64,000 nt of DNA from Branchiostoma lanceolatum (Eukaryota > Chordata > Leptocardii > Amphioxiformes > Branchiostomatidae): the NCBI RefSeq assembly GCF_035083965.1, contig NC_089724.1, forward strand, positions 10,410,910-10,474,909, read 5' to 3'. Within the stretch, counting starts at the first letter, position 1; each line of letters begins with the position of its first letter. A program made the translations under genes and the position numbers. Under the pieces are notes generated by a model that was not told the origin of the DNA, searched no databases, and saw only the letters and a list, made by a program, of their open reading frames with translations. This document shows positions 1 through 64,000 of the stretch, in pieces.

Positions 1-473
1 CACTTCACTGCACTGAGGAAGAGACGAAGTACAATGCATTACGAAGCGTATAATGCAAATGAGCGGTCTGGACGTAGACTGGTGGAGTTTTTTGACTCTC
101 GGCCAGGTGTCAGTTACTATGCTGGCCCCCACAGCACACACTCAAGCCAGCCCTGAGCTAGTCCTACTGTTATGTTCAACATGTCAGCTGCATGTAATTG
201 TGGTCTCCAGTCGATGAAAGTCTTTCCCCAACAGGGCTCACTGAAGCCACACGGTTATTTGCTGGGCGCCAAGGTGCTAATAGCACTCCGCACAGCACGG
301 GAGCCACAGAAACTGCGGTTTTCCGTTATACGCTTCTGCATTGGCCCGGTTCGTAATGGACTGAGTAACAATAGCAAGGATGTTAAACCCCCTTGGTAAC
401 AACGGCTTACAGTTGAGTCTATACCGGTAACATATTTGACAATACACTCAGCACAGCCATATGTGAATGGGTA

Positions 474-590
474 AATGAACGAACGAACGAACGAACGAAC
501 GAACGAACGAACGAACGAACGGATGAGTGAGTGAGTGAGTGAGTGAGTGAGTGAGTGAGTGAGTGAGTGAGTGAGAGAGAGAGAGAGAGA
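474..590. repeat. Compound microsatellite (GAAC)n-(GAGT)n-(GA)n
   Basis: Three adjoining simple repeats are visible: about eleven GAAC units, about thirteen GAGT units, then a short GA run. They produce a spurious Ser/Leu/Thr-rich and Arg/Ser/Phe-rich open frame on the minus strand that is not a gene. Confidence 0.95.
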
Positions 591-1369
591 AAATCTTAAA
601 AGGGACACGTCATATCTCGCGATTCCCAAGGGTTTGATACAAAAGTACTTTGCAGACGGTCTTTTCTGAAACTGCAAATCTCCGCGGGCGAGAAAATTCT
701 CCGATGTTAGATTACGCCCCCTGGCGATCCTATCACGACTAGACAGCCTATGGTGCAGATATAGATTCGTGAATACTTTTAGGAGAAAATATGATTTTTC
801 TGAGGCTCGATTACACTTTGCGTGACATGCATTGGCTGAGCTTTGTGCACAATATTTGCCTCCTCACTATGAATTACGCGACATAATATAGCTTCGAGTT
901 CCCTACCAATTACGCGAAATTAAAAAGAGACCAGCCTATATACGGAAAAGAGTATAGACACCCTTTACATATCGTTTGATAGGTAGGTCGTTTAATGTGC
1001 CCCTACTTTCGATCTATGGCGCATAGAGAAATGGCTATTGGCATGATAATCCTGTCTATAGTAGAAACATTTGCACTATTGACAGGATCATCCAGGCAAG
1101 TCACGTGACACCACTTAGAATGACACTTGTTACGCCGATTTACGATCGTCGTAAATAATCTACGTCGTAAAATCAAGATAATTAATTGTGTGCTGCTCAA
1201 ACTTCTACCTGAATGGCACTGAACCATGCACGTAATAACGATATAGATATTTTGTTGTAGATGATATAATATTTTTTGTTTTGAGTTCGACGTTGGAAAG
1301 GAATAAACACAAATATGCAACATTACTGCCATATGGTTTTGTACATGCGCACCAGCTTCTTTGAAATTT

Positions 1370-1467
1370 CGCGCCGGCCGGAAGGTGCGACATTGTATTT
1401 TATTTCACGGGAATCGACCGGGAACTGGAGATATTTTAGCCCTCGGAATCTCGACAGGTCCACAACC
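1370..1467 (+). promoter_or_regulatory. Probable core promoter / 5' UTR of the importin gene
   Basis: A GC-rich patch directly upstream of the start codon contains an ETS-type CCGGAAG motif at 1378-1384. A GCGCA half site of the NRF1 kind lies at about 1346-1350. No TATA box is evident. Such elements are usual in housekeeping promoters, but the assignment is inference from motifs and position. Confidence 0.3.
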
Positions 1468-4400
1468 ATGGATTTCCAGAACATCGTGGAGATTCTGCAG
1501 GCCACCATAGACCACAACGTGCGGCAGCAGGCCGAGGAAAAGCTCTCGGAGGTACGGGGGAAACCTCCGCCTGTCGCGCCGGCGGCATGGCGTGCACACT
1601 TGTAACATTTTTATCGATAAATATCCGCGTCAAAACTTTCCCCTTGTAACTTAAGAACAATCAAGATAGACTTGTTTCTCTAACTGTAAGCTTAGATCTG
1701 TCGTAACTTCTATAGTAAGGGGTTATATTGTCTTAATGATAACATATTTAGTCGGGTTAGAGAAGGGTTTTTTGCGGGATGTGCACACCAACATGCAGAA
1801 GTGTGGGGAGGGGGGCGAGAAAAATTCGTGTGGCCTCGTGTGGATCACACATGTCCAGACAGCGAATTCCGTCACATCGACGGCCACACCACAAAGTTTA
1901 GACGGTCTATGAACTCTAGCATCCCCGATGGCCGATCGCTCGCCTTTCTGAGGAGCTCGAGCATGGGGGGAAAGGCGCGAGGGACCTTCTTTTCCTTGCA
2001 CTGCTGATGTCGTAATCGCGCGGCTGGGACGTGCTCGGTACTACACTGACATGTGATGTGCCTGTCAGGTGCACACGGACAGCTGAACTGCCTTCCACGT
2101 GCGCTATCACATGCCCCGCGGCAGTAGGTCTAATAAGGGAATCTATTTTCAGTTCAAACTGCATTTTGGGGGCTGGTTAGCATTAAAACCAAATTTTTGT
2201 ACTTCTGATCACATACATTGTTATCAATAATAAGTCTTTATAAAAGGAAAGGAACTTACTAACTTACGCCACCGAACGTGTCAAACGTGATCTCACATAA
2301 AATACTCCTTCATACTATGTGATATGTTATGTTATGTTATTTGGTGCCAGAAAACACATAGAATTCTGATATTGGCCTTCGCATATTTCTTCCTGAAGGA
2401 AAAATATCTCTTTCATTATAAGCATGACACACAGATAAGAAGTCTGATTTTTTAAGATAAGGCTGTACCCACGGGAAATTACACATGTAGAGGATTGCAG
2501 CTTCATAAGTGCTCAGTCACACTCACTAGTTTAAGCACTGTATGTCAAATCCCTTAGTTTTACTTGTAAAATTGATGTCAATACTTGTACATGTAAATTC
2601 CATGCAATTGTAATGGAATATTACAGCCCTCCTCCTACTCTCCTTTGTCTGTATGTCTCTGTCTATACAAAAACACAGAGAATTAAATGACGGCTCTTTG
2701 CCTACCTTGAATGAACTTCCATACATCAAGCTTCCTGTAGGCACCAAATTTCTTTCCATTACTGTGTCAGTTTCAGTCTTGAAGGCTCAAAATGAAGAAT
2801 ACTTTGCACATGTACATTTTTGTTGTACAGTTACTGGTGCCATGGTTGTAGCAGATCTAATGTGTTTGTAGTTTGGTCTTTAGTGTTGCAACAAGACATC
2901 GGATGATGTTTTTAGTTTTGTATGTTGAATATTAAGACACAATCAGTGAATTATGGATAAAACTTGTGTAAACAAACATTTTAAGATTCAAACTCAAAGT
3001 TAAACGGATGCATTTAGAACCTACATGTACATTTGTATATGTTGTAATACCTGTATGTCTGACTAACATACATTGTAAGATCCAGCCTTATTCAATTTAG
3101 TCATCATTGAGCATTACAATCTGCTAGGCTTATATTGCATTGGTGGGACGAGAGGGTTGCAGTAAATACTGCACCTTAAATTTCATGCAAGCCACCATGT
3201 CTGGTTCAAGAAGCTTCTACAGATTTTATGCACAGAAAATGTTTTACCAGAACACCTGTGGCCACAAACATTCTTACAGTTACAGTAATGTCAATCCTCT
3301 TCATGTATAGCGATTTTGCTTTCTTTCTCTACAGATGCACAAGATAATTGGCTTTGCCCCCTTGCTGCTGCAAGTTGTGATGACCGACCAGGTGGCCATG
3401 CCGGTACGACAAGCAGGTGAGAGCACAGCCTAGAAACAGTAGAACTTCTAGAAGTAAGCCCTGGTGGGAGTGAGTCAAACCCCAACGGCTGTGCCAGTAG
3501 TAATCATTGTATAAAGATGTGGCCTGCCTTTGTGCAAAATGGCAGTTGTCCAAGATTCTTGCCCTTCACTTCACATCAGTCTCCTCACAAACCCTGCCCC
3601 TGGCTGCAAAAAAGGACTACAGTGTAGTTACCCATCTAATTCATAGAGACTGCAGTATATTGTATTGCGTATCACCCGATGTATCAGCCAGACCGCGGGT
3701 CAAATCAGCCATGGGGTGATCTGACCCTTGTGAGTGCTGGGACAGTCCGGAAACGGTGTTAGAATTTTCGACAGCAGCACTTGTGGCACACCGTGACACG
3801 CAATACAAGTAGAAGCTTGTGTGCTACTGTAAGATACAGACCAGTCTAGAACACGTTATCACGGCCCAGGTATGTAATGACATGAATTACAATATACAAT
3901 AGATAAGAAAGAAGGGGAGCAACTTTACTTTGTTATCAGACATTCTGATATATCCTTGTCTTATTATTTATTCAATATCATATTTCTATTTTCAGGTGTG
4001 ATCTACCTGAAGAACATGATCTCTCAGTACTGGCACGAGCGCCACTCTAACGTGGGGGAGCCGCTGGTGTTCAACATCCACGAGCAAGACCGCACCCTCA
4101 TCCGCAATAACCTGGTGGAAGCCATCATTCAGGCACCTGATCTGGTCAGGTGAGGACAGCTCTATGGGGCTTCACCTTTAAAGGAGTTAAAATGACTTGT
4201 ACCGTTTCTTGCAAAAACACAGTGGTTCCTATCTAGGCTCTTTGCCTGACTACAGACTTAGACTTTGGTACATTTTCTTCCTGACAATCTAGATACAGAT
4301 ATTCTCAAATGTAGTGCCAAAAAGGCTGCCATAGTAGGGGGGTGGTTTATCATTGGTTAGAATTCTTCATATAATGAATTTGATAGCAATTGAGCAAATC

Positions 4401-7400
4401 GAAATCTTTAAAGTTAATGTGACCCAAGTGTCTTGATAAGACGCATAGGGGTGGCGCCCAACTCCATTTCTATAGCCCTTGGGCCACACATTTGTGCAAG
4501 ACACTACAGCAGGGGACTAGTCTGTTGGTAGTGATGTGTATTTCACTACCACACTCTTTCCCAAATGCTGATAAATACAGTCAACACATCTTTACTGTAA
4601 GATTACGTGTTTTGAAATTGCATGTTTTTATTTTCTTTGAAAAGAAGATTGCTTTTGCTAGTACTAGCGTAGGTTGTGTCTTGAAATGGTTTCTCCCATA
4701 TTTCCCAGGGTGCAGCTGGGCACGTGCATGAGTCACATCCTGAAACACGACTACCCCGGCCGCTGGCACGACGTCATCCAGAAACTCAACTCCTACATCA
4801 CGTCCGACCAGCCCAACACATGGCTGGGCGCACTTCTCAGTATCTATCAGCTGGTCAAGAACTACGAGTAAGTTGTCTTGTTTTTGTTTTTTAATCACAA
4901 GTACTGACAAGATGAAACGTTTGTATTGTTTGAAACTATTCCTCCCACATGTCACAATTTTTCTCTTGTCACAAGTTAAGTGTCATGTATATAAAAGAAG
5001 TTTATGATGTTTGAATCATTCTATCCAATGCATTATGGTTTGATTGACTCATTTGTGGTTTGAATAGTTTGAAATGATAGAATTAGAAGATTCAAGTGTC
5101 AACATAAATTTTTCGAACATGTCAGTGAACTGTATTATGTATTTTCATTATGTTAGACAACCCCATTTTATTATGTAGAAATATCTTGAACTTGAAGAGT
5201 GAAGCCGGTGTGAGTTAAACAGTAGGTACGTGAACATATTGATGTTAGTGGAAGGACTTTTCAAGAACTTTTTAGTTTTCAATTGAGATCATCTCATGTA
5301 TCTGGTACCAGTGGTAGAATGATGCTACTGAGTTTAACTAGTTTATCACGTGCACAATGGGACAGGTACAAGAAGCCTGAGGAACGCGCCCCGCTCAACG
5401 CCGCCATGACAGTTTTCCTGCCCGTCTTGCACCAGAGACTCGTGCAGCTCATTCCTGACCAATCAGAGGCCTCCGTTCTCATCCAGAAGCAAATTCTCAA
5501 GATATTCTATGCCCTTATCCAGGTTAGTACATGAAGGTTCAGAAACATACGTTAGGTAAACTTTGGCAACACAATGTATTTGTTGATAGAAATGTATGGA
5601 AATTTGTGTATTTCTGTATAGAAATTGGTCAAAAGGATGTAGGGTGTTCGTCAAAAGTTTCCTTTAGACCTTTCAGGCAACATTTCAAAACATGCAGCAT
5701 ATTGTACCTCTCCAATATAAATTCATGACATTGCTAATTTGTGACAACTGTACGAAATGTTTCAGCCGTGAATTTCAGATGCTGCAAAAACCTCCTTTTT
5801 GCCCTTCTGCAAAATACAACCATGAAAATAAATAAATTTTCAGTATGTACATTTTCTTAGACTGATGATACAATGTTTTGTTGTTATTGTTCTTTTAAAT
5901 TTTTTTATTGTTTTTGAAAATAGAAATAGCAAATGCAATGAGCAAACCATCCAGAAAGAAATAATATTGTACAGATAATGTGATGATCATTCTGATGATA
6001 CAATGTTTACCCTGTGCACCCTTTACAGTACTTCCTACAGCAGGACCTGGTCACACGGCCTATCTTCCAGCAGTGGATGGAGGCACTCAAACAGATCATG
6101 GAACGTGCTATTCCCGAGGTATGGACAATTCTGCACTCTTATGTGAATTAGATGTTTTCCTATGTGGTAAGTGCTGTAACATCATGGACAATAAGATGAT
6201 GAAATTGAATAAGGATTAAGTAAGGGGAATGTTTTCATAGAGTCAGTTCCATGTACAGATCGATGGCAAAGCAGAGAGAATGCCAGTATGTTTTCATTTT
6301 TGTCAACAACAAAAAAGAAAACCACCACTTTTTTGGGCATAAAATATGTAGATAAGATAGTAATAGAAGACCAATGATAGAACAACCCACAGATCACGTC
6401 CTAGGGAGAAGGCATGGACCAAACTAACTATCTTACTATCAACAGCTTCAGGACACTTGTGATTCAGTGCCTCTGTGCAGTTATGTACAAATCACAAGTT
6501 GAACAATCTAATCTTGTCCTCATTTTATATATGTACAAAAGCATGAAATGATGTTTATGTTTGTTTATTGAGATCTCCATTAGATTGTACATTGTAAATC
6601 TATTCTTCCTGGAGTCCAAAACAGTGAAACAGAACAAATGTACATGAAAGTAAAACCAACATAACAAAGGTGTGAGTTTAAATCAAAATATAACATAACG
6701 CATACAACATTAACTCAAAACTGAAATTAAAATGATGGTGTTTCAATTAAGTGGATTGTTTTGCTGATAACTGTTGTTTTATTACACATAGCAAACCCTG
6801 CAGATTGACGAGGATGAGCGACCAGACCTCCCCTGGTGGAAGTGTAAGAAATGGGCCATGCACATTCTAGCAAGAGTTTTTGAAAGGTAACCTTTTTGTA
6901 AAGAACATTCCTGTCTTCAGTCTTCACAATAAGATCCTGAAGTGTGTTGGCAATGGCATTGGTTTTGACTATGCAAAATTTAGTTCTGTCTCTGTCAACC
7001 TGGACCTACTGAAACTTGTTAGGACTTGTTTGACACATCTTACCTTTGACTCTAAACAGATGCACAGAGTATATTACAATCATCAAGATAGCACAATAGT
7101 CATAATAAAGTCATATTTTATAACTTTGTTACAATGCAGTTCATGTGGATACTTGTAAAACAGACCCAGAACAAGGATTTCATATTTATTAAAGGACAAA
7201 GATGATTTTAATGCAATTAAACATTTTTTGTTTGTTTTTCCTAGATATGGCAGTCCTGGTAATGTCACCAAGGAATATAACAGTTTTGCAGAGTGGTATA
7301 TCAAAACCTTCTCAGGTAGGGAACTTAAAACAGCAACTGTTGTCAATTCAGGATAGGTAGTTCTTGAAGAGTATTACAGTACATCTTGAAGTTGCATTCT

Positions 7401-10400
7401 ACATTTTCTCCTACTTGTATGTTGACTACATATCGAAATCGAATACACTTGTAATTTCCAATCAGCTTTGTCGATAGCAATTTGTATCAGCAATGCTCTT
7501 TCAGAAGATGTATTGATATCTAACTAAAACATCTGAGAAATTATGGCAAACAGAATATATCGAAGCACTCTGAAAGACCACGAACTTGTCTCTCTGCCAG
7601 CTGGTATCCTGACCGTTCTCCTGAAGGTTCTGGATGGTTACCGACGGAAGCAGTATGTGACTCCGCGCGTTGTCCAGCAGACGCTGAACTACCTGAACAC
7701 CGGTGTGAGCCACGCTGTCTGCTGGAAGGTCCTCAAGCCACACATGGTGGTACGTACTTGTACCTGCAGTGCCACCAAGCCTGTTCCCACGAACCATCCC
7801 TCCATCGAGGGACATAAATTTGCTTGCTGGGATGGGCATAAATTTCACCCTATCCATAAAAAGATTTCAAAGTTCATGACATGAAATTGGTGAAGATAAA
7901 TTTTTGTAAGCTTAAAGTGACAGATTAACAAGGAAAATTGACAACATGGGCTGCCAAAAATTTGTTTAAAAGGTTTAAGGTGGAAACAGCCCTTGTGCTA
8001 CACACTTTTTCTGCATTGGTTGGGGCTCATTTCAGTTTGTAAATGTCCAAAGTTCTATTAGTGGAAAACCTAAAACCTTGTATGTCGATGAATGTTAAAC
8101 ATTCAGGTAATAATAAGGTTCCCAAGATAACAGTTTCCCAAATCTACCCAGTTGCTTGAGTAACTGCTACCTTGTCTTAAAGTAAAAACTTGTGATTTAT
8201 ACGCCAAATAGCAGTTACTCAAGCAACTGGATTTGATTTTGGAAACAATCAGACCTTCAGGGCTCGAAACTCACTTTTGAGAACAGCCTCAAATTTAAGG
8301 TGCACAGAAAGAATTTTAGGTAAGCTGTTGGTAGTAAGATAATTTGTTTGGTCCATGCCTCCTCCCCAGGACGTGATCCGTGAGGTGGTGTTCCCCCTGA
8401 TGTGTTACACAGATGAGGACGATCTGCTGTGGACGGAAGACCCGTATGAGTACATCCGCATGAAGTTTGGTAAGGAAGTCAAGTGGTTAACTAGAAACAT
8501 TGCTGTTTCTCGTTACTAGTAGTACATGTACAAAGAATGAACACTCCAGACTTTACAGCATAGAAGATTCCAACGTTTAAAGACCTTGAGATTATCAAAT
8601 ACAAAAACACTGCACTTGGAACATTTGAGGAAAAATAGTCATATTTTGTCAATTGTAGCCACAGCTGCTATGATTGTTCTTGCAACCATGATCCAAGACG
8701 GGGTAGTGTTTGAGGTACAGAATATTATATGCATGTAGTGTGATGTAGTGTTTTGGGGAAATCAACTTATAGTACAAGTTGTACCTTGTACATGTATGTT
8801 TCCTTACCCTTCATATCTATTGGGGAAGTAAAATTTCCCGTAACCTTGCTACTGACCTAAGCTGTATTACTAACACATGAAGCAGACATGCCCACTGGTA
8901 AGACTGTGTGTTCTTGCCCACTGTTGAGACTGTGTTCTCTGTTTTCTCCAGACGTGTTTGAAGACTTTGTGTCCCCTGTGACGGCTGCCCAGACCCTCCT
9001 TCACTCCACCACCTCTAAGAGAAAAGATGTTTTACAGAAAACCATGGGATTCTGTATGCAGGTACGTTAGTTTATGTCAGATAATTATTTTTTAAATAGT
9101 CTGGGTACAAATCAGATAAGTTACATTTCTAACATAGAGGCTTTGGAAACAATTTGCAGGTAGAACCAGACTGTTTTTCAATGATTGTCATCTCCTTTAC
9201 TTGTGGCAAACCTGAGTTAAGAAAGTGTGGTTTATTCGCTGTTTCTAGGCTCTGACAGATACAACCACAGACCCCCGACAGAAGGACGGAGCTCTTCACA
9301 TGATAGGAACCTGCGCAGACATACTGCTGAAGGTAAGGAGACCTCTTAAGGAGTCTCTTAAACTTGAGTCTCGAAGGCAGTTGAAGAACCTTGTCTCTTT
9401 GCCTTAAATCTCATAAGAAAAGAGTCTTGTCTCTCATAGGGGTTGGATGCCAGATTTAAAGAAAGCTGCTTTGCCTGTACCTTGTACATACATGTAATGC
9501 ACCTTATATACTAGTCTTTTTGTTCACATAACAAAATTGCACCCTTGCCCAAATTTAATTCTGTATCACTGTCTTTTTCAGAAAAAGATCTACAAGGACC
9601 AGATGGAGTCCATGCTGCAGAATTATGTGTTCCCGCTCTTCAGAAATGAACTTGGCTACATGAGGGCTCGGGTAAGTACCTATGGTCAACAGGCCTCGAA
9701 ATTAACTTTTTCTCCTACTGTCCCAACATTGTCCCAAAAGTGGATTTCAACTGTCCCGAAAGTGTCCTGAAGTGTCCCAACCAGGGCCAAAGATATGAAC
9801 TTAGTGTCGGGTCTGCATTCAGTTCCAGAGGTTCATGTTCAGGTTTGGACCTATACTCAAGTCAGGACCTGAGCCCAAGCCAATCTGTGTTAGAATTTTT
9901 TTTTAGTTATATACAAAATTGTGTATAATGTAAAATAGAAAATTGCATGAAATTTGAAAAATATAATACATACAAAGGTATATACACTCAGTAGTAAACA
10001 CAAGTTTCAACAAAGTTAACAACCAGAAATATTGTTAACAACCTGAAATAATGTATTTTAATAGGTGATAAAAGAAAAAGCATAATTCTGTAGAGTTTAA
10101 AGACTTCATTGATGCGGTGGCTCTTGGGGAGGTAGAATAAATCCGAAAATGTTTGATTTCTAATCTTGCAGGGCAAACCTTAATCAAGTAAATGAGGTGT
10201 GACCATCCCTCTGCTGACCCCCTGTCAGGGGAGCAGACATGTGCCACAGCCTAGCTGGGACAGGCTTTCCTTTCACTATGCTGAGTGATAAATGATGATT
10301 GATTTTGAGAAGACTAGTACCACACCAAAAACAGTGGGTGGGACCAGTATACAGTTTCACAAGGGAGGAGCACAGTGGCACTCAGGAGCCCTGATTGTCC

Positions 10401-13400
10401 CAAATATGTCCCGAATTGATTATTGAGTTGTCCCAGGTCAAATTTTGGTGGCCCCGGGACATAGGGACATAGTTAACTTCGAGCCCTGGTCAAGCTAATA
10501 TAGGATTTTTTTTTTTAGACTAAACATAGAATCCATGAGTCTGACTCCAAACTAGTTAAGTTAGTTAACTAGTTAAGTTAGTTAACTAGTTAAGTTAGTT
10601 AACTAGTTAGTTAATGAAGTTAATATCTCTTCCCAGGCTTGTTGGGTGCTGCACTATTTCTGTGAGGTTCAGTGGAAGAGTGAAGGGAACCTGAAGTCGG
10701 CCCTGGAGCTGGTGCACATGTGTCTGACCCAGGAGAAGGAGATGCCAGTCAAAGTGGAGGCTGCCATCGCGCTGCAGATGCTCATCACCCACCAGCCTAA
10801 AGGTCAGGGATCAACCTGTCTGATAAGTAATAGTGTAGTTAATATGTGAAAGTCAACACTTTTAGTGTTATTTTGTACTGTTTAAAAAGTTTTCTGGTAT
10901 TACATGCTGTCCCCAAATAATCCCTTTACTGCTAAAAACAATGGACAGTGCATAATATAATCTTAGTTGTTGGTAGATGTACATACACATTTACAATTTA
11001 GCTCCCTTCATATCTTCGGAAAGTGGCGTATCAATGAATTACTTACTTTACGTTGCAGACTCAAGATTACATTTTTTCTTATTGCTGGCAGAGCCAGTCT
11101 GCAACGGAAGCTATACTGATTAGCAATCTTTTTTTTTTTTTTTAAAGCTATGCCCATTGGATGTAAACAAAAAGTACATGATCTGACAGTGAAAAATTCA
11201 GGCAAAGAACTCCTGCTGCAAATGACAGAAACCCTCATAAAATGGCAAGAGATCAAAACTACTGTATGACTTTCTGAATCAAAGTTGAACTGTAATTGCC
11301 AACACAAAAATAACTTCTTCCAACTCAGATAAGCTTTCAAATGACACAATCCCCTCATAAAATCGCAAAAGGTAAGATGAAAAACTACTGTATGTCTCAC
11401 TTTGTAATTTTCTGTGTCTGTAGCTAAGGAGTTTGTGGAGCCGCACGTGCGTCCTGTGATCCAGGAACTGTTGGTGATCATCAGGGAGACGGAGAACGAT
11501 GACCTGACCACCGTCATGCAGAAGCTCATCTGCACCTACACGGAGCAGTGTGCTATCATCGCTGTGGAGATGACTCAACATCTGGTCTGATGTGCTCCTT
11601 TTTTGTGTGTCTAAGAAACCTTTTGTTGTAGATAGTTGATAATCAGATTGTTATAAGGACAGCAATTTTATGATGATGGACACTGGTCCTTATCTCATAG
11701 GAAAAAGAAAGCACAAAGTGCTCAAATAAGTTCTACATTTTAAAGTTGCATTTTTTTTTACATTGGAACCATTATGATTGTCCTAATTTTTTTTGGTACA
11801 TGCATTCAGCAGCAGGAATTAAATAATGTACAGAATACTTTGAAGAATTGAAGGTTAAAAACTAAAGGAAAGTTTACATGGAATAGACCGGTATTATAAG
11901 CCCCAACTGTAATTATAGCTTTCAAAAATGTATGCTCACTCACGTTTGTAAAGTAGCAACCCAATAACACATGAAAACATATTTGTTATTTTCTTACTGT
12001 AGTCAATTCCCATACCTTGAAGACCCATTATTATTATGCTTTGTGTGAAATGCATTGAAAAGTCTTCCTAACACCTGACTTTGTTGCCTTCTATCCAGGC
12101 GGACACATTTGCCCAGTGCATCGACAGCGAGGACTCTGGCAACGAAGACAAGGCTATAACTGCCATGGGTCTCCTCAACACCATAGAAACTATTCTCACT
12201 GTCATGGAGGATCACAAAGAGGTAAGGTGTCATAACAGAATTTAAACGACCTCATCCTTGAGGTGTGGCCAAAATTCTGTAGATACTTCTGTTGGTGACT
12301 TCAATTTTTGTGAACACAATTTGCATATTGTTTACACATGGTTTTGTTTTGATCTTCCTGTTTTCTGTGTACAGATTATGATTCATCTGGAGGGGGTTGT
12401 GTTGAAAGTGGTTGGACTGGTACTGCAGCAGCAGGTTTTAGGTGAGAAATACATTCTTTATAGATGTGATGATGGTTATACTCTACTTTTGCTGTTCAAT
12501 TAAGGGAGGATGTTTCAGGTTGTGTGTAGAAAGTGTATGGAACTACATGTAAAAGCTAACAGTATTGTGTAGGTACCACATTGGAGTGCTGTTGTTTTTG
12601 TTTTTTTTAAAGAAAAAAATTAAACGTGCCCGGGGGAGCAGTGCAAGGGAGCAAAAGGGTGGTTTGGCCTCCCTTTTTCACGGTTTGGAGATTTACAGAA
12701 TTCTAAATGAGGCATTCTAAGGCTTCCTGAGGGGAAAATTACTGTCAAACAGGTTACATTTGAAGACTGACCACATTTGAACTAGTAACATCTCTGGTCC
12801 ATCAGAATGTTATGTTTGTCAAAAGATCTGCTCCCCAGTTAGGGTGGGGGGGTATGGATAGTGAATGGGGTTCAGTGCCCTTGCTCCCCTCTTTAGAACA
12901 AGCTTTGGAATAAAAAGTTTGTACTGTACCTTTCTCCACCTAACTGTTTCTCTTGAAATACTGTAAATTAAAGTACCTTGTTTTGTCCTCCAGAGTTCTA
13001 TGAGGAGATCCTGTCCCTGATCTACAGCCTGACGTGCTCCAGTGTGTCCCAGAACATGTGGCAGGTGCTCTACCTGCTGTACGAGAACTTCAAGGAGGTG
13101 GCCTTCGACTATTTCACAGGTGAGAAAGCAACGTAGTGTACTGTAAATCCATTTGATATTGCGTTTGCTTATTTTAGCGGTAGGGGGGAAGGGAGTAGTT
13201 CATGGCATTTAATTTTAATGGTTGGAACAAACATAACTGTCTCAAATGTTAGTGATCAAATACATAAATTTGTGATGATGAAACTTTAGTGGTTGACTAG
13301 TGACCGTTAAATTAACTAAAATTAAGTTACCGTTGACGAATCAAGAAGTACAGTAATATGAAATATGAAACTGCCTTCTTACTGTTACTGATGATTTTAC

Positions 13401-16400
13401 CAAGCGCAGTGAGCAGGAAGTTTTGGATGTTTTCACAGTGATTTCTTGGCGAAGACATGCTCTGCCTCACATTACATTACTGCAGTTGTTTCCACCACAA
13501 ATGTCTTCTTTCCCCTCCTGCCGTAAATTAAAGTCCCTGCTAAATCAATTTACACTAATTACAGTAACCCTTACTGCTCTACGGATGGCTGAAGTTAGGT
13601 ACAAAAATGTTACTGCTTTTGGTGGGTTAAGGCACAAGAATGTCCCTACTTGACTGGGATGTTTTGTTGTTTGTGTCAAAAACAGTTAACAAAACAGTTG
13701 ACTGGCTTTGTTGTTAAGAAAATGGTAGAGAGATAAAGAGTTGCTTTGTATTGTGGTAGGTGACGGATGTATGTTGAAATAAGTGCTACAGTGATAAAGT
13801 GTTCCTATGTATTGTGCTAGGTTTTATGTGTGTGTATGTTGTTTCTGACAGAAATGATGCCATGCCTACACAACTACATCACAGTGGACACCCAAGCCTT
13901 CCTGTCCAGCCCCAAACATCTGGAGATTGTCTACAACATGTCTAAGTCTGTGAGTAACATGCAAGAGTCTCTGCCACCCTTTTTCGTATGTCTTCAGCAT
14001 TGTATGGGTAATGATGCACTTCATGTTTGATGTTAGGGATGTTCCTGTAGCTCAACTGGTTCAAATCCTGGGAAGAGGGCATATTGGTTGGGGCTGCACC
14101 CATCTTTCAAACCAAAACGGGGGGTTCTGTGTTCGAGGAAGTGCCTCAAGCAAGTTAAAGGAACATGACTAGCAAGCCTTCCCTTTAAAGATATACCCTG
14201 CTACAGAAACAGCAAGGAAACTTGATGACCCATATGTGCCACTAGGCACTACATGGTGAACAACAGCAACAATGTTTTATGTTTTTTCAATGAAAACTCG
14301 GAATTTGTTTCTAGGATAGTTCTCAGTTGTGAAGCAGCGCACCTGTGGCATCTGAATGACAGGTTATGTTTCTCACATATGCTGAGATAATGAAGACATC
14401 CCTTTTCCCCAGATCCTGACTTCAGGGGAGGCAGGGGAGGATGCAGAGTGCCATGCTGCCAAACTTCTGGAGGTCTCACTCATTCAGTGTAAGGGTGTAG
14501 GCAACATAGACCAGGTAAAGATGCACATTACAAATACCACAAAAGTCTTATTAAAGCTTTGTAGCACACACAAAATAGTAAAAATTCTTAAGATTGTATG
14601 AGGCTTTAAAAAAGTAAATATGTACCAGTTATCTTCGGGGCTTGTATTTCTTTCACATGTTGTGCTCGGGCAGTGCAGAGTTAAGTAAACTTGCAGCTAT
14701 TTTCAGAGTTGACTCATTTATTTGTACAAGTATAGCAAGGCAATTTCTCAGTTATATGTGGACATTTTTGCTGCCTGCATTACTTAAGAAATGTTATGAG
14801 GATATTCAAGAAACCTCTTCTGCATTATGTAGTAGATTGTGTCAAAATATGGAATGAGGACAGAGTCATTGCTTGATGTGTTTTCACTGAGAAGACTTGA
14901 CCCATGTTCCTCCCTCCACCTACAGTGTGTCCCCCTGTTTGTAGAGCTGGCTCTTGAGAGGTTAACCCGAGAGGTCAAGACCAGCGAGCTGAGGACCATG
15001 TGCTTGCAAGTGGTCAGTGTTGCCATGTTGCTCTTAGTAGGACATTAGTTAGAAGCCACTATGATAAAATTTTCTTTACTTTGTACAACGTAACAACTTT
15101 ATCGCTCAGGCAAACATTTCATGGGATTGATTGAGATCTTAATTGTTTTGTCTTGCATAACCTGGTATACAGCCTATAGGCATAACATACCAGTTATGTA
15201 AAGTATGTACAAGCTGTGTAAAACCAAAGTGTAAGGCTTGCTGAACTCACACTGCCTTGGACACCTACATGTACTCTTTTTTATAAGTGTGGTGGGCTCT
15301 TAATCATGCTCAATGCGTGGCTCTCCTCAAACACAGGGCATCCGGTTTTACGACTCATTCGAGAGGATGTCTCTAACGGACGGTACACAATTTTGAGTCG
15401 GGTGAAGAAATAAGTGCCGTTCACAAGGGCACAACATTGAGGCCTGCTAGGATATTGAACCCAGAACTTAAAGATTGTTAATCAACAATCCTAATCACAA
15501 GACCGCCTGCCAACACCTTCAAGTTAACTCAGTTAGTTGAGCTAACACGTTAACCCTTTAACCCCCCCCCCCCCCCCCCCCATCAGGTGATTGCAGCCCT
15601 GTTCTACAACACCCCCCTGCTGGTGGAGACACTGGAGAAGATGAGACTCCCCAACAGTAGTGAGGCCATCACCACACAGTTCATCAGCCAGTGGTTCAGG
15701 GACACAGACTGCTTCCTGGGGTAGGTTTTATACTGTTCTAAATATCAGATACAAATGAAGAAAACAATTGTAATAGCTTTATGCCTGTTCCTCCAGATAC
15801 TGCACTGGAAGCAACTTGCATGTATCAACAAATGTTTGTTTTGTCAAAACAGAGTGCAAGTTGTATGTTAGTTCAATGTCTTGAGAAAACTGGAAAGTAC
15901 TGTACCCTTGGTTTTCTATTGAATGAAAAAAGTGTCTTCCTTGCCCGGGATGTCTCAAAATATCTATTTGTTATTTATTTAAAGTACTGTTGTACATGAA
16001 TTGATTGTAACTCATGGTATCCCTCTGCCCCCCATCCCCTTACCCTACAGCCTCCATGACAGGAAAGTGTGTGTCCTGGGCCTGATGTAGATTGTCAACT
16101 GTTCTACTATACTGATAGTGTTGATCTAACCCCACAGCCTCTATGACAGAAAGGTGTGTGTCCTGGGCCTGTGTGCCCTGATGTAGATTGTTAACTGTTC
16201 TACTATACTGATAGTGTTGATCTAACCCCACAGCCTCCATGACAGAAAGGTGTGTGTCCTGGGCCTGTGTGCCCTGATGGAACTACAGACCAGGCCTGAG
16301 CCCATCAGTTCCGCTGCACAGAGCTTCCTACCGGCACTACTCATGCTGTTTGAGGGGTTGAAGAGAGCTTATGCACGTAAGTACTGCAGCAAGCATTTGT

Positions 16401-19245
16401 CATATACAAATACATACCTTTTAAAGTTTTATACAAAACTTCTCAGTGACGTGCATTTTAAACACAACAATTACCATTACTTAAATGTAATGTGTTTTTC
16501 AAGTCACTCAATTTAACAATGGTAAACAGAAACACAATATTGTATGGGGAGGGTATTGTTATATGTATGGTTGAAAAAACTGATTACTTTCTATAGCTAT
16601 ATTAAGTGTTCTATTTTACTACATGTATTTATGTTTTGTATGCTTGTAAGGCATTTTCTCAGCTCAAATAACCAAGTTGCTTAAAACAACTAGGTGTTAA
16701 GTACTATACAGACATCAAGTCAGTGTATCATAATGCACAAGTGTTTGCCCTGTTTGAGTGAATGAGTTCTAAAGCCTACATTCCTGTTCACCAGATAAAG
16801 CCTCTCTGGAGGAGGGAGAGAACGATGATGATGATGACGGAGAGGAGGATGAAGACTATGATGGAGGTAAAAAGTCTTCTGTGTTAACCATTATTTATAA
16901 CTTATCTTTCATGCCCTGTAAAGTCACTCCTTCAAACCTCAGCACTGTACTACACTCAAGAAAAAATAGATTCGTATTCTAGAAGTTGTGAGAAATTAAG
17001 AGAGAATGCATCAATAACAGTTACAGGATACATGTGCTAAGAGCCAAACTCCATATATTGAAAGTATTGTCATACATATAAAGATTAATCTTCCCTACGT
17101 ACAGTTTGTACATAATGTATATAACTCCATTTATTCATGTGTGTAATTAATGCCCCTTATACCCTGTCTGTTGTTCATGTAGAAGAGCTGGCGAGTGATG
17201 AGGATGAGATAGATGAGGATGGGCAGGAGTACTTGGAAGCCCTGGCTAAGAGGGTGAGTCTGCTCTTCTCACAGTTACATCTGCTTTAAGGAAGGCCAGG
17301 GAATTTGCTGCAACCAAGTCCACATAAGCATCCACTGCATGTACATGTACATGTTGTCTCAATGTTTCACTTAAGCTTCAGGATACTAAATGATTATGGG
17401 GTTGTGTGGCGTAACGCCAGGTTGTTTGGCCCAGAACCCAGCGGTCCTGGGTTCAAATCCTGTCATGTCACCGATCTAGTGCCCTTGGGAAAAGCACTTT
17501 ACACAACGTTCCTAACTTCACCCAGGTCTAAAAATGGGTACCTGAATTGGGTTGGGGAGGTAAAAGTCGGTGGACTCCGCCTTCCAATACTGTGCCCTAG
17601 ACACAGTGGATAACAACCCAATGCCTCTATGGCCTCAAAAAGTCTATGGGACTACAATAACACATAATGAAACCTACAAGCCTTTGGATAAATCTCAATT
17701 TTCTGAGTGTCTAAAAGACTTGCTGCTGTCCTTGTAGGCAGGAGAACTAGATGATGACGACTGGGATGACGATGCAGAGGAAACCCCCCTGGAGAGTTAC
17801 CTGACTCCGCTAGATGAAGACGACTGTACGGTGGACGAGTTTGTCATATTTAAGAGCGTTATGCAAAGTAAGTGGTGCCAATACAAGCGGATGTATTAAC
17901 TGTTGACAATTTGACTAACATTGTACAGAGGATGTGCCAGGCAAAGTCAGGTTCTGTAGTTGTGATGGTTTATAACAGAAATGTGTTTATTGTGTGCTGT
18001 GCTAAATGGATAATATACCATCTTAATACATGCACAAGTTTATAGCAGCCTCCACTTTAAGTTTGGAATTCCACTTTTACCATTTTGACAAGTGCTAATA
18101 TTTTTTATATTAAAGCACTTGGCGACAAATCTTAACATATGATTGACAAGTATGATGTACAGTTGTGACTTATGATAATAACTTGACAAGCCTTTATATA
18201 TGACTGACAAGTATGATGTACAGTTGTGACTTATAATGATAACTTGACAAGCCTTTATATATGACTGACAAGTATGATGTACTGGTGTGAAATATCATAA
18301 TAACTTGATAACACTATGTAAATACTGTTTTGTGTGTACCACACCAGCCCTACAGAGCAGAGAGCCAGTCTGGTACAACGCGCTGACGTCACATCTGAAC
18401 GAGGAGCAGCTGAAGGAACTGCAGGAGGTCATTGTCATGGCCGACCAGAGGCAAGCCGCTGCCGGTGAGCGAAGAGATGGTCTATCTATAGATTAGTAAT
18501 TTACTAGGGGGTATCACACTTTAATGTGTAACCAAATGGATTATGGGCTAGTAGATTTTGTAAGGTTCATCATTAAACTTTTGGTCTAGACAGTTGGGAG
18601 TTTTTTTAATTTCCTCGAAAAGAACTTGAAAATTTGCAAGGTGCATCTATACATTTCCTCGAAAAGAGCTTTAAAATTTGCAAGGTGCATCTATACATTT
18701 ATCCATCATATAGTGCATCATTGTGATACATGTTTTGTGAATGAATGCCAAAGAGACAAAGACTTCTGAGGGGTTTTATGGAAACATTTGTAAACTATTT
18801 TTGCATCAAAGTCCATAGAATTTTTTACACGATCCTTCAGATTTTTTCATTCTCAAAACTATCCCTGGTTGACTGCTTGATGACGGTCATCCCAAAATCC
18901 TGTATTGTGTACATGTATATGATATTTATTTTATTGTCATTTTAGTGTTTTATATAGATGGTTTTATATAAAAATAGTGTTTTATATCAACAGTTTTACA
19001 GCTTTGCGATTTTACTACCATTGTCATAGTGTATATGTACACACGATTTCAGCCTTTGACTGCGAGGTCATATTTTATTATAATTGGTTTCTATTGTGTG
19101 TGCTTGTGACTCAATAAACCACTTCCCGTCCCCAGAGTCCAAGAGGATTGAGCAGCAGGGAGGCTACCAGTTCGCCCAGCAGAACGTCCCCAACGCCTTC
19201 AACTTCGGCACTCCCGTCACCTTCACCGGAGGCTCCAAGTCATAA
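1468..19245 (+). CDS. IPO7: Importin-7/8 (importin-beta family nuclear import receptor), 28 coding exons
   Basis: Importin-7/8 carries ribosomal proteins, histone H1 and signalling proteins through nuclear pores and responds to Ran-GTP. Exons read: 1468-1551, 3335-3416, 3996-4149, 4709-4867, 5366-5522, 6029-6118, 6792-6886, 7245-7315, 7601-7749, 8370-8469, 8952-9061, 9249-9332, 9582-9671, 10637-10802, 11424-11584, 12099-12221, 12375-12441, 12994-13119, 13852-13949, 14413-14514, 14926-15012, 15587-15720, 16234-16376, 16795-16866, 17183-17253, 17738-17867, 18348-18464, 19136-19245. The sum is 3132 nt, or 1043 residues, close to the usual vertebrate length (about 1038). All junctions keep phase. 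The importin-beta N-terminal segment is in exons 1-4, including [17 protein letters not shown] sequence. HEAT-repeat blocks such as [19 protein letters not shown] follow. Exons 24-26 encode a long Asp/Glu-rich loop, the Ran/cargo-contacting acidic loop of the family. The C-terminus ends with an FNFG motif. The exon 15 donor (GTCTGA) is weak. One gene seems to stand for vertebrate IPO7 and IPO8. Confidence 0.93.
9690..10488. mobile_element. hAT-like non-autonomous element in importin intron 13
   Basis: The left end begins CAGGCCTCGAAATTAACT. The right end is the imperfect inverse, AGTTAACTTCGAGCCCTG. Both ends are followed inward by repeated GTCCC words. GTCAA stands on both outer sides, which may be a decayed target duplication. 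CAGGGCTCGAAA-type termini are typical of hAT elements. No transposase frame was found inside. A related end occurs alone near 8268 in intron 9. Confidence 0.5.
10551..10612. repeat. 17-bp minisatellite
   Basis: A unit of the type TTAGTTAACTAGTTAAG repeats about three and a half times just before the exon 14 acceptor. It is A/T-rich and contains the palindrome GTTAAC. Confidence 0.85.
14036..14235 (+). repeat. tRNA-headed SINE-like repeat, copy 1 (importin intron 19)
   Basis: A head resembling a pol III A box (GTAGCTCAACTGG) and a B box (GGTTCAAATCC) is followed by a body ending in GCTACAGAAACAGCAAGGAAAC. The same body occurs at 23155-23405, which shows a dispersed family. The copy looks inactive and partly deleted. 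Confidence 0.6.
16051..16233 (+). repeat. Two extra partial copies of importin exon 23 start with their acceptor sites
   Basis: The acceptor and first bases of exon 23 (CAG, then CCTCCATGACAG) occur three times: at about 16049, 16136 and 16231. The first two copies are followed after 29-45 coding bases by TGATGTAGATTG, which puts a stop in frame. Only the third copy continues into the full exon. The intervening spacer (GTCAACTGTTCTACTATACTG-like) is also repeated, so the unit is about 85-97 bp. Confidence 0.85.
17395..17625 (+). repeat. tRNA-derived SINE in importin intron 25
   Basis: The 5' part is tRNA-like with a B box GGTTCAAATCC at about 17450. It is followed by a central domain with the words CCTTGGGAAAAGCACTTTAC and CTTCACCCAGGT plus AAAAATGGGTACCTG. 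That central domain is shared by SINE families known from many invertebrates. Orientation is the same as the importin gene. Confidence 0.7.
18138..18320. repeat. 61-bp tandem repeat, about three copies
   Basis: The block GACTGACAAGTATGATGTAC recurs at about 18141, 18202 and 18263, with the intervening sequence also conserved. It lies directly before the exon 27 acceptor of the importin gene. Confidence 0.85.
18611..18700. repeat. Tandem duplication of a 43-bp unit
   Basis: Two adjacent copies of a unit beginning TTTCCTCGAAAAG and ending GGTGCATCTATACA lie in importin intron 27. They differ at a few bases. Confidence 0.8.
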
Positions 19246-21292
19246 CAGTCGTCTCCTAGACACTGGGCTGTACACATGGAACTGTAGGGGAGGAGGGTTT
19301 CCACTGGACTGTTGTATGATCATGGCTTTATTATCAGAAGTCGATATAGCTTGAAACATCTCGAAAGATGCCAAAACACACTGACCAGTTAGAGTAGTGA
19401 AGCTGCTTTACTTATCATGCTTTTAAAGACAGCAGTTCAGCCAACTTCTGTGAATCAGGTATCCAAGCTTGTTTTGAGCAGTAATCTGAAGGATGTGCTC
19501 TGGCTAAATGCTTTTCTGGAAATTATGCTAATGCCGATAAGTGTCTCCTTCAACCTCCAGGGTTTGTATGTGTCCTCGCTCTGGAGGTTGGAAAAATGAT
19601 AAGCGCTATTTGACACATTTACTAGTATTACAAGTTACAGCTTTTAAAGATACAGCAGAAGCCATAAAGTAGCAAAGCAGTATCATTTTCAAATGTCCTT
19701 GAAAATGTGTAGTAAAGGCCTTCGGGTATTTTGTGGTCACGACTTCGCTGATCAATTAAGGAGATAGATACGGTAACTGAATACCTGCTGCATATTGCTA
19801 ATATTGTAAATGTATTCCAAGTCAATGTGTATTTTGTCCTGTCACACGAACAGGCATGGTAAAATGTCATCTTGGTTCAGGAACATGATAGTGTGTACAT
19901 TTGTCAAAACTTCTGCTGCGAGGCCACTTTCAAACTACATGAACTAGTCCGTAATTGATGCCTGACGCAAGCATTGCCTTGTTAGTTACAATGTGTGGTC
20001 TCATAGTGTTAGTTTCATAGTCCTTTTGTCATTGGCTACAAGACAGCCAGACCATCTCCTAAATTCAAAAAACCTTTCCTGACTTTTTGGGGGGAGTTTG
20101 CTGTCAACTACATATATGTAGCTTTTGGTCAGGTCCAGCTTTTTGACTGGATGTAGCTATATAGTGTGACACTGTACTTGTACCAGGGTGTTACAGTGCA
20201 AACGGCAAAGTCTTGTGGCAAATTATCTCTATAGGCACTAAATTCACATGGCTTCGGCTGGCATTAACACTTAAGGAACACGTGTTGTAAAGCAAATATG
20301 TTGCCAAATGATTTGATAATATTTTTTTTGTCTCTCACTTACCTTGACGTTCTTAGTAAGAACTGCTATCACCTATCCAGTGGTTTAAGGACTCACCACA
20401 CTTGTTTGAGATGTGACTGAGATAAACATTTACTTTTGTCCGTATGTGTCCTAATATCTTTCAGCACGAGTTTTGTCGCTGTGGAAAGTTTTCGCATTGC
20501 GGATTTGTGAGAATAGTTGTACCTACTGTCCTGAACCTAACCGATTCCTTATAGTGGCTTGGCAGGCAATACAGTCAGAGATAGACACTTCTTTATCTGT
20601 GAAGTTCCCTAATAACGTTGTAATACTTTGAGAGAACAGGAATGAAGGGGAAGCTTGAACTCCCGAGTTTCTTTCATGTTGGCAACTCTCTGTCAGGAAA
20701 CATATCTGGGCACATACGTACAAAAATGAACATTCCATCTCAGATCATTTAAACAGGGTTGGCCTATAAAAAGGGTGTTTGTAATTGGTGGTTGGGTCAT
20801 TTCTGTGTGGAACAAATACCACTCAAGAACAAGTCTAATGTGTATACATTGTAATGTAACTGCTGTTTTCCAATTGTTTGAGCCTTTGTTTATTCATGAA
20901 AATTGTTGATAATCGGCATTGTTTCCCAGGATGGGGGGGGGGGTCTAGCTTATCATATATTACATAAATCAACATTGCATTTATGACAAAACGTGGGTGC
21001 ACAAAAATATGTGCCACTAGTGAGGGATATGTAAATACTTTTTTTGTAAATTATTTTTTGCAGGACCTTGTAAAACTGAATTTGGACGTTGCAATCTGTA
21101 GTCATGAAATGGTATGACTAAAAAAAGGCAAAACATTTCCTACAACAAAACCAAAAAAAACAAAGAAAAAGGGGGAAGGAGCACATATTTTTGAGCATTC
21201 CTTTTAGTAATGATGACTTGTTGCCTGACTGTTACAGTACGAAACAGAAAGACGTGTGAACCTGCTGATTATGGTTTTAAGTCGGCAATAAA
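19246..21292 (+). other. 3' UTR of the importin gene with poly(A) signal
   Basis: No coding exon is seen after the TAA at 19243-19245. The first clear AATAAA in a plausible tail context is at 21287-21292, which would give a 3' UTR of about 2 kb. The exact cleavage site cannot be fixed from sequence alone. Confidence 0.5.
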
Positions 21293-23154
21293 TTGTGTGA
21301 TATGTAAAAGCATTGACTTGTGTATTTTATCCCTTTAGTTAGTTTTAAGTCAGGCAGTTACATGTAACATACTGGCCTTCTTCTCAAACAAACGCAACTC
21401 ACTATTCCTGTGATGCACCAGGGTCATAACAACTTACATAAGTTTTTTAATTTTATTTTTTTATACATTTTCAATGACCTGGAAAAGTTTAGCTTTTGGC
21501 GCAAACCTTAGCATGTCATTTCTGTTAACCTGTTCTTCCACCTACAATGTACCCCTCACATGTGTCATGGTCTGGGACTCCGTGGAGATCTTCCCTGTAC
21601 ATTTGAGGATGTTATCGGCTCCTTTCTTTCATCTCTATCGATTCGTGAGAAACCGTTATGTTGAGAAACCCGTCATTGGTGCAGCCTCAGGGAGCCAATA
21701 TAAAGGTACCAGTAAATACAATTGACTCCCCCGTGGATGAAATGGTATGTCCGAGGTGTGACGTGCCGTTGTTATGGACAGCCAGCCCCACCTTTGGTGG
21801 CATTTGAATATTCAAGACTTCACAACTGATGACACATGTGACGCTCGATTGTACCTCTCGATCGCTGGACCGACATCTCAGAGGGAAAACGTTCATAGAA
21901 CGATTAAGGTATTTTTTCATTTATTCATTTAAGGCCTATTTCGACGTTTGGAGGACTAATACGGCCTTTGCGGTTAAAAATCAATTCTGGCGTTTTTTCT
22001 CGCCAAACCGTTCCGAATCGTTTGTTTTTGACTTAGAACAGCTTATTAGGCTGTTCTACGTTGTTTCCAATGCAAATCCGACATTTTGCCCAAAACCTAT
22101 GTTTTAATTGGCTTGACTGGGGTGTGTGTTTGTGTGTGTGTTGAAATGTTTAAAATGATCCGTAACAGTTATATTCTCTGGTTTTATACATTTGTTTGGT
22201 ATTCAAATCATTGTATGATTAAGTTACAGAAATGCTCTTTTTGTTAGATACAGAAGAGGTTCGTACATTATTTTATGACCGTTCAGTTTCATGTGTGCAT
22301 GTGACCGGGCATTTAATTAAGACGTACATATAGAACTTAACATGAAAACGCTGCACGCAGAAGAATGATCAATGAAAAGAGTTCAATAGAATTTACAGAA
22401 AGGCTAGTAATGCGTCTGTTGATACATGATACTCTGACAAGACCTCAGTAAGTAACCAAACAGACACCGATCAAAATATATTCCCTCCACACGTGTTTTC
22501 AATGTTTATTATCCAAACCAAGTAACAAACACCGCGTGGATTTTGCTATGGCCGTCTGCACATACGTGTATGAGTATGCAGATACAATAATGTAAACGGA
22601 AGAGTCTATCAGTTGCTCTACATCGATGTTTAGTACATGTGTGGTACCGTGTCATAGACAGGGACATGAAGATGCTAAGCAATCATCATGCATATGATTA
22701 CTTGATAACAAGTGAGGTAAAACTGCGGCTGTAACAAGCGCGTCTCCTTATACATAATAGATATATAAAGTACGAAAAAATATCAATGATCTTTCTACAG
22801 CACAGTATGGAAGTATGGAAGCCTTTGTCCAATTTTATAAAGTTTCTATTCTTTGCTGTATTGTCGGTCGACTACCCCATGGTGCACGGTGTAAAATGAT
22901 TTATTCACAGGTTGATAAGAGCATATTACCACAAAACGACCTTCATACTAGCAAAGATCAAGGCACAAGACGTCATCTCAGGTGAGGGAGACTGTAGTGT
23001 AGGTTTAGTAGTTTAAGGACTTGTGCATTGAAAAGAAAGGTATGGATTGTGGTCAGACTAAAATACAGCACTCTGCATTTTCTGTACATTGATGGATAGG
23101 ACAGAATACACCTTTTCAGACTAAATACTTTTAATTCTATCATGCTTCAAGTAC

Positions 23155-23405
23155 AGGCAGGGATGTCCCTGTAGCACTTTTGGTAGAAGCCTCACAGCTG
23201 AGCCCCTGGCTCCTATTAGTGGCAACTTAGAGCCCTCGGTTCTTATCACGGGGTTTGGATATCTTGGTTGAGGCTGTACCGTCTTTCGGAAGGGACCTAA
23301 AATGGGAGGAGGTGCCTCAGGCACGTTAAAGGGGAAGGGCTAGCAACCCCTCCCTGTAGTGTTAAGATATACCATGCTACTGAAACAGCAAGGAAACTTA
23401 AACGA
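23155..23405 (+). repeat. tRNA-headed SINE-like repeat, copy 2
   Basis: This is the longer relative of the copy at 14036-14235. Shared words include GGAGGTGCCTCAGGCACGTT and GCTACTGAAACAGCAAGGAAAC. The A-box-like part is GTAGCACTTTTGGTAGAAG. Confidence 0.6.
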
Positions 23406-23814
23406 ACAAGTACAGTACAGGCGTCCAAAGTATACATCTGTGAAAGAAATAACCGGGACCTGCGACCAAATAAATGCAATACAAGTCATATTACAATTGC
23501 AGACAGCATTGACCTGGTACGTGAAATAGAGTGTACTCGTGTAAATGACAGCTATCACGAAAATTCATCAACTTATAGATGGCGGCCCGACAATAAATAA
23601 CCGGGACCTGCGACCAAATCATTGACGTATAGAGAAAGGTACGTCTAACTCAGAGAACGATATTGAACTGGAAATTGCTTGTAAGCATAGAGAAGGGCCA
23701 TTGATACAGGAACTATTAAAGATGCTGAGATCATAGGAGTATATATGGAAATTCAATGGAAAATGTGCACGTTATTTAATCATATGAATCTATATAATGT
23801 GAATGGGTGTTTCC

Positions 23815-24306
23815 GCGAACTCCCATAACAACTCCAAAGCGTCACAGGGAGTTGTCGCGTACTTCCGCAGAGTACTGTGTCCAACATGTAGTGAAGATAT
23901 TGACGATGAATTTCATTTTGTGATGACTTTATAGTGAAGAGAGAGATGCGCTGTTACAGACTATTAGTATTACTACTAAGACAAATTTCACCCTATCACA
24001 GTATCAGGGGTACAATATTCTATTTTCTATGTATTGTTGTTATGTCCAACTACTATATTCACATGCATAGGTCAATTTCACTATAAATGAATTCTTTATA
24101 AATAGATTACTTTATATACTAATACGCTATTCGAAAAGCGAGACCGAATTACCCACACATGACTATATTAATCCATATACTGTCATCGATAATATTTTGA
24201 AGGTTTGGAGAATTGTAGGATAGATTAGCCTTGTAGTATTGTTGGTCTATTGCCGTACATTGCGTCATGTACGATCGTTAAGCAATAAAGTTCATTCATT
24301 CAGTAA
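23815..24306 (+). mobile_element. LINE 3' end (CR1/L2-like), decayed
   Basis: Around 23872-23925 the + strand reads VLCPTCSEDIDDEFHFVM. This matches the Cys-rich C-terminal CPLCN-x-EDEFHF motif common to L2/CR1-type reverse transcriptase ORFs. A frameshift follows directly. The element ends near 24285-24306 with AATAAAGTTCATTCATTCA, the (CATT)n tail usual for such LINEs. Only the 3' end is present. Confidence 0.6.
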
Positions 24307-24967
24307 TTGCAGGTGCTCTTTCAAACACCTGGTAATTTCTTTAAAAGTAGGGTGCGTCCCAGGGATTATTTCATACCTCCGAATGAAAACGTCGCGATCC
24401 ATCCCAACATCAATCTGCTTGGGGATTAGTCACTCAAAGGACATTCTATAGAAAATCACATTGGTCCTTTGTTGCTCGAAGGGAGTTGCCGCGTATTAGC
24501 GTAGAGTAATTGCAGGACCTGGTGCTCCTCCGGTGGTATTTTCAACTCACGTATTGTGGCCAAACCCCTGGTAATTTGCTTAAAAGTTGCGTGCACCCAA
24601 ATGATCACCAATTAATCCATTAATAAACACTCTCCTGTCCCAAAGGAGCTCTAGTCCACCAGTCCACACAAGGTCGCGATGGCACACAAAACGTGAAGCA
24701 CGCGATGGTTGTATTGGAGAACCCGGTGTAAAATGTGCCACACTAGTCATATCATACTCAAAATATCTGACAATGAGAAACCATCGTAACCGATATGTAT
24801 TCAGTAAAACATTTTATTGCAATGCTCAATCGACACATATTACTGACAAATACTTGTGGTGATGATACACTATCTTGTCAGAGGGAACCAGCGTCAAAGG
24901 GAAGGAAACTATCCACATCGCCTGTCATTGACAATCACTTAAGTCCATCACTTGATGTTTTTTACAG

Positions 24968-27900
24968 CCAGGTTCCATGAAAATGGGCCTGTCTATAATG
25001 GAGATGCTAATGCTTCTCATGTTCGGACTGCTGACTGTTAACGCTACTGGTAAGTAAAATTCTGCACATGTTTTCATACATTTAAGGCCCATCGCTTCAC
25101 AAAAGTACAAAAATATGTTTGACAACATTCTTACTTGTCAAACGTCACTAAGTGTGTTGTAAACTACTATCGTCGCCACTAGGTTCCAATTAGATATCAA
25201 TTCCTGAGAAAGTCAGTGCATCTTTCAATGTCACATTGCCGGAAGATACAAGGATTAAGCATACTTACCGATCGCGAAAAGATAGCTAGTGACGCACATA
25301 CAGTCGTTTTGGATGGTTAGGTACGTATGGGTTAGACCGATTCAATGGAAATATTCTAATACATATGGCAAATGGTATGCGAGGGGCTGGAATCCTGCAC
25401 AATGATAAAATACACGTAATATTACAATTACAGACAGCATTGGCCTGGTACGTACATATGTCCGTGTTAAGGCAAAATACAATGAATGTACTCGTATAAA
25501 TGACAGCTGTCACGAAAAATAATCAACTTAGGTGGCGCCCCTTAAGCCCCTCTGAGGTCACTCAAAGATAATCACCGACAATTACCAAATTGCCATCGCC
25601 TGATAGTATAATTGTAACGCTTTTTCATCTATCAATTTATTCATCAAAGTACCGAAGGATATTGTAAAGACCATTTGATAGTTTCAGAAATATTGTAACA
25701 TGGCAAATTATTGGCAGGTATGATATGATAATATATGTATATACATATATGTATCTATGAACCTTGGAAGGGTGGAACTTAGCAATTTGCCGACTAGGGG
25801 CTACCTGAATAAAAAATGATAACGTTAAACACACCTCGAAGTCTAACACAACATAACAGCTGGGCTTTATCAAAAGGAAAGTTCGCTTGTTTTGTCAACT
25901 TAACATCCCCCCTTTAATCGATGAAATAGGAAAAAACTACACTCATTTTTCTCTTGGGGGGAAACCACATATCTACAGTCCTGTCCCTCTTATTTTCCAT
26001 GCACGTCGTTACTAATAGATACAGACGAATGTGCCGACCTGACGCACAACTGTCACAGCAACGCCACCTGCAACAACACGGACGGATCCTTTAACTGCAG
26101 TTGTAACCTGGGTTTCCATGGAAACGGCACGTACTGTTCAGGTGCAAACAATTGTCTTCCATCCCTTTAGCTTATAATAAGTCTGACCATATTCTTTGAT
26201 TTAAATAAAGATGATAGATAACACATCTATAGTGCAGTTAAGTATAGCCCCCGTATTTATGTATGACCTTTACAGACATGTTGTCATGAATATAAAATCA
26301 TTTATAGTAAAACACAGCTCAAGTGTCATCTTTTGCTAAAAGAAAGGCAAATTACTTTTAAGCGTCTTTTCTGTCAATAGTAACCTATACCCACTGCGCA
26401 CTTCTTGGATCATCCATATGAGTTATGGGGTCCACGCCGAAGTCGCGCCACAGATCCTGACCAGTCACGTTACTTTAACATGTTATCATAGATGGTGGGT
26501 GGGTGGGGAAAACAGTTCGCGCCGTCTCCAAAATTACGTCTTCATTTTTCCTCCCCTTCCCATTCCCCTATCCTTTGGATCAGTCTCCGTCACGCTCCCT
26601 CGGTAAGTGTCGGATGAATCCGCTGAAGTGACAGTGGGTAGTCTGTCTCTCCTGTACTTATAAGGTATGTTCAGGTGAACTCATTAGTCTGATCCAATCA
26701 GTTTGCAGTGGGAATAGTAACCTATACCCACTGCGCACTTCTTGGATCATCCATATGAGTTATGGGGTCCACGCCTTCGTCGCGCCCCATGCTCCTCCCT
26801 TGTCCCTATATTATATCAACATTATATCTGACATCCTTCATGGATCACCATGTACATTTATCAAGTACGTCTTCTATCATGCTGTCATTCTCCAATATCC
26901 GCCAGCACGATAATTTGGGGATTCATTATGACACAACCGTTCCTTTTACTTATCCTCCCCTCTCTCATCTTCTCCCCTCTCTTATCTTCTCCCCTCTCTC
27001 ATCTTCTCCCCTCTCTCATCTTCTCCCCTCTCTCATCTTCTCCCCTCTCTCATCTTCTCCCCTCTCTCATCTTCTCCCCACTCTCATCCCACTCTCATCC
27101 CACTCTCATCCCACTCTCATCCCATTCTCATCCCATTCTCATCCCTGTTCTTATCCCCTTCCTTAACCCTTTCTTCCCCAATGTTCCCATTCTCATCCCG
27201 TGTCTACTCTGAACAAAGCATAGCACAGTAGCCTCTACCAGTCTCCGCGGCACGGTCGCTGGGAAAATAGTAGAAATCGGCCAAATAGAGTCAATTGTAT
27301 GAAGAGAGTCGGCTACGGAGAGAGGGTCCCATATTGAACTATGCCTGCGAATGTTACCCTCCATGGTCAAAATCCCCCGGCAAGTGTTCTCCCAATAGCC
27401 GGCGTAGTTAGTCTGGTAGAGACTGATAGCACAGCTGGAAAACTTAATACATTGAATGTTATATCCCTTACCGTCCTATAGACCTATTCACACACTTGAC
27501 CTTACACTTTTCAGATGCATTACAACGTTTCCCCATAGATGAAGTCGATGACCCAGCGATAAAACCAATCCACCACCCTGCAGCAGCATTTACATTTCCG
27601 CATGTGGCTTCTCCAATGTTGGGCGTTTTCCAGTCTTAAACCACTGGGTTCCTTGCCCAGGGCAACTCGTAAAAGGAGTGTTCCTCCTGTGAGATTCCCA
27701 GCAGTAGTGAGGGGTGAATTGGCCCCCATAACCACATTAATTCATAAAAGGATTACATCGTCTGCCAGCCTAGAACAATGGCAAGGACAGATTACCATTA
27801 TAACTGTCAGAGAATTCAAAATTTTTCAGTACTGGTTTTGCTAGGAACATTATCAAACCATGCAGAATGACTTAGATCTCCCTCAAAAAGTCACATAATC

Positions 27901-30900
27901 CAAGGAAGTTTCAATCAAATAAGATCCTTTGGATAATCAAGACACTACTATCTACAACTTTCAGTTTTTGGGGTAGTCAACCTTGTTCAATTTTCAAACT
28001 TTTAAATCAACCCTGTCAACGTTGTGTTAGAGTAACTACTAGTAAATGGATCTAAATTTCCAATGTCTTCCCCACATTAGCCTTGGTGTGTCTAGAAATA
28101 TGACTTTTGCTTTTTGGGGAGTTCTTCGTCTACTTGTTGGAGTAACCAGGAATTAGACTGGAGCTCTGTAGAACAGTACATATACTGCTAGCCAATGTCT
28201 CAAACTAAATCGTAAGCCAGTGTTGTTATTCCTTTATTTCTTGGCTGACTGTTCTTCAAGCTAACTTCTTTATGTGTAGCCATACTTCAATTTCTTATCT
28301 GTTGTCTGTAGATTTCAAACATGACTTGACGAGTAACTTGTACATGGCAAACTGTCTCAGCCAGGCCTCCACTTATGTGAACTGTACGGCTGCCAGACGC
28401 ATACTGAAGCCCAAAGTGTACATTATCCTGTATTTATATAGTTTTACTGGGGTCTTTAAAAGCAGATTACAAAACTAACAGACAAACAAAACAAAACACA
28501 CACCAACAAATGTATTTATTATCATTTATTTGTTTCGGGCACTCACTGGCCCATAGTTAACCCTATATGTACATGAACACAATCTTAGTACCTACAACAA
28601 ACCCAAAATGACTACTATATATACGTTTCCCGATGTCTTGAGGTTTGTCTCTGTATCTATCTATATAACCGGTATACCCATAAGTTAACTACAACTGTGA
28701 CAACATGCAGTCTGTGATGACGCCATTACACGTTAAAAAAACTAAGCTTAGAAAGCTGCCGCCCAGCAGAAAAGGAAAACCAGAAAGGAACGGGTAGTCA
28801 ACCTCACGAAGAGCACGTCTCTGATCCAATGTGAACACTGTGGCCAGAGGTTCAGGACCAGAATAGAACTTTACAACTACAAGAGGACTCATGCGACACA
28901 TATACCACAGCCAACCGATGGATGGCAGCGGTCCTCGTCACAAGTGACGAACGAACCACCAGGTTTATCAAGATCGGTTTCTGAATCGGGAAAAAACGTC
29001 ACCTGTCACCGACTGAACTGAACACAACGACGTGCTCCTGAATGGAAGACACCCAGATGTTGCTGATGTGTTTTAGCAGGAGAATACCCACACTGCCGCC
29101 GCCGTCTCTAGGGGTGAACCTATGCCACCAGTCATATCACCAAAGGCCTCGGCCTTCCTCACCGATAACACACTCATGATCCCAAGCATGACCATGTAAG
29201 TCTATGACATCTAAGATATCGTGCATTACCTCCGTCTACTGATCCAGCAGGGCATAAATGTTGATAACAGTCTCAGGTGTACATGTTCCTTATTCTTTCG
29301 ACCCTGTCCTCTAATAACGTAGAACGTGGCCAACTACTACAAATGCCTGCCTCGTATGTTTTCAGGTTTATCTTCCATCGTATAACATGGCCAAATACTA
29401 AGTGGGCACGTGACATACATTTGAATAACCATATGTACAATGCCTTACATGTCACCACGCTTTTCTACATCTAGCGTATGCCCTGGCCGAAAATAAATAC
29501 ATAAATGTACATGCCTCATATATACTCACGTTCATCTCCACCTCACATAGTACCTGGCCGACTCAAACACCACGTGAACATACTCACATACCTACACGTT
29601 CATCTACAATGTACGCCTCACATAGAACTTGGCTGAATCAAATCACGTGACCATGCTTCACATGTCGCACAATTCATCTACGTCTCGCAAGAACGTGTCC
29701 AAATACCACGTGGACCTGCCTCTGATTCCACAACGTTTGTCTTCGCCTCACGTTGAACGTGACCAACTCAAAAGACCACGTGACCCTACCTTGAACGTCG
29801 CCAGATTCACCTACGTCTCGCATAAATAAAACGTGGCCGATTACTACGTGACCATGCCTTGTCTGCCGCATGATATATCTACATGTATACCTCGGATAGA
29901 ACATGGCCGAAAACCACGTGAACCGTGTCTTACCTGTTTCCAACTTTATTAATACCACCTGTAGAACGTGACCGGATACCACGTAGTCCTGCACCGCATA
30001 AAACATTTGTTTTGCCTAATACCCTGTTCATCTGTGACTCACATTGAACATGGCCGAATACCACGTAGACATGCTTCGCATGTCACCGAGTTCATCTAAC
30101 GAATGAATGAATGAATGAACTTTATTGCTCGACAATTGCACATAACACAATGTATGCAAAAGCAATCAATACAATAAGTACTCAACTATTCTGAAAACGA
30201 TAACTCCAAGAATATGAACGTAGATGGCGTACTAATATAATATACGTCAAACATTTCTATCTGCTACAATACATTCTCTTTTTTGTAAAGCGCTATGTCT
30301 CATCTAGAACGTGGCCGAATACCACGTAGGCATATCGCACATATACCGTGTCCGAATACCACGTAGGCATATCTCCCATAGAACGTGGCCGAATACCACA
30401 TAGACATGTCTCACCTAGAACGTGGCCGAATACCACGTCGACATGTCTCACCTAGAACGTGGCCGAATACCACATAGACATGTCTCACCCAGAACGTGGC
30501 CGAATACCACGTAGGCAAGTCTCACCTAGAACGTGGCCGAATACCACGTAGGCAAGCCTCACATAGAACGTGGCCGAATACCACGTAGGCAAGCCTCACA
30601 TAGAACGTGGCCGAATACCACGTAAGCATGCCTCACATAGAACGTGGCCGAATACCACGTAGGCATGTCTCACATAAAAACGTGGCCGAATACCACGTAA
30701 GCATGTCTCACAAGAACGTGGCCGAATACCACGTAGGCATGCCTCACATAAAACGTGGCCGAATACCACGTGTACAAGCCGCGCATGTCGCCAAGTTTCT
30801 CTGCGCCTCACAACGTGGCCGAATACCACAATACACGCCTCAGAAATTTCACGAATGCTCATCGATTACAACACATGACCGAAAACACACTTTATATCAA

Positions 30901-33900
30901 TAACTCGTAAACGAATCTACATACTATATTCCACAAACGGCAAACAGACGTCAACACGTCAATTTTTGTTTTTCTTTTAAATAATATGAACATTAAAATA
31001 CTTGATACAAAAACGACCAACCGAACAGTGTAGTCCATGTACTTCTCACGTTCACCGTGGCCGAATACCACGACAACAAGCCTCACAAATTTCACGAATG
31101 CTTATCGTACATTAAAATGACCGCAAACACAATTTACATCAATACCTCGTCAACGAATCTACATACTATATTCCGCACGAGCAAACAAAAATCCACACGG
31201 TAATGCAATATAAACGACAAAATAGTCCACAACGACAAACCGTACACCTGTGTAGTTCATCTACTCCTCACATAAAACGTGGCCGAATACCACAACAACA
31301 TGACTCACAAATTTCATGAATGCTTATCGTACATTAGAATGACCGCAAACACAGTTTACATCAATACCACGTCCGCAAATCTATATACTATATTCCGCAC
31401 GAGCAACAGAAATCCACATGGAAATGCAATATGAACAACAGAATATTCAAAAAAGACAAACCACACATCTGTCACTGTTCCCGGGCCATCAGCAATGGCG
31501 GGCGGCACTGGCAGTGAGTTGCGACTCCGGGTCCAGCCGAGGTTATGCCTGCTGGTTCTGTGGATGTCACGACGCTGTCCATCACTTCTGTCCTCCTTGC
31601 TCCAGCCGACAAACTGATAGTTGTCTCACCATACTAGGACAGAAAATGCGTCAAATTAACGTGATGGTAATTCTCGAGCTTCTCTTCAAACTCTAGGACT
31701 TCCACACCAGAGTCCAACTCACATACCATGCCGGCAGAACAACCCGAGATCATGATAGCGAGCCTTTCCCCAGGCCAAAGCCAAACTTAAAACCTAATTA
31801 CACAAAGTGCGCGTGGCTGTTGTCACACCTTTATGACAAATCAACAGTCACAAAAAACGTCAAAATGACAAATCGCAAAATTCCAAATTTCACCACTTAA
31901 AGCACTATAAAAGCAACCTTCCAACCATCACCCTGTACCGAAGTCTAATCTCTCCCTGGCGAGAGAAATGTCCTCTCACAGACGCCCGCGGTGCACCGGA
32001 AGAAACCACCGAAGTGTTCTGCTGTTCCCCACACCAGTTAGCGCTGTCACTCGGCACCTGGTGTGTCCGCTGCACGTGCATCACCTATTGTACTGTTCTC
32101 CAGCAAATTAGCGTCATCACCCAGCACCTGGTCTGCCGTCGCGCCCAAATTCCTTGGCTGCACGCCTCCCTGCCGTGGTCCAAATACCTGCAGTCTACTA
32201 TTGAAGGTACAAATATATAAGCACTGTTATTAGCTGCAGCTTCCCAAGTACTCGACCAAAGCCGTGGCCGACCACCAAGTCGGTAGACAACCATCAGTCA
32301 CTACAGAAAGCCGCCCCCCAAACTAGCTCACTAGGAATAAAACATGTGCCCCTTGCGTCCACACAAGGTATACAAATACAAATCACCCCGCTACTGACAT
32401 CCTGTCACCAAAACGCTAAACATCGTCCGAAAAAAGCATGAAAATCTTAGTCCAACCTTCAACTTTCCCCTTTCACAAAGGAGCAACCGAAAGAAAAAGA
32501 GCTTCGTCAAAGTCCAGTCTTTCTACATCAAGCTCTCCTAAGCGAGGGATCCAAGTCTCGCACCTCCGGTTGTGTTGGATGAATCCGCTGAAGTGACAGT
32601 GGGTAGTCTGTCTCTCCTGTACTTATAAGGTATGTTCAGGTGAACTCATTAGTCTGATCCAATCAGTTTGCAGTGGGAATAGCTATACCTTTTCGTAAGT
32701 AAAGTCCACAAACGCTTTGTGTGAGGGTAGCAATAACATTTTTTTTATAAATTCCATGTCTGTAGACATTGACGAGTGCCTGAACAGCACCTGGAATGAC
32801 TGTCACGTGAAAGCCACGTGCCTGAACACTCAGGGGTCGTTTCGCTGTAGCTGTGAGAACGGTTACCATGGCAACGGGACGTTCTGTCAAGATTATAAAA
32901 AATATTCTTTTCTCTGAATTGTAAAATCTATTCATGTAAAATCTATACATGTTAATCGTTGACAGTAAATTTGATACATAACATATCAAAATATGATTCG
33001 ATTATGATACAGATACAGATGAATGTGTCGACTTGACGCACAACTGTCACAGCAACGCCACCTGCAACAACATGGACGGATCCTTTAACTGCAGTTGTAA
33101 CCTGGGTTTCCATGGAGACGGCACGTACTGTTCAGGTGCAAACAATTGTCTTCCATCCCTTTAGCTTATAATTAGTCTGACCATATTCTTTGATTTAAAT
33201 AAAGATGATAGATAACACATCTATAGTGCAATTAAGTATAGCCCCCGTATTTATGTATGACCTTTACAGTCATGTTGTCATGAATATAAAATCATTTATC
33301 AGTAAAAACACAGCTCAAGTGTCATCTTTTGCTAAAAGAAAGGCAAATTACTTTTAAGCGTCTTTTCTGTCAATAGCTGTACCTTTTCGTAAGTAAAGTC
33401 CACAAACGCTTTGTGTGAGGGTAGCAATAACATTTTTTTTTTTAAATTCCATGTCTGTAGACATTGACGAGTGCCTGAACAGCACCTGGAATGACTGTCA
33501 CGTGAAAGCCACGTGCCTGAACACTCAGGGGTCGTTTCACTGTAGCTGTGAGAACGGTTACCATGGCAACGGGACGTTCTGTCAAGGTTATAAAAATATT
33601 ATTTTCTCTGAATTGTAAAATCTATTCATGTAAAATCTATACATGTTAATCGTTGACAGTAAATGTGATACATAACATATCAAAATACGATTCGATTATG
33701 ATACAGATACAGATGAATGTGTCGACCTGACACACAACTGTCACAGCAACGCCACCTGCAACAACACGGACGGGTCCTTTAACTGCAGTTGTAACCTGGG
33801 TTTCCATGGAAACGGCACGTACTGTTCAGGTGCAAACAATTGTCTTCCATCCCTTTAGCTTATAATAAGTCTGACCATATTCTTTGATTTAAATAAAGAT

Positions 33901-36900
33901 GATAGATAACACATCCATAGTGCAGTTAAGTATAGCCCCCGTATTTATGTATGACCTTTACAGACATGTTGTCATGAATATAAAATCATTTATCAGTAAA
34001 AACACAGCTAAGGTGTCATCTTTTGCTAAAAGAAAGGCAAATTACTTTTAAGCGTCTTTTCTGTCAATGGCTATACCTTTTCGTAAGTAAAGTCCACAAA
34101 CGCATTGTGTGAGGGTAGCAATAACATTTTTTTTTTTTAAATTCCATGTCTGTAGACATTGACGAGTGCCTGAACAGCACCTGGAATGACTGTCACGTGA
34201 AAGCCACGTGCCTGAACACTCAGGGGTCGTTTCGCTGTAGCTGTGAGAACGGTTACCATGGCAACGGGACGTTCTGTCAAGGTTATAAAAATATTATTTT
34301 CTCTGAATTGTAAAATCTATTCATGTAAAATCTATACATGTTAATCGTTGACAGTAAATTTGATACATAACATATTAAAATACGATTCGATTATGATACA
34401 GATACAGATGAATGTGTCGACTTGACGCACAACTGTCACAGCAACGCCACCTGCAACAACATGGACGGATCCTTTAACTGCAGTTGTAACCTGGGTTTCC
34501 ATGGAGACGGCACGTACTGTTCAGGTGCAAACAATTGTCTTCCATCCCTTTAGCTTATAATTAGTCTGACCATATTCTTTGATTTAAATAAAGATGATAG
34601 ATAACACATCTATAGTGCAGTTAAGTATAGCCCCCGTATTTATGTATGACCTTTACAGACATGTTGTCATGAATATAAAATCATATATCAGTAAAAACAC
34701 AGCTAAGGTGTCATCTTTTGCTAAAAGAAAGGCAAATTACTTTTAAGCGTCTTTTCTGTCAATAGCTATACCTTTTCGTAAGTTAAGTCCACAAACGCTT
34801 TGTGTGAGGGTAGCAATAACATTTTATTTTTAAATTCCATGTCTGTAGACATTGACGAGTGCCTGAACAGCACCTGGAATGACTGTCACGTGAAAGCCAC
34901 GTGCCTGAACACTCAGGGGTCGTTTCGCTGTAGCTGTGAGAACGGTTACCATGGCAACGGGACGTTCTGTCAAGGTTATAAAAATATTCTTTTCTCTGAA
35001 TTGTAAAATCTATTCAATGTAAAATCTATACATGTTAATCGTTGACAGTAAATGTGATACATAACATATCAAAATACGATTCGATTATGATACAGATACA
35101 GATGAATGTGTCGACCTGACACACAACTGTCACAGCAACGCCACCTGCAACAACACGGACGGGTCCTTTAACTGCAGTTGTAACCTGGGTTTCCATGGAA
35201 ACGGCACGCACTGTTCAGGTAGAACATTGTCTTTACTCTCTTTAGTTCCGCCCCATTTAAACTTAGTCTAACACTATTCTTTAACTTGAAAATGTTACTT
35301 TTCTGCGCATATCGATGATACATAAAACATCTATGGTGCGCCCTCGTATTCAGCTAAAACCTTTACAGATATTGAAAATGTTGTCATTTATATAAATGGA
35401 ATGACTGCCACGTGAAAGCCACTTGCCTGAACACTCAGGGGTCGTTTCGTTGTAGCTGTGGGAATGGTTACCATGGCAACGGGACGTTCTGTCAAGGCTA
35501 TAAAAATATTCTTTTCTCTGAATTGTAAAAAATATTTCATGTAAAATCTATACATGTTAATCGTTGACAGTAAATTTGATACATAACATATTAAAATATG
35601 ATTCGATTATGATACAGATACAGATGAATGTGTCGACTTGACGCACAACTGTCACAGCAACGCCACCTGCAACAACATGGACGGATCCTTTAACTGCAGT
35701 TGTAACCTGGGTTTCCATGGAGACGGCACGTACTGTTCAGGTGCAAACAATTGTCTTCCATCCCTTTAGCTTATAATTAGTCTGACCATATTCTTTGATT
35801 TAAATAAAGATGATAGATAACACATCTATAGTGCAGTTAAGTATAGCCCCCGTATTTATGTATGACCTTTACAGACATGTTGTCATGAATATAAAATCAT
35901 TTATCAGTAAAAACACAGCTAAGGTGTCATCTTTTGCTAAAAGAAAGGCAAATTACTTTTAAGCGTCTTTTCTGTCAATAGCTATACCTTTTCGTAAGTT
36001 AAGTCCACAAACGCTTTGTGTGAGGGTAACAATAACATTTTTTTTTTTAAATTCCATGTCTGTAGACATTGACGAGTGCCTGAGCAGCACCTGGAATGAC
36101 TGTCACGTGAAAGCCACGTGCCTGAACACTCAGGGGTCGTTTCACTGTAGCTGTGAGAACGGTTACCATGGCAACGGGACGTTCTGTCAAGGTTATAAAA
36201 ATATTCTTTTCTCTGAATTGTAAAATCTATTCAATGTAAAATCTATACATGTTAATCGTTGACAGTAAATGTGATACATAACATATTAAAATATGATTCG
36301 ATTATGATACAGATACAGATGAATGTGTCGACCTGACACACAACTGTCACAGCAACGCCACCTGCAACAACACGGACGGATCCTTTAACTGCAGTTGTAA
36401 CCTGGGTTTCCATGGAAACGGCACGCACTGTTCAGGTAGAACATTGTCTTTACTCTCTTTAGTTCCGCCCCATTTAAACTTAGTCTAACACTATTCTTTA
36501 ACTTGAAAATGTTACTTTTCTGCGCATATCGATGATACATAAAACATCTTTTCAGCTAAAACCTTTACAGATATTGAAAATGTTGTCATTTATATAAATG
36601 GAATGACTGCCACGTGAAAGCCACGTGCCTGAACACTCAGGGGTCGTTTCGTTGTAGCTGTGGGAATGGTTACCATGGCAGCGGGACTTTCTGTCAAGGT
36701 AATGAACACCGTTTATTTCTAGAATTGTTAAATTCTTACTTATTAATCGTCTCAAATATACATGTGGTACATGCATACACAACATATTGAAATATTTGAT
36801 TTTGCACAGATACAGACGAATGTGCCGACCTGACGCACAACTGTCACGGCAGCGCCACCTGCCACAACACGGATGGATCTTTCAACTGCAGCTGTAACCT

Positions 36901-39900
36901 GGGTTTCCATGGAAACGGCACGTATTGTTCAGGTAGAACATTTTTTCAATCTCTTTATTTCTGCACCCTTTAATCTTAGATAGTCTGACAATATTGTTTA
37001 TCTTCCACAAATGTTATCGGGGCCTATCAGTGACAGATGACACGTTCGAGTGGCAAAAAGTACATGTGTATGCCTTCAATTTAGCAATGACCTTCAAAGG
37101 TATTACACATATTGTTCTGTAATGAACTGTTCATTAGTCGACACAACCTTTGCTTTAAATAAGGGCCACTGTTTGCTAAAACTCAAATTGTTGTTACAAC
37201 CTTCTTGTTCGAGTCACGGTTCGAGTTGAAAATGTTTCTTTTGAAAGCCAAGTCCGCAATGCTAACCGGAAACATTTTCTTTTTTAATTCCATGTTTGTA
37301 GATATTGACGAGTGCCTGAACAGCACCTGGAATGACTGTCACGTGAAAGCCACGTGTCTGAACACTGAGGGTTCGTTTCGCTGTAGCTGTTGGAACGGTT
37401 TCCATGGCAACGGGACGTTCTGTCAAGGTAATGAATTATAATGACTTGAATTGTAAAAATTCTAACACTTAATCGTTGCAAGTAGACATGTGATACATGC
37501 ATATAACACACTAAATTGTATCGGATGTTGATACAGATACAGACGAATGTGCCGACCTGACACACAACTGTCACAGCAACGCCACCTGCCACAACACGGA
37601 AGGATCTTTCAACTGCAGCTGTAACCAGGGTTTCCAAGGAAATGGAATATTCTGTTCAGGTACAGCATTTGTGTTTCAATATTTGTTCAATATCTTTTAC
37701 CTTTCAGTATTGTTTTTAGCAATATAAATATTGTCTTTATTGATTGTATGTGATATGGATGGAACAGTTTTCATGATCTGATATTCAAATAATTTGAAAA
37801 TCCATAATCTGTTATTCATGTTTGATGCATATGGAAAAATCATCTTTTTTCCACGGAGATATTCACTTTTAGCTACCTCTTGTGAAGAGTTTGTGTTTCT
37901 ACAGTTTGCTCAAAATGGTTATTTGTTATTTCAGTTTCAGCAAACTACCTCATCTATGGCAAGGAACACAGAGTATGCTTTAGTAGGTATGTTTGGCACA
38001 AGTCCTAACGCCCGTTACAAACTTTTGTTTCAATATGCAGAAATATGCGCCAGTGGCTGGAGGTATTATGAAGACTCGTGTTACCTTCCATCAACAAGTC
38101 TGCAGGGTGTTCACTCCCGCCAAGGGCACGAGTCGATAACCTGGGAACAAGCTCGGGTCACGTGCCAAGCCCTCCAGGGAGACCTCGCCATAGCGCCGAC
38201 CGCTGCCGAACAGGTATGTATGTATACCGTATATAGTAATATGTTTCCTTACACAAAGTAAAGCGTCTACCAACAAGCTTTCGATCAGTCATTCTGGTCC
38301 TTCTCAAAACGATTGGACCCGTAGCCTATATGTGTCAAGGGTAACGCTTTACTTTTGTGTACGATACTTAAGTTATTACTTTGTCGATTGCCGTTACAGA
38401 AGAACCTCCATACGAATATAGATATACCGTACAGTACCAGTACTATGTACCCAGTCTCCGTGAAAGAGAAAAATTATAAAGGCAGATATTGATCATTCAT
38501 GAGTTAATTATAAACTGTGTAAGACAACGAGCTGTCCGAGAAAAGATTGTACGATTATGTTACATTTTCCGTCTAAGGAATGGATCACGAAACAGACTAC
38601 CACAGATCTAGACCTCTGGATTGGCGCCAGCGACATGCAAGTTTGGATCGACGGCACAAACATGACAGAGAGGTCAGTGAATATCTTATCAATATATAAA
38701 TATTGTAGATAAGGTTTCGGGGTATCACAACGTATGGAATTTGATAAAACTTGATATTATTTGTTTGGTCAACAAACCTGAACAGTATTTCGTTGATGTG
38801 AATATAGCTAAAGATATATTGATCTTACTACCTCACGGCAGATAGGCAGTTGTCTTCTTCTGGAATCGTTGAGATGTGGATGTGAGTGTCATATAACGAT
38901 GTGTACTGAAGGAATATCTACTAGCTTTATCTGATGTATTGTGTTGATTTTGACAGCAGTGTAACACCCTACCATCATGGCCAGTGTATCGCGCTCGGTA
39001 ATGGTGGGTTGAAGGGGAAGAACTGTGGAGACAAGACGATTTACATGTGTGAACGTCTAACAGGTAAGGAAATATTATGAGAACAGTACAGAACCGTTCT
39101 TCCTATACCTAGCCCTCTACATCCGGCTCACATGTTTATTAGAAACATATTTGGCAACCAGATTGATTCAGGTGGGTCTTACATACGAAAAAACAGTTTC
39201 ATATTTCAGAGCAAAAACATCTAGCCTATACTGCACAATATTTATGTTCTAGGCTAAAAGCCATGGTTTTCCTCGGCGCTGATTGACTGTTCGGTACAGA
39301 GCGTAAGGCTCAGGACTTTGCCCCTGGGTTTTTAAATGAGGTACCCCTCTGGGCGAAACCAAATTATAACGGTCGTGCGGCCTAAATTTTTATTCATTGA
39401 TGATATTTTGTTTTTAAGATCCGGCTCCATACAGACATCTTGGGTGCTGGGCGGACCCTGACGGACTGGCCATGCCATCCCTGGAGGGACATGACGTCAG
39501 CCTGGACGGAAACTACAAACTCCGCGTCGACGCAGTGGACAAGTGCTACCAGGCTGCCCAAAGGAACACGTACCGTGTGTTCGGTCTCCAAGATGGCGGC
39601 CTCTGCGGCTCCTCTGACGTCGCACACCTGACGTATCAGACCTATGGACGGTCAACTGTCTGTCAAGTCGACGGTGAAGGCGGGGTGGGAGCGAAGCAAG
39701 TCTATAAAGACATAGGTTAGTGCAACAAATATTCTTTGGTGCAGTGCAATGTGTTTCACAATGGTCTCTATAGTATTGAAGATGACAGTACTTACATTAC
39801 AGCATTGCCATCATTTTTACTCCAAGTTGACACCTCTAAACGATAGCAATGCAATTGTATTTTTAAGGTGGCTCCCCCGCTGACTGTGACTTTGACATCA

Positions 39901-42847
39901 ACATCTGTCAGTACACGCAAGTTACCACGACTGACAACATAGACTGGCAACAAACTCCAGGTCCGACAGTGTCAGCATCGACTGGCCCTTCAGCTGACAG
40001 CACCACCGGATTCGGTAAGATAAACTACGCACAAAAAGTTTGGAAACTTAACTTTGGTCGATCATATCTCCGTTGTTTTTTGATCAATTTCAATGATTTA
40101 TATATTATTGAAAAGCTTGTGTGATTTTCTTTCCTATGATACCAAACTTATCATGATTGTAAATTAATGGAACGAACACCAGACCTACTTATGCGAGCGG
40201 GTCACATAAAAAAAGTGCCCAAATTACCCTACTAATGTCAAACGCTCAATTCAGTATTTTTTCTTCTGTTGGTATCACGTGGCTTGTGTAGGAGGGTAAT
40301 ATGAAACTTGAATCAACAAAACACATTGATATGAAAGCCAAGGTTAGTCTTCATCCAAACTAACAAAAAAATGCGTAAAGGAGCCTCAGTTATGATGAAG
40401 GTGGCTTCATACTGAGTACACACGCCATGCGCTGTCACCACAGTCCGGTTCATCCTCCTCATAATTGCCACCAATTTTGTTACGCGGTCCCTGGCTATTC
40501 TTCCACAAGGAGTCGTCGCAGGTCGACCAGTGTTGTTCTGTTGATCATTCTTGCATGCACATCTCGCCCAAGCTGATCAGTGAGTCTGAGACTGTGTTCA
40601 ATTGTGTTGAGATCTGGGCTGCAGGAGGGCCATTTTACCCTCTGTATTCCTGCCTACTGGAGGTGGTCTGAAATGGCTCTCATTCTGTATGAACGTGCAC
40701 TATCATCTTGCAGAATGGCACCCAGTCTCATATTGCAGAGGTAAGGATCTAGGAAATGTGACTGGATGGAGAAAGGTGTCTCCATATCTTGACACATCGA
40801 GGTTGCTTAGGGTGATTAGCCTGTTTTTTTCCTGTGGAAGTTAACGTTGTACTGCCCCACACTACGACACTGACTCCAACAAAACAACAGTCAGCGTAGG
40901 GTTCTCCTCGTTGCCCACACTTTCATTTACCCATCCAACATCTGAATAAATCTACCCTTATCTGTAGCTGTGAACATAACATTCCTCCACACACTGTGAC
41001 TGTTCCATTCACGATGTGGACAACACCACCACAAATGGGTTTGGCGCTGCGCTAAGTGTTTGACACTAGCATGGAAATTTGGGCACTTTTTTTCTACAAC
41101 CCTCTCGCGTAAGCAGGCCTGCTGCTCGCTCCATGAGATTGCAATTATAATGAGTTGGGTATCATAGGAAAGGAAATTACACAGGCTTTCCAACGGTATA
41201 TAATGCATTGAAATTGATCAAGAAACAACGGAAATATGATCAACCAAAGTAGAGTTTCCAAACTTTTTGTGCGTAGTTTATAAATGTTCCCTTTTTTACT
41301 TCCCATTTCCCACTTTGAGACTGGTCAAAGTAACGCATTAAGGTCTACAGCTCAGAATAACATTATTCAATAAGAAAGGCATTGTGATATATTGTATGTT
41401 GTGATATATTGTATCATTACGTTTGTCCAAATTGCAGTCCAGTATGATAGTGAAAAAAATACAACACAAGACGTGTTAAGGTGGTGTTTTAAGTCATTCT
41501 TATGCCCAACTAACAAAATCTCCCCTATCTTTTAGGATCGTACCTCTACATTGAGGCATCGGATGCTGTATTGAACGAAGTCGCTCGACTTGAGTCAGGA
41601 ACGGTGATCCCGGATGTAGCCCATGTGAAGAGCTGTCTCTCCTGGCGCTACCACATGTACGGCTCTGGCACAGGCACTCTGAGAGTTCTCGTCAAGCAGG
41701 GAACTACATACAGGGTAGAGTGGCAGCAGTCTGGGGACCAAGGCAACCAGTGGCACACCATGGTGGCCACCTTACGTACCATTGCTCCTTTACAGGTAAA
41801 TATAGGTCAAGGTAAACTAGCCTTAAGTTAGCTTACTAATTACAATAGGCAAGTTTTGCCCACTCAGTATGATTGCTGCAGGTTAAATACATGTTGCCTT
41901 TATTGCAGCTTTTAAAATTACAAATTCAAACATTTTGTTCCAGCCCATTTGGTTTTAAAATGCACTGACCTCTATGTTAGATGCAAGTTGTAGGACAGCG
42001 CTGTGTAAGGTACATAGTAACAATAAAATGTACAAAACTAGAGTTCCTCGACCCCATACCTTCGCCAATTGATGTTAACCTTTTCGAGTGGCATATCATA
42101 AATGTTTTCCATTCATTATGCAAATAAAGACCTCATTTGCATGAATTATGTCAGTTGATAATCTTCTATATCCAAATAACACAAGTTGTTCAAAGTATGA
42201 ATGTCTTATCTTAGCAAGAAAGGATGTTGTAGCATTTCCTCAAATTATGTATATGAGGCCCTCATTTGCATGATTTATGTCTGATAATATCCACATCTAC
42301 TAGTACTTAACTTCCAAATGCAGCAAGAATAAAATGTACATCATTTGCCACTATGGAGTTATAGTATTTTGGCATTAATTATGCAATACGGTATTCATTT
42401 GCAAAATTAAAATCTATCAATATTCCTCGCTTTCTCCGTTACATACGTCACATGTTTGAGAGTCCTATAATAGAATGCAGCGGATTTAAAAACTTTCCTC
42501 ATTGATTATGCAAATTAGATCCTGATTTGCATAATAAGCATACGATCTTGTCAATCATCACTTAAGCTATCTACATACCAAATATCATGGCGATCCGTCA
42601 ACCCCTTCTTAAGTTATTCCCTTTCAAAGTTTAAAACAAAATCGGCTCCTGCAGTTCCTCAAAAGCCGCCAGGCGGCCCAAACCTATACAACTCCAAAGA
42701 ACTATCTACCACTAAAAAATCATGACCATAGCATGTCCAGAACACTAGATATCAAACCGGAAATCTAATCATTTCGAGGTCTCAAGAAGACCTACCCACA
42801 TACCAAGTATCAAGACAATCCATCCAGGCATTCATGGGTCATCGTGA

Positions 42848-42896
<49 letters not shown>

Positions 42897-45800
42897 ACGA
42901 ACGAAAACATAACCTTCTCGGCGAAGGTAATAACTGAACAGTCTGCTGATCATTACGATTACTCCCCACCACAGATTGTGTTCGAGGGTACCCGAGGGAG
43001 TAGTGACTTGGGCGACATCGCCCTTGATGACGTGACGTTGACAGCTGGAGCTTGTAAAGGTAAGGAGTTATTTCCATTGTATGCTAGCTATAGTTGCATG
43101 TAATTAACGCAGCTTAGTCTATGACATCTTGCCTGCCCAATTTAAGCATTCTTAAGCTTACCCATTCAATCAGAGGAGTTTAAAAGTCTCACAGGAACAC
43201 AATCACTGGATTCTGATGTGTGGTCGACGATCTTTAGTCTTTTACATGTCGGCTAGCAGTACACATGTATTATTCGGTGAGAGTATTATATCATATACCT
43301 ATCTTCATACAGGTTGCCATGAGGTCCCTACCCAACTGGAGTTCTGTAAAGCCGTCAATCAATACTCCAGCATCTTTTTGCCAAACGTTTACGGCCACAC
43401 TACGATGGACGAAGTGCTGGCTTCAAATGAGTACAAAGCGACACTTTCTCTCAACAACGACCGCAACGCGACGTGTCATCCTGGCGGACTGGCGTTTGCG
43501 TGTTTTCTACTGGCACCGATGTGTATTGATGTCGAGTAAGTTTTGAACAGTGCAGTTGCAATACTATGCGCTTAACGACGACGCCAGTTCAGGATTCTTG
43601 CGTTTTCGAATTATTCAGACACTGATAATTGAAATTGAAAAGTTATGCATTAGACATGACGTTTGATATCATGCCTCTCAAGACATCTAACTCTCTCCTC
43701 AGAACTGTACTGCATACTACGAGGAAGATGTGTTGGTCTTGGTGTCAGGAGATTGTGGACACGAACCAAAACTGCCCCACGATGGATACAAAAGCAAAGG
43801 CCATGTTTCTGGATGGGCGTTGTCATGGTCTCCCCAACACTGACTGTTTTCAGACGGAAAGAACCCCGAGCAAAGGTAGATACCTTATCAAGTACTGGAT
43901 TTTATTTTCATTTATTGGTTTAACTGTTCAGCACGCACAGCCAGGGCTGCCCAACTACATTAGTGCTATTACAAGGGGCTAGCCCTGCTAACAAAGAAAA
44001 GACATTACAATGGGATTTTGACACGGACAGCATAACAAGCTACTGGATGTGTTATCTAGTAGATGTACCTATGAGTATACGTGAGGCTTATAAGAATAAG
44101 ATAGCTTTCATCAACAGATATACGTTTATTCCTGCTCCAGAGGCCGCACTTGGCTACAGCCAGTTCCAAGGAGTGTGGTACAAGGTGTTCGGAGAGAGGA
44201 AGACATACGCAGATTCCCTGCAGATGTGCAGAAAAGACGGAGGCACACTGGCCATGCCTAAATCTGCTCCCATCAATCTGGTCTTGATCAACCTCATCAA
44301 AGACACTGTATCGGAGCCGGATGAAGCCTACAGGTAAAACAACACAAATTATAGATGATTACAAAGATGAGAAACCCGGATCATACATCCTGCCTACCTT
44401 TATTGATTTCTTGTTTCATTTGAAACATTCATCAGTTATGTAATATTTTAGTGTGATTCAAAAATTATGTTTTGTAGTAGTGACTAACCATTGTCAAAAT
44501 TACCCATGGAAAGAAACATACTAGGAAATACTATCTAAACTTGTCTTAACTTTATTTGCATATCAATTCATAGCTCGTGGTTAAAACATGAAGATCTGGC
44601 TCAGTGTCACTGACGAACAGTAGTGGATGCTACTTGAAACCTCTGACCGTTGTGTCATAAAAACGTTATTTTTGTTGCATTAGGTTTGGACTGTCGGAAC
44701 CTTCGGATGAGAGCGGTCCATGGGTGTGGGCAGATGGAGAACTTCTCGGCGTCTACAGCAACTGGATAGTCTCGGACACAGGCATCAGGGGCTGCGCCAG
44801 TTACGTCAACGCGACCAAAATCATCACCGCTGTGCAGCCCAGGTGGTCCGCTACGTGGTCTGCGTCCCCATGCCATACTTTGGCCAGATTCATTTGCCAG
44901 GTAGAAATGACGGGTGAGTTGATGTGTAACTTGCTTGGAACATCCTCCAGTTTAATTCCGGACTTCCAATTTAATTCCGGACTGACCTCCCATATCTCAG
45001 CAACCTTACATCTACTTGGGCTAATATTGTAAACTACATATACCTAAGTATGATGTAAGAAATACGTAACCGCCATTAATGACCCCCTGGGGATTAGCCC
45101 AAATCTGCAGAAATCTGCAGATTTCTGTGACCTTGAGCACGAAGTCTGCAGAAATCTGGGACTTGAGCCAGAAATCTGGGACTTGAGCGAGAAATCGGGG
45201 ACTTGAGCCAGAAATCATAGGGATTTTGTATGTCAGGCTCAAGGTCATAGATTTCTGGCTCAAGTCCCAGATTTCTGCAGATTTCTGGCTCAAGGTCACA
45301 GAAATCTGCAGATTTCTGCAGATTTGGGCTCATCCCCAGGGGGTCATTGATGGCGGTTACATATTTCTTACATCATTTTTATGTTTAAGTTAGTTTACAA
45401 TATTAGCCCAAGGTTGCTGAGATATGGGAGGTCAGTCCAGAATAAAACTGGAAGTCCGGAATTAAACTGGAGAGTGTTTTGGATATCTAATGTTGTCCGA
45501 AATTCAGCCAATTGAAGAGGTGTTGCAAATCGTCGTGTCAAAGGAACGTGTTACATCTTCTAAACTTTTGCACGTAACAAGACCTCGATGATAATAGTAA
45601 TTACACCAAGATACAAAAATACATGTATCTCTTTTTCCTTTGTTAACCAGATTGCTTTTACGGACATGGCCACAACTACAGCGGAACGTGGGAGATTACA
45701 GAGAGGGGAGAGAGATGTGTGAGCTGGGAAACTGTGAAGGACGAGGTATGGCTGAAAACGTATTTCTTGTAGTCTTTTTATGTCAACGGTTGCGAATTCT

Positions 45801-48800
45801 ACATATGTACCACAACTAATATGATTTTGTACATAGCAATGCAAGGTTAACAAGAGTTCTACGACCTCATACCTTCGCCAAATGATTTTAACCGAAATAT
45901 GACTGATGTATTAGGAGTGTTTCTCGTCAATTATAAATCATACCAGTTGATCGTCTTCACCCAAATACATGTAACATAAGTTGTCCAAGGTATGAGCTTA
46001 ACAAAGAATGTTATGCTAACATTTATCAATTATGCAAATGAGGTCCTTATTAGCATAATTGATTCAATGGTGTTCACAATCGCACAACTTCCAAATGCCA
46101 CAAGTATGAAAGTGCCGTCTGTCATTTACTAGTATGGAATTATACTTTATAGTAGTTTCTCATTAATCATGCAAATTAGGCCTACATTTGCATATTTTCT
46201 ATCTATCAACATTCCTATCTTCCTCGGTTACAAATGTCACATATTTGAATAGTCATATCATGGAACACAGCGAGTTTTTCAAATTGTCTCATTAATTATG
46301 CAAATAAGAATCTGATTTGCATAATTATCATCCAATCCTACAAAGTATCACGTAAGCTATCTACATACCAAAAATCATGACCATCCATCAAGCCCATCTT
46401 GAGTTCTAATGTTTTCTCATTAGTTATGCAAATGAGGTCTTCATTTGCGTAGTTGATATCTATATATATTACATCCACCCTTCATCAAATACTTCTTCAG
46501 CAATACATATCCATACTCTCACCTCTCAAATAAACGTACCGGTACGTTTATTTTTTTTCGCCTAAACATCCGCCCGGTACTTTCTTATTTTAGACGGTAC
46601 GTTTATTATTTTTCCAAAAATCAGGACTTTGCTAACCAGAAATCCCTCTAAAATCGAAATTTTTGTTTTTTCTGCCCATATTTCCCCTGTATTTTTGCTA
46701 GTAATTCGCTATATTTCGGCCTAGCGGCGTTGATTTCCCCACCGCTATGACCGGCGGCGGCCTTTGTGAAATCCTTGCGGCACTCGTCATATATCGGTCG
46801 ATCTCGCTATGACGTTACAAAGTTAACGTTGTTTTGGGGGGAAAATAAGACGCAACACTGACATTTCAAAATACAATTGTCATGTAAATAACTTTGACAG
46901 TCTCTATTTACATCGTAAACCAAAGCATGCTGATCAAAAAACGTGTCGAGTAGTAAACGTTAGACTTGCACAGGGAAGAATTCGATGACCGCTATCGGTA
47001 GCGCGGCGGAAGAATAATTCGTTCACAGAAGATACATTACACGTAAAAACGACAATTATAACTTAAGTTCCCTTTTCATATGTATTTTGAGGCCGCAAAA
47101 TCTAAGAACGGTACAAAACGAGCGGTAAGTTGAAGTTAAGTTGAAGTTAACAACAGCAGGTTTTGCCATCGAAACATGGCGGCGGCAACATCAGGCGTGC
47201 TTACAGTAAAACTAGCAGCATATTGCACAATACAGATTACGATCTGTAAAATGATACCGTAAACGCGTGAAAAATATCATACTTTGCGGCAACGATGGAC
47301 ACAGAAATCTATCTATATTTTAGGAGGGTTTGGATTTTTGAATAACCTTAAGATTTTCCAAATTTAGCGGTAAAGGGCCGTTTCTATTGTCAACATGCAA
47401 TCGGTAATTTCTTCGTATTTGCGGCCTGAGACGCTGTGCTACTTTTACAGTCGAGCTCTGTTCAATATTGTGGGCTCAACCGCGGGAACTCGAAATCCGA
47501 GCGCCTCACAAAAACTTTGTTCTCAACGCTATATATGGAGCAAAAGTTCATGGACATAACCCTTTTTTGGTGTTCATATCTTTTTTTTAGGGGGATAATG
47601 TCTTTAGAAAATATGATTAGGAACAATTTAGATATCTGATGATTTTGATTATATGTCGGTAATGATAAAAGTAATGATAAAAGATAATGAAATTCATGTT
47701 ACAACAATTTTCCTTGATCACTTGCTGCAAGTTCCTAGTAGAAAATGCATATACACTGTATCATGTACATTTTCACTTGTTGAATTTGAAGCACCATGGC
47801 CCCCGGTTAGGGGTCATAGCGGGGAACCTATGCCTAATTTTTCAACATTATTATTATATTTTATCTAAGTGGCGAGGAAGATCATCATGATTTGAGCAAG
47901 CGTACAGTTATTCTGTTCAATATTCATATACTTAATAGGTATGGTCCTCAGGCATAATTGAATAGATGCAACCTACCTGCTTATTATCTTATTTCCTTCG
48001 GACAGTTGTGTGGACACAGTTTACCTCGACTGTCAATTTTGACATTTTCCGGGAGGTACTTTTATTTCAGGGGGTACTTATATTAGATTTTGAAGATTTT
48101 TCCGGGGGGTACTTATATTCCAGGGGGTACTTCTATTTGAGAGGTGAGAGTACTCTTAGTGCACAGTTCCTCACAGCCTCCATGTACACCATACCTCTTC
48201 CTTCCCAGATATAACATAGTTAACTCACCTACCCTGAACAGCGTCCTATTCCCATACTGTGACACACGAGTACCGATTGTAACCTTCGTCGACGAAGTTT
48301 CGTCGAGAAGGTTATTCGATGATGCTCGTCTGTGTGTCTGTTAGTGAACAGAATAAGTCGAGAACGCCTGGATGGTTTGTTGTCGTAGTTGGTGTGTCGG
48401 TGTGTATGTGGGAAATCTCAAGATGATTAGATTTTGGGCGAAGTGTTTTGCATAATTAACGAGAAAAGTGTATAAATGTGTTATATTGTATGCTGAAGTA
48501 TGTGTACGTGTTGGCTGTGTTGTTCCAAGGCGTCATGGATAGGGCTAGGGGTCCTGAGGGGTCATCTTGAAGGCAGGAAACGTCAGTTACACAAATTGGC
48601 TGTCAGCCAGCTGTAGGCATTGGTAAGGTAGTCTCCAAGCAGACCTATGGGTTGGCTATAGCAGGGGCAGGTTTTGCTTCAGACTTTGAAAGGGAATTAC
48701 TCAAGAAGGGCTTGGTGGATGGTCATAAATTTTTGTAAGTACATAGCTTGAGTGCTGATACTTATTATGCAAATCAGTATCTAATTTGCATAATTAATGA

Positions 48801-50582
48801 AAGTTTATACATCCATCAATTTCCATGATAGGACTCTCAAACATGTGACATATGTAACTGAGGAAGAGAGAAATATTAATAGATATCAGCTTTGCAAATG
48901 AGAACCTCATTGACATAATTAATGAGAAAAACTATAACTCGAGATGGTCTTGATGGATAGTCATGATTTTTGGTATGTAGATAGCTTACGTGATGCTTTG
49001 TATGATTGGATGATAATTATGCAAATCAAATTCTAACTCGCATGATTAATGAGGCAATTTTAAAAATCTGCTGTGTTCCATGATATGACTATTCAAATAT
49101 GTGACATTTGTAACTAAGGAAGAGAGGAATGTTGATAGATAGGAAATATGCAAATGTGGGCCTAATTAGCATAATTAATGAGAAACTACTATAATTCCAT
49201 ACTAGTAAATGACGGCAATTTCATACTTGTGGCATTAGGAAGTTGTGTGAATGTGAACACCATTGAATCAAATTATGCTAATAAGGAGGGAGCTTATTTG
49301 CATAATTGATGATAAATGTTAGCATAACCTTCTTTGTTAAGCTCATAGTCATAACAAGGAGGTTTGGACATCTTATGTTATTTGGATGAAGAGGATCAAC
49401 TGGTATGATTGATGATTGATGAAAAACACTCCTAATACGTCAGTCATAAAGGTCAAAATCATTTGACGAAGGTATGAGGTCGTAGAACTCTTGTTCTTCC
49501 TGATGTAAGGCAGTGTATATCCAATTTTGGTCTGCTTCCACCAAATTCCACACAACTTTCTGCTGCTACCTTTTCCATACCACTTCCGACAGCTGACTGA
49601 CAAGCAAATTTGCCCCAGCAGCTTGTTTCCTGCCTCCCACATGACAAATACCCAACCCTGCCACTTATCCTTGACCCCTCAAAACAACACCGGCAACACG
49701 TCCCAGCCAGAACACAATGCTCTAGCATACAATATAACACATTCTTACACTTTTCTCGTTAATTATGCAAAGCACTTCGCCCAAAATCTAATCATCTTGA
49801 GATTTCCCACATACACACCGACACACCAACTACGACAACAAACCATCCAGGCGTTCTCGACTTATTCTGTTCACTAACAGACACACAGACAAGCATCAAC
49901 GAATTACCTTCTTGACGAAGGTAATTACTTTTATAGTCAAATAAGTCCAATGTCACAACAGTATGGTTCGAAAGCTATTTTTTTCTGAACCGTTTGAACA
50001 CGCGGCAGGTGCCACTGTTATCGGAATCCGTCCGTGACATTGTGGATGGTGACCCCATGACCGAGTATAACCTGGAAGAGAACTACTGTCGGCATCTGAC
50101 AAGTCCGCGAGCCAACGTGTTCAGCGCGGCAGACAAACCTTTATGTTTTGTACGTAACAGGACCGACCAACTACACCCACAATACTGCGGTCTACTCGAC
50201 TGTTATGGTAAGTCTTATACTATTAGTTAAAACGTACTGTAGAAAAGCTGTAACTTTTGTGTTAGAATAAAGTTTACAGGGTAAGCTCCGCACTATGTTA
50301 AAAATGCAGTTCCAGATCAAGCTGCTAGGGGGCCAAAACCCACACCAGTTCTTGCTTATATCACAAGCTTTCTGCCACGAAAAAAAAGACCATAGCACGT
50401 CCAGGTCAAAAGATACAAAAAAACGGAAATTCTGCTGCAATACCAAGGTCACATACCAGAGGGACCAAAATCAAGTATGACCTTTGTCTTTCCAACACCT
50501 ATTTACATATCAAATATCATCGTAATCCATCCAGAGGTTCTTGAGTTATGCTGACTACAAAAATCCGGAAACACACACACAA

Positions 50583-50652
<70 letters not shown>

Positions 50653-53600
50653 ACACAACCAAACACACAAACACAGACACAACCACAGACACACCCAAAT
50701 CAATATCTCTATTTTTCATGTAGAGAATTACAGACTCAGATAAAGGTTTATCTTAATCTATATACAGTATAAGACAATGTAATTATTGCTCGATATCATT
50801 TGAACCCATAGCGACATGCATATCAACTTCAGGTTGCTAATATATGTCTATCAAATTCTCAAACAAACAAGAAAATTCATTTCAGAAATTCTTGCATATT
50901 GCTTGGAATTTCAATCATCTTTTTGCCCATACAAGAGATTCTATACACTCAGGTACATGATTGAATTCTGTGTACCCAATTACAACTCTATTTTCCACTG
51001 ACTTGATACCTTATAGTGATGGGAAAGCAGGCAGGACCAACATGTGAAGTGAACATGACGGGACAGGACGGGAAGTTTTCCCATATGCAAAGATCTGAGA
51101 TGAGTAGAGACCACTGTCAGTGGAACATTGAGGTAGTTCTAAATGTTTATCCATATAGATGATATAGTATACGTTTAAACTTTTAGCATGATAATGTACA
51201 GTATATTTTGTATGTTTTGGATATAAGGCAATAAAATATTAACCTAACCAATAAGGAAGCTTACTTTTTCTTCAAGTGATGATACCTACTGGGGAGTTTC
51301 AATGATTTAATGAGCATGAGCATGATTGCTAGCAACGCCATCTCTATGCACATCATCCACATCAACCATAATGTTGTACACTGGTGTATTCTCTCTGTCT
51401 CTAATAGGTATTTGAGGGTCATCACGTAAATTTGCATTTCAACACGTTTGAACTGAGTCCCGGCGAGTCCGGGTTCTGCCAAGGAGGCCGGGTACACGTC
51501 ATGGATGGTTCCTGGCCCGCCGGCAAGTCTGACATCATTGGTAAGTGTCCAGAAAACACTGTTTTATATTCTAGCAGACTAAGAAACTGCACTGAAAAAT
51601 GGGCCTCAATTAAGAATGCGTAAAGCTTGGTCCCATTGTTCAGAATTAATATTCTGACTCATACAATCATCCCTCAATCCCATAAATAGCGTGAAAAGAA
51701 ATTATTTTTTCCGAATTTATTGATAAAGGTATGATTTTACAATTGGGAGTTGAGTTGAATGGTGGCCAGATATGGATACATGCCATTATTGATTATATAG
51801 GTACTTGTTGCTGTGACGTCACTGTTGTATTCTTGTTCACTTCAGGCACATACTGCGGCCACGACATGCCCGACATCACGTCCAGGAGCCGGCGGCTGAC
51901 CGTGGTTTTCGAGGGGGCGATGCGGAATACATCCGACACATTTGATGCTGTTTATACTGCAGAGAACACAGGTCTCATCCAAGCTTCGTTATTAGTACCA
52001 TTCGCGTATCAATATTTTTGTTGAATCCTATACTAAGACTCTAAATTTTAGTCATGGTACCCCAACGACCCAGAAAGAGGTCAATGATTAACACCAGAAA
52101 TCTTCAAAGTTTGTAAAGCTCAGTATCTCAAATAAAGCAGGAATGGCCTTTGGTTACCTGTACTATTCAGAAACAGCTACAATACTCAGCTCCACCTCTA
52201 AGGAAAGGAGTCAGGATCTTGTCTAAATACTGATAGAGATGCAAAATCATAATAATTCAGACTTTTAAGAACTTTGAAGGTTTGTCATTCTTTCCAGTAT
52301 GTTGATGCTGATACTTCTGAGAATGCATTTCATTGACAACTTGACGTTTTATTTGTAGAGTCTACTGAGTGTAACGCATCCCATTTCGTGTGCGATAATG
52401 GGCACACCTGTGTTCCATTTGACCAACTGTGCAACGGTGATGTCCAATGCTGGGATGGCAAGGATGCTGAAGTTTGCGGTCAGTACATACACTACCTATC
52501 ATTTTTCATAGCTGAGATACATATCATTTATCATTCATTTATCTAGCATTACTGTTTGTGCTGTGTGCGATTGTATAGGAAACAGAGTAGAGTATTGTTA
52601 GCTTCCTTCATACAGGTATGATGTCCATCTTCTGTGTTTCAAATAATTCCACGGCCAGCCAAGGTATTGCTAAGTTGATACATATGCCATAGTTTACTTA
52701 AAGCCCCTATATCACTGGACCCGCGACACGTTGGCGACTTCGCTTACGACCAAGCGACTTGACAGCGCGCTCAACGAATTTCATCGATAAAAAGCAATTT
52801 TTTTACGATTAGTGTGTTTTGTTGTCTTTTGTTGACTTTTACGTTTTGCATGATATTCCCATTATAAAGTCAAGGGCAACACAAATCCAATTTAGGACGC
52901 AGCGAGGTCGCCAATGCAACGCGTCGAGGGTCCAGTTAGATAGGGGCTTTAGTTTTTGGATCGGATGCCATGTTTGTTGTCTTTGTTCAGGTTGCCAGGC
53001 AGTCCCTAACAGCATTAAGGAGATGTGCCCTACCTCTGCATACGCCACCTTCCCAAACTACCACAGTCACCTGAACTTCGACGCTATTCTCCAATGGAGA
53101 AAGTACGACACGGCCAGGACACTTTCACAGAAACGATGTCATGAGCAGGTGCTGCCAGTTAGCTTCCACATGACTCTCGTTCACATCTTTTCAGTCTAGC
53201 AAAGGACTAACCATACTATACTGGAGATAGATATTTCAGTGTAGAGAACAACAGTATCTCAATCAGTACCGGGGTAGGCGTTACTTAAAATCCACAATCA
53301 CTAATCCAGCGGCGATACATACTTTTTCAAAGCTTTATTCACTAAATACATAAACATAAATCAAATAGAGAGTCTATACAATACTACATGTGAGGAAAGG
53401 TTAAAAATGTTATAGAAATGTAAATGTAACAAAAACTTCTAAGGGATAATTGTCGCGTAGTCAATAAATTGGCATATTTCATTTTTTTTAAAGTATTGAA
53501 AATTGGTTTTGATTTCTTGTACAAAACAGGCATAAATAACGTATTTGTATATGCGACGAGGATACAAAGTAGTAGATCATGTTCTCCACATACAGCCTTT

Positions 53601-56600
53601 GTACAGCCTGTGTGCCGTCGTCTTGTTTAATGCACATGGTGCTTCCTGCTTATCTTTAAAAAAATCCTTTTAAAAACATATTTCCTTTTCTGTTTTTTAA
53701 TGGTAGATTGGTGAGTTTTTGTGCTACATGGTTGTCAGCCCATGTTCGGGAAGCAAGTATGCCCCCTGCCGGTCGTGGTGCGAGGAACTGAAGCTAAACT
53801 GTGCTCATGAGCCTGAGTGGACAGCCGTCCTCCCAGAATGTTCAGCGTTTGCTTCCCAGTACTGTTATCCCGGGCCTATATCACAAGGTCAGCAGCATCT
53901 AAACAATGACATTGACGCGCTTTGATTTAGCATAGCTGTTTAGTTTCTTTGTTTCTGCCATACATGTAAGATTGAGTTTAATCGCGCTTCTAACCCAGGC
54001 TATGTACATATTGAATGCAGATATTGTGATAAGATTGCAAGGCGACGATTGTTTATGTTTGACCCTACAAAACCGTAAATGCAGAAATGTTCGCGGTGGT
54101 TTTATGTTCGTGGTTCAGCGCGAACTTAAAACCACCGTGAAACTTTTTTTTTGCACACCTATGACTGAAGCGCTACTATTGTTTCAAACGCGAACTATAA
54201 AAAAAAACGTGAACAATCCATTTTCTCCCTACCGCGAAATGAAAACCACGCGAACTTAATTGCATTTACAGTAACCCATAGCATGATGTATATTACCTAT
54301 CATTACCATCAGGTTGCTACCGAGGAAAAGGACTCAACTATAGAGGAACTGTGAGCGTGACAGTCACGGGACGCCCCTGCCTTCAGTGGAACACGCGAGC
54401 GTATGAGGTTGAGGCCTACAAATGGGCCAACCTGGAGGAGAACTACTGCCGCAACCCTGACGAAGCCGAGAGGCCCTGGTGTAATGTACAGACTACGGGC
54501 AACTGGGAGTATTGTGATATCCCTCCTTGTGACAGTAAGATCACTGCATACGTTAGATGTTAATAGTGGAGGACAAAGTGTGTGTTTTTCAATGCATCGT
54601 CTTTCTTTGTATTTCAAAATGATTTCAAGTAAGGGTCCAGATTTGTCGACTGAAAATTAAGGAAAAAGGGCGAAGAGAAGGACCATCCTCAAATTTTTCA
54701 ATGTGTGTACGTGTGAATGTATGAAAGTTTTGAATGCGTGTGTGTGAGTGTGTGTGTGTGTGAATGTGCTGTTGTGTACGGTTCGAAGCAAACAAGGACG
54801 ATCTTGCTATCTTACTAAATCGAAGTTGTAACCGATTATTGACCTTGAAGGCATCATGAAGTACATTTGGTCGTCAGTCGATTCGAACTTTCCTTTAAGT
54901 TATTGTTCCTTTCCTAACAGTCAGACCCTTAGCTATACAATCGTAACATGTTCTATCGGCGATCTTTTATCCGTAGACAAAGTCTGTAAGGATCGTGGTG
55001 TCCACCGACGCGCGCTTCGTGAGCCTGTCCGGACCTTCTACTGGCCGGGGGAGAAGGTGACGTACAGCTGTGAGGGAGGGTACACCCTTCGCGGGGCTCC
55101 GGAGATCGAGTGCAACCACCAGGCTGAATGGGAACTGGACTTACCCACCTGCACAGGTAAGCTTAAACTGACATTTTAGCTTGGAAGTTCATCTGTGTTA
55201 GTAGAAATCATTCTGAAACACGTTTTAACTGTAATTTCCAATACAAAAATTGGACTTACCCAATTTTTCGACTGTACAACACCAGTCTTTGTCAAGAAAT
55301 CACTCTTAGACAAAGACTGGTGTTGTACAGTCGAAAATTTGGGTAAGTCCAATTTTTGTGTTGGAAATTACAGTTAAAACTTGTTTCAGAATATTAAACT
55401 GACATTTGTTTTATCTCACTGACTTTTTTTAAGTGTCTTCATATCATATTTTAACATCTTTCATTTATACGAGTTCGTGGTATTGGCTATTCAGGTGTAT
55501 TGGAGATTCATCTATGTTTTTACCTAACTGTGCGTTTTAGAGGATCCCAGGACAAAGCTGTTGGTTGACAAGTTTGAAAAGGGCTCCATAAGTCCGAACC
55601 TGCCCCCTCCAGGAGGGAACGGCCTAAATATCACCGTGGCTGCCAGCATCGACGACATCATTAATCTAGTGAGTTTTATGGGAGTTCAGTCAATGGGAGT
55701 TTTTTTTTTCGTGACTGGATGCCAGTAACACTTCAAAAGATACCTACTGCCGTAGATCCTCTTCCATTTACCATGATTTTTGGTGTTTGCGATCGTTTTC
55801 AGTTTTGTACCCTCTCACCAATATATCTGCACACATTAACAATTTAACTTAGATATATAAACAATAAAGTTGATGTGGATTAAATTCTATTGCACTGTAA
55901 CTAATTGTATATTTTAACAGGATGAGCCAGGCGAGTCCATCACAACAGCAACCCGCATAGATCTGGTAAGGGCAGTCATAAATTCACCTATATTGGCTGT
56001 AACCACTTGTATGCAATCATTGAGCATTGAACATTGTTTGACAAAATTGCTATTGATATGCAACAAAAGGCAGCAACATATTTGTGATTTTCACTTGAAA
56101 GTTCATCTGTGTTGGTAGAAGTCATTCTGAATGGAGTTTAAACTGTAAATGCCAACACAATATATTGAACTTACCCAAATTTTCGACTGATCAGCTACAG
56201 TCTTTGTCAAGGAGTGAACAATCCACTGCTTCTGTGACGTCACGTTATGCAGATGAGACACGTGACTCGGTGAGCAGTGAATTTTATTGTGTTGCCATTT
56301 ACAGTTTAAGCTCCATTCAGAATATTTGTGATTTTTTACAGTGTAATTTGGCGTATTTCATGTGTACTTAATATCGTAAAATACCAGAGGAAATAATTTC
56401 AATCAACCTGTTTTCGTCAGGCATTAGTTAGTCAAGTAGTCCATCCATATTGCTGAAAATACTTGATCTTTTCATATATTTCATTGACTACTAGTATTTC
56501 TGCTACTTGTTTCATTATTTCATTCATTTGTTTTATGAGCAGAAATGGTATGACATCAGACTGAAATGGGTAAACACCCTGTACGATCTCACAAAAGTTT

Positions 56601-59600
56601 TTGTGGAACATGACAAAATCTGGACACCAAAAATTAAGCTTCGCGGAAGGTAACTTGTATCCAACCTGTCATACCTACTAGATTTACACAATGGAAGGCA
56701 TCATTGCATGCTAGCATGCTGATCAAATACGTAGCCACCCCTTCAGTAACGTACTTTGTCTTGTTCTACTTACGACACGCATGTGCGCTTGTTATTTTGT
56801 TGACATTTTGTTATAAATATTAAGCTTTCTCAATGACAATGAATCATTCTAATTGCGATGTATCAATTGGAGTATGTATGACAACATAATCACAACGCTT
56901 CAAAAATGGATGGCGTGAAGAACTGAAGCTTTTAAGGATACATGTATGGTAAATGCAGATTCCGCGTGGCAGTATCTAACCAGTAACACATACATGTATA
57001 CACCTTTCAGCGCCGATCAGCAATTTCTTGGGTTCCCTGAGGACGACCTTGAGATGTCTCACACCGGCGAGGTGACCTGGACCATAGGTATCAAGTATTA
57101 AACACAAACTAGTCTTACCACCTCTGACCTGTACATCCTGTACTTCTTGTTCTTCCTGCCACTCAGACAAGTTTGATCTTTGTGGTCATCTTCCCACTCA
57201 CTTCCGTACCTTGCCAGACTCTATTAACAACTCAGCCGGGAACAAACCTCTACTCAGGCCATCGGAAACAAAATCGGGCACACACCAAGACAAACAAATA
57301 AACAAACAAACGTACAAAGAAAGAAACCAAAAACATACACCCCATACATTGATTCAGCAAATTTGGAACGTTTCGAATTTTCAACTCTCGCTGATAAGGA
57401 CAATATCTAAATGGTCTCGTTAACGATTAAGATAAGCCCTTATCTAATGCATTCCATTGAAAAGTAAATAATATAGCTGGGAGCTGGGATACGTGCCGAA
57501 AACGTGATCTCTTACACTGACAAGCCGCTTTAGCCGCTTTACCTGCTCATCTTTCTTGTACCAAACAGCAGACTTACGCCCACAGATATGTACAGTAATG
57601 CAGAAAAACGTTATCATTATCACACACCATAGAAACCATCCTCGTCACGACCTGTATCCTGGACCACTTCCTGTTCCCGTTCGACAACATGACGTGTCAC
57701 GTGTGCATCAGGGGTGACTTCCGGTCCAACGAGGTCTTCGTCTGCGCTGAGATGGACGACATCGGCGATGACGTCATCACGTGCCATCAGCATAGACGCC
57801 TCAAACGTGGAGAGTGGGACGTCGTCTACAGCTTACGTGTCGACAACAATTCGGTATGAGTACCTCTTACTTTACTTAGATGGACCAACCACAGCACTGT
57901 GCTGAGGTACAGGAAACCGTAAAGATGTGATGTCGCCTTCAGAAAAGGCGGCAGAGGAGAGAAAAGTCTGTAGTCAGGAAAATTGATGTATCCAGGGGCC
58001 CCTCTTTAGTAGGACTGGAGTGAAGTGTAATAAATCAAGATGACGAAAAGAAAAGTTACTCTTGGCTAGCACATGTATCCTTACTCACTGTCTGAAAGAG
58101 ATCAGTAAACAAAAGCGTGTGGATAAATCATGGAATGCATCGCTACGAAGGCACCGATTGCAAGGTGTTTACCTACAGCCAGTATCAACATCAATGCTTT
58201 TTGCTCTAGGCATGCGTGGAACTCCAGCTCCAGAGGAACTCCCTGTACCACATGTGCACCACGGTGTCCCCGTCCATCGTCCTGGTGGTGCTGATGGGAA
58301 TCATGTTCTGCGTGCCCATCGACAAGGGGGACCGGCTGTCCTACGGCATGAGCATCCTGCTGTCCATGTTCGTGTCCCTGGTGGTCATCAACGACTTCCT
58401 GCCGAGAAGCGCCACCTTCCCGTTGCTGGGTAATTTGTCAAACTTGATAACTGTTTTTTTTCTCAACTTAATGATTACATAGGTGTGCGTGATTAACTTA
58501 GCTAGATTTATCTCCAAGCAGAAGGGTTTCTGACCAGCTTTCTATTTTTTTCTGACATTCCTCTTCATTAGGTTACAGAACTGTCAGAAAACTGAACAAT
58601 TCTCCACCCCTCAAACATCTTAGTTGCAACATCTGCTTGGAGATTAAGATGGATGGGTACATCTAGGATACATACATACCGACAGTAAAAGATAATATAG
58701 GTATTGACACGGCTTCCTATCCAGGCATTTTGACCATCACGGCCATCATCCTGATGGGAGTGTTCATGTTGGCCACTGCCGTGGTCATCTCGCTGTCCGG
58801 TCGGGAGGGGAAGCTGCCGCCCTGGGCCAGGACGGTGTTCCTGAAGTACTGTGCCATGGCCTTGCTTCTGGGGGATCTCAGCAAGAAGTGCAGGTCAGCT
58901 ACTCTCAAAACATTGAATTTCATGACCAAGTGCGAAAACGTACTTTTAGATTTAATTCACTTTAATTGTACCTTGTATCTGTCTCCTTGGAAGAAATAGT
59001 TAAAGAGTCTGGGAAAAAAAGGCTGGCTCCTTAGAAATTTCAAACGACGTCGTTAATGGTTCTCTTAACTTGAACGTTGATTTCTGGATGTTGTATACTC
59101 CAATGAAGTTCATTATTCATCCACTTTCCCAATCAACCATCATCTATTTTTGAAAAAAGATATGAGACGTAGTAAGAACTAAGATGTTACGTATGCTCCT
59201 CTACATATCTGCTGTCACTTTCTGCCAACCAGGAGGCAGGAGGAACCTCCTACACTCAACAACATCGCTCCCACCATCGCCTCACCTACAGAACGGATGC
59301 CGTCCTTTACTGTAGACAGGTTCAACCTAGAGGAGGAACCGCGCAGGCGCATGAACCTGATGAAGATCTTGGTGAGCATCAACACCGTGATGTGGCGGAT
59401 CCAGAACACCCTGGCGGCCACCCAGAGCACCCTGCACAAGCTGAACACGTGGCTGGGTAAGAGTGAGGAGGGGGACAGCAGTGATCGTGAGGAGGAAAGC
59501 GAGTGGATGCTGCTGTCGCGCGTGCTGGACAGGCTGTGTTTTGTGCTGTACTTTAGCTGCATGTTCCTGACTCTTCCTGTAGCTCTGTATTCGCGTCCTA

Positions 59601-59605
59601 ACTAG
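24968..59605 (+). CDS. Giant mosaic receptor: EGF/lectin/CRD/kringle ectodomain fused to a Cys-loop ion channel
   Basis: The start ATG is at 24977 and the stop TAG at 59603-59605. An AG at 24966-24967 suggests that the first coding exon follows a 5' UTR intron. Fifteen intact EGF exons plus all later exons sum to 6789 nt, or 2262 residues, and every junction keeps phase. Approximate residue map: signal 1-24; EGF 25-645; lectin 646-770; WSC-like 771-869; MAM 870-1033; Frizzled CRD 1034-1165; lectin 1166-1306; kringle 1307-1404; CUB 1405-1529; LDLa 1530-1569; CRD 1570-1682; kringle 1683-1756; sushi 1757-1816; channel 1817-2262. Module borders are all phase 1, the class favoured by exon shuffling. 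No known gene with this order comes to mind. The main alternative is two adjacent genes, but no promoter-like gap, signal peptide or stop separates sushi and channel. Individual exons are listed below. Confidence 0.78.
24977..25049 (+). CDS. Mosaic gene, exon 1: signal peptide
   Basis: The exon encodes about 24 residues beginning [11 protein letters not shown] and running through a hydrophobic Leu/Met/Phe core to VNAT, where signal peptidase could cut. The donor is GTAAGT and the exon ends in phase 1, which fits the EGF exon at 26019. Two in-frame Met codons (first and third) could serve as start. The first was chosen because it follows the acceptor-like AG most closely and gives a charged n-region. 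Confidence 0.8.
26019..26141 (+). CDS. Mosaic gene, EGF exon A1 (calcium-binding EGF)
   Basis: A single-exon calcium-binding EGF domain starts [12 protein letters not shown]. It has six cysteines and the Asp/Asn hydroxylation pattern C-x-N-x4-F-x-C-x-C. It contains NAT and NGT glycosylation sequons. Both ends are phase 1. It is separated from the rest of the array by a large transposon-filled intron. Confidence 0.88.
26390..26712. mobile_element. 323-bp MITE with ~38-bp terminal inverted repeats
   Basis: The left end reads CCCACTGCGCACTTCTTGG. The inverse of the right end reads CCCACTGCAAACTGATTGG. The similarity continues through GATCA and ATGAGTT for about 38 bases. AATAG stands before the left flank (26376-26380) and after the right end (26713-26717). 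It shares both ends with the much larger element that follows, so it looks like an internally deleted relative. The superfamily is not recognised. Confidence 0.7.
26955..27150. repeat. CT-rich minisatellites
   Basis: About nine copies of a CTCATCTTCTCCCCTCT 17-mer are followed by repeated TCATCCCACTC and TCATCCCATTC units. The low-complexity Ser/Pro/Leu open frames across it are artefacts of the repeat. Confidence 0.95.
28780..29020 (+). mobile_element. 3' end of a non-LTR retrotransposon ORF, decayed
   Basis: Around 28826-28905 the + strand reads [10 protein letters not shown] then [16 protein letters not shown]. This is a C-x2-C-x12-H-type finger with an internal RIxLxxxxRTH pattern, as found at the C-terminus of several LINE reverse transcriptase ORFs. 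Residues resembling [10 protein letters not shown] follow. No reverse transcriptase core is visible upstream, so this is a 5'-truncated fragment. Confidence 0.5.
29290..31310. repeat. Palindromic minisatellite: ACGTGG-N7-CCACGT units
   Basis: From about 30300 to 30780 a unit of about 37 bp recurs some 13 times. Its core is AACGTGGCCGAATACCACGT, a perfect 6-bp inverted repeat around CCGAATA. From about 29290 to 30080 and at the right edge, older diverged units of roughly 55-75 bp contain the same core plus CATGTCGCCAAGTTCATCTACG-like words. Isolated copies lie near 31055 and 31275. Pieces flanking the right-hand copies (CACAAATTTCACGAATGCTCATCG-like) are also duplicated. Confidence 0.9.
30097..30290 (-). 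mobile_element. LINE 3' tail inserted in the minisatellite
   Basis: On the minus strand this ends in GAGCAATAAAGTTCATTC followed by further CATT units. That is the same kind of tail as at 24285-24306 but in opposite orientation. It interrupts the old minisatellite units. Confidence 0.55.
32766..32891 (+). CDS. Mosaic gene, EGF exon B1 with mutated splice donor
   Basis: A calcium-binding EGF of the second type (starts [13 protein letters not shown], six cysteines) has a normal acceptor. Its exon border reads CAAG followed by ATTATA, whereas sister exons read CAAG then GTTATA. A G-to-A change has therefore removed the GT donor. Because the exon is symmetrical (126 nt, phase 1-1), skipping it would leave the protein in frame with one EGF fewer. 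Confidence 0.6.
33013..34281 (+). CDS. Mosaic gene, EGF exons A2, B2, A3, B3
   Basis: Exons are A2 33013-33135, B2 33461-33586, A3 33707-33829 and B3 34156-34281. Type A is 123 nt and starts [12 protein letters not shown]. Type B is 126 nt and starts [13 protein letters not shown]. Each has six cysteines, the cbEGF calcium signature and several N-x-T/S sequons. A2 has Met and Gly-Asp where A3 has Thr and Gly-Asn, so two A subtypes alternate. Introns are nearly identical between units (A-to-B about 325 bp, B-to-A about 120 bp), which shows recent duplication or gene conversion. B donors are the weak GTTATA. Confidence 0.85.
34402..35218 (+). CDS. Mosaic gene, EGF exons A4, B4, A5
   Basis: Exons are A4 34402-34524, B4 34849-34974 and A5 35096-35218, all phase 1-1. 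A4 repeats the A2 subtype and A5 the A3 subtype, with His for Tyr in NGTHCSG. The intron after A5 differs from the earlier A introns (it begins GTAGAACATTG) and is shared with the one after A7. Confidence 0.85.
35398..35496 (+). pseudogene. Broken EGF exon B5
   Basis: Only the part from [10 protein letters not shown] onward remains. The acceptor, the calcium-binding DIDEC start and the first cysteine are replaced by intron sequence (TTGTCATTTATATAAA joined to TGGAATGACTGCC). The donor has become CAAG then GCTATA. An upstream AG at 35374 would put the remnant out of frame. I expect it to be skipped. Confidence 0.8.
35618..36435 (+). CDS. Mosaic gene, EGF exons A6, B6, A7
   Basis: Exons are A6 35618-35740, B6 36066-36191 and A7 36313-36435. 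This block is a second copy of A4-B4-A5 at an offset of about 1216 bp, including introns and the following broken B exon. B6 has Ser for Asn near its start (ECLSSTW), which loses one sequon position but makes another Ser/Thr context. All phases match. Confidence 0.85.
36599..36698 (+). pseudogene. Broken EGF exon B7
   Basis: It carries the same 5' truncation as B5 (identical junction of intron to TGGAATGACTGCC), so both descend from one deletion that was then duplicated. Here the donor is intact and strong (CAAG, GTAATG). Without an in-frame acceptor the exon is still probably unused. Confidence 0.8.
36810..37659 (+). CDS. Mosaic gene, EGF exons A8, B8, A9
   Basis: Exons are A8 36810-36932, B8 37302-37427 and A9 37537-37659, all phase 1-1. 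These are the most diverged members, for example HGSATCHNT in A8, [10 protein letters not shown] in B8 and [11 protein letters not shown] in A9. Their introns are dissimilar to the homogenised block, so they look like the old edge of the array. The B8 donor is a good GTAATG. Confidence 0.87.
38041..39063 (+). CDS. Mosaic gene, first C-type lectin domain (3 exons)
   Basis: Exons are 38041-38213, 38578-38672 and 38957-39063. The fold signature is clear: [13 protein letters not shown] start, [24 protein letters not shown], then a C-terminal [11 protein letters not shown]. Six cysteines indicate the long form. The EPN/QPD and WND sugar/calcium motifs are absent, so classical calcium-dependent sugar binding is doubtful. 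Phases run 1-0, 0-2, 2-1. Confidence 0.87.
39419..39715 (+). CDS. Mosaic gene, WSC-like Cys-rich module
   Basis: A single 297-nt exon, phase 1-1, encodes a module starting [12 protein letters not shown]. It includes [20 protein letters not shown] and [11 protein letters not shown]. The LGCW start and spaced cysteines resemble WSC-like modules that occur in many invertebrate mosaic proteins. Family assignment is by pattern only. Confidence 0.65.
39868..43059 (+). CDS. Mosaic gene, MAM domain (3 exons)
   Basis: Exons are 39868-40014, 41536-41795 and 42975-43059. The MAM pattern is present: [12 protein letters not shown] with [10 protein letters not shown], then [36 protein letters not shown] and the end [17 protein letters not shown] domains mediate adhesion and oligomerisation. 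The first intron holds a Tc1-like relic, the second a long repeat with an (AC)n tract. Confidence 0.88.
40023..41278 (-). mobile_element. Tc1/mariner-like DNA transposon, inactive
   Basis: Terminal inverted repeats AACTACGCACAAAAAGTTTG and the inverse at 41254-41278 are flanked by TA on both sides. On the minus strand pieces of a Tc1 transposase are readable (VWRNVMFT, then [34 protein letters not shown]). Stops and frameshifts are present and the first DDE Asp segment is altered, so it is dead. It sits six bases after the donor of the first MAM exon. Confidence 0.88.
42036..42930. repeat. Dispersed AT-rich repeat, copy 1, with (AC)n
   Basis: It starts AGAGTTCCTCGACCCCATACC and carries many TTATGCAAAT/ATTTGCATAAT words. 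It ends with an (AC)n run (42849-42893) and CTTCTCGGCGAAGGTAAT. Related copies fill the kringle intron at 45846-46490 and 48290-49497. Confidence 0.75.
43313..43875 (+). CDS. Mosaic gene, first Frizzled-type cysteine-rich domain (2 exons)
   Basis: Exons are 43313-43535 and 43703-43875, split in phase 2. Ten cysteines follow the Frizzled CRD order: C-H-E near the start, [53 protein letters not shown], and a final [11 protein letters not shown]. In Frizzled proteins this fold binds Wnt lipids; here the ligand is unknown. Confidence 0.85.
44141..44913 (+). CDS. Mosaic gene, second C-type lectin domain (2 exons)
   Basis: Exons are 44141-44333 and 44684-44913, split in phase 2. Visible features are the start [20 protein letters not shown], then [28 protein letters not shown], and a C-terminal [10 protein letters not shown]. 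Four cysteines indicate the short form. The EPN and WND sugar-binding triads are not present. Exon division differs from the first lectin domain, so the two were probably acquired separately. Confidence 0.85.
44945..45472. repeat. Foldback element with ~250-bp inverted arms
   Basis: The left arm begins CTCCAGTTTAATTCCGGAC and the right arm ends in its inverse. Matching internal landmarks are GACCTCCCATATCTCAGCAACC, AATATTGTAAAC, CCCTGGGG and repeated CTGCAGATTTCTG words. The arms meet near 45220, so the whole could form one long hairpin. It lies in the intron between the second lectin and the kringle. Confidence 0.85.
45651..50207 (+). CDS. Mosaic gene, first kringle domain (2 exons, 4.3-kb intron)
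   Basis: Exons are 45651-45745 and 50009-50207, joined in phase 0. The kringle pattern with six cysteines is clear: [50 protein letters not shown]. The typical PWCF becomes PLCF. The domain is cut in half by an intron packed with repeats. Confidence 0.83.
45846..46490. repeat. Left arm of a large inverted repeat in the kringle intron
   Basis: Its sequence (start AGAGTTCTACGACCTCATACC, then GTATTAGGAGTGTTTCTCG and many TTATGCAAAT words) recurs in reverse orientation at about 48780-49497. It belongs to the same dispersed family as 42036-42930. Confidence 0.8.
46514..48152. mobile_element. 1.6-kb element with terminal inverted repeats
   Basis: The left end TACTCTCACCTCTCAAATA is the exact inverse of the right end TATTTGAGAGGTGAGAGTA. 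Beyond this both ends continue with GGTACxTTTAT-like words that repeat several times internally. No transposase frame is seen. It lies between the arms of the larger inverted repeat. Confidence 0.75.
48290..49925. repeat. Right arm of the large inverted repeat plus a second inverted pair
   Basis: From 48780 to 49497 this is the inverse of 45846-46490. Within it, about 155 bp at 48307-48475 (ATGCTCGTCTGTGTGTCTG onward) recur inverted at 49745-49900, nearly base for base. The outermost words are ACCTTCGTCGACGAAG and CTTCTTGACGAAGGTAAT, a family hallmark. Confidence 0.8.
50570..50649. repeat. (CA)n microsatellite
   Basis: About 35 CA units with one interruption lie in the intron between kringle 1 and CUB. 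Open frames made only of Thr/His or Val/Cys across it are artefacts. Confidence 0.97.
51017..51971 (+). CDS. Mosaic gene, CUB domain (3 exons)
   Basis: Exons are 51017-51132, 51408-51540 and 51846-51971. Four cysteines follow the CUB pattern: [68 protein letters not shown], ending with [12 protein letters not shown] domains often bind proteins through acidic calcium sites. Phases are 1-0, 0-1, 1-1. Confidence 0.86.
52359..52478 (+). CDS. Mosaic gene, LDL-receptor class A domain
   Basis: One exon, phase 1-1, encodes six cysteines: [16 protein letters not shown], then [16 protein letters not shown]. The acidic CxDGxDAE stretch corresponds to the calcium cage of LDLa modules. Confidence 0.87.
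52991..53887 (+). CDS. Mosaic gene, second Frizzled-type cysteine-rich domain (2 exons)
   Basis: Exons are 52991-53148 and 53707-53887, joined in phase 0. Ten cysteines are in CRD order, with [39 protein letters not shown] and a final YCYPG. The intron phase differs from that of the first CRD (phase 2), so the two are not simple recent duplicates. Confidence 0.85.
54071..54273. mobile_element. GTTCGCGG MITE, copy 1
   Basis: The ends CCGTAAATGCA and TGCATTTACAGTA are inverted relative to each other. The body carries GTTCGCGGTGGTTTTATG and its inverse CGCGAACTTAAAACCACCG. Two more copies lie at 59631-59847 and 61633-61690. Confidence 0.75.
54313..54534 (+). CDS. Mosaic gene, second kringle domain
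   Basis: A complete kringle in one exon, phase 1-1, has six cysteines: [51 protein letters not shown]. The DEAERPWC stretch is close to the canonical kringle. Unlike kringle 1 it has no internal intron. Confidence 0.92.
54977..55156 (+). CDS. Mosaic gene, sushi/CCP domain
   Basis: One exon, phase 1-1, encodes a four-cysteine CCP module: [43 protein letters not shown]. It directly precedes the channel part. Its donor (GTAAGC at 55157) and the next acceptor (AG at 55539-55540) are both phase 1, which joins sushi and channel without a stop. Confidence 0.9.
55210..55392. repeat. Near-perfect palindrome, 84-bp arms
   Basis: The left arm 55210-55293 and right arm 55309-55392 are nearly exact inverses around a 15-base centre. 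Words such as GACTGTACAACACCAGTC, AATTGGACTTACCC and ATTCTGAAAC are matched. It is related to the element at 56097-56330 and sits inside the short intron that joins sushi to channel. Confidence 0.9.
55541..57853 (+). CDS. Mosaic gene, Cys-loop channel ligand-binding domain (5 exons)
   Basis: Exons are 55541-55668, 55921-55965, 56543-56649, 57011-57087 and 57633-57853. The nicotinic-type beta-sandwich is recognisable: [10 protein letters not shown] helix, [20 protein letters not shown], then [11 protein letters not shown] with the loop D Trp. Further on are [10 protein letters not shown], the AD pair, HTGEVTWTI, and the Cys-loop [15 protein letters not shown] with 13 residues between cysteines. 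The loop B Trp (GSW-like), the loop A Tyr and the vicinal Cys pair of loop C are missing, so acetylcholine binding is unlikely. There is no signal peptide of its own. Confidence 0.88.
56097..56330. mobile_element. MITE related to the palindrome at 55210
   Basis: Inverted ends (TCATTCTGAATGGAGTTTAA and the inverse CTCCATTCAGAAT) enclose GACTGATCAGCTACAGTC and GTGAACAATCCACTGC. It lies in the second channel intron. The palindrome at 55210-55392 shares GTCTTTGTCAAG and ACTTACCCAA words. Confidence 0.75.
58210..59605 (+). CDS. Mosaic gene, Cys-loop channel membrane domain (3 exons)
   Basis: Exons are 58210-58429, 58725-58893 and 59233-59605. TM1 ([15 protein letters not shown]) is followed directly by [20 protein letters not shown] (TM2), INDFLP, TM3 ([20 protein letters not shown]), a cytoplasmic loop of about 130 residues, and TM4 ([20 protein letters not shown]). 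In TM2 numbering the residue before the basic 0' Arg is Asp, 2' and 6' are Ser, 9' is the conserved Leu and 20' is Asp. The Pro-Ala insertion of anion channels is absent, so cation selectivity is inferred. The protein ends YSRPN at 59605. Confidence 0.92.
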
Positions 59606-60625
59606 ACACTGTTTGTAAGATAAGTGCAAATACTGTAAATGCATTTAAGTTCGCGTGGTTTTAATTTCGCGGTCGGGAAAAAATGGAGTGTTCGCGGTGG
59701 TTTTAAGTTCGCGTTTGAGACAATAGTAGACAGGGGGTAAGAGGGCACAAATATTCGCGGTTAGTTTTGTAAGTTCGCGGCGAAAGGTTTACCGCGCGAG
59801 AAAACCGCGAACATAAAACCACTGCGAGCATTTTTGCATTGACAGTAGATCGTTTGTTTGTCAACTCTCTCAAAATATGTTAACACTCCTTCGTGTTTGT
59901 GACTGTATGCGGAGGATGATACCCGGTATCAATTATAGTGCAGGCAAGTCTTTTGTAAACTTCATTTTAAAACAATAGTTAAAGTTTAAACGGCAGCATA
60001 AATGTTGATGAGCCTTTGTATGATGGATGCTTTCCATGGCATTTGCGTTGTATGTTCGGAAAAAGATAACATTACCCATGCAGTTGTGTTCTAAGTGTTT
60101 TGTAGTTGTTGTTTTTTTCTAAATGCATAACATTTCATGTTTAAATCATTTCGTGGAAAAAGTATAATGATGTGATAAATTGGGTTGTCAAGACAAGTAC
60201 CAACATGTGTTATCGTTAAAGACATATGTAACATGTATATATTGGTTGTTGATTAATAAAATGTTGGCCTTTCGTAGCGTCTGTAATAATTACGTGAATG
60301 TGTTGCATTTTTGCGTCGTTGCCATAGGGCACAGACAATCAAATATATTGTGCAAGAATGACAAGCTCAATTTTTGTTTCAATATCATTTAATCTTAAGA
60401 CATTATGTTCTTCTCGACATGTTCAGCTTAATCCATGGCTTCGAAGCTAAACAGCTCTTGCATACGTTCCAGACAGCATCCACAAACTCGGTCCCTGAGG
60501 AAAGACAGCAGATGCTGTCTGAAACGTCTGGCCGTTTTCAAAACTTGTCCAGTTGCTTGAGTAACCTTTGTATTAGGTATAGCTTTTCTATATTAGCTAT
60601 AGATCAAGCTGGCTATAGCTACATG
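59606..60625. other. 3' UTR of the mosaic gene and convergent intergenic DNA
   Basis: A MITE copy occupies 59631-59847. An AATAAA at 60255-60260 may be the poly(A) signal of the mosaic gene. At about 60450-60560 lies a repeat with inverted words GTTCCAGACAGCATC and GATGCTGTCTGAAAC, followed by GTCCAGTTGCTTGAGTAAC, which also occurs in importin intron 9. No coding exon is seen. Confidence 0.55.
59631..59847. mobile_element. GTTCGCGG MITE, copy 2
   Basis: The ends TACTGTAAATGCA and TGCATTGACAGTA are inverted. The body has several GTTCGCGG/CCGCGAAC words. It starts 26 bases after the stop codon of the mosaic gene, so it would form the start of its 3' UTR. Confidence 0.8.

Positions 60626-64000
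<3,375 letters not shown>

Follow-up and report, generated by a model that had tools for sequence, protein, structure and literature searches.

A Probable In-frame Fusion of a Mosaic Extracellular Arm to a Nicotinic-like Cys-loop Channel Subunit in Amphioxus

Main Result

A chain of 44 exons on the + strand, from 24977 to 59605 of the window (the whole stretch of 64,000 nucleotides that was analysed), encodes a predicted product of 2220 amino acids (6663 nt, with no stop before the last codon), which is probably the product of one fusion gene: a mosaic arm of extracellular modules would be joined in frame to a nicotinic-like channel subunit. A fusion of this kind had already been proposed in the first-pass annotation of this DNA, and most of the sequence evidence raised here supports it; the leftovers are weak terminal exons beyond the arm and a signal-like start at 54484, which are discussed below. 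The earlier statement that the exons sum to a multiple of three holds for the rebuilt chain, which is open to its final stop; the start codon used here is at 24977 and not at 24968. The modules listed previously were recovered by Pfam or by motif, two of them (WSC-like and LDL receptor class A) under the cut-off; their arrangement in groups was not recovered, since they are interleaved in the order signal peptide, 14 EGF modules, C-type lectin domain (CTLD), WSC-like, MAM, Frizzled-type cysteine-rich domain (CRD), CTLD, kringle, CUB, LDL receptor class A (LDLa), Frizzled-type CRD, kringle, sushi and channel. Instead of roughly 1800 extra residues, an arm of 1774 residues including the signal peptide was measured, i.e., an extracellular surplus of about 1,750 residues beyond the signal peptide, ahead of the channel (446 residues, 1775–2220).

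Procedures

The chain was built by hand, exon by exon, from three-frame translations and a simple home-made splice score, of which the rank alone is meaningful. Exon ends were picked by hand with an eye on domain continuity, and therefore the unbroken frame is partly built in; the completion of every module in the chain is not built in by this choice. The input for Pfam consisted of the signal peptide with three EGF modules and of all residues from the first CTLD to the C-terminus, 11 EGF modules being left out. Signal-like starts were scanned over 24901–59605, with exons of 31–160 bp and the reverse complement as control.

Gene Model and Modules of the Arm

The positions of the features are given in Table 1. 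All 43 introns of the modelled chain are of the GT-AG type, and most arm modules have phase 1 at both ends, as expected for shuffled extracellular exons. By the home-made score, weak donors were those of CUB3 (−4.1), CH4 (−1.6) and 13 of the 14 EGF exons (−0.8 to 0.7), and weak acceptors, at about −1, those of KR1b and several EGF exons; the sites of FZ2a were left unscored. Hydrophobic segments of the 2220-residue product are the signal peptide, M1–M4 and one segment within the fold of the first CRD; the arm is without a hydrophobic membrane anchor of its own.

Table 1. Features of the modelled chain and its surroundings; bit scores are from Pfam.
Feature	Position	Strand	Remarks
Exon 1, signal peptide (24 residues)	24977–25049	+	ends in phase 1
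EGF exon 1	26019–26141	+	phase 1-1; followed by an intron of 6.9 kb
EGF-coding copy without GT donor, outside the model	32766–32891	+	end set by analogy with 126-bp copies
Array of 13 further spliceable EGF exons and two partial copies	33013–37659	+	phase 1-1
CTLD1, 3 exons	38041–38213, 38578–38672, 38957–39063	+	Lectin_C, 42.6 bits
WSC-like, one exon	39419–39715	+	15.8 bits, under the cut-off of 27.8
MAM, 3 exons	39868–40014, 41536–41795, 42975–43059	+	128.3 bits
Frizzled-type CRD 1, 2 exons	43313–43535, 43703–43875	+	Pfam Fz
CTLD2, 2 exons	44141–44333, 44684–44913	+	Lectin_C, 32.6 bits
Kringle 1, 2 exons	45651–45745, 50009–50207	+	intron of 4.3 kb between; Pfam Kringle
CUB, 3 exons	51017–51132, 51408–51540, 51846–51971	+	50.6 bits
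LDL receptor class A, one exon	52359–52478	+	23.5 bits, just under the cut-off of 24.1
Frizzled-type CRD 2, 2 exons	52991–53148, 53707–53887	+	Pfam Fz
Kringle 2, one exon	54313–54534	+	phase 1-1; Pfam Kringle
Sushi, one exon	54977–55156	+	phase 1-1; strong GTAAGC donor; Sushi, 27.8 bits
Junction intron, 384 bp	55157–55540	+	sushi to CH1; palindromic repeat at 55210–55392
Channel ligand-binding domain, CH1–CH5	55541–55668, 55921–55965, 56543–56649, 57011–57087, 57633–57853	+	Cys-loop in CH5
Channel M1–M4, CH6–CH8	58210–58429, 58725–58893, 59233–59605	+	stop at 59605

Above their Pfam cut-offs were, in the arm, EGF_CA, Lectin_C (twice), MAM, Fz (59.0, in two stretches), Kringle (86.2, in two stretches), CUB and Sushi. 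In the long loop of C-type lectins, calcium-dependent sugar binding involves WND together with EPN or QPD. None of the sugar-binding motifs looked for was found in CTLD1, and CTLD2 has EPD and EPS only, both ahead of the WVWADG core and not after it. The glycan- or microbe-gated conductance suggested in the first-pass annotation finds no support in these domains, and glycan gating through the CTLDs was rejected, there being no motif in the usual place. Among solved structures in the PDB, the CRDs scored highest with the secreted Wnt inhibitor sizzled, with no MuSK or ROR chain listed; kringle 2 scored highest with plasminogen, with ROR1 lower (best 60 of 122 matches), and the CUB-LDLa stretch with enteropeptidase. 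As far as solved structures go, an origin of the CRD-kringle pair from ROR or MuSK was rejected, since sizzled and plasminogen were the best matches there.

Fourteen calcium-type EGF modules are present in the model by motif count, of which three were also run through Pfam, where EGF_CA was above its cut-off. The previously reported number of 15 repeats is correct for intact EGF-coding exons, but the copy from about 32765 is without a GT donor and only 14 are spliceable as modelled; two further copies, near 35400 and 36570, are truncated at their beginning. Copies located between about 32.7 and 36.5 kb mostly share 93–97% identity along stretches as long as about 2000 bases, introns included; identity falls to 78–83% in the last copies, from 36.6 and 37.3 kb. 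The array appears to be young, and its length may differ among individuals. It extends over 32678–37678, and the first EGF unit (26017–26391) is 96–98% identical to four array copies despite the intron of 6.9 kb between them.

Several other stretches of the region were recorded. The 6.9 kb intron contains an open stretch with a weak C2H2-like motif at 28752–29021 (zf-C2H2_4, 19.6 bits, under the cut-off), perhaps a retrotransposon remnant, and minisatellite-like tandem copies at 30295–30829; the intron between CTLD2 and kringle 1 contains a long imperfect palindrome (44939–45478; 83% over 557 aligned columns). Coding-like stretches in introns of the chain are found at 31461–31625 (−), 31954–32193 (+) and 40416–40529 (−). 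Both recognised neighbour genes, of importin type and of zinc-dehydrogenase type, are outside the chain. Upstream, on the + strand, an importin-beta N-terminal domain was above the Pfam cut-off at 3995–4150 (E 2e-9) and an Xpo1 match just under it at 4704–4868; coding-like + stretches are found over 1408–19239, and two of the four pieces sent to Pfam gave no match. Downstream, on the − strand, a zinc-binding dehydrogenase was recognised at 62185–62337 (ADH_zinc_N, E 2.4e-8); the coding-like − stretches there (60632–63025) are convergent with the end of the channel, and two of three pieces sent to Pfam were without a match.

The Channel Part

A complete subunit with four transmembrane segments had been claimed before, and its ligand-binding domain, Cys-loop and M1–M4 were all recovered. 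Pfam reported Neur_chan_LBD with 82.3 bits (cut-off 26), covering model positions 22–145 of 216 only, and Neur_chan_memb with 59.5 bits (cut-off 28.1), with hydrophobic segments at M1–M4; NCBIfam LIC reached 132.5 bits, under its cut-off of 280.2. The Cys-loop is formed by the cysteines at residues 1901 and 1915, as C-x13-C around FPFD. The top match in the PDB was the muscle acetylcholine receptor alpha subunit (E 1.9e-31, 112 bits), and 5-HT3A matched more weakly (E 2.1e-25, 92 bits), both among the best 60 of 249 matches; by this closest match, the predicted channel is a nicotinic-like Cys-loop subunit. Among IMG/VR contigs, a query with the 264-residue channel core gave 10 pattern matches, none of which was a relative.

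Compared with the muscle alpha subunit, the Cys-loop, FPFD, a W-x6-W stretch (KWYDIRLKW), the M1 proline and a 13-residue M2 stretch are retained, and the pore and coupling parts of the predicted channel look sound. M2 looks cation-type, with D before R at its start. In the same alignment, the loop A tyrosine is replaced by R and nothing corresponds to the loop B tryptophan; in loop C, L-R stands in place of the vicinal cysteines, and of the tyrosines the first is kept and the last is S. Neither the vicinal cysteines nor the aromatic box of an acetylcholine-binding nicotinic alpha subunit is thus present. Because most pocket residues are changed, a canonical acetylcholine site is not expected on the predicted subunit. 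This change of the pocket had gone unmentioned in the first-pass annotation.

The Join between Arm and Channel

Between the sushi exon, which has a strong donor (score 7.2), and CH1, the acceptor of which scored 1.6, there is an intron of 384 bp, compared with a median of 356 bp for the 43 introns. Nicotinic genes have a phase-1 intron right after the signal-peptide exon, and CH1 (128 bp) starts in phase 1. CH2 has exactly 45 bp, CH3 107 bp and CH4 77 bp; in CHRNA7 the sizes are 140, 45, 110 and 80 bp, and the 45-bp exon would correspond to nicotinic exon 3. The first 12 residues of CH1 are similar to the N-terminus of mature nicotinic subunits. The attachment point of the arm appears to be the intron that follows the signal-peptide exon in nicotinic genes, a coincidence not noted in the first-pass annotation, and a join at this first intron would provide a simple origin for the chimera; the matching phase is in itself weak evidence, since a separate nicotinic gene would have phase 1 there anyway. 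All vertebrate nicotinic genes share their first three introns, according to PMC6354393.

A separate start of the channel within 55157–55540 had been named in the first-pass annotation as an observation that would count against the fusion. It was looked for, and there were no candidates for an exon of 31–160 bp from an ATG to a phase-1 donor, with donor scores down to −3. CH1 is without an in-frame ATG, and so is the open frame upstream of it, which begins only at 55528; hence the channel cannot start there unspliced. Furthermore, 183 bp of the junction intron are palindromic, which leaves about 200 bp for the end of a gene, a promoter and a start exon. This palindrome (55210–55392; 183 bp, 91.8% identical to its reverse complement), with partial copies at 56087–56217, looks like a small inverted-repeat transposon.

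The GC content at wobble positions is flat across the join, with 0.46–0.69 in CH1–CH4 and 0.50–0.70 in the non-EGF exons of the arm. A step was found inside the channel, from 0.69 in CH4 to 0.80 in CH5, followed by 0.95, 0.88 and 0.75 in CH6–CH8; the rise in CH5–CH8 (57633–59605) might stem from gene conversion with a paralogue. As an indication of two genes, a compositional change where arm and channel meet was rejected, because the shift falls between CH4 and CH5. The high values in CH5–CH8 nevertheless count against the fusion, as does the poor fit of the arm to a codon table trained on the channel (0.21 against 0.72 per codon), though with a table trained on the arm the channel fitted as well as the arm itself (0.44 against 0.45).

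Alternative Explanations

The same region could contain two genes or give alternative products, namely a secreted mosaic ending soon after the sushi module and a nicotinic-like subunit of ordinary length from a nested promoter; this appears unlikely to us, although several observations would fit it. An ordinary nicotinic gene would itself require phase 1 at the CH1 acceptor. Three acceptors in the junction intron, read in the phase of the sushi exon, lead to possible terminal exons: that at 55390 (score 0.1) gives two residues and a stop, with ATTAAA at 55393; that at 55434 (score 1.9) gives 35 residues, with the stop at 55540; and that at 55495 (score 2.2) leads to a stop at 55568. The latter two equal the CH1 acceptor in score, and the arm could therefore in principle end in this intron. 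Misprediction has also been named as a large source of apparent differences in domain architecture (PMC3927612). For the channel, the best remaining route to a product of its own is 54484–54628, a start-like stretch with phase-1 donors at 54577 and 54628 (the latter with a score of 4.1); it overlaps the coding sequence of kringle 2, in another frame. Two of the three cuts applied gave no more signal-like starts on the real strand than on its reverse complement, with 3 donors against 5 at a donor score of at least 1 and hydrophobicity 2.0, and 5 against 13 at a score of 0 and hydrophobicity 1.8; at a score of 3 and hydrophobicity 2.0 there were 2 (the true first exon and 54484–54628) against 0. 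The junction intron without an initial exon, the overlap of the 54484 start with kringle coding sequence and the strength of the sushi donor speak against two products.

Other explanations accept the continuous chain. A single precursor might be cleaved, so that the arm is shed and the mature channel keeps a stub, which we consider very improbable. Suitable sequences are present, RSRR (of the type R-x-K/R-R) at residue 1459 in the CUB module and a minimal R-x-x-R at residue 1726 in the sushi module, and for worm receptors it is stated in PMC9083331 that LEV-9 needs to be cut for proper clustering; however, both motifs are inside predicted folded domains, such motifs are expected by chance (two R-x-K/R-R and four R-x-x-R were found in all), and Pfam reported no GAIN or SEA-type domain in the parts submitted. 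That the locus is decaying, an accidental fusion under no selection which yields little or no protein, is a view to which the two truncated EGF copies, the EGF exon without a donor and the changed residues of the ligand pocket could be added; we give it hardly any weight, since the frame stays open through the 6663 nt of all 44 exons and the cysteines of the Cys-loop, FPFD and the M2 pattern are retained. The EGF exons are also symmetrical, so that the loss of one leaves the frame intact. An assembly error joining two loci would fit the many repeats and palindromes of the region, but there is no N in the 64 kb and the junction is a single intron of 384 bp, and such an error is scarcely credible.

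Proposed Origin and Function

If the fusion reading, which we prefer, is correct, an ancestral gene of nicotinic type (Cys-loop, cation-type) would have exchanged its signal-peptide exon, at the first intron with its phase 1, for a series of extracellular modules of the same phase, i.e., by class 1-1 exon shuffling. With a phase-1 intron after the nicotinic signal peptide, phase-1 modules could be spliced on while the channel remained untouched. The resulting subunit of 2220 residues would carry a rod of EGF modules, together with CTLD, MAM, CRD, kringle, CUB, LDLa and sushi modules, rising atop the ligand-binding domain. From the last sushi cysteine to the presumed first helix of the channel, which is placed by analogy, there are six residues (T-E-D-P-R-T), and with so short a spacer the arm would be expected to rest immediately above the pentamer. 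Five such arms per pentamer, as had been envisaged in the first-pass annotation, would be expected for a homopentamer only.

Acetylcholine would probably not be bound on the face that this subunit contributes. The arms could anchor or cluster the pentamer by way of ligands in the matrix or on partner cells, and they may modulate gating from above. In cis, the arm would then take on the role that CUB, sushi and CRD/kringle proteins, as separate molecules, play in trans for the acetylcholine receptors of worms and vertebrates. Given the fusion, this mechanism of tethering and clustering is offered tentatively, by analogy. A wider reading, which we hold to be doubtful, is that this would be the first pentameric ligand-gated channel of a eukaryote to carry a large mosaic at its N-terminus, with a subunit of nicotinic descent that no longer uses acetylcholine and whose gating or placement depends on the ligands of its arm; duplication in the EGF array would mean that the length of this arm is evolving quickly. 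Any novelty should lie in the ectodomain, the Cys-loop channel being a known class already.

A real fusion would break the stated absence of N-terminal domains in eukaryotic pentameric channels (PMC9897478). It would also constitute a natural chimera, with which one could ask whether binding of a ligand far above a channel opens or holds it, and would demonstrate a simple route to receptors of this kind. Since the module types of the arm recur in clustering proteins acting in trans, their fusion in cis would hint at where the ligands of the arm lie.

Comparison with Known Systems

A fusion of such an arm with a channel was not found described in a limited search of the literature, which included available parts of PMC4795631, PMC6354393, PMC2246102, PMC9897478, PMC3927612, PMC12373286 and PMC11788884. 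Domain associations of pentameric channels known at genome level only are mentioned in PMC4795631, and a fusion such as this one could be among them.

Nicotinic subunits resemble the predicted channel in the 13-residue Cys-loop with FPFD, the four transmembrane segments, M2, and apparently an exon of 45 bp in the place of exon 3; they differ in that about 1,750 extra extracellular residues are present here, the pocket is mostly changed, and there is no vicinal cysteine pair. An extra N-terminal domain adjoining the extracellular domain of the channel is also found in DeCLIC, a bacterial pentameric channel, where it is reported to influence the gating kinetics; the same source (PMC9897478, 2022) states that several prokaryotic pentameric channels possess such domains, none having been observed in any eukaryotic homologue. 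The domain of DeCLIC consists of two jelly-roll lobes and is bacterial, whereas the arm described here is a mosaic of animal modules.

With regard to the types of modules, the arm shares sushi, CUB, CRD and kringle with LEV-9/LEV-10, MuSK and ROR/CAM-1. The gathering of worm acetylcholine receptors requires the sushi protein LEV-9 and the CUB protein LEV-10 (PMC9083331), CAM-1, a receptor with a Frizzled-like CRD, is needed for the synaptic placing of other acetylcholine receptors (PMC4237178), and MuSK has a Frizzled CRD, accompanied by a kringle in fish, amphibians and birds (PMC6966886). These are separate proteins which act in trans, and the modules of the arm score best elsewhere among solved structures; because the PDB search did not place them close to the clustering proteins, the likeness is one of kind rather than of shown descent. 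The Adhesion GPCRs of amphioxus, finally, are signalling receptors whose N-termini likewise carry kringle, C-type lectin, CUB and LDLa modules, although they are seven-transmembrane proteins with a GPS domain and no ion channel; as described in PMC2246102, they show similar shuffling in another class of receptors.
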